This document shows positions 1-64,000 of a stretch of DNA of 64,000 nucleotides, one piece after another; position 1 is the stretch's first letter, and each line of letters opens with the position of its first letter. The notes below the pieces were generated by a model. It had not been told where the DNA came from. It worked only from the letters and a program-made list of their open reading frames with translations, and did no database searches. Source of the stretch: Mugil cephalus (taxonomy: Eukaryota; Chordata; Actinopteri; Mugiliformes; Mugilidae); NCBI RefSeq assembly GCF_022458985.1, contig NC_061781.1:12179501-12243500 (forward strand), in the 5' to 3' direction. Position numbers and translations under genes: made by a program.

Positions 1-960
1 TTCAGTCTTTGCGACTGCTCGAATAAAGCAGCAGCACTGAGGGGTTCGGTGGTGAAAGTCACTATATACACACGCATACTCACACTCACTGTACAGTCAC
101 ACAACTGTTGACACATCAGCATGTCCAGTCATCAGTGGTATCACAGGTGAGGTCTGCCAGTCACTCGCTCTCACACAAACAGACACAAATTGGGGAGCAG
201 AGTGGGGCCGTGGCTGCTGCAGATTCTCCTACGTTGGAACCGTGACAACTAGGGTTGCTCTTCCTCAAGTCACCTGGCTAACAGAGGGACCTGTGGGAAG
301 ATACGTCGTCTCTCCTACGTACTCCTTCAGTCCTTTGACGGGTAGCTCTACGTCAACAGAGACAGAGAAAAAAAAATAAATAAAAAAATCAACGTTTGTG
401 TGAACATCATGTTTCAATCAAGATCTACACAGATCCTTAGATTTAGTTATAACTCCTCGTCAGCGCAAATGAAACGAGCGCCTGAATTGTCAGAACGTCT
501 AAATAGGGATTTACAGTGTAGAGTTTGGCCAATTGTTCAATTAGTCTCGTTAGATGTATTTGTGGGTAGCCGGCTTTAAGCTCGATTTATAGTCGTGTCA
601 CTTCTACGTTGCGGTCTAACATCCACATCTCCCCAAATATTCTCCTTTGTGCCGCCTTTGTTCACAGCGTCTACGTGTTGATGTACGCAGAAAACCACAC
701 CACGACCGGCCGGCGGTTTGGCAGCATAATTAAACAACAATGTCGACAAGTATAGATGCTTTTACGGGAGAAGCCTGCGACAGCACAGGGTGTTTTTACA
801 GAACAGAATTAACTATGTTTTGAACAAGTTTTACAAAGTAAAGATGTGATAAAATGACAAGCGGCCCAAAAAGTCAGTAACTAAAAGTAAAATAAAGCAA
901 CTAATGCGTATTTTCCTGGATAATTTAACATGTTTTAAATGAAAATATAAAAGCATGTTT
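1..960. other. Intergenic or distal 3' flank of the SON-family gene
   Basis: No open frame, tRNA, repeat or splice-supported exon was recognised on either strand. The stretch lies downstream of the SON-family poly(A) signal. It may hold untranslated sequence of a neighbour outside the window, but nothing visible shows this. Confidence 0.4.
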
Positions 961-966
961 TTTATT
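961..966 (-). terminator. Poly(A) signal of the SON-family gene
   Basis: A minus-strand AATAAA lies about 120 bases beyond the SON-family stop codon, which would give a short 3' untranslated region. It is the first such hexamer after the stop. If longer transcripts run past it, further exons could lie left of the window. Confidence 0.5.
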
Positions 967-1084
967 TTTTAAATCTCCACAGAACGTTGTGAAACTAACA
1001 AAAACTTTAATAAAGAGAAAAAGTATGATAGAAATCAAAGATGAGATAAAAGATGGAGATCTTTACCGTGAAGGCTTGGCAGCT

Positions 1085-4000
1085 TTAGCTTTCATCATCT
1101 GAGACATGGGGTTTAGCAATGGCCATCTCCTCCTTGCTATTTGCAATCATCTTACACTTCTACAAAAAAAGGATGGAGGAAAAAAAACATTTGTTATGTT
1201 TGTAAAGAACTGAATGCACAGATAATGAACAGTTCACACGTTTTTCCCCTCAGGCCCCTTCGCTGTGTAATAAAATAACTGTTATCACCTTAAGATGTTG
1301 CATCAAATCTTTGTTTAGTAGGTTTAAGTCAGTGTAGATACAACTGTGTGGTAGATGAACACGTAGAGTCTTTAGTTGATGTGTAATATTTTGTGACAAA
1401 TTCAGAAAGGGAAAAGAAATGTATTTGTTGTCAAAGCTGTAACACAGCACAGACTTCTGCATAACTTGTCTGATTTTGACCATATGGCCACTGACAAAAA
1501 AATGTTTTAAGATTGATTGTGAAAATCTGTCCACTTCTCAAGTTTTTAATGAGCCTGGGCTGCTAAACAGAAAAGCTAGAGTTCCACTGCATCACTTTAT
1601 TACTCGAAAAAGTATTGTCTGGATATAAAGCTGACATTGGCTAAACTATTTCACATCAACAGTGTGGTAAAGCTGGCAGATGGTTCTCAAATTTGCACCC
1701 TATGCAAACTAAAAATGCACAAATGAATTGGAAACTGGATTTTGGTAAGTGAAAACTTACAGAATAAAGTTGCATGCAAGCTATTTTTTTTAACAAAACA
1801 AGATAAATATAACTTGAATAATTAAAAGTGCAATGACAGAATCTTCACACAATGGTTTGATTAGTAATTCCCATAATAATGTAAAGTGTAAGTAGGTACA
1901 TAAACCTACAAAACTATGTCTCTACGAGTTCCTGTAAATATAACGCTCACTGACAGACATTTGAATAGTATGTTTTTAACAGAGCTATGATAAACGGAGT
2001 TCTGTAATATGCAAATGTGTGCTGATTTATCTAAGTTTTATCATGAATACATTTGTATGTCATGGTAAAAAAAAAAAAAAAATGATAGTGGCCGTTTTTG
2101 TAGCATCTGGCAATAAAGAGTTATTTGAGAACTCCACTTGTTTTGAGGCTTCCATCCTGTTGTGACTCATGTGACATTATAACCATGATGTCTTCTTGTC
2201 TCGTTATGTGACTGTCAGATGAAACGAGTACACCTGCAGTCTGGAAAGCATTCATGACTTGCTGTGCAGTCGTGAGGGAGTTTTCTTTGTCCTGAAATGT
2301 TTTTCTTCACCATCAAATGAGTTTTCTTTCTAGTTTAGAGTGTGTGAACTGTCATATCAAACCATTTTCTATCTCTTATTGCTTTCTCTACTTTCATGGT
2401 GAAGGACGCGCTCCCAACATTGACGGACCCCTCCAACCAAATCAAAACATAATCTCTACTTCTGGGCAATCTCTCGAGTCATATGCGAGTACTTGGTGGT
2501 TGAGGCAGTGTTGAAATGACACACAGCTGCCCAAAAAACCTTTAGTAGCCAATTATGTCCAATTATTTGTCAAGTGTTGCAATTAGTGCAAAAAAAAGGA
2601 CTACATCTCACACAGTCCTTTCAATATTGATGCAAAACTTAGTCAAATTAAAGTTGGATAATCTGAAGCATAGAGCCTGAGGAGCACAAACTTTTCAATA
2701 TTGTTTTGATCAACATGTACACATACTATAAATGCACTAAACCAGAACAATAACACATTCACACATTTACCTCAGTAAGCTCCTTGATGGTATGTATGTT
2801 AGCTTGCTGAGTGACCTTCCTCTTTGCTTCCTCAATGTGGTCCAGATTAAGAGATGGTGTAGGGGGAGCGAGGCATGGGGGCGGCTTGTTAGTAATGGTA
2901 GGAAGTGGGGCAAGTGGGGGCATGGCTGCCAGGGCACCCATGTTTGTCAAGGCAGCCGTCATAGTAGCTGCAGTCATACTGGCCATAGCGGCACTCATGG
3001 TGATGTTTGACATGCTGGGCATTCCCGGAATATTGGGCATCCCCAGTGGACCCATGTTAGACATATTCGGCATGTTGGGCATCCCCATGCCCATTGGAAG
3101 AGGTAAGGGTAAGGGTAGGGAGATGGGAGTTGGAGATGGAGTGGGCAGGGGAAGCTGGAGGATGGCTTTTGGCCGAAGACTCTCAGGAATGGGAACGCCC
3201 GCCTTAGCACACATGGCTGCAGCATTAGCCTTGGCTATCTCCAGTAACTGGTCCTTATCTGAGAAAAACAGGGGTGAAAGACAGAGGGATGGGGGATGCA
3301 ACAGGGCACAACAAGGTTAGATAAAGAGGAAAATAGGGCCAGATTATTAACAGTGTAAAACAAAGCATGAAATAAAGTAATAAAAACAAATAATGTAAAA
3401 CTGTTGAATGTATAGTGGCAAATTTAACATCTAATGAAGGGGCTGATAGTCTTTCACGTGACTGTCATTAGTTACAATGTATGTTTTACCCAGTTCAGTG
3501 AGGCGCGGAGGAGTCTTGCTGGTACTGCGCCGTGTCCGCGACCCTGACCGACGTTGTTTGCGGAGGATGAGAACTGGAGAATGGCTAGGTTCCCTCTTCC
3601 ACCTGTCCCGTCTATCAAATGAACGGCTGCGAAACACTGGGCGCCTCCCTCGACCCCTTGACCTCGACCTGCGTCTGCGATCGGAGGAACGAGACCTAGA
3701 CCGCTTGCTTCTGTCTGCTGACCTGGACCTTTTCCTTCGGCCCGTGGAGCGACTCTTGGATCGCTTATTCCTGTCTGTCGACTTGGACCTCCTCCTTCCC
3801 CTGGCATTGGGTGAACGCGAACGGGATCGTCTCTTGCGTGCTGGAGAGCGGGACTTAGAGCGGCGGATCCTGGTTCGTGACTTGGACTGTGAGCGCTTGC
3901 GTCGCGCGGCTGAACGTGATCGTGACCTCCGTCGTCGGGCAGGCGATTTAGATCGCCGCTTCTTCCTTTCTGATGGAGAGACGGATTCTCTTTTCCTTAC

Positions 4001-7000
4001 TGGGGACTTGGACCTGAGGAAAGACAGATTTTAGGATGATGAATAACTGCGCCTGTTCTTGATGAAGATGTGTAGGTAATTTCAAGAACGCTTTTAAGGA
4101 TCAGTATAAACATTAATACATGATGTACAACGAATTTGTACACAGCACAAACCTGGACTGCTTTCTTCTGGATGCAGGCTTTGAGGTTGAACGTCGAGGC
4201 GATGAAGCTGAACGTAAAAGTTTCGTGTCCTCTGTAGGTGAGCGAGACTTGGACAGCTGTTTCTTCTGTACTGGAGATACAGACCTAGAGGGGCTTCTCG
4301 GGACGTTTGGTATCACTTTGACAGGAGATTCTTCTGCTTCTTCTGAGCCTTCTGACTGATCTGACCCATCTGGACCAGTGGCCGGCTCTGGGGAAACTGA
4401 CCTGGACCTGGAAACCCGTTCATTGGACGAGCTGTTATGCTCCTTCTGGTCTTCTTTGTCAGGGCTGGGAGGAAGCTGATCCTGCAACTTTTCTAAAGAG
4501 CTCCCAGCTTCGCAGCTGGAGACAGGTGCTAAGGGCATGGGTTTCCAAGAACCTGCATGAGGCACGTTAAATGACATGGCATTAAGACATGGACATTTCA
4601 AGAGAATAAAACACTTAATGTAGATGTAGGAAAAAATGTCTTGCCTGTTGTAGTTGCAAAACCTCCGTTTTCTCCAGCTGCCTTTTCTCCAACTGCCTTT
4701 TCTCCAACTGTCTGTTCCACATTAGAAGAGGAAGACTGGTTCTCTTTAACTGGGGAGGAAGATGTGGATCTGGCTGGGGATGAGGTGTCAGACTGCCCAT
4801 CACTTGATGCAGACCTTGATCTGGACTTAGATCTGTTCACTTCAGCAGACACTGATATAGACTTTGACCTTCTCTTCCTGGGAGATTTGGACTTCCTCTT
4901 GCCAGGCTGTGGTGATCGTGTCTTTGATCGATGCCTTCGAGACAATGAGCGAGATTTGGAGCGTTTGGCAGACCTTGGTGGTGAGCGGTTTCTCCTGGCA
5001 GGGGACCGCGAGCGCCTTCTCACTGGTGACCGGGATTTCGACCGCCGTCGAGAGGGAGGGGTTCTGGATTTGGTCCGTTTGCGAGGAGTCCTGGATCTGG
5101 AGCGACGGTTGCGCTTAAGTACTACAACGGAACGTGAGCGAGTTCGCCTGCTCCTGCGGGTTGACCGGGAGCGTGATCGTCGGGATCTGGGGGGTGGTGA
5201 CCTCCTGCGCCTAGACAAAGACCGGGTTCTGGAGCGTCTGCCTCCAGCGCGTCTTGCCGGGGATCGTGATCTGGAGCGACGAATAGGACGTCTAGATCTA
5301 GAACGAGAGCGACGTGTTCTGTTAATAGAACGTGACTTTGAACGCCTGTTAACTGCACCGCTGCGCCTAGGTGAACGGGTCCTGGAGCGCTTTGTTCCAC
5401 GGGACCGTGACTCTGACCTACGACTCCTCCTTGGAGACCGAGATAAGGAGGGGGATCTCCGACCTGTACGCCTAGGAGATCTTGACCCCCTTCTTTTAGA
5501 AGTAGGAGAACTTCGGCGTGGCTTTGGGGAAATGGACAGGGAACTCTTTCGTCGTTTAGGAGACTTGGACTTCTTTGGAGATTTTGACACCTTCTTTTTT
5601 GGACTGAGGGAGCGAGAGGTAGATCGGGAACGACGGCTAACTTTCTTCTGAGACTTGTGGGATGGAGACAGTGACTTTCTCTGTGATTTAGGGGACTGAG
5701 AACGGGACTGGGAACGAGAGAGCGGTCGACATTTTTGAGGTGTTGAGGGACGTTTTTCCTTTGAGGTTGACCTGGAATGGCTTCTTGGCCGTCCTTTCAC
5801 CACATCCATTGTTTGACCACCAGACTGCTGCCTGCTGAGACTAGGTGACGGTGACCGACTCTGACCTGACTCTGTTCTCTTTATGTCAAGGCCTTTAGAA
5901 GGGGAAGGAGACCTGGACGATTTGCACTCCTTGACGGAATCCCTCTGAACTGAATTGGTCTGATCTTTCAGGCCTGGGTCATCTCTTGGGGTAGTACCTT
6001 CCTGTTTTGGGATGATGTCAGGCAATTCCTGGGCATGGCTGAATGCCCCATTACCATTACTCCCCTCTGACTTAACCTTAACTGTTGCCATCTGTGTTAT
6101 CTCAGACTGGCTCACAGAAGTTGATGTCATATCCTTTTCCAATTCATTGATGTTACCTCCCTTCCCTCCAGTTGAAGACACATCCAAATCTGATATCTCC
6201 TCTTTTTTTGCTCCAAGGAATTCAGGTTTCTGAGTGAGGACGGGTACTACCTTCTCCTCCCCACGTTTGCTTTTTGCAACCTGCCTCGATACCAGGTCTC
6301 CTTCACCTTCAGACTCTGAACCTGAAGCTGAGCTGCTTTCAGATGGAGAGCGAGATGGGGATTTCTTCTCCTGTTTTTCATCTTTCTTCCTCTTCTTTTT
6401 CTTCTTTTTGGCAGCATGTCGTCTGTGTTTTTTGGATTTTGTGTCTCCTTCCACATCCACACGATCTAAAGCCATCATTAAAAAAAAAAACAAGGGAACA
6501 AATCCATTACTTTAAGAACATAGTATAGAATAAGTATGAAGAATAAAGAAAGAATACGATATAAAAATAAATGGTTGTGTATGACTTTCTTCTACCTGTA
6601 ACTGCATCCTTTTTGGCCTCATCCTTTACCGCAGCATGGTCTACAGTTCCTGCAGCTGCTGCTAGTCTGGCACTAAAAGAAAAAATGTTATTTTTTAGGA
6701 AAGCTTGGCAGACTGCACAATTTTACTTATGTGGTAAAGTCGGTTAACTCATAGTAAAGTTAAAGAGCAGTGACATGGAGCTCACACCAAATGAAAGAAT
6801 GGAATTTGCAAACCCTTATAACTAGTTATAATTCCAGTAAAATAAATTCAAAGAAGCTGCCAACGTTGTGCCAATGTCTACAGATCGCTTGTGTGGAAAC
6901 TAAAAAACATGCATAGAGATTCATTCATTGCTTAGTTGGTATACATTTTGTAATTAATGTACAAAACCATACATCAAGAATCAGAAAGTGGCCCACTTTG

Positions 7001-7432
7001 TCCAGACTTTCACTAGTTAACATTTTATTTCGGTTTGCAGTTATCCTGACCTGGCTCTGGTGGTCCTAACTGGTCTTGGTGGAGGTGGTGGCTCCACATC
7101 CGACTCGGCACCAGATTCTGAACTGCTCTCCTTCTCGCCTTTCCTCCTCTTCTTCTTCTTCTTGCTCTTGTGTTTTCTGTGCTTCTTGTTTTTCTTATGG
7201 GGTGGCTCAGTCCCTTCCTTGGTGTTTATGTCGTCTTTTTCGGGTGCCTCATCCTCACCTGCACAGAGAATCCAGCATTTCTGATTATACAGGTCAAAGG
7301 CAAATTCTACGGCACACAATGGATTTGTTTGACACAGAGACAAAAACTAAAGGGATAAACATAAAATCTATGACAAAATAGGTACAGTACACAGTTTAAC
7401 TTACCTGAGGGAATGTCTACTACAGACTCCAT
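1085..7432 (-). CDS. son: SON-family RS-rich nuclear speckle/splicing protein, short form
   Basis: SON is a nuclear-speckle scaffold that supports splicing of weak introns. Eight coding exons join in frame: 7432-7405, 7258-7051, 6666-6596, 6465-4645, 4552-4153, 4013-3490, 3258-2771 and 1159-1085, about 1204 residues. Seen: a lysine-rich tract near residues 40-60; long SR/RS-dipeptide arrays at about 320-690 and 760-1010; the SON signature KDQLLEIAKANAAAMCAKAG across the exon 6/7 junction; a Met/Pro-rich segment; and KPHVSD at the end, as in SON. The reading then stops, so the G-patch and double-stranded-RNA-binding domains that close human SON are absent. The N-terminal exon of human SON was also not found; an in-frame TGA precedes the chosen ATG. 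Intron 4 has a GC donor. It could be a short paralogue or a short isoform. SON-family membership is firm; the exact paralogue is not. Confidence 0.82.
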
Positions 7433-9960
7433 TGAGACAGTAATCTGAGTTTCTACAAGGTCCTTGAAATATCACTGGTACACTGCTTCCTCGCTCAACA
7501 CTTGGGAGAAAAATAAAAGAATGTTTCTTAGGCAACAGAAAACAGAGTGTCACACTACAACAAACTATAAGTAATAACAACTTGACAGCACTGGGGGCTG
7601 AAAACATTTCCCCTAAAATGCAAGGATGAGTGCCAAGAAATTTCTAAAGATGACGACACCTTTGGTTTGGAGCAAAACACAGCAGGCGTGCATTATCAGT
7701 ATTAGAATGCAATTTGTTTACTCTTGACAGTCTGTCCAGATTGATATAAATGCAGCGGGCCAAACATTAAAATTACCTCTCTGCATGGCTGATAAAGGCA
7801 GGGCCACAAAACAGCCCTCAAAGAGTCTGAATAAAAACAGTACATTATAACCTTCTTGATGGCTGAATTGAATGGATGTTTGTTGTATCAGACTCCAATT
7901 TTATTTACCTGTATAAATAACCAAAGGAACAAACAGTAGCCATGTCCCAAGAATCAGGTTTGGGCACGATTGTGTTGAAATAAGGCACAAACAAACAATC
8001 ACTAGATTCCACCTCAAGTCCTTACAAACCAAGTCTGGTCTCTATAGAAAGTCGCTGCATTGAATTCTGAACAACTTCTATCAAGTGTGAGAACATTTTG
8101 TAGTCTTACTGCAATAAATCATTCTGGTCAGCCACTTCCCTTTTTTGCTAGGCAACTAAGCCAGGTAGCCTTTCAACACACATCCATATTACAGCTATAA
8201 AAATCTACAGTATGGATGTGTGCAATGCTTGAGATTAAAAAATCAGAGTAACTTATTACTCTATTTTCTTTTGATTAACACAGTCTGCACACACAGTTAA
8301 TATTTAGAATATGTTTTGTTTTTTGAAAGAATGAAATAATCATAATTTATTTTGTTGTCTGCAAAGGATTTTAGTCATTCAGGTCATGGTATGTTACAAA
8401 ATACATAATAAACTGGACTTTTGGGGTTTTTCTTGGAAGACATTTCAGGTGGGTGAAAAACCAAACTCCCTTCCAGTCATTTAGAACTGAATAAGCTACT
8501 TGAATGAGTGATGAAAACTTTTCCAGAAAACTCAACAAGTCTGGTTGCCTTTTATTATTATTATTATTATAATAACAGTCTAGTTAACAATTTGTATGGA
8601 AGTAGTAGGAACACTATCTCAGTCAGTCAGGCCAGGATCCTCCTAGTGGCACTGCCAGGTAGTAGCAGTTCCGTGGTAATCTGTGCAAATTTGTGTCTAG
8701 GTAATTATGTTTACATAACACAATTATATGAAATATGAGTAAAAAAAAAGGCGCTGGATTTGTATAATTACTGTAGCCGATTGCTGCAATTACTTCAAGA
8801 TTAATTATTAGTCAAGCAGAATAGACAAAATAATAAAGTCCTTGGCCGAAGTAATTAAATACAAAATATTGGGGGTGGGGGGCGCACTGTGTTGCCCCTG
8901 AGCTGAGGTGACATTTTAAGGACACTGGCGTATTTTTCTTGTAATCACCACGGTTGACTTAATAAAGTGCTCGTTCCACAAAAACAAAGCTTTAACAAAC
9001 CCCATCAGCAGTTGCCCCTGCCACCATGAATACAGAGAAGCACTGCTGTGTCGTAACATTAGCAATCAACCGAAAATCTTAAACTCGCCGGCTTCTCAAA
9101 TCACGCATGTCTTCACTTGCAAAAGATATTAGGCTACACACGTCATTGTTGAAAATAAGAGTGTTAAAACCACAGAGGTAACGACGAAATATACACTCTA
9201 CATAATTTAGCTATCACTGGACGTTATCCATTCTATTAATGCTAAAGCTAACATCACAGATAGGGGTGCCAGTGCGTTATTTCACTTTCAAGCACGTTAA
9301 GCTAGCTAAGTAATGTTAAGTCTTTTAGTTCCTGGTACAACAAGCCATGTTGGTTGCATCAAATGCAATTCTATACATGCTCGCCAGAAGTTGCATGGGT
9401 AAGAGAAACGAAAAGTTTTAAACTATGGTAGTTCGTCAACACGTTACATATGGCTAACCACAGTCGGGCCTGTACAGCCAGGGCTAAAGTTAACATTCAT
9501 TAATAAATCGCTGCAGCTAGCTAAGGTTGACCCAAGTTATAGTAACAAGAACGTTGCATTTGTTTTTCGGCCCTTATTTCATACAAAGCGAACACTTACT
9601 ATCCGTAATGGCAAAGTACTCTTGCACGCCGCGGCCTAAACGACAACTCATTACCAGCTCGTTTACCAGCGAGGACATTACCGCTAGCTTCGTTATAGCA
9701 TGCTTGTAGCAATTGAACTAGATAGCTAACTTGCTAAAAATGTAGCTGCAATGTTTTTCAAAAGAGCATACTTGTTTGTTCACCACAACTATAAATACTG
9801 TGACGCATGCTTACCCAGCTTATGTCTGGTGGTTGCAGTCCCCTTTAACAAAATGCCCGATGCCCGCTGGCCTAAATTGTGTGATATCAAAGAATCGTTG
9901 AATATGCTAACCGTTGACGTTAGCCGACCAACTGATCCGCCATGATGGAGAAGGTATCCC
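7405..9960 (-). other. 5' untranslated exons and first intron of the SON-family gene
   Basis: A strong donor (CTGG followed by gtaagc) ends a probable untranslated first exon at 9815. Its upstream edge lies near 9950, beside a CpG-rich stretch. The next acceptor is at 7501-7502, so 7500-7433 would be untranslated and 7432-7405 the first coding piece. The first exon contains a seven-codon upstream frame starting ATGGCGGAT. The intron (7501-9814) holds a short TTA/ATT microsatellite near 8553-8572 and no recognised gene. Confidence 0.5.
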
Positions 9961-10635
9961 AGCATGCCATGCTGCGCGGTTTGAATGGCGGCGTCACTGT
10001 CTCCTAGGCAACCCCACGCTTCATTTTAGAGAGCCCGCCGTAAATTCTTGGGGTTTATGTTAACGTGACATGTGCCATTTATAGTCTTTGGTCTCGGTGT
10101 ATATTACTATATTTACGATTCTGTGTAGTTTACATTGCAAAAACATCAAATCGTGACTTGAACACTGGATTGCGTACAAATGCGTATTATAGTGACTGGT
10201 GTGTTTTGATGTGTGTATTTGCTTTTAATTGTCGTTGCCACTACCTATAGTACTAGTTTACAACCTTGTCTCGACAACTAACGGCAACATTTTTGCTGTT
10301 GGATGCTCTTGTAATATGTGCAGAAGTCATTCGGAAACATCAGGGAAGAACATATGAATCTCGATTTTGATTGAGGACACGGTTTCTAATTGCTATGGAC
10401 AAAGGACTAATGTCGTGAACATGAGTTTGTGGATCGGTCAGCGATAAATTAAACGGCATAAAGAAATTGGATGACCCTTTCTGTGATGGGGGTGGTCTGT
10501 GCTTTTATTCTGGTTGAGTTTGTCCGGAAGTGTCATAGATGCATTTCCGGTTGTCACCGAGTAACGTTAATATACGTTTAGCTAATCAAGTGAAACGCAT
10601 GTGTTTACTTGAAAAGTCTTTATCACTTGGTAGAC
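9815..10635. promoter_or_regulatory. Shared head-to-head promoter region of SON-family gene and ERCC1
   Basis: The inferred SON first exon (minus) and the ERCC1 start codon (plus) face each other across roughly 700 bases. The stretch near 9900-10050 is richer in CpG than its surroundings and has no TATA box that I can see, which fits a housekeeping bidirectional promoter. Transcription starts are not visible, so the boundaries are approximate. Confidence 0.45.
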
Positions 10636-13600
10636 ATGAAGAAGAGGTTTAACATCAACCTAGACGATTCTGCTTTCACTAAAGAAAGAACCCTGGTCCG
10701 TGTTTTTGTACATGCAAGCTAGCTGGCTAGCCACTTAGCCACTTATCACAGTGTTATTTTTTTCAATGGACGTGTAACTTCGTTTACAAATTTAGCAATG
10801 CAGCGTGTTGGTCGGGTTAGGATGTTAAAGCCATGAATGAAGGTTTTCCGCAATTTAAATTTTATTTAATTCTCTGATTTGACTGTGTTTGTATTGCAGC
10901 CAAAGCCACAGTTTCAGTCTTCATCCAAAGGAGGACAAAACTCAGATGCATCGACTACAAAGCCTGTTCCTGGGTCGGCGGCTCAGCCCTTGTCTTATGC
11001 AGAATATGTCGTGCAGAGTAAAAGTAACGTGGCTGCTGCTCCACAGAGAGATGGTTCCTCCAAACCGCTCAGGACTGAAGGCGCTGGAGATGCTGGTCTG
11101 AAACAAACTGAGCCAGTGTCCTCTGCTACAGAAAGATGTGAAACATTTAAGGAATCGGCTAAAGGGACAGATGTTCGAGCTGAGGAGGATAAAATGAGCG
11201 AGGAGGTGCAGTTGGTTGGCACAGATCAAAAAGAGGGCAGCTGTCAGAAGTCAGATCCCACCCTCAGCTTGGGTCCGAAACCATTGGGGTCAGGGAGCAG
11301 CATTATTGTCAGTCCTCGACAGGTATGTATTGTTTGCCGTCATCCTCTACACCTGATTTCTATTCAGGCTCAGTTGTTGGGTACCGCCTGTTCATTAGTG
11401 GGCTATTTTTTTATTTTTATTTATTTTTAAAAGTGATTGTGCTTGCACAGTGCACAGCATCACACATTAGTTTTCTCTTATTCAGAGGGGAAATCCTATT
11501 CTGAAGTTTGTGAGGAGCGTTCCTTGGGAGTTTGGAGATGTTGTGCCAGACTATGTCTTGGGACAGACAACTTGTGCGCTCTTCCTCAGGTGAGTTGTTG
11601 TGCTTCACAAATGTGTGTGTGTGTGTGAGGGAGACACACACACACACTCTTTTTGCATGTGCAAGAGCAGATAATGTAGACCGTGTATATTGCTTTGCAT
11701 TTTATCTTTTTGTCGTACCAGGATGTTGTCATGCACAATAGATTCTTTCAGATGAGCACAGACTTGTATATTCACATTTGATGTGAACTGCTTTAACATA
11801 TTTTCATTCTGTGCTGTTTTGTGTTTCTATGTTTTGGGCCTGGCACAAAGTCTGAGGTATCACAACCTAAACCCAAACTATATCCACGACCGTTTGAAGC
11901 AGCTTGGACAGACATTCACCCTGCGAGTGCTGCTCGTCCAAGTGGACGTTGTAAGTAAGAATGTGTCACAGACTTTGACACTGACCCCCTAAATGAATTC
12001 AGCCTATAGTCTGTGCCACCCAGTCTGGCTTGTCTGACTCTTGTGTTTTAGATCCTATGTCATTTTGTGGTTATTACTATTTATAAAACAAGAAGGAAAG
12101 GTCAGATGAAATTATTATAGCATATTTTAAATTAAGTCTGTCCAAAAAGTATGAAAAAACCTGGATGACAGAGAAACTTCACAGATAATAGAATAAATTC
12201 TATGTAATCTGAACACACTGGATATTTCATTTATTTAACCGACTGTTCTCTGGTTACTCAAGCTTTTAATGTACATACTATTTATATACTATATTTGTTC
12301 TTCTTTTTCCGTTACAAAGTGCTCACAATATTTGAAACTTGCACTAATATATTTCCCAAATGCAACTGCCGTTACAAAACACTAAACTGTAAAAACAAGG
12401 GCTGTAATGTAACAGGTCCAACTGAATTCTGCAGCTGGAGGCTATTTTTAGCGAGGTGTTCAGGAAACATTCTGCAGATCTCAGCTGATATTTACGAGAT
12501 ACTGTATGCAAATATGAAGGACATCTCGATTTATAGAAAATTTACAATCCAGAGTAAAGGCTTAATTAATGTAGTTATTCCCTCTAATGTTGTTCTTCCA
12601 TCTCAGAAAGATCCACATCATGTGTTAAAGGAGCTGGCTCGCATCTGCATCATGGCCGACTGCACTCTCATCTTGGCGTGGAGGTAACACCTGCAGCAAC
12701 TTAACAAAAACACTGAACAAGCTGCAATAGAACACCAATATAATTAAATAATATCCACCTTACCACCTAAAAGAGTATGTAATGTGAAGAAAGTCTGACT
12801 TTTGGGTAGCTTTATTGCCTTATATAATCCATCTCATACATGTGCTTGCAATGGTATTGGAATGTTTTGGGTGACTTTGATAGGACAGCTTTAATAATGT
12901 TGTTCTGTCCTGCTGTGCCAACAGATAGAAATTGGCCTCGGAACCTAACCTAAGCTTTTAATTTAGTATTTTCTCCATGTTGTATTGGCAGTCCAGAAGA
13001 GGCAGGACGTTACCTGGAAACATACAAGTCATATGAAAAGAAACCAGCTGATCTCCTCAAGGAGCAAGTGGAAAAAGACTACCTATCAAAGGTACATGTG
13101 GATTCAACCATTTCTGATTTTAAGTCTTTCAAAAGCATTTTGGCATTTTTGACAATGCACTATTTCAATGTTTGTTTTAAGGTCACAGATTCTCTGACCA
13201 CCGTGAAGTCTATAAACAAAACTGATGCCATTACCTTGCTCTCCACTTTCTCAGTGAGTATCACTGAACACAGAGCAACATTTTCACTTATCTAACTGCT
13301 CTGTGCAGGAAGTAGCAGGTGTACACAGTACATATATTCATAAATGGTGATAGTGTGCTCTAATCCTTTACTGATGTTGTCATAAGGATTATCCGTCAAC
13401 ATACAGAGATGAAGACTTTTGTACTTCTTTACAGTCTGTAGAGGGAATCATCAGTGCCTCTAAGGAAGAACTGGTGCTCTGCCCAGGCCTTGGGCCTCAG
13501 AAGGTGAGGGAAATGTACATGTGAGGAATTACACAGGGCTTAGGTGAAGCATTTGTTGAATAATAACGTTGACATTTTGTGCCTGCAGGCGAGACGGCTG

Positions 13601-13651
13601 TATGACGTGCTGCACAAGCCCTTCCTCAAGTCAAAGACAAAAGACAGCTGA
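10636..13651 (+). CDS. ercc1: DNA excision repair protein ERCC-1
   Basis: ERCC1 is the non-catalytic partner of the XPF nuclease and makes the 5' cut in nucleotide excision repair and interstrand cross-link repair. Nine exons join in frame: 10636-10695, 10900-11322, 11486-11589, 11851-11950, 12607-12683, 12992-13091, 13182-13253, 13435-13503 and 13589-13651, giving 355 residues (human 297; the extra length is in the divergent N-terminus). Seen: SSIIVSPRQ and [20 protein letters not shown] opening the central XPA- and DNA-binding domain; [20 protein letters not shown]; and a C-terminal tandem helix-hairpin-helix with [20 protein letters not shown], which pairs with XPF. The exon 1 donor is weak (CTG followed by gtccgt), so the exact end of exon 1 is the least certain part. 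The gene is head-to-head with the SON-family gene. Confidence 0.95.
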
Positions 13652-13925
13652 CACTCTCACTGTGACTGTGACATGGCTTCTGAAAAGAATTCAGCAAAGC
13701 GGGACACCATATTGAACAGCTGGTGACACGCTTTCTAAAGTACTGAATTAATACTGAAAACTCTTGATTTAATAAGAGGATGAAAGAGATCTATAAAATC
13801 TCCCTGATAATCAGAAAGGGCAGTTTTAAGGATTTGTGATGTGAATTGTTTGGAGTTGTATATTGAAGTGTTGAGACCACATGTTCAATGTTAATTATGT
13901 TTTGTTTGTTTGTTTTTTATACAAA

Positions 13926-13931
13926 AATAAA
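13926..13931 (+). terminator. Poly(A) signal of ERCC1
   Basis: AATAAA about 275 bases after the ERCC1 stop codon. It is the first canonical hexamer downstream, followed by a T-rich stretch. Confidence 0.65.
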
Positions 13932-14744
13932 TATTTTGTTATATTCTATACCATGTAAATCTTCCTGAAACTTCTGTTATGCTAAAAATTAATTCAAAAA
14001 CAAGGAGACATGTTAAGAAAAACATGTTGTATAAATCCCTCAATGTAGAGCTTTTTGTTGGGAGAAGGGGGGTGTGTGCTTTTTGGCTCATTACTAATCT
14101 TACTATACATTGTAAGATCCAGTGACAAATTGGACAAAACCCTAACACTACATTTTCTCCTAATCTAGTGTTTGTCTACAAGGGCAACAACTACCTTCAC
14201 TATTAACTGCTTCTACTTCAGGTTAACCCAAAAAAGAAAGGGTTACACACACAGACAAGTCAAACTCTTTTATGAGTTAATTATCTTTGGGTCAAATGGC
14301 ATAAATTATTAATAGGTTTTCAGTACAGCAGTGATAAGTTAAAGGACACCTTAGAAATAAAAAAAACTACTGTGGAAAATCAAGACAAGAGGAAAATAAC
14401 TCGTATATGCACATGTCTGCTGTGTCACTATAATAGAATATGGCTGAACATGACAAAGAATATTTTCAAATCGATACAAATAAGTGCAACGTATTCTGTC
14501 GTTGTTGTACTAGTTTAGAGATTTTCGATGCAACGTGAAGACACGGAAACGCAATCTTACGTCTAAACAGGAAGTGGTTAAGATACGCACAAGCCAGCTG
14601 GAGAGAGAGTTTTGCCGCTCGTTTCCCTCCAGTAAGCTCCCCCTTTTTTAAACTCACAGACTCAAGTTATAGTTCTTGAAGTCTCTTCACTTCTTTCTCG
14701 GAGGGACACCGACTGCAGACGTGGCGGCAGAACAGTCGTCAGAC
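13932..14744 (+). other. ERCC1-PRMT2 intergenic region and PRMT2 5' flank
   Basis: No gene was recognised. The last 200 bases before the PRMT2 start should contain its promoter and leader. There is no clear TATA box and no recognised repeat. Confidence 0.4.
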
Positions 14745-17674
14745 ATGCAGACAGAGCTGGAGGACGAGGATGATGCGTCCCGTGATGGGGAGTACGTTGC
14801 CCTGTCAGATTTTACTGGAAGCGGCGGCGACCAGGTTAGAGACATAGTCCAAGGAAGGACGTCTGGGAATCTAATAACTCTAAGCGAGTTTTAATTCTGA
14901 CGGTGTCTTTATTTCCACAGCTTAGTTTTAAATCTGGAGACAAACTACTCGTACGTGCCAAGCCATCGCCAGAGTGGTGGTGGGCAGAACTGCGGGGGGT
15001 TATTGGTTATGTTCCTGCCAGTTATCTGCGCCTGGAGGAGGTGGTGGAGGAGGAGGACACCTCACTGGAAGATCCATGGCAGGATGAAGAATACTACGGC
15101 AGTTATGGGACACTGGTTAGAACATTTAAAGAACCTTACATTTTTGCATGTTTATCGTCTTTAAGTTGCGCGTGCTGACATTTTTAACTATTTCAACTGA
15201 GTTGATGTATATTGATATATAACAAAGGGCAACTGTAGCCACAATGATCAGGTTGTAGAGACTTCCTGATTGAATGGACACAATTGTTTTAGAGTTATAC
15301 TTAACCCACAGGGTAATGTAGGTGGGTCCTTTGAGATGGTCAGCTGGTCCAGTCTAGACACAGTCTAGACATGTTGGGAAGTCAAGGCCACAACATATAC
15401 ATGAAATCAGCATAAAAACGCTGATGCTCTATCACTGGCTTTCAGAAATGTGCAAAGTCAGCATCTAATTGAATGCACAACCATAAAAACGGTCGTTGCT
15501 CTGCTGTGGACGTGGTTGACTTGAATTGCATTGAGTTTTAGTCTCGACAACAACTGTTCTTCCTACATTGGGACTAACACCTGAAAGATTTTGTATGGAA
15601 AGATGAAGGAGACCAAAAGTGATAAATAGTATGTAAATAAGTAGGAGCGCTTTATTTTTTTTTCTTCAAATGCTGTTCCTGAGTCCATCAGACATGATTT
15701 CTGACCATTTCAATTTCCTGTTGTCATTTCTTGTAATTGACCCTGCGTGTCCACATGTGTCACCCTCTACATTTCAGCCGGTTACAGATGGTGGATGGAA
15801 GGATTTCTCACAATTACCATTTCATTTCATGTCTCTTTTCTTCAGTCAGTGTTTGTCAATCAATTCTGTGCCAAAGCAGACACTGCACGATCTTGACGTG
15901 TCATCACCAAGCGTCACCAAACCGCATCACTGATTGTGCTTCGTTGTGTCCCGTGATGCAGAGGCTTCACCTGGAGATGCTGTCAGACGCGAGTCGCACT
16001 GAGACGTACCGGCAGGTTATTCTCAGCAACAGTGCTGCCCTGAGGAATAAAGTGGTGATGGACCTCGGCTGTGGGACCGGCATCATCAGCCTTTTCTGTG
16101 CTCAGCTGGCACAGCCCTCAGTGGTAATGTTAACAGCGGCCAATTAGGAAGTCATTAAAACACATGCGGTCTTTATCACACACATACACACATAGAAACA
16201 CACAAAGTTTGTTACAAAGGCTGCGCTGTATTGTATTGTGTTACATCTTAAAACATAAAAAACAAAGACCCAAGTAAACTTTGTAGGAAATACAGAGAAA
16301 TATGGTTGTTCACATTAATGTAATATATGTATAACAGCCAATACATTTACATGGATTATAGTATTTTACAAATCATCAATAATAACCCAGTCGGAACAAA
16401 ACTGCCCCGTGTAACTTCCTCCGTTCTGGCAGACTGGCCCAGTTGGAAGGATTTGTAATCGGATTGATACTTTTAAATCACCTGAATATTAGTCTCTGAT
16501 AACCATGTGAACGCTTAATCCCATAACTTCCTTCTGAATGAATACATTCTTTCTTCATGTTTGGGGTAAACATCAGCTGACGTGAAGAGGTTCCAGGAGG
16601 GACAGAAAGAAGGATGTAGCAAAACAACAAGCTGTTCAAACAAGTGTTTGAAAATAGGAACAAAGCCAGAATCGATGAAGTACTCCTTTTCTATTCACTC
16701 TGTTCAGTGTTGTCAATGGAGGTATGGAAAATACTTTTTATTTTCTTCTTATGTTTACGACAGACTCTGCACCCCGCACTGGGCAACACCACTTTGCACA
16801 AGTTTAAAAAAAAAAAAAAAAAGTTATATTCTGTTTAATGTTTTGGAGCATCTAATCAAATCACTCTTATTTAGCGTTCATGTCAACAGTTGGAATCTCT
16901 CTGCAGAGTGATTTCAAGACTTTGTCTCTTTTGAACATTAGCGTGCTCACACCCCCACCTGCTGGCCGAGGAGTATGCCGCATGGTGCAAACAGCAGGAT
17001 GCATACAACGTGCGATTGTGTCTTTGGTGCTGTAGGTGTATGCTGTGGAGGCCAGCTCTATGGCAGAGTACACCAGACAGCTGGTGAAGCAGAACAGCTA
17101 TGAGGAGGTGGTCACTGTGGTCCAGGGCCGAGCTGAGGAGGTCGAGCTGCCGGAGCAGGTGGACGTCCTGGTGTCTGAGTGGATGGGGAACTGCCTCCTG
17201 GTAACAATGACACTTCGATTTTATCATTTCTAATATAAATGATAGTGTTTCTGCTGTTTTTCATGAATGGAAATGAATGTGTTCTAATATAACAGCACTA
17301 TAAACCTTCGCTTCATACAGCTGAATTGCCACTGTACCACTGCAGGATTTAGCGCAGACCTGGTTTGTTAGATCACATTCCTTTTCACTAGTGGTCATGA
17401 TGTTTTCGTATCATACATTCTCCCCTCCTCCCTCTGGTCTAGTTTGAGTTCATGGTAGAGTCCGTCCTGCTGGCCAGGGACCGCTGGCTCAGAGATGGCG
17501 GCGTGATGTGGCCCTCCTCCGCAGCCCTCACCCTGGTGCCTTGTCAGGCAGACAGCTATTACTCAGAGAAGATGGCCTTCTGGGAGCGGCCCTATGGCCT
17601 AGACTTCACCCCTCTTCAGTAAGACCATTACTCAGCGTATGACAATGAACAATGTCCTGTCTCACTTATATACA

Positions 17675-17714
<40 letters not shown>

Positions 17715-19815
17715 TGTTCCTGCCAGTTTTTTTTTTTTACTTAATCCTTTCTCAGCACCATCTTGGACTTGGATGTGCAAGTAGATGCCAGGTAGCGATG
17801 TGCACTTTTGACACTTTTGACACTCTGTGATGGCAGCAGCCACCCCCAGCAGGGTGCAGCCCGGTACAGGCACACACACAAAAAAAATGGTTTAGGACTA
17901 ACTCAAAAAACGTGAGCAACAGCACCAGGTGCTGACCTCGCCTCCTAATTCACAAGATCCCAAACTGATCAACTATCTGTGCGATGCTCTGGAAGAAGCC
18001 TGGTCCACGGAGGCCCCTCTCCTCAACCCATAGCAGTCAAAGACCCCCCACCAATAACATTCTGTTGTCACACACCATGGCTGGCAAGAAGGCCTGTGTC
18101 CATTCTCAGATGAGATCACAACTTTTTTGGAGACACAATATTAGGAAGGGGGCAGCACGGCGGCTCAGTGGTTAGCACTGATGCCTCCCAGCTAGAAGGT
18201 CCGGGTTTGAGTTCAGCTCAGGCCTTTCTTTGTGGAGTTTGCATGTTCTATGACTTACCATATATGTAAATCTAAGTACCTCTATTTGCTCACTTCCTTA
18301 TTTCTAACATGCATTGTGCACCTAGTAATAGTTTTGCCCAGCAACAACTTCAGATATTATCTAACCGTTGTGTTTGTATTTCTGATACCTAATGTTACCC
18401 TGGAACATAAAAATTGTGACTCTCTATATTAAGTTGATCTGTACTCTTAATAATAGTAATAATAACAATAATAATAATAATAAAATGTAATTGTGGGCAT
18501 TGGAAAAGAGATGGAATACATAGAGAATGACAGGGAAGGTTTCACATGTGAGAAACCTGAGTACCGTTTAGGCAAAGTCAGCAGATTCTTTTCTGTCTGC
18601 CTGGAACTTCTCAGCCACAGTTGAACTCAGAGCTCCATTTACCAGTCTGTGGGAGTTGTCATCTGATCACGGCTAATGGAAAAACAAGTGCAGTTCATGA
18701 TCCACATTACCATCCGATCTTCCCTTTAACTAACTCCAATGCAGTTTTAGTTCAGCATGCAATTTCACAAAGAATGAAAAAAAACAGGATGTTGTAAACA
18801 CTTTTAACAGGTCTTATGCTTATATTCAGAGACTGTCACACCTTGTGGCGTTAAAACTACTTATGCGTGTTTAAGTCCATAATTGTTTGTAACGTATACA
18901 TTCTTATTTCATGTTGGGTCATGTTGTACTCTCTCGTAAGTCGTTAAACTGATTCTTCCATGGTGCTGTGTCATGTTTCATCCTTGCAGGCCTTTGGCAC
19001 AGCAGGAGTTCTTCACCAAACCCAAGTTCAGTCACCTCATTGAGCCGGACGACTGCCTGACTTCTCCCTGTGACGTCATCTACCTGGACATGTACACTTT
19101 GCAAGTCACAGACCTGGAGGTACCGTGTGAGATTTCATGATCACGAAATGCTGCGATTGCAACACAGGCTGATCTTGTAACAAACTGGTATCCGTTTCAT
19201 TTCTCAGGAAATGAAGGGCGAGTTTCGCTTTTGCGTGGACAAGTCTGGTGTTTTTCATGGATTCACCGCCTGGTTCACTGTTCACTTTGAGAGCCTGGAG
19301 GCAGGAGGTGCAGCCGTGGAGCTAAACACAGGACCCAACTCTGAGTAAAAAGACATAAAAAGAATCTTCAGCAGTTCACTTTTCATTAAAGACACATTAG
19401 ATTAATGTTAACTAGAGGCCTTTCTCTTTAGTCCAACACACTGGAAGCAGACTCTGTTCATGCTAGACAGGCCGGTCAGTGTCTATGCCGGAGACTCCAT
19501 CAGTGGAACCATCGTCCTGCACAGGAACCCCGTCTGGAGACGCCACATGACCGTTACCCTGCACTGGAATATTAACAGCAGCACGGAAGATACAGACAAC
19601 TGCCAGGCAAAGATCTCAAGCTTTATCCAATTGATGCACTGTACATCCATTAGGCGGTGGTAGTTTATTATCTTTTAGACCACTGTGGTTACATTTATCT
19701 ATGAACAATGATTTAGTTATACAATTTAACCTCCCAAAAATAGATATAGAAACGTTAACTTGTTTTCTTTCTGTGTCTCTAGGTTGGGACAAAGAGTTTC
19801 CCCATGTGGAGGTGA
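14745..19815 (+). CDS. prmt2: Protein arginine N-methyltransferase 2 (SH3 domain plus PRMT core)
   Basis: PRMT2 transfers methyl groups from S-adenosylmethionine to protein arginines and acts as a nuclear receptor coactivator. Nine exons join in frame: 14745-14834, 14921-15115, 15962-16123, 17036-17200, 17443-17618, 18990-19119, 19208-19344, 19432-19606 and 19783-19815, giving 420 residues (human 433). Seen: an SH3 domain at about 18-82 (ALSDF, WWWAELRG, GYVPASYL); motif I VMDLGCGTGIISLFC near 126; YAVEAS; the double-E loop SEWMGNCLLFEFMVE; the THW loop in PTHWKQTLF; and the family-typical end NPVWRRHM then FPMWR. The start is the first ATG in frame. The last intron has a GC donor (CCAG then gcaaag); joining across it restores the conserved tail. 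All catalytic motifs are present. Confidence 0.95.
17692..17712. repeat. (TA)n microsatellite in PRMT2 intron 5
   Basis: A pure alternating TA run follows a short GT run and precedes a T tract. Confidence 0.9.
18007..18145. repeat. Dispersed repeat of unnamed family (second copy at 43676-43812)
   Basis: About 135 bases, including CTCAACCCAT, CAAAGACCCCC, TTCTGTTGTCA, TGTCCATTCTC and TTTGGAGACACAA, recur at roughly 75% identity at 43676-43812. The order of blocks is the same in both. It sits in a PRMT2 intron. I cannot assign a family; a transposon-derived tail is likely. Confidence 0.6.
18148..18245 (+). repeat. Truncated SINE-like element in PRMT2 intron 5
   Basis: The sequence starts GGGCAGCACGGCGGCTCAG and continues with GTGGTTAGCACTGATGCCTC and TTTGTGGAGTTTGCATGTTC, a phrase very common in fish genomes and resembling a tRNA-derived SINE. 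It diverges after the TGCATGTTC block, so this is a truncated copy. Family naming is from memory of fish repeats, not from a search. Confidence 0.55.
18446..18484. repeat. (AAT)n microsatellite
   Basis: An imperfect AAT/AATAAT run in a PRMT2 intron. Confidence 0.8.
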
Positions 19816-20358
19816 CAGTCTCCCAATCATTAGATCCACAGGAAACCAGTCTAATGCTTCCTCTGTGCAGCAGTGAGCTTTTGTTGACCGGGAATGAAAC
19901 ATGAATATGACGGTCGAAGGAGAGTCGCCTAGTATGGACGTGTGGGAGTCTCTTGGTACACCTGATGGCTACGGGCCCAGGTGATGCACCGTAACATGCT
20001 ACAAGAGCATGTTCACAGAGGAGAACCCACCTACTCTGACTTAACTTTACTCACAGGGATCATTTGTTTAAGCCAGTGTTGAAGATGACTGACAATGCTA
20101 ACATCAAACTATTGTTCACTGATGTGTTTTCACTCCTGGGGTCCAACTGAAGCGACGATGAGAACGCCAGAACATGTTTTTAGCTTTATTTTAATGTGCA
20201 TATTGTTCAACAATAAGCATTTTAAGTACATCCTTATTTGTACATACATGCCAACAGGCTTGTATCCATTTAGGAAAACAACAGCTTAATCATGATTTAA
20301 AATGGTTTCAGATATTAAACTTTTTTTTTTAACACTGATTTAAGATTAGAGTGAACAT

Positions 20359-20364
20359 TTTATT
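20359..20364 (-). terminator. Candidate poly(A) signal of the zinc-finger gene
   Basis: A minus-strand AATAAA about 300 bases beyond the zinc-finger stop. PRMT2 reads toward it on the plus strand (candidate ATTAAA at 20314-20319), so the 3' ends of the two genes probably overlap or abut. Confidence 0.4.
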
Positions 20365-20660
20365 CCACAGATAGATCACAAATGTTAATTAGCCTTCGGG
20401 CTAAAATATGCATTAAAACAACATTTTTACAAAGACAATTTCTTATTCACAGTGAAATTCATTATTCCAAATAAAATATGTTGCTTTAAATTAAATAATA
20501 TGTTGGTATTATAAACTCTTTGTAAACATATTTGATGTTTCAGTACGAGGTGAGTTTCTTTAAAATGACTTAGTCCGGTTACTGTGCGCTGGGGGTGAAC
20601 TGCTGTGACACATTCCTCGGTCAAAGATGGACGTCGTCTCAGTGAACTGTCCTCTCTTGG

Positions 20661-21680
20661 TCATGGCTCTGTTTTACATTTTGCTTTAGATCTGGAGCGT
20701 GTGTTGACATCAGACGACAAAGCCTGAGTGGACTCAGGAGAAGGAGGCCTGGAAAGTGGAACAAACAGAGGAGGTTTAACCACTTTGTCTTCAACCTCCT
20801 TGTTTTTATCTTTTTTCTGCCTCAAGTGTTTGTCACAGTGGTTCACAAAAGTGTCCAGCTTGACAAAGGTCTTGTTGCACACTTTGCAGTGATAAGGCCT
20901 CTGTCCCTTGTTGAGGCGTATGTGCAGCCTGATGTATGAAGATCGTACGAAGGTGCGGCAGCAGACCCCACATTTCAGATCCTCCATGCTGCTTTGGGTC
21001 TTCTGGGGTGGGCTCAGCGGGGGTGCAGGCACTGGTTTGGCCTCTCCGGACGCCTCCTGAGCCTTGTGCGAGAGCAAGAGTGGCAAAGAGCTAAAACCCT
21101 TGCCACATGTCTCGCATTTGTATGGCCTCTCCCCAGTGTGTAGACGAACGTGTGCCAGGAGCCCGGCCTTTTGGGTGAACGACTTGTCGCAGTAGGTGCA
21201 CTTGAAAGGCTTCTCACCTGTGTGGAGGCGACGGTGGGTCTTCAGATGCGAGGCGCGGCCGAAGGTCTTCCCACACTCTGGGCATTTAAATGGCCTATCT
21301 CCGCTATGAATTATTTTGTGTGCCATCAGGTGGGAGGACTGATGGAAGTACTTGCCACAGGTGCTACATCTAAATTTCCTCTCCTTGTTGTGCGAGGCCA
21401 GGTGAAGAGTCAGGTGGGCGGAGGAGATGAAGGTTTTGGTGCACAGGCTGCAGCTGTGAGGCTCCAGGCGCATGCGCCGGTGTGGCCTTCGACCATTACT
21501 ATGGGGGCTGCTGCCTTCCTGGCAGGAGGGGCATTTGGAAGGACTGTCATGCCCCTGTTTAGGAGCGACAGAGTGGTTGGAGGAATCAGGGTCAGAGTCG
21601 GGCTCTGGCAGGCTGAAGCTGCATCCACAGTCTGAGCAGTGCCCTGACTGCTGCACTTTGTCACCAGCTTTCTCCAGCAT
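20661..21680 (-). CDS. C2H2 zinc-finger protein, seven finger units
   Basis: A probable sequence-specific nuclear DNA-binding protein; I do not recognise an orthologue. The coding part sits in one exon whose acceptor is at 21734-21735; the first ATG in frame is at 21680, giving 339 residues. Seen: about 75 residues of acidic, Ser/Pro-rich leader containing two CxxC pairs (CSDCGC, CPSCQE); fingers [40 protein letters not shown] with TGEKPF-type linkers; then [20 protein letters not shown] and [10 protein letters not shown]. Finger 5 lacks a proper second histidine and finger 6 has Asn in place of its last histidine, so these two may not bind zinc normally. The tail is basic with a KAKCK motif. 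An upstream exon with a strong donor at 22187-22188 appears untranslated. The 5' half of this gene is copied as a broken fragment at 47836-48083. Confidence 0.85.
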
Positions 21681-21811
21681 GGTCCCCTGTAGGGCCAGAG
21701 CAGGGGAGGAGTTTTCATTCAGGACAGCAACATCTGGGAGGGAAAACAAATGATTATGAAATAGAGGCTAACGCTTTCAGACGTGCATTACGCAAAACAC
21801 ATCGCTCCTGC

Positions 21812-21862
21812 AGCGGCTGTGGCTCAGTAGAACCAGAGGGTTCGCGGTTTAAACCCCGGAAA
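21812..21862 (+). repeat. Degenerate tRNA-like (SINE) remnant
   Basis: GCGGCTGTGGCTCAGTAGAA followed by GGTTCGCGGTTTAAACCCC looks like the A- and B-box head of a tRNA-derived SINE with the middle lost. It cannot fold as a full tRNA. It is carried along in the duplication (near 48212). Confidence 0.35.
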
Positions 21863-22187
21863 ACAAGACTAGTGTTGTTACTTTTCCCTTTCTCATTAGC
21901 CAGCCAGCTTTGACACTTGACATCGTTGCCAGGCGTCATCGTGTCATTGTATCGTTTCCTGTTTACCGGCACAGTATTTTATCAGCCACGATCATGATAA
22001 ATCTCAGGCGATCACGCGCTTTGTGGCACCAACAGTCGGAGCAATCGCCGACACACAAATGTGAACGCCAGAGCTACACTAGCTTCCTTAGCATCGACAT
22101 CAGCCGCCCCTGCAGGCCCCGCTTCGCCCCACACAGTAACGCGTAAAGCATTTGAGGATGCGAGTCGTGAACAAAGATTTCACATAC

Positions 22188-22262
22188 CGTCTTCTTCCTT
22201 CCTAACAAGCGCATGTGCTCATCACAATGAAGCAAGTTTAAACGCACACAAAAACACAACAA
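22188..22262 (-). other. Probable untranslated first exon of the zinc-finger gene
   Basis: The minus strand reads GAAGAAGACG then gtatgtg, a strong donor. Joining it to the acceptor at 21734-21735 gives a frame with a stop and no ATG before the zinc-finger start, so the exon is probably leader only. Its 5' limit is not visible. Confidence 0.4.
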
Positions 22263-22503
22263 AGGGGTAGTTGTGTTCCGCCTGTGTCTCCCTGCAAGAC
22301 GCTGGGCCGGTGGTGGTGTGATTTAAACCGGGGCTGCAGCATCATCTAGCGAGCGGCGGAAAAACTGTCCTCTATGGAGAGGAAGAACCGAGTTTAACAG
22401 TGGGAAACTTATAAAAACCCGGTCTCTGGTTAGTTAAGGCTGCTCAGAAAGCTTAATTTTTTATTGAGAACTACTATCAGAAACATATCTCCGCTGTACG
22501 TTG

Positions 22504-22543
22504 AGTTTCGTTTTGTCAGAGGTGATACTCGAGAAACGAAACT
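22504..22543 (+). promoter_or_regulatory. Paired interferon-response-like (ISRE/IRF) sites upstream of sacsin-like copy A
   Basis: AGTTTCGTTTTG at 22504-22515 matches the ISRE pattern AGTTTCNNTTTC with one mismatch. GAAACGAAACT at 22533-22543 is an IRF-like site in the opposite orientation. Both sit 65-105 bases before a TATA box, the usual spacing in interferon-inducible promoters. The first site is conserved in copy B; the second is changed there. Confidence 0.5.
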
Positions 22544-22607
22544 AACATCACAAATACTAAGTCACAGGAACAGGCGTGTGCTGTTGGGATTGGACGTCAG
22601 CTGCCTT

Positions 22608-22613
22608 TATAAG
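22608..22613 (+). promoter_or_regulatory. TATA box of sacsin-like copy A
   Basis: TATAAG in a GC-rich setting, after a CRE-like GGACGTCAG and before a conserved stretch running to a strong donor at 22791/22792 (GGCAG then gtgagt). That would make about 22638-22791 an untranslated leader exon splicing to the acceptor before 25122. The same layout occurs in copy B. Confidence 0.5.
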
Positions 22614-22791
22614 CAGACTGAGCATCACTAGTTACAGTTGGACCGCTTCAACACTTCAGTTCATCATGACTTAGGTACTGTGATTTCACTTTTTTATATA
22701 TATATACATATACTCTTTTATTCTGCAATTATCAGTGAGTAAATGAACTTTCAGACTTTAACTTTAAGGGCCATTAATGGGGAAATGGCAG

Positions 22792-25121
22792 GTGAGTTTC
22801 TAGTTTTTAAAAAATCAGGGTCAAGTTTTTTTTTCCTTTCAAGGATGATCAGAGATGAAGGGGGCTATGAGCCTTTATAGTAAATATTATAAATTGGACA
22901 CAATGGTTAATATACAGCTTGTCTACCTAAATATAACAGTGTAGTATGAACATAATACACAAACATAACATTACAATGTCTAAAATCGCAGATGATCATA
23001 TCTATCTATATGATAATTTAGATCTCTTTTTCTTAATATGACATGTCAGTAAAGTGAGACTAGACCTGAACTAAACTGAGGTAAAAAGAAATTCTTCCAT
23101 TCACTGAAGGCTAATGACTGGTGGAAGTGTTAATCTAGCCTGGGTTGTTATTGGCATCAACGTAATCCGATCATTGTGATGTGACCTTAGGGTTTCTTAT
23201 TGAAATAGCCAAGAAACTGTAGCTTTTCATCTTTGTTTTTCCACACTGAACAATGCTTACCTATTCCTTGCTTATCATTCATCGTATTTATTTGTGTTTC
23301 CTGCTTCCAGAGAACTGATGCAGCAGTGTAGTTGTTTTGCTATGGTCTAAGAGGAAGTTTGTCAGTATGCCGAAACTCTTGTTGCTGCAATACTGTGGTT
23401 GCTTGTTCAATATGAAAAGCCTCAGGTGGGGCACAGAAATCTCGTTAAGATCACACTATTGTGAAAGTCTGAATATGAATCGAAATCTGAAAGAATAAAG
23501 AACACATGATATCCTTTAAATCTATTTAAAGAGGATATAAAATTTAATTGACAAGCAGTCTGGTCTATACCTTTTTATATACACTAGTGATTGGGACATA
23601 AACTGTTATAACTGATTTATGTTTGTGTATTGCACAATTTAATTGGTTAGTCTGTGACAGTTAGTGATGTAGACAAACTGCATGTAAACCCTGTCAAACC
23701 AGTCATACTGATGCATCAGTTGTCTGTACGTAACAGCAAACCAGAAAACATCAGTTAAGAAAAGATGACTAATATATTTTCCTTTAAGCATTATTATTAA
23801 ACTTTTAACATGTTCACTCTCATCTTTAAAGTTCCAGCAAAGTAATTCAAACAAGACATATCTCTTTCTAAATTTGTTGCAGTGATAAATCATAATTTTC
23901 CATCAATTGTTCAGTTTATTAGATATGTAAATCTTTTGACCTTATGTTGAAGACTAGCTAGTCAACAGGGATGTTCAGACAACATCAGGTGCCTGTCAGT
24001 TCAGTGCTCCTTTATTAGTCTCACTTTATCTGCCATTGCATCCTGCCAAGACTTTCTGTGACTGCATGTGATGTGATGGCTTTGTTGAGGCCTTGCCTCC
24101 ACACAATTCAACAAAAGGTTCATTACTTGAAGCTTTAAAAGAATAAAATAAATAACAGCCTCAGCGTGTATCAAACTCTTACTCCATCAACGTAAGACCA
24201 TCACTTTTACGATGTACCATGAGCCCCACATACCGTACCACCTTGTCGTTGAAGCTTTTTGATTTACATCGACACTACACAACTCTTTGCAAATTTATAC
24301 ACTTACATCCACTGTTTTCATTTGCTCTCAGTATCGGTTTAGTTGTGTAATAGAATATTTGTAGTGAATGCGTTAAAGTTAACGGACCAAAAAGAATATC
24401 AAACAGCACAAATCATGTTCAAAGCAAAAGATAATCAACAAGGGCATGTTTATTCAGAGGGAGGGAAGATATAGTTTAAGGGGATTGTTTTATTTTAAGA
24501 ATGTGAGAGTGTGAACAACAAGTAAAAGTTTTTGTGTATCTGTTTATGGTGTAAAACTTTGGAACGAGGTATGAGTGATGAACTGAAATAATATTCAAAC
24601 ATAGAGCAGATCAAGAAAAAGTATAAAAATATGATTTTAAAAAAGTACAAGGATGAGACTGGTTGTTCCTTTATTTATTTATTCTTCTCTTACCGATTAT
24701 TGGTTTTATTATAGCATTAGTAGTTTTTTCATCGTGGGATTATTATTTGCAAGTGGGTTAATTATTGATTACTTGTGTAAGGTGAAGGGGTGGGACTAGT
24801 TTCATCTTCCTCCAACTCCTTTTTGAACATGCAAAGGGCAAACTAGTTTGGCTCTTTGGTTGTTGTTGCTTTTTTACGTTTACTTTTGTCTTTATTTTGT
24901 TATATGTTTAATTATTTGTTCATGTTCAAAATGTAATAATAAATAAAAATGAAGTCTTTAAATTTTTGTGTGTGTGTGGGGGGGTAATTAAAAAAATAAA
25001 ATGAAAAATAAAAATAGTGAAAAACAAGTATACAAGTATATACATCACATAAAGTCTTATTAACTTCCATTTCAATTTATTTATTCTCTTATTATCTTTA
25101 AAAATATATATATATATACAG
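22792..25121 (+). other. Putative 5' intron of sacsin-like copy A
   Basis: AT-rich sequence without recognised genes lies between the inferred leader-exon donor and the acceptor (atatacag) just before the first coding exon. The equivalent region of copy B is interrupted by a Crypton-like fragment and a LINE fragment that are absent here. Confidence 0.4.
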
Positions 25122-25138
25122 CAACCAGCCCAGGAAGG

Positions 25139-28100
25139 ATGAGTCTGAAGACGAAGAAAAAAGCTCGGTGAGTTGTGTACTCCAGACTGTTTGTATCTTG
25201 TTCATCTTTTCCATTTGACTGTAATGACGGAAGGAATAGCTCCACCCTGATTTCTTCATAAATCTCTGCAATTGGCTTTTTTGCATTTTGTATGATACTT
25301 GAAACTGGTACTCAAACACATCTTCATCAAAGATCCACTTATCTGGATCTTTGTTGTCGTTGTTGACATGGAAATGATGTGTGTGCTGTCTGAAGTCTGA
25401 ACAACAAATCATAAACCTTAATTGTATTTACTGTAGTTTAGATTTGAAGAATTGCCATTTCAGACCAATTACATGTGAAAATATATAAAGTTATAAAACA
25501 AAAAGCCTGAGCTTGTATCAGTATTAGCATATACAGTAAGTGCTGTGTAGGGTTATCTAGTAGTTCATTTTTATTTAAGGCAGTGTTTGACCTTATGAGC
25601 TTATACTGTGCATCATCCCTTATGAGACCTTGTACTAAACATTTGTATTAACCTCAAGTACACATCTGTACAAACATCTGCACATGAATTTAACCATTTG
25701 TAGCCTGTTGATAATAATTAGCCAACTTTGTAAGATTCAAAGTTCATACCAAACATTTTATTGACCAGCATGATATTAACTATTTTCATACCAGGTATTA
25801 TCTAATTTTACATTCCAATAAATGTGCTTAGTGGCTCTTTGTGCCTCTTTGGTAGCTTCATGTTAATTTGAATTTCATCCTCTCTAATCCTTCTGCTTTG
25901 TTTAGGACTTCCTTCGGGGCCACAGCACCACCCTTCATTGACTACCTGAAAGATATTCTACGTCGATATCCAGATGGAGGACAGATTTTAAAGGTTGGTA
26001 TTATTTGCATCAAAAACAGCTTATATAATATCTTCCTCTTTTTTAATGACCCACATGTCTAACAGTATTATTCTTTTTGTATGACCTGCGTTGTCAATAA
26101 ACATGATGATTTATTCTTCCATATTCTGTCCTAAAAACAGGGAATTGACTTACATAATTATTTTATTGTTAAAAGTGTATTATTTCTGCTGCTGAAGGCA
26201 TAAAACAAAACATTAATGATGTGTTACATTTAACAAACACAACAATACTGTATGGACCTATCCATGGAGTAAAGGTGGACAACGTCTGGTGCAATGAATT
26301 CTTTGTACGTAGGTACTATTAACACAAAACCAAACAAGTGAATTATGTGTGTGTTTGTTGTTGCTTCAGTGGCCACAACCTTTACGAGAGAAATATCATT
26401 GGTGTTGAAGGGTTAGGAATGTACAGTCAGTAGTCCTTATTCAACTGGGGGCCTGTTAAAGTCTAACTGCTTGTGTGTTCTTTTGCTGTTTGTGTGACAG
26501 TATTGTCCATGCTCAACAATCTTTTTAGCTTTGTTTGATTTTATCTTGTATCCAAAATGCATTTAAAAAAGGGAACTTGACTTGAAGATTTTTTAGAAGA
26601 CAGTTTTTTAAGTGTGTTTTGGATGTACCATTACCTGGATGATGAACAATCTAACCACTCTGGCACAGTATATAAAATAGTGTAACAGTATATAAAATAT
26701 AATGCAGTTCAATTTAAAACTATAAACTACATTAAGAAATAGACATGACAGATGAATAAATGGTTTAGCGTGGGTTAGTTGAGTGAGTCAGTTGCATGCT
26801 AAGGTTGGGTGGCTGCCCCTTATCTGTAGGGTGTGATAAACACTGTGTTTTATTTTTGTATAGATGTCTCACTAACCTACCCCATATATTGCTCCATTGC
26901 TGGACTTTCATCAAAGCTGTCCAAACGATTATGTTGCAAGTATAGATAGAGAAATCTAGTGCCACTCCCTGCCAGTTTGTGACCTGAGGCCCATTTCACA
27001 AAGCAGGTTTAGTGAAAACTCTGAGTTTATTAACCCTGAAATTAGGGAAACCTTGAGTTTTCCATTTCACAAAGGGAGGTAACTCAAACCAGAGAAAGCG
27101 GGGAAACTCTAGCCTGTTTCACAGAGAGAGGTAACTTAAGCTTTAGTCAGTTACCCGAGTAACAGACTCCATAAACCTAACCCAGTCAGGACCAGGTTTA
27201 AGTCAATGAGTCTCTCTGTCTCCACCCTCTTTCAGCCACACATGCCATTTGATTTCCTCTTTTATTCAGTCAGTCAGCAGGCGAGTTTGGCGTAGTCTTG
27301 TTCTGCTGTGAGAAATCATTAAAAAAATCAGTCAGTAGCTATATCAGAAGTCCATTAGACACAGTAGGAGGAGACTTTTTTCACGAACATGGCATGTCCT
27401 TTTGACAACGACCCTGTGGATGAAGGTGCAGCATTACTGCACAGAGAACTAAATATTCGTCGGGAGATGATTATCAGACTGCGCATAGATGTTTAGACTA
27501 TCTTTTTGAGCGGTACCATCAGAATCTGTTGGGACAAAAGAAAAAAAAGACATAAAAGACAAATAAATATTTGTATGAATGGGCTTAAAAAGGATATCTA
27601 TAGGCCTATTACATTTTATAAAGGCACTTGGACTCAGAGGATGAGCTCCCTCCAGGGATTCCCACAGCCACTGGCCTTCAATATTCTGGCTAAGGACCAG
27701 CTCCTCTGCCTCCGTTAGAGGTGGCGGTGCTGGGCCACCACCTGTTTTACAGGCATCTGCCTTCTTTTTTTTGGCTGAGTAGAAGTCTGTGTTAGTTTAA
27801 ACAGGCGTAATTATTTAACAGAACATGATATAGATGAGAAAACATTTATGTGTGTGAAAACAGCATTATGTTGGGGATAAAACAACTGCACAGTCCAGTA
27901 GCCACTTAATATTTACTTTAAAGTGTAAAACTTGATCAAAGTGAGGTACCTCCATGCCAAGGTCTTACCTGTTTGAACAATGTTTTTATATTTCATCTTA
28001 AGCTGCTGCCAAGTGGGCTTCTCCCCCGCGGGATTGCACCTATGAAATAAATGATAAATAAAGAGGTTACTATTCAAGCAGTTTTCCCCATTAATATTAT

Positions 28101-31100
28101 TTAGATATATACATTTATACATTTAAACTTATGCACTGACCCGAGCAGCGATGTTCTCCCACGTCGTCTCCCTCTCTTCTTTTTAAAAATGTGTTGAAAC
28201 TCGCCGTATTAGCGCATTAGGATTTCCACTTCATAGCCCTCTTCCTCCCCGTTGCCACGGTGAATCGTCGAATCGGGGCTCCATTGATGCTGGCTTTTTA
28301 TAATTGTGGCGCATGCGCTTAACTCTGGATGAAACTACTCCAAGTTGATTAAACCAACTCAAATCCGCTGTTCTGGAACTGGAAACTCAGTTTTCTAACT
28401 CAGAGAAGATCAACTCAGAGTTTAGGATCAGACTCAGAGTTTGTTGAACCTGCTTTGTGAAACGAACCCCTGGAATAACCTAGAGAAGAATCTAAATCCT
28501 GACGGATCTCTGTCCCTATGCTAAAAGTGTAATTGTCCTTGGTCACGTTTATTGGTTTTGTTCTTCTGGCTGATTCTTTTATTATTGTGCACATGTACTT
28601 TTGTGTTGTTTATATTGTCAATTTCTTGGTGCTTAGTAGAGGTTTCTTAGTGCAGTATAAAGTTGTTGTTATTGCTACAATATATACAGAGCAAAATCAA
28701 GGCCATAATGTAATAAATGTGTTAAAAGGTTTGGTGTGTGTGTGTGTGTGCGTGCGCGCATGTTTGTGCTGATGGAGGCAACAGCTCAGTAAGGGAAAGA
28801 GCTGCTCTTCAGTCCGTAATGTTTATTCCACCCAGTCCCAGTATATCTGGTTCTCAGCAGTTAAGCTGGATCACAGTACCAGTGGCAGGAAGATGGCTAT
28901 GACGTGTCATAACTGCTTGTCTGTTAACGGCTATTGTCTCCATTTGTCAACAGGAACTGATTCAAAATGCAGACGATGCTCTAGCCACAGACGTGGTTTT
29001 CATACATGATGAAAGAAGCTATGGGACTGAGAGTCTTTGGACTGAGGAACTGGGAAAATACCAAGGTAATGATAATGTTTAGTGGATAACAACGTTATTT
29101 TTTTCAACTATTGTTATTCATGTCTTTGTTTTCCAAAAATGATAAACTGAGCAAATAGAATGTATCTCATGTTCATAGTAAAAAAAGTTGTCAAAATACC
29201 AATTCAACATTTTATATGGAGAGATTCTGGGAGAAATTCCCATATGTCTATTGATTCTGTATCCAGCCTAATTTTTATCTTCAAAATACTTTATTTTGTT
29301 TTTTCAAAGGTCCAGCTCTCTATGCCTACAACAACGCAGCGTTCACTGATGACGACTGGAAAGGGATTCAGAGTGCAGGAAGGAGCATCAAACGCAATGA
29401 CCCAAACAAAGTTGGGAGATTTGGAATCGGCTTCAACTCTGTTTACCACACAACAGGTGAAACCATGTATACCTACCACATACACATCTACTGTATAATA
29501 GTGTTAAATTATCATTCTTTGGTAACATGTAAAATAAAATTAATCAGACAGTACTTGATTTTCATCCACAGATGTGCCAAGTATATTCAGTTCAGGACAC
29601 CTTGGGTTTCTGGACCCCCAAGAAAAGACATTTGGAGAAGGAAAAGGAGGGTTCCTGTGGTCTTTGGATGATGACGAACACCAAGAAGTTCTAATGAACA
29701 TGCATGATCAGTTCCAACCCTTTCGAGATATCGTTTCACTTGTAAGCGAACAAGAATGGTCAAAGGTTGTCATGGAGGATCAAAAATTTGACGGGACCAT
29801 TTTCAGATTCCCATTACGCAAAGAAACATCAGAAATTTCAGATAATCTTTATGACTCAGATAGGGTGGTTGAACTTTTTGACAGCTTCATTGCAGATGCA
29901 GACTTAAGCCTCCTCTTCTTGAAAAATGTGACATCTGTGTCCTTATTACATGTTAATGTAGATGGCATTGTCACCACCAGACTTGAAGTGAAATCCTCAG
30001 TCTGCACAGAAGTGGTTCTGGAGTCAGAAGAAGAGTCAGTTATCGAGAGTGAGACACGATTCAAAGTGATAACTCTCAATTCAGAAAACCACAAAGAAAC
30101 AAAATGGCTTGTGACAACGTGTACCATGAAAGAGGGCAAAGTGGAGGAGCTTGATTCTCTTGCAGAAAAGTTGAGCTTTTTACCTCGAGTTGACTTGGCA
30201 TTTGCTTGTGGTGAGAAGAGAGACTGTAGTGAGAGTAGACTGAGCTGCTTCCTCCCACTCCCAAACAATGACTCCAACAAGACAGGTCTGCCAGTTTATG
30301 TCAATGCATGCTTTGGCCTCACAGACAATAGAAGACAAATCAAGTGGCAAGAGGAGGATCAGAAACACGATGACCACGCTCTGTGGAATGAATTGTTGAT
30401 GAAGGAAGTGCTCCCTCGCACATACATCATGATCATTAAAGATGCCATCCAACTTGCCAAAGAATCTATCTTCCCAGTCTCTTTCGTGTACAATCTGTGG
30501 CCAGACATTGCCCAGGTACAACACAAGGACAAATGGTATGATGTTGCTCTGGATGTTTTTCGTCATGTATTCACAAAGAATGTGGCCATCCTGTCCCTTG
30601 CCAAAAACGAAAGACAATTTATCACTGCAGCAGAAGCTGTGTTCCCTTGTAATGATCCAACAAACATTGACATACTGTCTGCCATTGAAAGGACTTTGGT
30701 TTCCTGTGGAGAAAATCTTGTGACTCTACCAGCCAGTGCTACAAGGGCTATAAATGAAGCCTATCCATATCCAGATACGTTAACATATGTGACGCCAACC
30801 TTCTTCAGGGACATTCTCCACAGCACTGGAGTACATAACTTGAGCAAAGATGACAAACTCTGTCTTTTAGAGTACATTTTGAGTGATGGAAAATACGAAG
30901 AACTCGAGGGCCTTCAGCTGCTTCCACTCAGCGATGGTTCTTTCATATCTTTCACAAACAGAGAGGAGGACACTGCTTTAATTGACAGCATGGAATTTCC
31001 AAGGTAGGGTTTAATTTATCTGTTGTGTGACTATTACCTGATCATGAGAATTAAAGAAAATTATTTATATAGGTGCCAAGTTGTCAGTGGTTGTCTTTTG

Positions 31101-34100
31101 TGAAATGTATTAATGAACAAACTTATCTTTGCTGCAGAATATTGCTGCCAAACTGTAAACACCTCTTCATCCCACATGATCTCAGTCCAGCCTGCAGTAC
31201 CCATCTGAAACAACTGGCCAGAAAAAGTAGGTCATGGTCAATTTCAAGGTTATTTGCATGTGCCATATGCAAGTGTAGACACTATGAACACATATTTATT
31301 TTATTTATTTATTTAAATCCCAAATATCTGTTCTTTTAGATTTATTCATGGTCATCAACATTGACGCAGACCACGTGGCTGAATACACAAGAAGGCATAT
31401 GCCCCAGGACTGGAAGCAGACGGTGACAGCATTTGTTACATGGGACATCAGCAACAGTCAGCATCCACCATTAGACTGGATTCAAGAGTTCTGGAAGTTT
31501 CTCAACACTCACTTCAGTGAGTTAAGTCGTTTCACTGAATTACCTATAATACCAGTCAGTCCTCTGTCTGTCAGTCAGCCTGTAATTCTAGCAAAGCTAC
31601 AACACAACACAACCATGATTTTTCAGAAAATCAAGCAGGTTAGTTTACCAGACCAAATAGCCCAGCTGGTGACCAGAGTTGGTGGCACAGTAGTGAGAGG
31701 AAACCAGTGGCTCAAGCACCAAGACCTTGACTCCTATGTACTGTGTCCATCTCCGAGGAGTGTCATGGTGGTCTTGATGAATTTAGATACCCAGCATCTC
31801 ATCAGAGAACTCAAAACTGTGTCTGACAGAGCAAGAAAGGAATTGAAAGATTACCTCTCTCACCTGGATTCTCTCTCAGGCCAAGAGAAAGATTTGCTCT
31901 CAAAGTTGCCTCTGTTTCAAACCATGAAAGGATTCTGTGTTGCAGCTGAATCCAAAAAAGCTGTGCTTCTAACATCTGCCCCGACAATACCAAAAGAGCT
32001 CCCTATGCCTGATTCAGTCATCCAGTGTGCAACTGAGGCAGATCGCAGGTTGTTACAGCTGCTAAAAGTTAATCTCTTGGACACAGCAGCAGCTGCCAAT
32101 GTTCTCATTGACTGTATTGAGATGAGGGCTTGCAGCACTGAAGACACTCAGAAAATAATGACTTGGGTTTTACAGCATGGTAATATCCTTTTCTCTCAAA
32201 ATCGGTCTGTGAAGCACAGATGCAAGGACTTGAGTTTCATCGAAATGAACGGAGAGCTGAAAAAGACCTCAAGCTTTTTTGATCCAAGAATTCAAAGTTT
32301 TAAAGTCATATTTGAGTCAGACTTCTTCCCCCCATCTTTATACACTCAGACACAGCAGATGCTAGAAAGCCTAACTGAACTTGGATTAATAAATAAAGAA
32401 GTGGATGTGTCACCTGAACACTTGTTGCATGCTGCCACACTTATTGAGAAACTGCATGGGGACTCTGAAACCGAGGCTCTCAAAAGAGCTCAGGTTCTCT
32501 TGGAGATGCTGGATGGTAATGATCTGCTGTCTAGATTTTCTCGTAAGCAGCTTCAACATCTTAAAATGCTAAAATGGCTACCATGTGATCAACCCGATAA
32601 GGACAAAAGTCAATTCAGTAATGAATCTCAGAAAAGGCGTTTCTTCCGCCCAGACGAAGTAAGACATTCTGTGTATGAGGACATTGTTGGACATGTAATG
32701 CCTCTGGTTGGAAAGCTCACTGACAGAGTTAGCATCAAACTTGACTTCAAACGTCTACCTCCGCCTGAAAAAGTGATTGAGAATTTGACATTCTTGACAT
32801 CAAAATCAGAAGAAATGACTGAACCTGATTCAAATGTGGATTTCAAAAGAAAGTTGCACAGCATTTACAAACACATGCAAGAAAACATCTCTGCATTTGA
32901 AGCAGTGATGAACAATAAGACACGCTGGCTGTGGGCACACAACCATTTCGTTTCACCACAGGATCTGGTTCTTGACTATCCATGTGATCTGGATCTGAGT
33001 TCTTATATTGGGAAAGTGCCAAAAGAATTTTTGCCATACAAGAAGTTGCTCCAGAAGTTTGGCCTGAGATCATTTCTTTCAAATGAAGAAATTGTTGGTA
33101 TTCTTCACACTATCCAGCAATCAATTGAAGCAAGGCAAGAGCCATTTGCTAGTTCCTCTGAGGTAAAAGTGTCAATAGAAATTCTCAACTGGTTGTGGAG
33201 AGAGAAGAAGACCATTCAAGATGACATCCCAGTGCCTGTCATCATAGAGGGAGAAAGATTTACTCTTAAACCATGTTCAACAGCAGTCTTCTGTGATGTA
33301 AGCAAAAATGGGCTGAAAGAACTCGAATATAGCCCAGAAGAAATTTATGTAACTCATGACGAAATCCTAAAAGCAACTGCTGAATGGCTGAATATTCAAT
33401 TTCTCAGCACCTACATTCTCAATCCAGAGCTAGTGGGGATTGAACAGTGTGGACAATCTGAACCAATAACAATGAGGATTAAAAATATTCTGAAAGAGTA
33501 TGATGAAGAAAGTGACATCTTCAAAGAGCTCATTCAAAATGCAGAGGATGCTGGGGCAGAGGTCTGTAAATTCTTGGTGGATTTACGAGTACACAAAGAT
33601 GCCCCTGAAAGTCTCATTGACCCTGACATGGCTCTTTGTCAGGGTCCTTGTCTTTGGGCTTTTAATAATGAGCAGTTCAAAGCTGAGGATTGGGCAAATA
33701 TTGTCAGAGTTGGCGCTGCCTCAAAAGAAACCAAAGTAGAGAAAATTGGAAAGTTTGGACTTGGATTTAATACTGTGTATCATTTAACGGATGCCCCCTC
33801 CATCCTCAGTGGCAACCATCTTCTCATACTGGATCCAAATGTTACTCATCTTAAAAAGCACATCAAAAACAAAACTAATCCTGGAATCAAGCTGGATCTT
33901 TCCCAGCAGCGACTGTTTAATTGTTTTTCAGGCCAGTTTGGACCATATGAAGGAATTTTTGACTGCAATTTCACTAGTCAAAGTCATGAATCTTATCGGG
34001 GCACTCTGATCAAGCTACCTTTCCGAACTGAAGAAGAGGCTCTCAAGTCAGAAATAAGCCAAAGGGTGCATCACACACGTGATATCATTGCTTTTCAACA

Positions 34101-37100
34101 GCACTTTACTGAGAATTCACAAACTCACCTCCTTTTTCTGAAGAAAATGAAAGCATTATCCCTTCAAAATATTTCAAAGGGTGCATCAACACCACCAAAA
34201 GGTGATGAAATAGAAAATGTCTTCACTGTCTCTAAAACCGTTATGAGCACAATGATGGTTACTGATGAAACCAGTGTGTCAAAGCAGTGTCAAGCTGAAA
34301 AATCACTGATGACAGCTGATGGTAAATGCCACGAGATAATAAACTGCTGCACAATCAACATTGTCCAAATAACCAGTGAGCAGTCTGGAGTAACAGAAGT
34401 CCAGTCCTGGCTCCTGTACAACTGCTTTGGGACAGATCAGTCGTTGAAAATGGCCCTTGAAGAAAACAGCCATGCCAAGTTTTCTTTACCGATTGGCGGG
34501 ATTGCTGTGCCCTTGCAAAATAATCCAGAGACTGGAAAACTGGCCTCATTAGAAACACATCTCGTTGGACAAGCATTTTGCTTCCTCCCTCTTCCTATTC
34601 ACACAGGTCTTCCAGTCAATGTAAATGGAACATTTGCTGTGACAAGCAACCGAAAAGGTCTATGGGAAAGTGGAGTGAAAAATGACTGGAACAAAGCACT
34701 CCTCCAGGATCCTGTAGTGACCGCATATATTACTGCACTCTTGGCACTAAAAGAAATGTCTGAAGACAAACAGCTGGAGACCTACTGTTATCACACATTT
34801 TGGCCTGACAGGGAGAAAGTGAGTGAAACTTTCAAGCCACTGGTGGATGCATTTTATATTGCCATTGCTCAACAGTCCACTGGCCCAGAACTCTTTAGTG
34901 ATGGAGAAAGCTGGTGCTCAATGAATAATGCCATATTTTTACATGAGACCATTGACGAGAATGAAGACATCAGTGCCCTTGCAGCACAGGTATGCAAGAA
35001 ATATGCAGAAGAATCCAATCATGTTGTCCCACTTCCACGGTGGGTGAGAAACAACTTCAAGCTGGCAGGCCTAGGTAAGGTTTTACAAAACAGGACCTGG
35101 AACTGGGAGAAGTTTTACACAGAAGCAGTGTTCAATAATCTTAGTACCATGGACTCCCAGAGTAGAAATACTCTTGTGCTGCATGCTATTGACCTTCACA
35201 TCACAGAAATTGACAATCTGTTGGTCCGCTATCCATGCATACCGACACAAGATGGACAGCTGCAATACATCCGGAAACTAGTGAATCCATCAGGGAAGGT
35301 GGCTTGTCTTTTCGAACCAGGCGAGGGACGCTTGCTTGGTGGGACAGAGAATGACTTTTGTGCTCCCAGAAGGATTCAACGCTTATTGGAACTTGGAATG
35401 ACAAATGATCATCTCCCACTGGATGACATCACAGAGAAAGCAAGAACAATAACTAAAACCTGGAATACCGACAAAGAGAAAGCATATGTGCATTTGAAGT
35501 GCCTACTTGAGCTTATGAGGTATCACATGCTTGAGACAGATTCTTGTCACTGGGAAACACTGAGGATGACTGCATTTCTCCCAGCATTTCCCCTGGTGAT
35601 ACAAATAAGGACAGAAATGTAACACTTAAAATGCCCACTGAAGTTTTTAGTGACAAATGCTCCCTACTTGTTAACATGACACGACCTGTGCTGGATCACC
35701 TCAGTCTGAAAATACACTACACTGATCCACTCCTGCAAGTTTTGGGAGTTAAGAGCAGTCCAGAGCCGAGGACGGTGATTCGCCAGCTGCAAGAAGCATC
35801 TAAGCAATCTCAATCCACTGATATATCCATGCTTCACAACATAGCAAATGAATGCTATAAGTTTCTAGATCAGTGGGTCAGTGATTCTGGGAATTCCACT
35901 TTCATTTCACAGTGTGCACGTTCATTCCCATTCATCTTTGTTGGTAATACATTTGTAAATGTCAACCGCGTAGCTGAAAGTGAGCAACTCAAAGCAAAGC
36001 CCTATCTCCATGTACTTCCGCCTGCCTTTACTATTTACAGAAGTCTTTGGAAAAGTGCAGGTGTTACAAAGAAATTTACAGTCCTTCAGTTTCGAAGTGT
36101 GCTCCAAGAACTGCATACTCAACATGGAAGCAAGCCACTGCCACAAACAGATCTATCAATTTGCCTCACAATTTTAAACAATGGGATTTATGAGGCCAAA
36201 GAGGAAACAACGGGTGACTGGCTGATACCCAATGAGCAAGGGGTCTTACAACCTGCAACTGAGCTGTTTTACAATGACAGCCCATGGATACCAGTCACTA
36301 AAGATATCACACTGTGTCACAAAAATATCCCACGTCCAATGGCTCACCACTTTGGAATCAAAACAACCAGACATCATACTCTGGACAACTGTGTATCTGA
36401 CAACATTTCACCATTTAGTTTTGAGTTTGAACAGAAGGAACAACTCAGTGTTAGAATAAAAAACATAATTTCAGCTTATCCATCAAAGAAAGATATCCTT
36501 AAAGAGTTAATCCAAAATGCAGATGATGCAGAGGCAACAGAAATTCACTTTGTTTGGGACAAACGAGAGCATGGAAAAGAAAAAACATTTGGGGAGAAAT
36601 GGAACCCCCTTCAAGGTCCAGCACTGTGTGTGTTCAACAATAAAGTGTTTTCTGATGCCGACTTGAACGGCATTCAACAGCTTGGGGAAGGAGGAAAACA
36701 CAACTCTCCAGGGAAGATAGGAAAATATGGAGTTGGATTCAACTCTGTTTACCATCTGACTGATTGCCCTTCAATCCTCACTGGTGATCAAATCCTTTGC
36801 ATTTCTGACCCCAATCAAAAATACATTGAAAGTCATTCAGACAAACCACCAGCTGGAATTGGCTATAACCTAGATGACAGATTTAAGGCAACGTACATAG
36901 ATGTCTACAAATCCTTCCTTCCAGACATCTTTTCTCTTAAAGAGGGCACCATGTTTAGATTACCCCTGAGGATGGGCACCAGTGCAAACTGTTCCAAAAT
37001 ATCAAAAGAAGGAGTGACTGACCGTGACATGAAAGAGCTGTGCTCTGCCCTGTCTGAAGATCCTGAAGGACTAATTTTGTTTCTGAAAAACATCTGTAAA

Positions 37101-40100
37101 ATAAAAGTCCATGAAATTGATGAACAATCAGGAAAACTTAAAATCATCTATGAGGTCGAAAAAAGTCTTCCACAAGAGAGCAAGGAAGAAAAAGATGGTT
37201 TTATAAAATGTCTACAAAATGCCGTACAATCTGGCATGACGGTGACCCCCAAAAAGACTTTTTATGAAGTCATGATTTCCACCTCAGATGAAACACAAAG
37301 TAAATGGATTGTTGCAGAACAGTTTGGCTCAGATGATGATGTACAAAAACTCTCAAACAAACTTCGCAAGCAGCACTAGCAGCACGTGTTAGCATTAAGA
37401 AATCCAGCAACTTGCGTTTTAAGGGTGAAGCCTTTTGTACTCTTCCTTTGCCAGGACATACTGGACTGCCAGTACACATCAATGGAAACTTTGAGGTGGA
37501 TTCTGCAAGGAGAAACCTTTGGAAGGAAGATGGTCAAAGTCTGAAATCAAACTGGAATGAATCTTTGAAACAGAACATCATTGCTCCACTCTACGCAGAT
37601 CTGCTTCATTACATCAGTCATGACACTGGAGTCAACAAAGTTCCTTTAACAAGTATTGAATCATGTTTCAGTCACTACTTGAATTATTGGCCAATTATTT
37701 CCCAAGATGTTGGTCAGGAATGGCATGAAATGATACATGAGGTGTACAAAGTAATTAAAGCAAAATGCCTCGATGTGATCCCAGTGATGAGGAGCTCTAC
37801 ACGTACAACGGCAGGTCTGGAGTTTAAAGAGAACTCATTTGACTGGTGCAACATCAGTGAATCAGAAACAACTGAGGCACTGTATTTGACAGATGAAGCT
37901 AGTATTGAAATAAATCCAATTTTGGAAGACCTTGGAATGAAACTGGTTCCTGTTTCTTCAAAAATGCGCAGGATTTGGACTAGTTTCAAATCTGCTGGCA
38001 TTGAACTAAAAACTGTCAACCCCACTGCAGTACAGTGCTTCCTAAGAGCAAAACCTCTCAATGATCCAAACCAAACACATGAAGATCTACCCTTGCCTGT
38101 AACTAAAACTCTGATCAGAGATGAAACTAGATGTTTGCAGCTCTTGAGTTTTTGCTTAAAAGAAAACAAAATCAAAGACATCGAAGACAGTTCTGGGTTA
38201 CTTGATGGGCTTCCACTTCTTTTAACAAGAGAAAAAGTTTTGACAGTATTTAACTCTCAATCTCCCTCGCTAATAACGAGATATGACAATCTGTTCTCTG
38301 GCTACGAAGACCGTTTTGCAGATTTTCAGACAAACTCCAGTCACATCACACTTCTACAAACATGTAACGCTGTCAAAAACTTGACACTTCCTTGTGCAGT
38401 GGAGTTTTTGAAGCCATTAATTCAGAGTCGCCTTCAGAACTGTGAAGTTGATCCACAAAATGGTCTTCATGTCCCAAATGAGGCAATGTTGAAGTGGTTG
38501 GAATTACTTTGGATGTTCTTAATAAGTCAAATCAAACCTACAACACTAAATGATGACGATAAACAAACTCTCACATTAAGTGATGTGAGGAAGCTCCTCA
38601 GTGACTGCTGCATTGTTCCTGTTGTGTGTCCAAGATTAAAAAACAAGCATTTCCTGCAACCAATGAAAAACATGCCAAGTGTGATTCAGGTTGAATCAGA
38701 AAAATACATTTCAAGCATCCTCTTTAAACTTGGTTTTATGAAGCTTGATACTGTATTCTTCTCTAAGATAGACCAACAGACAAGATTCCTTCTACATGGC
38801 GAACTTATGGATGTGAAAGATGAAAGCTCAGTGTTGGACCAGGTCTACAACATTAAGCACTCTGAGTTTTCCCAACTTTCAAGTGATGAGATGAAACGTT
38901 TTCAGACCTTTCTGCAGTCTGGCGTATCAAAATCCAATGACAATAATCAAGATCATAAGAAGCTTAAATCCTTACCAATATTTGAAACCATAGACGGAGG
39001 CCGAGTAAGGATTGATGGACCTAAAGAAGTATTTCTCCTCAACTGTGCTTATACACAGAGATTTCCAGATTTGTTCATGTTGCCACAGACTGGCAGCGTT
39101 TTTCTCAGAAACCACCCAGAGAATCTAATTCTGGCAGAAAAACTGGACATTAAAATTCTAAATGATTTGGAGTATTTCATGAAGTTCATTTTGCCTACTG
39201 TGCACAGACTCACAGAGACACAAACTCTTCACTGTCTCAAGATGTTGCTGACACTGCAACATGTTGATGACTTCGCTCAACACAAGGAAGAAATCCTCTC
39301 CTCAATGAAGACAGTGAAACTGATTCGCAATGATCAAGGTAGCTTGGAGACTGCATCATACTACTTTGATGACACTGTTGAGCTTTACAAGATCATGTTG
39401 CCCCAAGACCGATTTGTCCCTCAGACATTTTGGACTGAGTTGACTGAAGGAAGTAAGCATACAGTCAAACAAGCAAAGGAGCTGGTCAAAAAACTTGGAA
39501 TGAAGCATCATGTGTCGAAAGATGAGATAAAACAATTTGCCCATCAGTTGGAATCAGATGCAAAGAGAAGCGGTAATCCTACAGAGCTGAAGAAGAAATC
39601 ATCATCACTTTTCGGGGTGGTATTGTCTGAAGTAAACAAAGACATAAACAAGGGGAACAAAGAGAAGCATTTCCTCGAAAGCATAGCTGACATCAAGTTC
39701 ATTTTTCCAGTGACGATTCGAAAGGAACTATGTGACTATCACCAACCATTTGCTTCAGAAATAACTACTGTAACAATCAGAGGATCTCTGATTGAAAGGG
39801 ATCCTCATCATCAAGACTTGATTTGGTCCTCAATGCCAATTATACAGCTTCCAAATATGTCTGTAAAGGTCCTGGAGAGGATGAAGCAGCAGGAGCTCTC
39901 GATCAACCACCTCCACACTGTGTAACCAGTAACATCAAAAACATCTGTCAATCATTGTGTGAAACTGACCAGCTGATAGAAACACGTGCTAATGTATTTC
40001 GAAAATTGTATGCCTACCTGCAGGCACATCGTTTTGAAGAAAAACAACTTGCTGGTCTTCCTGTTGTACTGGTTGAAAAAGACACACAAATTGTGAAGGC

Positions 40101-42250
40101 TGAAGTTGTGACTCTCATACTCCCCAGTGATCTTGACTTCAGACCGTATTTATACAAACTTTCTCCAAAACATGTCCTGTTTGAAGATTTTTTCAAGAAT
40201 ATTGGTGTGAAAAATGAAGCCACTGCAGTGCAGTACAGTAACGTTCTGGCAGCAGTTTATGCTGATTCCTGTGATAAAGTAGGGTTAAACCCAAACCAGC
40301 TGAAAACTGTAAAACGAGCTGTTGAGCAGCTGTTTAAGTTAATCAAAGCTGAAAGGAACCAGATCATTGCTGACGATATTGAGACCTTGTATCTTCCTGC
40401 AGTAGATGGTAAATTACACCCATCTCACACACTCTATTACAATGACACAGTGTTTGAGATCAAAAGGTTAGAAGATGCACTGCTGGAGAAAAACATCCTG
40501 GTGCTTGAGAAACTTAGTGAATGTCATTTGGGCATCGATGTCTATGAGCATCATCGGCTGCTGCAATTACTACCTCAGAAATTTCAGCCTAAAATGTTGT
40601 CTCAGTTCACTGAGGAAAAACTAATGGATTCAGAGATGCAGCTTTGTGAGAGTGGATGTGATTTTAGTGGATGGTTTGAAAAACATCTTTCTTCACAAGC
40701 ATTTAGACATGGACTGATCTGTCTTATCAGGGAACAGTCCCAGGGCAAAATAACAGAAGAAGAAGCTACTAACCTGTGTGAGGAAACTTTTGGCAATATT
40801 CAGATTGTCTGCTGTGAAACACTGAAAACCATACTGTGGCTAGATAAACAGCCACTACACAATACTGCCAGTGAAACTGATGTCTTTGTAAAACGAGGTA
40901 AACCCGGGTGCATCTTTTATTTAAAGCACAATGATGACCAGGACCCCAAAGTGATAACACAAGTAAATGGAAGGTTGACAAAGGAGATACATGCTCTTTT
41001 AGGAAACAGAATTTCATCTCACCTCGAAGTGGTTATGGTCCTTCTTATGTGCAATAACACTGAAGACGTTCAGAAAACTCTGGCTAACACAGGAATCCGT
41101 GATAGTGATAAAACTGATATCTTCAATCTCGATCCACCTGCCCTGGGAAGGATGTTCCAGAGGACTGGTATGATTCCTTAGACATGAGCATTCTCAACAA
41201 CTTTGAAGAGGGGGAATATGTTGGCTACAGCACTAACAACAAGTACGTCTACGCAATTATTGTTGAAGAACTTACTGGGCATGCTCAACAATGTTCACGT
41301 CGTTACAAAATAGAAATTGGAGAAGATGAGCCGATTGAAGTCAGTAGTCTGGACCTGTATCAGTTTAAACGAGAAAAGAAGCTAAAACCAGAAGGGGGAA
41401 CTTTCACATCTGCTGAAGCATCTTGCATGGAGGTGGAGCTATTAGCAGGACCTGTGCCACATTCTTCCCAACCATCTACAAGTTCCTTACCAGCATCTGT
41501 TGATGAAGCTAAAAGGGAAATTGACAGATGTTTGGCAGAGGTATGGACTCTTCCAGTGGAGGAGAGGAACAAAGCCATCAAGCGACTCTACCTTAGATGG
41601 CATCCTGACAGAAATCCTGATTGTGAATTTCTTGCCACGGAGGCATTCAAATATTTGCAGAATAAAATTGATGAGCTCAAGGCCAAAACTTCAGGCACAT
41701 CCTATTCAAGCGAATACTCAGATTTCAGAGACTTCTACCAGCAATGGAATCAGGAGGCCAGGCATCACAGAACAGGTCGGGAGAGATTCTTCAGAGGCAA
41801 CCACTCTTACAACTTTTGGACCCATAATGCAAATGTCCCGAGGCCCAACAGAGAGGAGGCCAAGCGCTGGTGTAGACAGGCTCGCTGTGATCTCAATGCA
41901 GCTTACAAAGACAATGATGGGGAGAGCACAGAGTGGTGTCTGTTTAAAGTCCATCAAGCAGTAGAAAAGTCTCTTTTGCTGCAGAATACAAGCGAAATGG
42001 AAAACACCCTTCCAGCAGCTCAATTTCTGCCGCTGCTGCACGAGTTTCCGGCTACAACCCCAAACTGAGAGATCTGCCTCAAATTATGGAAAAACTGAGG
42101 AGTCTGGGAGTGGACGCCAAAAAGACTCAATATCCCAACTGCCATCCATTTCCTCACATTCCCAACGGCCAGTTCGAATCGGAGAATGAAATGTTGGCTG
42201 TGAACCTGGCGTCTGAGCTGCTCAGTAAAGTGGATGCCTATGTGAATTAG
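25139..42250 (+). CDS. Sacsin-like giant GHKL / J-domain / HEPN protein, copy A
   Basis: Related to sacsin, a cytosolic co-chaperone-like giant. Exons: 25139-25167, 25906-25993, 28954-29065, 29310-29456, 29572-31003, 31138-31226 and one huge exon 31340-42250, about 4270 residues (human sacsin 4579). Seen: three sacsin repeats, each opening with a GHKL N-box and a G2 box: ELIQNADDA (about residue 40) with [21 protein letters not shown] (about 1360) with [22 protein letters not shown] (about 2350) with [11 protein letters not shown]. Then a J domain (about 4025-4085) with intact HPD in WHPDRNPD, and a C-terminal HEPN domain (about 4137-4270). The N-terminal ubiquitin-like domain of sacsin is missing: the protein starts [14 protein letters not shown]. 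The last exon contains five single-base losses, near 35597, 37364, 39866, 41145 and 41955, each in a short homopolymer and each followed by conserved sequence in the shifted frame. Sequencing error is the likeliest cause; recent decay is the alternative. Confidence 0.85.
26987..28469 (+). mobile_element. PIF/Harbinger DNA transposon remnant in intron 2 of copy A
   Basis: Inverted ends (AGGCCCATTTCACAAAGCAGG against the complement of CCTGCTTTGTGAAACGAACC) are flanked by CTG on both sides, a three-base target duplication usual for Harbingers. Inside, the plus strand begins a transposase-like frame [20 protein letters not shown] that soon breaks off. The minus strand carries the Myb/SANT-like second protein in pieces ([47 protein letters not shown]). 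Most of the transposase is gone, so this is a non-autonomous, internally deleted copy. Copy B carries the same insertion at the same site. Confidence 0.8.
28732..28762. repeat. (GT)n microsatellite, copy A
   Basis: A GT/GC run just before exon 3. The matching run in copy B is longer. Confidence 0.8.
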
Positions 42251-42725
42251 AGATTCAAGGCAGTCAGACATGTCATGACTTTGTTATTTTTACTATACTT
42301 TTTACTATTTTACTACAATATAATCACCATTTTAAGCAGCGTAATTACTGTTTTCTCCATTTTTTTTTTTTAAGTTAGATTTTTATTATTATTTCATTTT
42401 TATTTTCAGTTTGGTTGTTGCAGTTTTTATTGTTTAAAAATGTTTTGTTGTATTAGTTTCACTGACATTTATAACTCTTTTCATTATTTTTATAAAAGGG
42501 CTGGTATTAGTCTGTAGAAAGACGTTTTTTAAGTCTATTTTCAGTTAACTAAACATTTTTTTTCCACTATTTTTTAGATCTTAGTACTGTGTTGTATTAT
42601 CATATGTTATTGATTATAAAGCCTCTTATAGCCTCTTATAGTCACTGCATGAATATATTCTGAAAGTGTGTGTATTATTTTAAACCTTCATCAATCTATA
42701 ACCCATCATTGTTTATAAATGAAGG

Positions 42726-42731
42726 AATAAA
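42726..42731 (+). terminator. Candidate poly(A) signal of sacsin-like copy A
   Basis: AATAAA about 475 bases after the stop codon in AT-rich sequence. Further hexamers follow (for example near 43350), so the 3' end could be later. Confidence 0.5.
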
Positions 42732-43675
42732 GCCACTGTATGAAAATGTTCTTAAAATACTAGGATCTATTTTTTTATTTTGCTGTAAACATTTGCGACT
42801 ACTCACTGAGAGGAGTTTGGCTATTGTGGCTATTACAGTTTTGGATTTTTAATTACATTATTATTATTTTCAGTTTAGTTTCAGTACGTTTTCAGACAGG
42901 CTTTCCTTGGTTTGATTTTTTAATGTTATTTCATTTAACTAAAATGTTTTTTTCATTTCTTTATCATTCTTTATTCAAGTATAATTAAGTATATTCATGT
43001 GACACTGTGCTATGTTTGTTATTGTTTAATATGTATCTTTGAGGGGAAACTAGTCACTGCAAGATGTTCTGAAAACACAAGTATTGTTTTAAACCTTATG
43101 TGCCTTACCAATATGATAATGGTTGAATTTGAACAGAGATTAAAGAAACTTCTCTTTGACCGCTGTCTGAATTCCTGAAAATATCAGAGTTGTTTTCTTT
43201 TTTGTATGTTTTGCAACACCGTCAACATTTACTACCATTCAAGGAAATACCAATATAGTCACTGTACGACATTGTCACAGTGTGTTATACCTTGAAACTA
43301 CATATCAGTATAATCACAATTTTTTATTAGCTGTATTACTCTTACAAAATAAAGATATGTAAAATTAAAATAAACCATTCCTGTCATATTTCCCAAAAAT
43401 AACATAAGATGTGCCTTGGTGTCGTTCATGCAGCGTTCCCAGATTTTTGGCTTTTTATTAAGATTTATAATTCTGTTTTAATTCATATTATATCGTTTAT
43501 ATTTTTAGTCATATTAACCAGGCAACCTATCACTTTCTATGACTTTCTATGAGACAATCTTCATAATTATTATTATCTTAAGGTTTGATGAAGACTGCCA
43601 CGGTCGCAGCTGTTATTAATATCGTATGATACTGAAAAGGTTTGGCACTTGGGTGATTATAGTTATTTTTGAACA

Positions 43676-43812
43676 CAGTGGCCCCTCCCCTCAACCCATG
43701 GGACCCAAAGACCCCCACTAACAACTTTCTGTTGTCAGACACCACGGGACACCCTCAGGAGGACCATGTCCATTCTCTGATGAGGCTCGGCTGTTTTGGA
43801 GACACAACAGAG
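43676..43812. repeat. Dispersed repeat of unnamed family (second copy)
   Basis: The partner of 18007-18145, with the same block order at roughly 75% identity. Confidence 0.6.
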
Positions 43813-45613
43813 GCCTTGGCCTAGGAAAGAATATGTCCAGTATTCTTATGTTCGTTCAAGGCCTGTGCATGGGAGACAGGAGTGAACAATGTGACCTCCA
43901 TTATAACACAGATCTTTACTGTGTGTTCTTTGTCTGTGCAGTAAGCCCATCTGCAGATGTTGAATTAAACACAGAAAGACCAGAGTGCTCTGTTTTCTTA
44001 ATTTCTCGCTCTTATGCAACGCTCTTATGGAGAGACAAAACCTAAAAGGCATTTGAACTTACTAATTATATCTACTTACTTACTTACTATTTACAGTCTT
44101 TGTTGTTGTGTTACTGTATTTAGTAACACTTTTGAAGAAGAAAATGAATAATTTTGAAGTAGACTCGCAGGTTAGTTAGCTAACATTGTTGGAGAGTTAA
44201 TACTTTCAATATACAGCTACCTAGCTTCCCGTTATTCTTCTGGCTCATGGTTCTGTGGGGCTCAATGAGGGCTCAACCTTTTTTTGACGATAGCAAGCTA
44301 ACACAGCAAGATAGCGAGCTAACACATATAAATAACGTGTGGGTTAATAACATTATTAAAGTCAGAATAAATAGGGAAGCTCTTTGCTCTGAATGTTTAT
44401 AAACTCATATTGTTTTTATGTCATGACGAGGGAGTCTCACAATGCTCTTACTTCAGTTTCAACACCACAGATAGCAAATGGTATAGCAGCTCCTTCGGAC
44501 TCCACAGCTCTTGGACTGGAAGAAACAAACAAACAAACCAGTTTTCTAAATTCCACCATTAAATGCTTTTTATCTGTCTCTGTCTTTGCTGTCATGTGGC
44601 TCTTCTCGTGGAGAATGCTGACTTTTTAATGTTTATTTTATTTCATGTTTATTCCATTCAACACAACAGGAACAGAAATATTCATGGAGTGAATGTTTGT
44701 AATGGCTGATATTAGGATCAAGTATATTTATTTTAGCCAAAAAAAAAAAAAAACGTGCAATAAAAGCAGCTGATCACTAAATTAAGTTAAACAATGGCTG
44801 GGATGGGACCAGGCGTCTCAAATAAACACTTAAGGCTCAATTGCTATCATTTAGCGAGTTGCTAATAGTAAGCAACGACTGTATTCCTCCCGGTGTTGTG
44901 ACTTCAACTGATTGGCACTTACTGTATGCAGTCATTCGAAGCAACATCTTTCACATCACTCATATTGCATTTTGTTAAGATAAAACAATATTACATGTTT
45001 TAGATTAAAAAAAAGAAGAAGAAGAAAAAGACAGAGCCACCATGTCATCATTTTGAAGCCAATGGTGCTACAAACTAAAACACAACTGCAGGAATGAGCA
45101 AAGAGTAACACACAACTGCTGTGTACTTCCTTGTTAAACATATAATGTGAACACGAAAATCTAAGTTCAAGAGAGTGTAGCTGTAATGTAAGGACCCACA
45201 ATGACCGTGAGACAGGCTCTTTCTACGAGGAACATAGGACATGTAATGACACAGGAGGATTTGGATACTGGCATCAATTCTGAGCTATGGCACAAGTGTA
45301 TGGCAAACACAACTGACATTCACCAATTTTGAGATTGATCAAATAAATTATGTCAATGGCACGCTGTAGTGCCCGCTGCACTGCTCTCAGGTGTCCTGGG
45401 TTCATGGAGTTTTGTCGTATAAACAAAACTCACCTCAATAAAACAACAATGCCCTTTGAAACATTATTTGCCCAGGCAGGAAAGGAGAAAACTGACAGGA
45501 GGTTTTGCATCCATGTTTCTTTCTTACTTCTCCTTTCAGCGGAAGCCATTTTGACCCTGGGCCTTCAATACCACCATTTACTGTCCTGCTGTCTTCTGTA
45601 GCGTGTTAATGTT

Positions 45614-45796
45614 TCACATGTTGTAAGCCACATATATGGGGTCCAGCTGGTCTGCAAGGAATCCATCTCTGAGGTGCATACATTGTTTCTCCCCTCTGGA
45701 GTTGATGGGGATGATGCCGGGGTCCACCACCACCACCACCCCAACGATGAGGTGGTGCTCCTCCAGGACAACGTTGGTCACCAGCTGAACCTGAAA
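45614..45796 (-). other. Unassigned coding-like scrap with a good splice acceptor
   Basis: The minus strand shows a pyrimidine-rich acceptor (tgtctttttcag) followed by an open frame reading LVTNVVLEEHHLIVGVVVVV and then RGEKQCMHLRDGFLADQLDP to a stop. It resembles the last exon of a gene or transposon protein. No family was recognised and no upstream exon was found. Confidence 0.3.
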
Positions 45797-46299
45797 AAGA
45801 CAAACACTGTGGCTGCATCGAAGAGATGCCAAATATCACGGCAAAGGATTGCAGATTGCATAAATGCGTAAATTACACATCAGTGGTTTTATTAGTTTAC
45901 ATTTAACAAAGCCATGAATCCCAATCACTGTACTGCATAGATGAACCATGGGTATGACAATTAGCCTCATTCCCCCAGATGTAACCCCTCTGGAGTAAAA
46001 AGAACATGGGAGCAGATAAAAACCAAGCACAAAAACATCATTTCATCTGGTGAGTTGGATTTCTTAATTCCATAATGTTACAAGGGCTACAATACAGCTG
46101 GAAGCTGATGCCACAATTACATCATGTCAATACATGAAGTTGTTAGTTGTTCGGCTTAGCAGAGACAAATGGCAAAAATATACTCTTCTGTGTGTGGTTA
46201 TCTTCTGAAAGATGCGTTCACCCCTTAATGCTCTTCTCCCGATTTGGTCTCCAAAGATTGATTGGCTGCTGGGTGGAGCCTTTTATGGGATTCAGATCA

Positions 46300-46465
46300 A
46301 TCCTGAAGGTTACCCTGACTCGAAGCAGGTTAGCCGTTCAGAATAAGTTACCATGGTAACGTAGCCCGATAAGAAGGAATCCAGCTTTGTGATACCAGAA
46401 ACCCAGGGTTAACCCTGAAGTTACCTTGCTAAATCCGCAATCCTGCTTCGTGATACAGGGCTCAG
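46300..46465. mobile_element. Harbinger/ISL2EU-like transposon end
   Basis: The stretch ends with ATCCTGCTTCGTGATACAGG, typical of fish Harbinger-type terminal repeats. Inside are subterminal variants (CTCGAAGCAGG, CAGCTTTGTGATACC) and the palindrome GTTACCATGGTAAC. No matching opposite end was found nearby, so this is a solo end or a truncated copy. Confidence 0.45.
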
Positions 46466-47124
46466 GTCCAGGTCCTCCTGCTCTGATCCCTCCACAACCA
46501 CCACGAAGAGGAATTTATTTTAGATTAGGCCAAAAGTCTGCATACTGTAAATGTAATCTGATTTTTCTCTACATTATGGCAGTGAAATATAACTAATAAC
46601 ATATAATACAACATATAAAATATAACTACTACAACTTGACTCATCTTTGAGGTGATGTTCTCCACATTTCTCCAGTAAAAGCACGTAGGTTTTATGCATC
46701 TTTTAGGACCTTCACTTTGCTCAAGGACCACGCCTACCGTATTTACTCTAGTTCGGGCGCAACGAAAATCAAACAACGGCTCACTTTACCGCGGTAACAA
46801 ACGGCCTAATGTTGTCTAATATGATAACGTTGACAAGTGCCTGAATCAGCTCTTATGTGTTTTTTGTTTACCACTTAAAAACAGGCAACTATAAATGTTA
46901 ATTTCATTCATCTAGATTTCCTCCATGAAAATTAAAATAAATAAATAAAATAAAATGTCCCCAACAGTCCTACAATAACACTCCAGGGCTGGAATTTAAA
47001 ACTTCCAAGGGTTAAAGTGTAATGGTTTCAAATGTAATTGTGTTGTTCAGGCTAAAATTGAATTTTGTTTACAATTGTGGCACTAAAAAACATCTGTCTG
47101 CGTCCCTGGCTACATTAAATAAAA

Positions 47125-47400
47125 CTACACAGTAAAATCAACATACCCAAATTAACACTGTAACAGTTGATTTTAACACTTTTAAAGTGTCTATATGGGT
47201 CCACACCTCAGAGTGTTAATTTAACACATTTTTGAGTGTTTCTACCTTGACACTAAGTTAATGTAAATTTGACTCTTCTTGTAGTTAAATTTAACACTGT
47301 CTAACACCAACCAGTTTTTTAACACTTTTAAGTAGTATTAGCAATTAACTCTCAGAGGACTATTTCTTAACTACACAAGTGTTACCCCCATAACACTTAA
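47125..47400. repeat. Hairpin-rich AT repeat
   Basis: The phrase GTGTTAATTTAACAC and near-copies of TTAACACT, AGTGTTAA and TTTAACACT recur in both orientations, which would allow many small hairpins. It resembles short palindromic repeats of fish genomes. It lies about 450 bases before the start of duplication copy B. Confidence 0.5.
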
Positions 47401-47520
47401 AAGGTGTCAATATAATTCTTATATAATCCTACAAAAAATATTTGGAAAATAAACTTTACCAAAATAAAAAGGTAGTCATGTTTGGCAGTTAAAAAACATT
47501 TATTTTCACTGTAAGGCACA

Positions 47521-47740
47521 GTTTAGCGTTAGCACCACTTTAGCATGCTAGCTAGCAACTCCGAATCATCAGCATCATCTTATCACGTTTTATGAAAACA
47601 TTTATTTTTAAACTTGCACCACAAATATTAGAACATGAAACAGTAAGGCACAATGTATGTATGTATGTAGTGTTAGCACCACTTTAGCACGCTAGCTAGC
47701 AACTTTGAACCATTAGCATCATCTTATCACGTTTTATATC
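47521..47740. repeat. Two-unit local tandem repeat (period about 147)
   Basis: The block GTTAGCACCACTTTAGCA with CTAGCTAGCAACT and AGCATCATCTTATCACGTTT occurs near 47529-47593 and again near 47670-47737. A short TATG microsatellite lies between them. Confidence 0.75.
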
Positions 47741-47835
47741 TATGGTTACAAAGTGCATGACTCGTCTCACTCAACCAAAACGTCAAGCCAAACGTACCGT
47801 TTACTGCCGTTTCTCACTTTCTATGTTACAGTTTT

Positions 47836-48083
47836 GGTTTTGGTGCACAGGCTGCAGCTGTGAGGCTCCAGGCGCATGCCCGGTGTGGCCTTCGACCATT
47901 ACTATGGGGGCTGCTGCCTTCCTGGCAGGAGGGGCATTTGGAAGGACTGTCATGCCCCTGTTTAGGAGCGACAGAGTGGTTGGAGGAATCAGGGTCAGAG
48001 TCGGGCTCTGGTAGGCTGAAGCTGCATCCACAGTCTGAGCAGTGCCCTTACTGCTGCACTTTGTCACCAGCTTTCTCCAGCAT
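47836..48083 (-). pseudogene. Truncated copy of the zinc-finger gene 5' coding part
   Basis: A copy of 21432-21680. It keeps the same ATG (48083-48081) and leader but ends abruptly inside finger 1 at the duplication edge. It also carries a stop where the full gene has Ser in the QQSGHC motif (TCA changed to TAA). No zinc finger can be made. The untranslated exon and promoter sequence upstream are also copied. Confidence 0.85.
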
Positions 48084-48866
48084 GGTCCCCTGTAGGGCCA
48101 GAGCAGGGGAGGAGTTTTCATTCAGGACAGCAACATCTGGGAGGGGAAAACAAATGATTATGAAATAGAGGCTAACGCTTTCAGACGTGCATTACGCAAA
48201 ACACATCGCTCCTGCAGCGGCTGTGGCTCAGTAGAACCAGAGGGTTCGCGGTTTAAACCCCGGAAAACAAGACTAGTGTTGTTACTTTTCCCTTTCTCAT
48301 TAGCCAGCCAGCTTTGACACTTGACATCGTTGCCAGGCGTCATCGTGTCATTGTATCGTTTCCTGTTTACCGGCATAGTATTTTATCAGCCACGATCATG
48401 ATAAATCTCAGGCGATCACGCGCTTTGTGGCACCAACAGCCGGAGCAATCGCTGACACACAAATGTGAACGCCAGAGCTACACTAACTCCCTCAGCATCG
48501 ACCGGCTGATGCTTTGAGGATGCGAGTCATGAACAAAGATTTCACATACTGTCTTCTTCCTTCCTAACAAGCGCATGTGCTCATCACAACGAAGCAAGTT
48601 TAAACGCACACAAAAACACAACAAAGGGGTAGTTGTGTTCCGCCTGTGTCTCCCTGCAAGACGCTGGGCCGGTGGTGGTGTGATTTAAAACGTGGCTGCA
48701 GCATCATCTAGCGAGCGGCGGAAAAACTGTCCTCTATGGAGAGGAAGAACCGAGTTTAACATTGGGAAACTTATAAAAACCCGGTCCCTGGTTAGTTAAG
48801 GCTGCTCAGAAAGCTTAATTTTAATGAGGACAGTCACTAACTGAAACATATCTCCGCTGTCTGTTC

Positions 48867-48976
48867 AGTTTCGTTTTGTCAGAGGTGATACTCGGGAAAC
48901 AAAACAATCATCACAAATACTGAGTCATGGGAACAAGCGTGTGCTGTTGTGATTGGACGTCAGCTGCCTTTATAAA
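48867..48976 (+). promoter_or_regulatory. Promoter of sacsin-like copy B: ISRE-like site plus TATA box
   Basis: AGTTTCGTTTTG at 48867-48878 is identical to copy A. The second IRF-like site has become GGGAAACAAAACA. The TATA box here is TATAAA (48971-48976), a better match than in A. The leader exon and its gtgagt donor are conserved downstream. Confidence 0.5.
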
Positions 48977-49942
48977 CAGACTGAGCATCACTAGTTACAG
49001 TTGGACCGCTTCAACACTTCAGTTCATCATGACTTAGGTACTGTGACTTTTTTATTCTGCAATTATCAGTGAGTAAACGAACTTCTTTCAGACTTTAAGG
49101 GCCATTAATGGGGAAATGGCAGGTGAGTTTCTAGTTTTTAAAAAGATCAGGGTCAAGATATTTTCCCCTTTCAAGGATGATCAGAGATGAAGGGGGCTAT
49201 GAGCCTTTATAGTAAATATTATAAAATAGACACAATGGTTAATATACAGCTTGTCATTGCTATTGTTTTTGTGTTCCCCTACTTAAATTTAACAGTATAG
49301 TACGTAAATAATACACAAACTACAAATGTTAAGCTGCATTATAACATTACAATGTCTAAAATGATCATTTATATCTCTTTTTCTTAATATGACATGTCAG
49401 TAAAGTGAGACTAGAACTGAACTAAACTGATCTTTCCACACCGAACAATCTTTACCTACGTCTAGATAATCACTTATATTATTTAACAGGAAGTCTGTCA
49501 ATATGCCGAAACTTGCTGCTACAATACTGTAGTTGCTTGTTCAATCTAAAAAGCCACAGGTTTTCATTTTGAGAAAGTCTGAATTGAAATCTGCCTGAAT
49601 AAAAAACACATGGTAGCCTTTGAACTCTGTCTATCTAAAGAGGAATTCATGGTTCTTTATTATGTGTTTATTGCACATACCTGGAGCCAGGAACATACAT
49701 ACATAAAGACTATAAAAATATAATAAACATAACAAATAGTGCAATAAAATAAATCTCATGGCTTCTGGAAAGAAACTGTGCTGGAGCCTTGACATTTTGG
49801 CCCTGATTGACAAGAGGTGCGGCCTATATTCCCTTTTATATAAACTAGTGATTGGAACAACTTGGCCAGTCACGTCCGCGAGGGTGTCCTAAGGATTATG
49901 TGAAATTTCCACAGAGTCCACAGATAGTTTCCTAATTCGTTT

Positions 49943-50191
49943 TTATTGCAAGAAAGATGAACTTCTAATTTCTTTAAGTTCCGACTCAGGGATACGAGGC
50001 TGGTGGAAGCTGGTGTCTTTCCCACTCTTCCTGTAGCGCTTCAGCATCGCCTTGAAAACAGCATTACTTGTCTTGAACACCGTGTTGCTAATGACGTTTA
50101 CGCCTCTTAAGTGGCGATTACCTCTCGGGTAATATTGCTTAATTAATGCACAATTTAATTCATAAGTCAACAAAAAAATAACAGGCACCAA
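49943..50191 (-). mobile_element. Crypton-type tyrosine recombinase fragment
   Basis: The minus strand encodes about 80 residues with GNRHLRGVNVISN, FKTSNAVFKAMLKRYRKSGK and DTSFHQPRIPESELKEI. This resembles the start of the recombinase-like domain of vertebrate Crypton-derived proteins (the KIAA1958/QRICH1 type). No catalytic part is present. The segment is absent from the matching place in copy A. The family call rests on pattern memory. Confidence 0.5.
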
Positions 50192-50984
50192 TGTGTTCTT
50201 CTTTATGTGGCTGCCTCCCTGGAGTCATTCTTGTTGGGAATAGTGACGGGTGATATACATAGTAACTTAGTCTTAATATATAATTTCACAACTGAGTGGT
50301 CCTAATCTAACGTTGTGCCTCACCTAAGGCTCTCTAACAGACACTACATATTATACTATACTACAAAACAGCTGGTAACAGTTGGTGATGTTGACAAACT
50401 TGATGTACAGTAAACCCTGTGAAACTGGTTCTCTACACGTAACATTAAACTAGAAAACATCAGTTAAACTTAACGCCGTATTAAAAGATGTTAAGAGCAA
50501 GGAGAAAATCTCATGTTAAAAGTTCCATTAAAATTTTAGAATTATTTTTTTTCATTTTGACAACTTGTATCAACACATTGGACCTAAAACCTCACTTTAA
50601 CCATAAATTCCAAGTAGGAAAAAGTTCGATATTTCACTGTGAAAACCAACCACTGTTGCAAACAACAAAGGTATTTATAAGTACTCCATTAAAATGAAGG
50701 TAATACATCACACATTTTTGTACAGCTATTTACATCCATTGACCAAACTATCAGATGTAACGATAAGTAATAATATCTAAAGCTCCTTTCTCTATCCCTT
50801 AGTAACCACTGTCACATCATTTCCTGATTGAGTCAATGGGCTGCATTTTTCCACCAACAGGACAGAGGGTTTCAAGGGGTGACTTATAAGTCTAATTTTA
50901 CTTGGCCTATCAACACAGTTTAAAAAACGGTATATAGTTTGAAGTTAGCGCTTTTTTACAAAAGTTGAAATGGAGATTCAGTGA

Positions 50985-51310
50985 GATTGCGTCTAGCTGC
51001 TACATCGTCTTAAATTGGCCATGTGGTTTGACACGTCCGTCCGTCAACTCCAAAAGGGCTAAAGCTCTTAATGTCCTCGCCCGATCTTATTTATCTATGC
51101 CCAGGTCAAAACTTAAACACTGGGGGCATCAAGCCTTCTCAGCTGCTGCACCCAGGCTCTGGAATAAGCTCCTTACTGACATGTGTCTTATTATTATTTT
51201 AGTGTCCAGTAGTGTGGTGACATTATTTATTATTAATTTTATTATTTATTTTTTAAATCTTGTTTTATTCACTTGTTTCACCTGTGGGTTGTTGTAAAGT
51301 GCTTTATATA
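50985..51310 (+). mobile_element. 3' end of a LINE (non-LTR) element
   Basis: A short plus-strand frame includes LNVLARSYLSMP and WGHQAFSAAAPRLWNKLLTD, the usual end of fish LINE reverse-transcriptase proteins. It is followed by a T-rich tail and TTGTAAAGTGCTTTATATAA, a typical LINE 3' end. This is a 5'-truncated insertion, absent from copy A. Confidence 0.75.
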
Positions 51311-52205
51311 AAAAATGTACATTTACATTTACTTCTGGTTATCGTTTGCTTCAGTTAGATTATCATGGGCCTGCATAGGAAATGTAATGCTTCTTCCTCT
51401 TCAAACAAAAAAAAAACAAAAAAGCACAATAGTAGGAAGTATATGGTTTAAACATACTATTTTAAGGAGGATATGCAAATCACTTCACATTCTGTATGGT
51501 TCTCTAGTTTCAGCATATTTAACCTACTGTACTGAGGTATGAGGTAACACTTTCTCTATGGTACAATATAAATTCTTCAAAAAAGAGCAGTTAGGGTCAA
51601 TAACAGAGTAGGTTATAGGATCACACACACCTGTTTTTTATTTCTTTAGTCAAAACAGTCAAAAAGTTCAAGGACCAAATAGACTATCAAACAGCACAAA
51701 TCACGTTCAAAGCAAAAAATAATCAACTACCAGGAAATATTCAGGGCATGTTTATTCAGAGGGAGGGAAGATATAGTTTAAGGGGATTGTTTTATTTTAA
51801 GAATGTGAAAGTGGGAACAACAAGGAAAAGATATTGTGTGTCTGTTTATTTGCAAGTGGGTTAATTATTGATTACTTGTGTAAGTTGAAGGGGTGGGACT
51901 AGTTTCTACTTCCTCCTACTCCTTTTTGAACATGCAAAGGGCAAACTAATTTGCCTCTTTGGTAGTTGATGTATTTTTTAATGTTGTCTTTATTTTGTTA
52001 TATGTTTAATTATTTGTTCAGGTTGAACATAAAAAAAAATATAATAGTAAATAAAAATGAAGTCTTAAATAAAAAATAAAAAAATAAATAAAAATAAAAA
52101 TAGTGAACAAATGTATATATACATCACATAAAATTGTATTAATTTCCATTTCAATGTTTTTATTCTCTTTATTCTGACTCTCATACAGTAACCAGCCCAG
52201 GAAGG

Positions 52206-54724
52206 ATGAGTCTGAAGACGAAGAAAAAAGCTCGGTGAGTTGTGTACTCCAGACTGTTTGTGTCTTGTTCATCTTTTCCATTTGACTGTAATGACGGAAG
52301 GAATAGCTCCACCCTGATTTCTTCATAAATCTCTGCAATTGGCTTTTTTGCATTTTATATGCTACTTGAAACTGGTACTCAAACACATCTTCATCAAAAA
52401 TCCACTTATCTGGATCTTTGTTGTCGTTGTTGACATGGAAATGATGTGTGTGCTGTCTGAAGTCTGAACAACAAATCATAAACCTTAATTGTATTTACTG
52501 TAGTTTAGATTTGAGAATTGCCATTTCAGACCAATTACATGTGAAAATATATAAAGTTATAAAACAAAAAGCCTGAGCTTGTATCAGTATTAGCATATAC
52601 AGTAAGTGCTGTGTAGGGTTATCTAGTAGTTCATTTTAATTTAAGGCAGTGTTTGACCTTATGAGCTTATACTGTGCATCATCCCTTATGAGACCTTGTA
52701 CTAAACATTTGTATTAACCTCAAGTACACATCTGTTCAAATATCTGCACATGAATTTAACCATTTGTAGCCTGTAAAAAATAATTAGCCAACTTTGTAAG
52801 ATTCACAATTCATACCATTTTATTGACCAGCATGATGTTATCTATTATCATAACAGGTATTATCTAATTTTACAGTCCAATATATGTGCTTAGTGGCTCT
52901 TTGTGCCTCTTTGGTAGCTCTCTAATCCTTCTGCTTTGTTTAGGACTTCCTTCGGGGCCACAGCACCACCCTTCATTGACTACCTGAAAGATATTCTACG
53001 TCGATATCCAGATGGAGGACAGATTTTAAAGGTTGGTATTATTTGCATCAAAAACAGCTTATATAATATCTTCTTCTTTTTTTTTAATGACACAAATGTC
53101 TAACAGTATTATTCTTTTTGTATGAACTGCGTTGTCAATAAACATGATGATTTATTCTTCCATATTCTGTCCTAAAAACAGGGAATTGACTTACATAATT
53201 ATTTTATTGTTAAAAGTGTATTATTTCTGCTGCTGAAGGCATAAAACAAAACATTAAGGATGTGTTACATTTAACAAACACAACAATACTGTATGGACCT
53301 ATCCATGGAGTAAAGGTGGACAACGTCTGGTGCAATGAATTCTTTGTACGTAGGTACTATTAACACAAAACCAAACAAGTGAATTATGTGTGTGTTTGTC
53401 GTTGCTTCAGTGACCACAACCTTTACGAGAGAAATATCATTGGTGTTGAAGGGTTAGGAATGCACAGTCAGTAGTCCTTATTCAACTGGGGGCCTGTTAA
53501 AGTCTAACTGCTTGTGGACTTTCATCAAAGCTGTCCGAATGAGCAGATTGTGTTGCAGGTATAGATAGAGAAATCTAGTGCCACTCCCTGCCACTTTGTG
53601 ACCTGAGGCCCGTTTCACAAAGCAGGTTTAGTGAAAACTCTGAGTTAATTAACCCTGAAATGAGGGAAACTCTGAGTTTTCCATTTCACAAAGGGAGGTA
53701 ACTCAAACCAGAGAAAGCGGGGAAACTCTAGCCTGTTTCATAGAGAGAGGTAACTTAAGCTCTAGTCAGTTACCCGAGTAACAGACTCCATAAACCTAAC
53801 CCAGTCAGGACCAGGTTTTAGTCAATGAACCTCGGATTTCTCTCTGTCTCCACCCTCTTTCAGCCACACATGCCATTTGATTTCCTCTTTTATTCAGTCA
53901 GTCAGCAGGCGAGTTTGGCGTAGTCTTGTTCTGCTGTGAGAAATCATTAAAAAAATCAGTCAGTAGCTATTTCAGAAGTCCATTAGACACAGTAGGAGGA
54001 GACTTTTTTCACGAACATGGCATGTCCTTTTGACAACGACCCCGTGGATGAAGGTGCAGCATTACTGCACAGAGAACTAAATATTCGTCGGGAGATGGTT
54101 ATCAGACTGCGCATAGATGTTTTAACATTTAACAACTATCTTTTTGAGCAGTACCATCAGAATCTGTTTGGACAAAAGAAAAAAAAGACATAAAAGACAA
54201 ATAAATATTTGTATGAATGGGCTCAGAGGATGAGCTCCCTCCAGGGATTTCCACTTCATAGCCCTCTTCCTCCCCGTTGCCACGGTGAAAATCGAATCGG
54301 GCTACATTAATGCTGGCTTCTTATAGTTGTGGCGCATGCGCTTAACTCTGGATGAAACTACTCCGAGTTGATTAAACCAACTCAAATCCGCTGTTCTGGA
54401 ACCGGAAACTCAGAGTTTTCTAACTCAGAGAAGATCAACTCAGAGTTTAGGATCAGACTCAGAGTTTGTTGAACCTGCTTTGTGAAACGAACCCCTGGAA
54501 TAACCTAGAGAAGAATCTAAATCCTGACGGATCTCTGTCCCTATGCTAAAATTGTAATTGTCCTTGGGCACGTTTATTGTTTTTTTTTTTCAGGTTAATT
54601 CTTTTATTATTGTACACATGTACTTTTGTGTTGTTTTTATTGTCAATTTCTTGGTGCTTAGTAGCAGTTTCAGAGTACAGAGCAAAATCAAAGCCATAAT
54701 GTAATAAATGTGTTAAAAGGTTTG

Positions 54725-54755
<31 letters not shown>

Positions 54756-57700
54756 TGTGTGTGCGTGTGCGCACATGTTTGTGCTGATGGAGGCAACAGC
54801 TCAGTAAAGGAAAGAGCTGCTCTTCAGTCCGTTATGTTTATTCCACCCAGTCCCAGTATATCTGGTTCTCAGCAGTTAAGCTGGATCACAGTGGCAGGAA
54901 GCTTGCTATGACGTGTCATAACTGCTTGTCTGTTAATGGCTGTCATCTCCATTTGTCAACAGGAACTGATTCAAAATGCAGATGATGCTCAAGCCACGGA
55001 CGTGGTTTTCATACATGATGAAAGAAGCTACGGGACTGAGAGTCTTTGGACTGAGGAACTGGGAAAATACCAAGGTAATGATAATGTTTAGTGGATAACG
55101 ACATTATTTTTTTCAAGTAATGTTATTCATGTCTTTGTTTTCCAAAAATGATAAACTGAGCAACTAGAATGTATCTCATGTTCATAGTAAAAAAAGTTGT
55201 TGTCAAAATACCAATTTAACATTTTATATAGAGAGCTTCTGGGAGAAATTCCCATATGTCTATTGATTCTGTTTCCAGTCTCATTTTTATCTTACAACAT
55301 ACCTGATACCGGAGTCACTTATCTTCAAAATACTTTATTTTGTTTTTTCAAAGGTCCAGCTCTCTATGCCTACAACAACGCAGCGTTCACTGATGACGAC
55401 TGGAAAGGGATTCAGAGTGCAGGAAGGAGCATCAAACGCAATGACCCAAACAAAGTTGGGAGATTTGGAATCGGCTTCAACTCTGTTTATCACACAACAG
55501 GTGAAACCATGTATACCAACCACATACACATCTACTGTATAATAGTGTTAAATTATCATTCTTTAGTAACATGTACAATAAAATTAATCAGACAGTACTT
55601 GATGTTCATCCACAGATGTGCCAAGTATATTCAGTTCAGGACACCTTGGGTTTCTGGACCCCCAAGAAAAGACATTTGGAGAAGGAAAAGGAGGGTTCCT
55701 GTGGTCTTTGGATGATGACGAACACCAAGAAGTTCTAATGAACATGCATGACCAGTTCCAACCCTTTCGAGATATCGTTTCGCTTGTAAGTGAACAAGAA
55801 TGGTCAAAGGTTGTCATGGAGGATCAGAAATTTGACGGGACCATTTTCAGATTCCCATTACGCAAAGAAACATCAGAAATTTCAGATAATCTTTATGACT
55901 CAGATAGGGTGGTTGAACTTTTTGATAGCTTCATTGCAGATGCAGACTTAAGCCTCCTCTTCTTGAAAAACGTGACCTCTGTGTCCTTATTACATGTTAA
56001 TGTAGATGGCATTGTCACCACCAGACTTGAAGTGAAATCCTCAGTCTGCACAAAAGAGGTTCTGGAGTCAGAAGAAGAGTCAGTTATCGAGAGTGAGACA
56101 CGATTCAAAGTGATAGCTCTCAATTCAGAAAACCACAAAGAAACAAAATGGCTTGTGACAACGTGTACCATGAAAGAGGGAAAAGTGGAGGAGCTTGATT
56201 CCCTTGCAGAAAAGTTGAGCTTTTTACCTCGAGTTGACTTGGCATTTGCTTGTGGTGAGAAGAGAGACTGTAGCGAGAGTAGACTGAGCTGCTTCCTCCC
56301 CCTCCCAAACAATGACTCCAACAAGACAGGTCTGCCAGTTTATGTCAATGCATGCTTTGGCCTCACAGACAATAGAAGACAAATCAAGTGGCAAGAGGAG
56401 GATCAGAAACATGATGACCACGCTCTGTGGAATGAATTGTTGATGAAGGAAGTGCTCCCTCGCGCATACATCATGATCATTAAAGATGCCATCCAACTTG
56501 CCAAAGAATCTATCTTCCCAGTCTCTTCTGTGTACAATCTGTGGCCGGACATCGCCCAGGTACAACACAAGGACAAATGGTATGATGTTGCTCTGGATGT
56601 TTTTCGTCATGTATTCACACAGAATGTGGCCATCCTGTCCCTTGCCAAAAATGAAAGACAATTCATCACTCCAGCAGAAGCCGTGTTCCCTTGTAATGAT
56701 CCAACAAGCATTGACATACTGTCTGTCATTGAAAGGACTTTGATTTCCTGTGGAGAAAATCTTGTGACTCTACCAGCCAGTGCTACAAGGGCTATAAATG
56801 AAGCCTATCCATATCCAGATACGTTAACATATGTGACGCCAACCTTCTTCAGGGACATTCTCCGCAGCACTGGAGTACATACCTTGAGCAAAGATGACAA
56901 ACTCTGTCTTTTAGAGTACATTTTGAGTGATGGAAAATCAACCAATCAACCAATTTAACATTTTATATAGAGAGCTTCTGGGAGAAATTCCCATATGTCT
57001 ATTGATTCTGTTTCCAGTCTCATTTTTATCTTACAACATACCTGATACCGGAGTCACTTATCTTCAAAATACTTTATTTTGTTTTTTCAAAGGTCCAGCT
57101 CTCTATGCCTACAACAACGCAGCGTTCACTGATGACGACTGGAAAGGGATTCAGAGTGCAGGAAGGAGCATCAAACGCAATGACCCAAACAAAGTTGGGA
57201 GATTTGGAATCGGCTTCAACTCTGTTTATCACACAACAGGTGAAACCATGTATACCAACCACATACACATCTACTGTATAATAGTGTTAAATTATCATTC
57301 TTTAGTAACATGTACAATAAAATTAATCAGACAGTACTTGATGTTCATCCACAGATGTGCCAAGTATATTCAGTTCAGGACACCTTGGGTTTCTGGACCC
57401 CCAAGAAAAGACATTTGGAGAAGGAAAAGGAGGGTTCCTGTGGTCTTTGGATGATGACGAACACCAAGAAGTTCTAATGAACATGCATGACCAGTTCCAA
57501 CTCTGTCTTTTAGAGTACATTTTGAGTGATGGAAAATCAACCAATCAACCAATGAGTGATGGAAAATACGAAGAACTCGAGGGCCTTCAGCTGCTTCCAC
57601 TCAGCGATGGTTCTTTCATATCTTTCACAAACAGAGAGGAGGACACTGCTTTAATTGACAGCATCGAATTTCCAAGGTAGGTTTTAATTTATCTGTTGTG

Positions 57701-60700
57701 TGACTATTACCTGATCATGAGAATTAAAGAAAATTACTTATATAGGTGCCAAATTGTCAGTGGTTGTCTTTTGTGAAATGTATTAATGAACAAACTTATC
57801 TTTGCTGCAGAATATTGCTGCCAAACTGTAAACACCTCTTCATCCCACGTGATCTCAGTTCAGCCTGTAGTGCCCATCTGAAACAAGTGGCCAGAAAAAG
57901 TAGGTCATGGTCAATTTCAAGGTTATTTTCATGTGCCATATGCAAGTGTAGACACTATGAACACATATTTATTTTATTTATTTATTTAAATCCCAAATAT
58001 CTGTTCTTTTAGATTTATTCATGGTCATCAACGTTGACGCAGACCACGTGGCTGAATACACAAGAAGGCATATGCCCCAGGACTGGAAGCAGACGGGGAC
58101 AGCATTTGTTACATGGGACATCAGCAACAGTCAGCATCCACCATTAGACTGGATTCAAGAGCTCTGGAAGTTTCTCAACACACACTTCAGTGAGTTAAGT
58201 CATTTCACTGAACTACCTATAATACCAGTCAGTCCTCTGTCTGTCAGTCAGCCTGTAATTCTAGCAAAGCTACAACACAACACAACCATGATTTTTCAGA
58301 AAAACAAGCAGGGTAGTTTACCAGACCAAATAGCCCAACTGGTGACCAGAGTTGGAGGCACAGTAGTGAGAGGAAACCAGTGGCTCAAGCACCAAGACCT
58401 TGACTCCTATGTACTGTGTCCATCTCCGAGGAGTGTCATGGTGGTCTTGATGAATTTAGATACCCAGCATCTCATCAGAGAACTCAAAACTGTGTCTGAC
58501 AGAGCAAGAAAGGAACTGAAAGATTACCTCTCTTACCTGGATTCTCTCTCAGGCCAAGAGAAAGATTTGCTCTCAAAGTTGCCTCTGTTTCAAACCATGA
58601 AAGGATTCTGTGTTGCAGCTGAATACAAAAAAGCTGTGCTTGTAACATCTGCCCCGACAATACCAAAAGAGCTCCCTATGCCTGATTCAGTCATCCAGTG
58701 TGCAACTGAGGCAGATCGCAGGTTGTTACAGCTGCTAAAAGTTAATCTCTTGGACACAGCAGCAGCTGCCAATGTTCTCATTGACTGTATTGAGATGGGG
58801 GCTTGCAGCACTGAAGACACTCAGAAAATAATGACCTGGATTTTACAGCATGGTAATATCCTTTTCTCTCAAAATCAGTCGGTGAAGCACAGATGCAAGG
58901 ACTTGAGCTTCATCGAAATAAACGGAGAGCTGAAAAAGACCTCAAGCTTTTTTGATCCAAGAATTCAAAGTTTTAAAGTCATATTTGAGTCAGACTTCTT
59001 CCCCCCATCTTTATACACTCGGACACAGCAGATGCTAGAAAGCCTAACTGATCTTGGATTAATAAATAAAGAAGTGGATGTGTCACCTGAACACTTGTTG
59101 CATGCTGCCACACTTATTGAGAAACTGCATGGGGACTCTGAAACCGAGGCTCTCAAAAGAGCTGAGGTTCTCTTGGAGATGCTGGATGGTAATGATCTGC
59201 TGTCTAGATTTTCTCGTAAGCAGCTTCAACATCTTAAAATGCTAAAATGGCTACCATGTGATCAACCCGATAAGGACAAAAGTCAATTCAGTAATGAATC
59301 TCGGAAAAGGTGTTTCTTCTGCCCAGACGAAGTAAGACATTCTGTGTATGAGGACATTGTTGGACATGTAATGCCTCTAGTTGGAAAGCTCACTGACAGA
59401 GTTAGCATCAAACTTGACTTCAAACGTCTACCTCCGCCTGAAAAAGTGATTGAGAATTTGACATTCTTGACATCAAAAGCAGAAGAAATGGTTGATCCTG
59501 ATACAAATGTGGATTTCAAAAGAAAGTTGCACAGCATTTACAAACACATGGAAGAAAACATCTCTGCATTTGAAACCGTGATGAACAATAAGACACGCTG
59601 GCTGTGGGCACAAAACCATTTCGTTTCACCACAGGATCTGGTTCTTGACTATCCACGTGATCTGGATCTGAGTTCTTACATTGGGATAGTGCCAAAAGAA
59701 TTTTTGCCATACAAGAAGTTGCTCCAGAAGTTTGGCCTGAGATCATTTCTTTCAAATGAAGAAATTGTTGGTATTCTTCACACTATCCAGCAATCAATTG
59801 AAGCAAGGCAAGAGCCATTTGCTAGTTCCTCTGAGGTAAAAGTGTCAATAGAAATTCTCAACTGGTTGTGGAGAGAGAAGAAGACCGTAGAGGATGACAT
59901 CCCAGTGCCTGTCATCATAGAGGGAGAAAGATTTACTCTTAAACCATGTTCAACAGCAGTCTTCTGTGATGTAAGCAAAAATGGGCTGAAAGAACTCGAA
60001 TATAGCCCAGAAGAAATTTATGTAACTCATGACGAAATCCTAAAAGCAACAGCTGAATGGTTGAATATTCAATTTCTCAGCACCTACATCCTCGATCCAG
60101 AGCTAGTGGGGATTGAACAGTGTGGACAATCTGAACCAATAACAATGAGGATTAAAAATATTCTGAAAGAGTATGATGAAGAAAGTGACATCTTCAAAGA
60201 GCTCGTTCAAAACGCAGAGGATGCTGGGGCAGATGTCTGTAAATTCTTGGTGGATTTACGAGTACACAAATATGCCCCTGAAAGTCTCATTGACCCTGAC
60301 ATGGCTCTTTGTCAGGGTCCTTGTCTTTGGGCTTTTAATAATGAGCAGTTCAAAGCTGAGGATTGGGCAAATATTGTCAGAGTTGGCGCTGCTTCAAAAG
60401 AAACCAAAGTAGAGAAAATTGGAAAGTTTGGACTTGGATTTAATACTGTGTATCATTTAACAGATGTCCCCTCCATCCTCAGTGGCAACCATCTTCTCAT
60501 ACTGGATCCAAATGTTACTCACCTTAAAAAGCACATCAAAATCAAAACTAATCCTGGAATCAAGCTGAATCTTTCCCAGCAGCAACTGTTTAATTGTTTT
60601 CCAGGCCAGTTTGGACCATATGAAGGAATTTTTGACTGCAATTTCACTAGTCAAAGTCATGAATCTTATCGAGGCACTCTGATCAAGCTACCTTTCCGAA

Positions 60701-63700
60701 CTGAAGAAGAGGCTCTCAAGTCAGAAATAAGCCAAAGGGTGCATCACACACGTGATATCATTGCTCTTCAACAGCATTTTACTGAGAATTCACAAACTCA
60801 CCTCCTTTTTCTGAAGAAAATGAAAGCATTATCCCTTCTAAATATTTCAAAGGGTGCATCAACTCCACCAAAAGGTGATGAAACAGAAAATGTCCTCACT
60901 GTCTCTAAAACCGTTATGAGCACAATGATGGTTACTGATGAAACCAGTGTGTCAAAGCAGTGTCAAGCTGAAAAATCACTGATGACAGCTGATGGTAAAT
61001 GCAAGGAGATAATAAACTGCTGCACAATCAACATTGTCCAAATAACCAGTGAGCAGTCTGGAGTAACAGAAGTCCAGTCCTGGCTCCTGTACAACTGCTT
61101 TGGGACAGATCAGTCATTGAAAATGGCCCTTGAAGAAAACAGCCATGCCAAGTTTTCTTTGCCGATTGGTGGGATTGCTGTGCCCTTGCAAAATAATCCA
61201 GACACTGGAAAACTGGCCTCATTACAAACACATCTTGTTGGACAAGTGTTTTGCTTCCTCCCTCTTCCTATTCACACAGGTCTTCCAGTCAATGTAAATG
61301 GAACATTTGCTGTGACAAGCAACCGAAAAGGTCTATGGGAAAGTGGAGTGAAAAATGACTGGAACAAAGCACTCCTCCAGGATCCTGTAGTGACCGCATA
61401 TATTACTGCACTCTTGGCACTAAAAGAAATGTCTGAAGACAAACAGCTGGAGACCTACTGTTATCACACATTTTGGCCTGACAGGGAGAAAGTGAGTGAA
61501 ACTTTCAAGCCACTGGTGGATGCATTTTATATTGCCATTGCTCAACAGTCCACTGGCCCAGAACTCTTTAGTGATGGAGAAAGCTGGTGCTCAATGAATA
61601 ATGCCATATTTTTACATGAGACCATTGACGAGAATGAAGACATCAGTGCCCTTGCAGCACAGGTATGCAAGAAATATGCAGAAGAATCCAATCATGTTGT
61701 CCCACTTCCACGGTGGGTGAGAAACAACTTCAAGCTGGCAGGCCTGGGTGAGGTTTTACAAAACAGGACCTGGAACTGGGAGAAGTTTTACAGAGAAGCA
61801 GTGTTCAATAATCTTAGTACCATGGACCCCCAGAGTAGAAATACTCTTGTGCTGCATGCTATTGACCTTCACATCACAGAAATTGACAATCTGTTGGTCC
61901 GCTATCCATGCATACCGACACAAGATGGACAGCTGCAATACATCCGGAAACTAGTGAATCCATCAGGGAAGGTGGCTTGTCTTTTCGAACCAGGCGAGGG
62001 ACGCTTGCTTGGTGGGACAGAGAATGACTTTTGTGCTCCCAGAAGGATTCAACGCTTATTGGAACTTGGAATGACAAATGATCATCTCCCACTGGATGAC
62101 ATCACAGAGAAAGCAAGAACAATAACTAAAACCTGGAATACCAACAAAGAGAAAGCATATGTGCATTTGAAGTGCCTACTTGAGCTTATGAGGTATCACA
62201 TGCTTGAGACAGATTCTTGTCACTGGGAAACACTGAGGATGACTGCATTTCTCCCAGCATTTCCCCCTGGTGATACAAATAAGGACGGAAATGTAACACT
62301 TAAAATGCCCACTGAAGTTTTTAGTGACAAATGCTCCCTACTTGTTAACATGACACGACCTGTGCTGGATCACCTCAGTCTGAAAATACACTACACTGAT
62401 CCACTCCTGCAAGTTTTGGGAGTTAAGAGCAGTCCAGAGCCGAGGACGGTGATTCGCCAGCTGCAAGAAGCATCTAAGCAATCTCAATCCACTGATATAT
62501 CCATGCTTCACAACATAGCAAATGAATGCTATAAGTTTCTAGATCAGTGGGTCAGTGATTCTGGGAATTCCACTTTCATTTCACAGTGTGCACGTTCATT
62601 CCCATTCATCTTTGTTGGTAATACATTTGTAAATGTCAACCGCGTAGCTGAAAGTGAGCAACTCAAAGCAAAGCCCTATCTCCATGTACTTCCGCCTGCC
62701 TTTACTATTTACAGAAGTCTTTGGAAAAGTGCAGGTGTTACAAAGAAATTTACAGTCCTTCAGTTTCGAAGTGTGCTCCAAGAACTGCATACTCAACATG
62801 GAAGCAAGCCACTGCCACAAACAGATCTATCAATTTGCCTCACAATTTTAAACAATGGGATTTATGAGGCCAAAGAGGAAACAACGGGTGACTGGCTGAT
62901 ACCCAATGAGCAAGGGGTCTTACAACCTGCAACTGAGCTGTTTTACAATGACAGCCCATGGATACCAGTCACTAAAGATATCACACTGTGTCACAAAAAT
63001 ATCCCACGTCCAATGGCTCACCACTTTGGAATCAAAACAACCAGACATCATACTCTGGACAACTGTGTAGCTGACAACATTTCACCATTTAGTTTTGAGT
63101 TTGAACAGAAGGAACAACTCAGTGTTAGAATAAAAAACATAATTTCAGCTTATCCATCAAAGAAAGATATCCTTAAAGAGTTAATCCAAAATGCAGATGA
63201 TGCAGAGGCAACAGAAATTCACTTTGTTTGGGACAAACGAGAGCATGGAAAAGAAAAAACATTTGGGGAGAAATGGAACCCCCTTCAAGGTCCAGCACTG
63301 TGTGTGTTCAACAATAAAGTGTTTTCTGATGCCGACTTGAACGGCATTCAACAGCTAGGAGAAGGAGGAAAACACAACTCTCCAGGGAAGATAGGAAAAT
63401 ATGGAGTTGGATTCAACTCTGTTTACCATCTGACTGATTGCCCTTCAATCCTCACTGGTGATCAAATCCTTTGCATTTCTGACCCCAATCAAAAATACAT
63501 TGAAAGTCATTCAGACAAACCACCAGCTGGAATTGGCTATAACCTAGATGACAGATTTAAGGCAACGTACATAGATGTCTACAAATCCTTCCTTCCAGAC
63601 ATCTTTTCTCTTAAAGAGGGCACCATGTTTAGATTACCCCTGAGGATGGGCACCAGTGCAAACTGTTCCAAAATATCAAAAGAAGGAGTGACTGACCGTG

Positions 63701-64000
63701 ACATGAAAGAGCTGTGCTCTGCCCTGTCTGAAGATCCTGAAGGACTAATTTGTTTCTGAAAAACATCTGTAAAATAAAAGTCCATGAAATTGATGAACAA
63801 TCAGGAAAACTTAAAATCATCTATGAGGTCGAAAAAAGTCTTCCACAAGAGAGCAAGGAAGAAAAAGATGGTTTTATAAAATGTCTACAAAATGCCGTAC
63901 AATCTGGCATGACGGTGACCCCCAAAAAGACTTTTTATGAAGTCATGATTTCCACCTCAGATGAAACACAAAGTAAATGGATTGTTGCAGAACAGTTTGG
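52206..64000 (+). CDS. Sacsin-like giant GHKL protein, copy B (partial, rearranged)
   Basis: The second copy of the gene at 25139, cut by the window edge inside the third sacsin repeat. Exons 1-4: 52206-52234, 52944-53031, 54963-55074 and 55354-55500. Exon 5 starts at 55616 but runs into inserted sequence and a stop at 56958. A second exon 4 (57093-57239) and a shortened exon 5 (57355-57676) follow, then exon 6 (57811-57899) and exon 7 from 58013. Splicing exon 3 straight to the second exon 4 would keep frame and lose about 370 residues, so a shortened protein is possible. In exon 7 a T-run is one base shorter than in copy A (near 63750), which gives a stop at 63759. Where copy A lost a base at its C-run, copy B is in frame. 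N-boxes and G2 boxes are conserved. Whether it is functional is open. Confidence 0.75.
53606..54494 (+). mobile_element. Shorter Harbinger copy in intron 2 of copy B
   Basis: Same insertion site, CTG flanks and ends as the element in copy A. About 560 internal bases, including the Myb/SANT-like part, are missing. The deletion joins at a GGATT shared by both sides in copy A. The transposase start reads slightly further here ([11 protein letters not shown]) than in A. Confidence 0.8.
54724..54772. repeat. (GT)n microsatellite, copy B
   Basis: A GT run with a few interruptions, longer than its counterpart in copy A. Confidence 0.85.
56950..57553 (+). repeat. Local duplication of intron 3 end, exon 4 and parts of exon 5 in copy B
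   Basis: 56950-57500 repeats 55211-55761, and 57501-57553 repeats 56902-56954. The two source blocks are 1.1 kb apart in exon 5 but are fused in the repeat. Both junctions carry the added stretch TCAACCAATCAACC, which is absent from copy A. It looks like a tandem duplication followed by an in-frame internal deletion, or template switching. Confidence 0.8.

What the first reader, a model, noticed from the sequence alone, without database searches (positions are those of the whole stretch)
21432..64000. Tandem pair of giant GHKL-J-HEPN (sacsin-like) genes, distinct from true sacsin
Seen: two near-identical copies about 26.4 kb apart, each with three GHKL N-box/G2-box repeats; copy A also shows the J domain with HPD and a HEPN domain. 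Known: sacsin is a single-copy conserved neuronal co-chaperone with an N-terminal ubiquitin-like domain; HEPN and GHKL domains recur in immune and stress ATPase/RNase systems. Inferred: a lineage-specific, amplifying sacsin-like family, possibly defensive rather than housekeeping.
Basis: partly seen in the sequence, partly recalled or inferred. Interest (0 to 1): 0.75.

Follow-up and report, generated by a model that had tools for sequence, protein, structure and literature searches.

The report
Fish virus-induced sacsin twin, three copies
This fish genome carries, besides its ordinary sacsin gene, three tandem copies of a fast-changing second sacsin gene, which published tests in other fish suggest is the one that viruses switch on, and whose core resembles a bacterial anti-phage protein.

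Summary
Copies A and B are the first two of THREE tandem units (C lies just right of the window). The same genome holds a true sacs on another contig, with a ubiquitin-like (Ubl) domain and a sarcoglycan neighbour. All 21 scored SACS-domain matches fall in these four genes. The tandem genes form a full-length sacsin paralogue: three GHKL repeats with ATP motifs, J domain with HPD, HEPN. They lack a detectable Ubl, read Gln for the HEPN RYPD Arg in all three copies, are 37-55% identical to true sacs by region, and show dN/dS about 0.5. A and B carry 12 private 1-bp frameshifts that look more like consensus errors than decay; C is intact. Published primers place poly(I:C)-induced lumpfish 'sacs-like' on this gene and repressed 'sacs' on true sacs. 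Sacsin repeats are homologous to bacterial TmtA, over about 1,000 residues in the best case. Most likely an interferon-responsive chaperone-type effector; an RNase role for HEPN is not supported. New variant of a known kind.

The parts
21432..47835 (+). tandem unit A (26.4 kb) with sacs-like copy A
   Evidence: self-BLAST; same junction sequence at A/B and B/C
47836..64000 (+). tandem unit B, continuing about 7.9 kb beyond the window; unit C follows
25906..25993 (+). copy A exon with [28 protein letters not shown] (repeat 1 start); equivalents align in B and C
   Evidence: A and C found by phmmer with the true-sacs exon, E 1.1e-12
28951..29065 (+). copy A exon with N-box of repeat 1 (ELIQNADDA)
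   Evidence: start approximate
29310..29456 (+). copy A exon with G1/G2-type boxes of repeat 1 (GPALYAYNN ... [12 protein letters not shown])
   Evidence: end approximate
29562..31004 (+). copy A exon, rest of repeat 1 (482-aa frame, same length in copy C)
   Evidence: splice ends approximate
31320..42251 (+). copy A giant exon (repeats 2 and 3, J, HEPN); open in pieces because of five 1-bp frameshifts; ends approximate
33460..34200 (+). copy A SACS/GHKL repeat 2
   Evidence: PF25794 E 8.9e-84
36435..37148 (+). copy A SACS/GHKL repeat 3
   Evidence: PF25794 E 1.8e-83
41568..41687 (+). copy A J domain (HPD intact)
   Evidence: PF00226 E 0.0002, under Pfam's cut-off; copy C equivalent hits human sacsin J 1iur E 1.3e-15
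41859..42250 (+). copy A HEPN domain; TQYPNCH where sacsin has TRYPDLL
   Evidence: PF05168; tail frames; copy C hits human sacsin HEPN 3o10 E 1.2e-22
54960..56958 (+). copy B repeat 1 exons; last exon interrupted by an inserted self-copy (about 56955-57553)
57961..63759 (+). copy B giant exon up to a 1-bp frameshift at 63748
60133..60873 (+). copy B SACS/GHKL repeat 2
63109..63810 (+). copy B SACS/GHKL repeat 3 (frameshifted inside)
21883..21892 (-). ISRE-like GAAAGGGAAA in the unit's best conserved stretch; repeated at 48287-48296 and present in C; a lead only
   Evidence: the window-wide chance rate gives about 0.06 in 667 bp
20664..21767 (-). C2H2 zinc-finger gene whose coding exon holds the duplication breakpoint; its 5' end is carried along in units B and C
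   Evidence: Pfam zf-C2H2

Best explanation
The window holds the first two of three tandem copies of a sacsin paralogue ('sacs-like') in a teleost-like genome, distinct from the orthologous sacs gene on C9. SHOWN here: the domain architecture, the separate true sacs, the missing Ubl signal, the copy number, the rate of change, and homology of the repeats to the bacterial family TmtA. INFERRED: it is an interferon/virus-induced effector that works as a giant ATP-driven chaperone scaffold. Three Hsp90-like modules clamp client proteins, the J domain hands them to Hsp70, and the HEPN domain, without the canonical catalytic Arg, dimerises or binds nucleotide/RNA rather than cutting it. Loss of the Ubl would free it from the protein-degradation link of neuronal sacsin (that link is recalled). 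The tandem units grow and are homogenised by unequal crossing-over and gene conversion.
For: True sacs on C9: 3,859-aa open frame, Ubl exons (PF00240 E 1.3e-7 on two exon peptides joined), HEPN 118 of 132 identical to human against 49 of 132 for copy C, sarcoglycan gene beside it (PF04790). Census: 21 of 21 scored SACS matches and 4 of 4 HEPN matches in these four genes (the tool calls its counts lower bounds). No Ubl upstream of copies A and C (best E 1.9) while three control exons give E 1e-12 to 1e-21. ATP motifs present in all three repeats of A and C, HPD intact. TQYPNCH in A, B, C. Lumpfish 'sacs-like' primers fit spliced copy A with 2+2 mismatches and the reported 111-bp product; lumpfish 'sacs' primers fit C9 with 2+3 mismatches and the reported 102 bp. 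The former is poly(I:C)-induced and the latter repressed. Salmon biomarker SAC_MGB2 reads VHQAVEK and VAAEYRR at peptide level, the sacs-like HEPN. Repeats match TmtA with E down to 1.9e-47; repeat 3 with its tail aligns to a TmtA on a viral-collection contig over 1,050 columns, E 2.9e-56. dN/dS 0.505 A-C, fewer amino-acid changes than neutral (p 3e-6 at kappa 2, 0.01 at kappa 5).
Against: No expression data for this species. Induction is borrowed from other fish by primer similarity. The salmon assay fits only at peptide level: at DNA level its forward primer has 5 mismatches to A, B and C, and its probe and reverse primer find no convincing site. One published 'sacs' assay (sea bream) saw no induction; its reverse primer maps to true sacs (3 mismatches), but its forward primer fits the expected place with 7, fits unrelated places slightly better (6), and the predicted product is 103 bp against 124 reported. 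The ISRE-like site could be chance. The 5' coding exon(s) of sacs-like were not located, so a very divergent N-terminal domain is not excluded. The chaperone mechanism is carried over from sacsin and was not tested. TmtA homology is as strong for true sacs, so it does not by itself mark the paralogue as defensive.
Confidence: 0.57

Rival explanations
1. HEPN-RNase effector: the GHKL repeats sense something and switch on a HEPN nuclease that cuts RNA, as in RNase L or bacterial HEPN toxins.
For: HEPN present; HEPN domains recur in defence, and sacsin HEPN was proposed to act on RNA (PMC3710099 passages).
Against: The Arg of TRYPD is Gln in all three copies; the same passages say that human sacsin lacks the conserved motif. 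That this Arg is the R of Rx4-6H is my inference. A His stands five residues on (QYPNCH), so activity is not strictly excluded.
Confidence: 0.1
2. Subfunctionalised stress or neuronal sacsin: the paralogue shares ordinary proteostasis duties with true sacs, and viral induction is only a stress side effect.
For: Same architecture and intact chaperone motifs; sacsin and sacsin-like genes turn up in heat, metal and other stress studies in the search listings.
Against: Opposite responses of the two genes to poly(I:C) in lumpfish; copy-number growth and dN/dS about 0.5 are unlike the 82% fish-human identity of true sacs repeat 1.
Confidence: 0.22
3. Copies A and B are dead or false: pseudogenes, or haplotypes assembled in tandem, leaving one real gene (C).
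For: Twelve private 1-bp frameshifts and a self-copy insertion in B; purifying selection between A and B alone is weak (p 0.032 at kappa 2, 0.08-0.18 at kappa 3-5); a 2.3-kb 3' noncoding A-B block has no 1-bp indel.
Against: 12 of 12 coding indels are 1 bp against 6 of 25 in four noncoding A-B blocks (Fisher 1e-5); where A and B are nearly identical the indels outnumber substitutions (8:6, against 6 one-base indels to 188 substitutions in noncoding; p 1e-7); 0 nonsense codons among 94 private changes (P 0.019-0.035); all six larger coding length differences against C are multiples of three, against 9 of 24 in noncoding A-C; A-B noncoding differences of 1.7-4.9% are high for alleles; the A/B junction equals the B/C junction.
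Confidence: 0.2
4. It is simply the species' sacs gene, recently multiplied.
For: Full sacsin architecture.
Against: A separate sacs with Ubl, sarcoglycan neighbour and 82% repeat-1 identity to human exists on C9.
Confidence: 0.01

Closest known systems
Sacsin (SACS; human, lizard, and the C9 gene of this fish)
   Same: Three SACS/GHKL repeats in the same order, J domain with HPD, C-terminal HEPN; each repeat pairs with the same repeat of sacs in the tree.
   Different: No detectable Ubl; 37-55% identity by region; Gln for the HEPN RYPD Arg; three tandem copies; other contig and neighbours; dN/dS about 0.5.
'Sacsin-like' genes in fish virus studies (lumpfish XM_034562115; trout LOC110505631; salmon SACS biomarker)
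   Same: The lumpfish assay maps to this paralogue by DNA and product length, the salmon assay by peptide.
   Different: Not described as a Ubl-less, tandem paralogue in the passages read; the trout gene could not be compared.
TmtA (PADLOC; Tiamat anti-phage system, that name recalled)
   Same: Same SACS/GHKL domain plus most of one roughly 1,000-residue repeat.
   Different: One SACS module instead of three; no J or HEPN hit in the Calothrix protein; the second protein's C-terminus was not fetched; anti-phage action not tested here.
Sponge sacsin-like proteins with DEATH domains (PMC3710099, passages)
   Same: Sacsin paralogues proposed for immunity or cell death.
   Different: No DEATH domain hit in the pieces of the fish copies that were scanned.

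Membership tests
Sacsin | three SACS/GHKL repeats | tested here: met
Sacsin | J domain with HPD | tested here: met
   (HPD read from translation; hit to human sacsin J 1iur; Pfam DnaJ under its cut-off)
Sacsin | C-terminal HEPN | tested here: met
Sacsin (orthologue) | N-terminal ubiquitin-like domain | tested here: not met
   E at best 1.9, controls 1e-12 to 1e-21; first coding exon not located
Sacsin (orthologue) | one-to-one orthology and synteny with SACS | tested here: not met
   the C9 gene fills this place; human synteny recalled
Sacsin | chaperone and Hsp70 co-chaperone activity | not testable with these tools
   -
Interferon-stimulated gene | induction by virus or poly(I:C) | tested here: inconclusive
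   assays of other fish assigned by primer mapping; induction itself from papers; no data in this species
Interferon-stimulated gene | ISRE in promoter | tested here: inconclusive
   one conserved GAAAGGGAAA, chance about 0.06; start site unknown
Catalytic HEPN RNase | Rx4-6H motif | tested here: not met
   TQYPNCH in A, B, C; motif from PMC3710099, its placement on this Arg inferred
TmtA/Tiamat | SACS/GHKL N-terminal module and further homology along one repeat | tested here: met
TmtA/Tiamat | single-gene anti-phage activity | not testable with these tools

The most novel reading that the evidence does not exclude
Sacsins are three TmtA (Tiamat)-like anti-phage units in a row, fused to J-HEPN. 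Fish keep and amplify a second, Ubl-less, fast-evolving sacsin that works as an interferon-induced antiviral effector, so that one bacterial defence fold serves both in phage immunity and in vertebrate antiviral immunity; the neuronal sacsin of humans would be its domesticated sister.
Probability: 0.33. Interest if true: 0.85.

Novelty: new variant of a known kind. Interest (0 to 1): 0.6.

Why it matters
Fish virology papers report 'sacsin' as virus- or poly(I:C)-induced and tend to explain it by the neuronal co-chaperone (passages). The primer mapping suggests that in lumpfish, and probably salmon, the induced gene is a different paralogue while lumpfish true sacs is repressed, and that one negative result (sea bream) may come from assaying the other gene. 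The TmtA link makes a shared origin with bacterial anti-phage defence testable. No paper listed for the held library names both sacsin and Tiamat, and the listed paper that uses 'sacsin-like' most is about corals (20 of 21 papers listed); preprints and most subscription papers were not searchable.

Tried and rejected
Rfam and tRNA scans of the window: nothing. 'Tandem pair': rejected, three units. 'Only sacs gene': rejected. Frameshifts as natural decay: disfavoured on the indel spectrum, but not proven without reads; a 2.3-kb 3' noncoding A-B block has no 1-bp indel, which is slightly against a uniform error rate. ISRE: kept as a lead only. PADLOC and NCBIfam gave no defence hit for J-HEPN. 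Sea bream primers: only the reverse primer maps well. Salmon primers and probe are weak or uninformative at DNA level; only their peptides match. Cod primers were not in the passages read. The repeat tree has sacs repeat 1 of only three species and cannot exclude long-branch pull. dN/dS used Nei-Gojobori counts on three sequences; codon columns with gaps, stops or inserted bases were left out. Flanking genes ERCC1, SON and TNFRSF19 were named by eye; Pfam gave no hit for those pieces. No structure was predicted.
Full report
WHAT IS THERE. The window lies on C12 (12,179,501-12,243,500) of a 635-Mb, 24-contig genome; 'teleost-like' is my judgement from size and contig number. A self-comparison shows a long tandem repeat beginning at 21432 and again at 47836, with 98.5% identity over the aligned giant exon. 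Pfam finds SACS (sacsin GHKL) domains, a HEPN domain and a DnaJ hit under its cut-off in copy A. The HPD motif is read directly.

THE REST OF THE LOCUS. A third unit follows, at 71899-98026 on the window scale. Its giant exon is open for 3,709 aa and its repeat-1 exon for 482 aa. The A/B junction sequence is the same as the B/C junction, and the breakpoint lies in the coding exon of a C2H2 zinc-finger gene on the other strand, whose 5' end rides along in B and C. Repeated unequal crossing-over explains this. A-B differences are unevenly spread: 48 and 35 substitutions in the first two fifths of the exon, then 4, 2 and 14, which suggests gene conversion.

TRUE SACSIN IS ELSEWHERE. A protein search of the whole genome found a diverged relative on C9. 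It has Ubl exons (PF00240 E 1.3e-7 for two exon peptides joined), a 3,859-aa open giant exon, a HEPN domain identical to human at 118 of 132 positions, repeat 1 at 82% to human and lizard, and a sarcoglycan gene beside it (human SACS lying next to SGCG is recalled). A TNFRSF19-like neighbour was named by eye only; Pfam gave no hit. The family census gives 21 SACS matches (21 candidates scored) and 4 HEPN matches at E up to 0.1 (10 candidates scored), all in these four genes; the tool calls such counts lower bounds.

HOW THE TANDEM GENES DIFFER. Copy C is 37% identical to true sacs over the repeat-1 exon, 54% in repeat 1, 45% in repeat 2, 47% in repeat 3, and 51 of 133 in HEPN. In a tree of 11 repeats each sacs-like repeat pairs with the same repeat of sacs, so the whole protein was duplicated. 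Fish sacs repeat 1 groups with human and lizard (94/94 with 11 rows; 95/94 with 9 rows); a fish-only origin of sacs-like is weakly rejected (AU p 0.046), with the caveat of long branches. Searching 383 translated segments of copies A and C from the unit start to the last repeat-1 exon with the C9 Ubl gave nothing better than E 1.9, while three neighbouring control exons gave E 1e-12 to 1e-21. The first coding exon was not found, so 'no Ubl' means no detectable one. ATP-site motifs (KEL[IL]QNA[DE]DA, GPxLxx[YF]NN, G[RK][FY]GxGFN[ST]VYH; their names recalled) are kept in the three repeats of A and C. The HEPN segment TRYPDLL of human and C9 sacsin reads TQYPNCH in A, B and C.

ARE A AND B ALIVE? 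A has five and B seven 1-bp indels against C, none shared, 10 of 12 in runs of three or more equal bases by my reading; the six larger length differences in the coding part are all multiples of three, against 9 of 24 in noncoding A-C. In A-B coding sequence 12 of 12 indels are 1 bp, in four noncoding blocks 6 of 25 (Fisher p 1e-5); in the two fifths where A and B are nearly identical, indels outnumber substitutions 8 to 6, against 6 one-base indels to 188 substitutions in noncoding DNA (p 1e-7). No nonsense codon occurs among 94 private changes (P 0.019 at kappa 2, 0.035 at kappa 5). This favours consensus errors in near-identical copies over decay. Against it: a 2.3-kb 3' block has no 1-bp indel, purifying selection between A and B alone is marginal (p 0.032 to 0.18 by kappa), and B's repeat-1 exon is split by a copy of its own 55210-55762. 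A-C dN/dS is 0.505 (191 synonymous, 365 nonsynonymous changes, 3,620 codons), below neutral at every kappa tried (p 3e-6 at kappa 2, 0.01 at kappa 5; noncoding A-C transitions to transversions 96:106), rising to 0.88 in one 1.1-kb window.

WHICH 'SACSIN' DO VIRUSES INDUCE? In lumpfish, poly(I:C) induces sacs-like and represses sacs (PMC11357929, passages). The sacs-like primers fit spliced copy A with 2+2 mismatches and give 111 bp, as reported; the best C9 matches have 4 and 6 mismatches. The sacs primers fit C9 with 2+3 mismatches and 102 bp, as reported; the best C12 matches have 5 and 4 mismatches at unrelated places. The Atlantic salmon viral-disease marker SAC_MGB2 (PMC5499884, passages) reads VHQAVEK and VAAEYRR, i.e. 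sacs-like VHQAVEK and VAAEYKR, against KCYLATK and IAADYAV in C9. At DNA level this is weak: the forward primer has 5 mismatches to A, B and C, and the probe and reverse primer find only unrelated sites with 7. Sea bream 'sacs' was not changed by nodavirus (PMC11207047, passages); its reverse primer maps to true sacs with 3 mismatches, its forward primer fits the expected place with 7 (unrelated places with 6), and the product length differs, 103 predicted against 124 reported. Other passages report virus-induced sacsin or sacsin-like in trout, cod, sea bass, sole and grouper; those assays could not be assigned here. An ISRE-like GAAAGGGAAA is conserved in all three units near the zinc-finger gene, but chance would give about 0.06 such sites in that stretch.

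LINK TO BACTERIAL DEFENCE. In PADLOC the sacs-like and sacs repeats match TmtA models only (8 of 8 hits for repeats 2 and 3 and for C9 repeat 3, 5 of 5 for the repeat-1 exon, 1 of 1 for the stretch between repeats 1 and 2), E down to 1.9e-47. That TmtA belongs to the Tiamat anti-phage system is recalled; a review lists Tiamat among defence systems that are largely uncharacterised (PMC12926258, passage). Conversely a Calothrix plasmid TmtA (E 4.5e-289) and a TmtA on a viral-collection contig beside a weak phage-integrase hit carry the Pfam SACS domain (E 3.5e-29 and 4.6e-64). The latter aligns to sacs-like repeat 3 plus its tail over 1,050 columns at 26% (E 2.9e-56), and its SACS domain is about as close to fish repeats (31-37%) as different fish repeats are to one another (33-39%). 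The Calothrix protein aligns less far. So a sacsin resembles three TmtA-like units in a row plus J-HEPN. None of the 11 papers listed holds both 'sacsin' and 'Tiamat'; a broader query listed seven papers, three of them on HEPN, AbiA or death-domain systems, of which I read passages in two.

VERDICT. The gene is a sacsin-family member by architecture but not the sacs orthologue. It most likely works like a chaperone-type ATPase scaffold in interferon-induced defence; the defensive role rests on published induction in other fish, and the mechanism on inference. On re-checking, the salmon evidence proved weaker at DNA level than first written, so the confidence was lowered slightly (0.58 to 0.57).

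Noticed in passing
L022:2899-6699 (IMG/VR contig) and L021:5920-10230 (Calothrix plasmid): TmtA proteins on a viral-collection contig and on a plasmid carry the Pfam sacsin (SACS) domain; the first lies beside a weak phage-integrase hit, and its frame runs beyond the fetched stretch.
   Followed up: partly
21432-22098, 47836-48502 and unit C: The zinc-finger 5' end and its upstream region is 98.5-98.8% identical between units although neighbouring blocks are only about 83-94% identical, suggesting a shared or converted bidirectional promoter.
   Followed up: partly
55210-55762 and 56949-57501: A 553-bp self-copy at 100% identity inserted in copy B's repeat-1 exon with a 55-bp flanking duplication: recent event or assembly artefact.
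   Followed up: partly
4598-17260: Left flank looks like SON (minus), ERCC1 and PRMT2 genes; named by eye, only SH3 and weak methyltransferase domains were found by Pfam.
   Followed up: partly
C9:23,642,026-23,642,445: Sarcoglycan gene next to true sacs, matching the SACS-SGCG neighbourhood recalled for human.
   Followed up: yes
literature, PMC11207047: A published failure to see sacs induction in sea bream may come from primers on true sacs instead of the virus-induced paralogue.
   Followed up: partly
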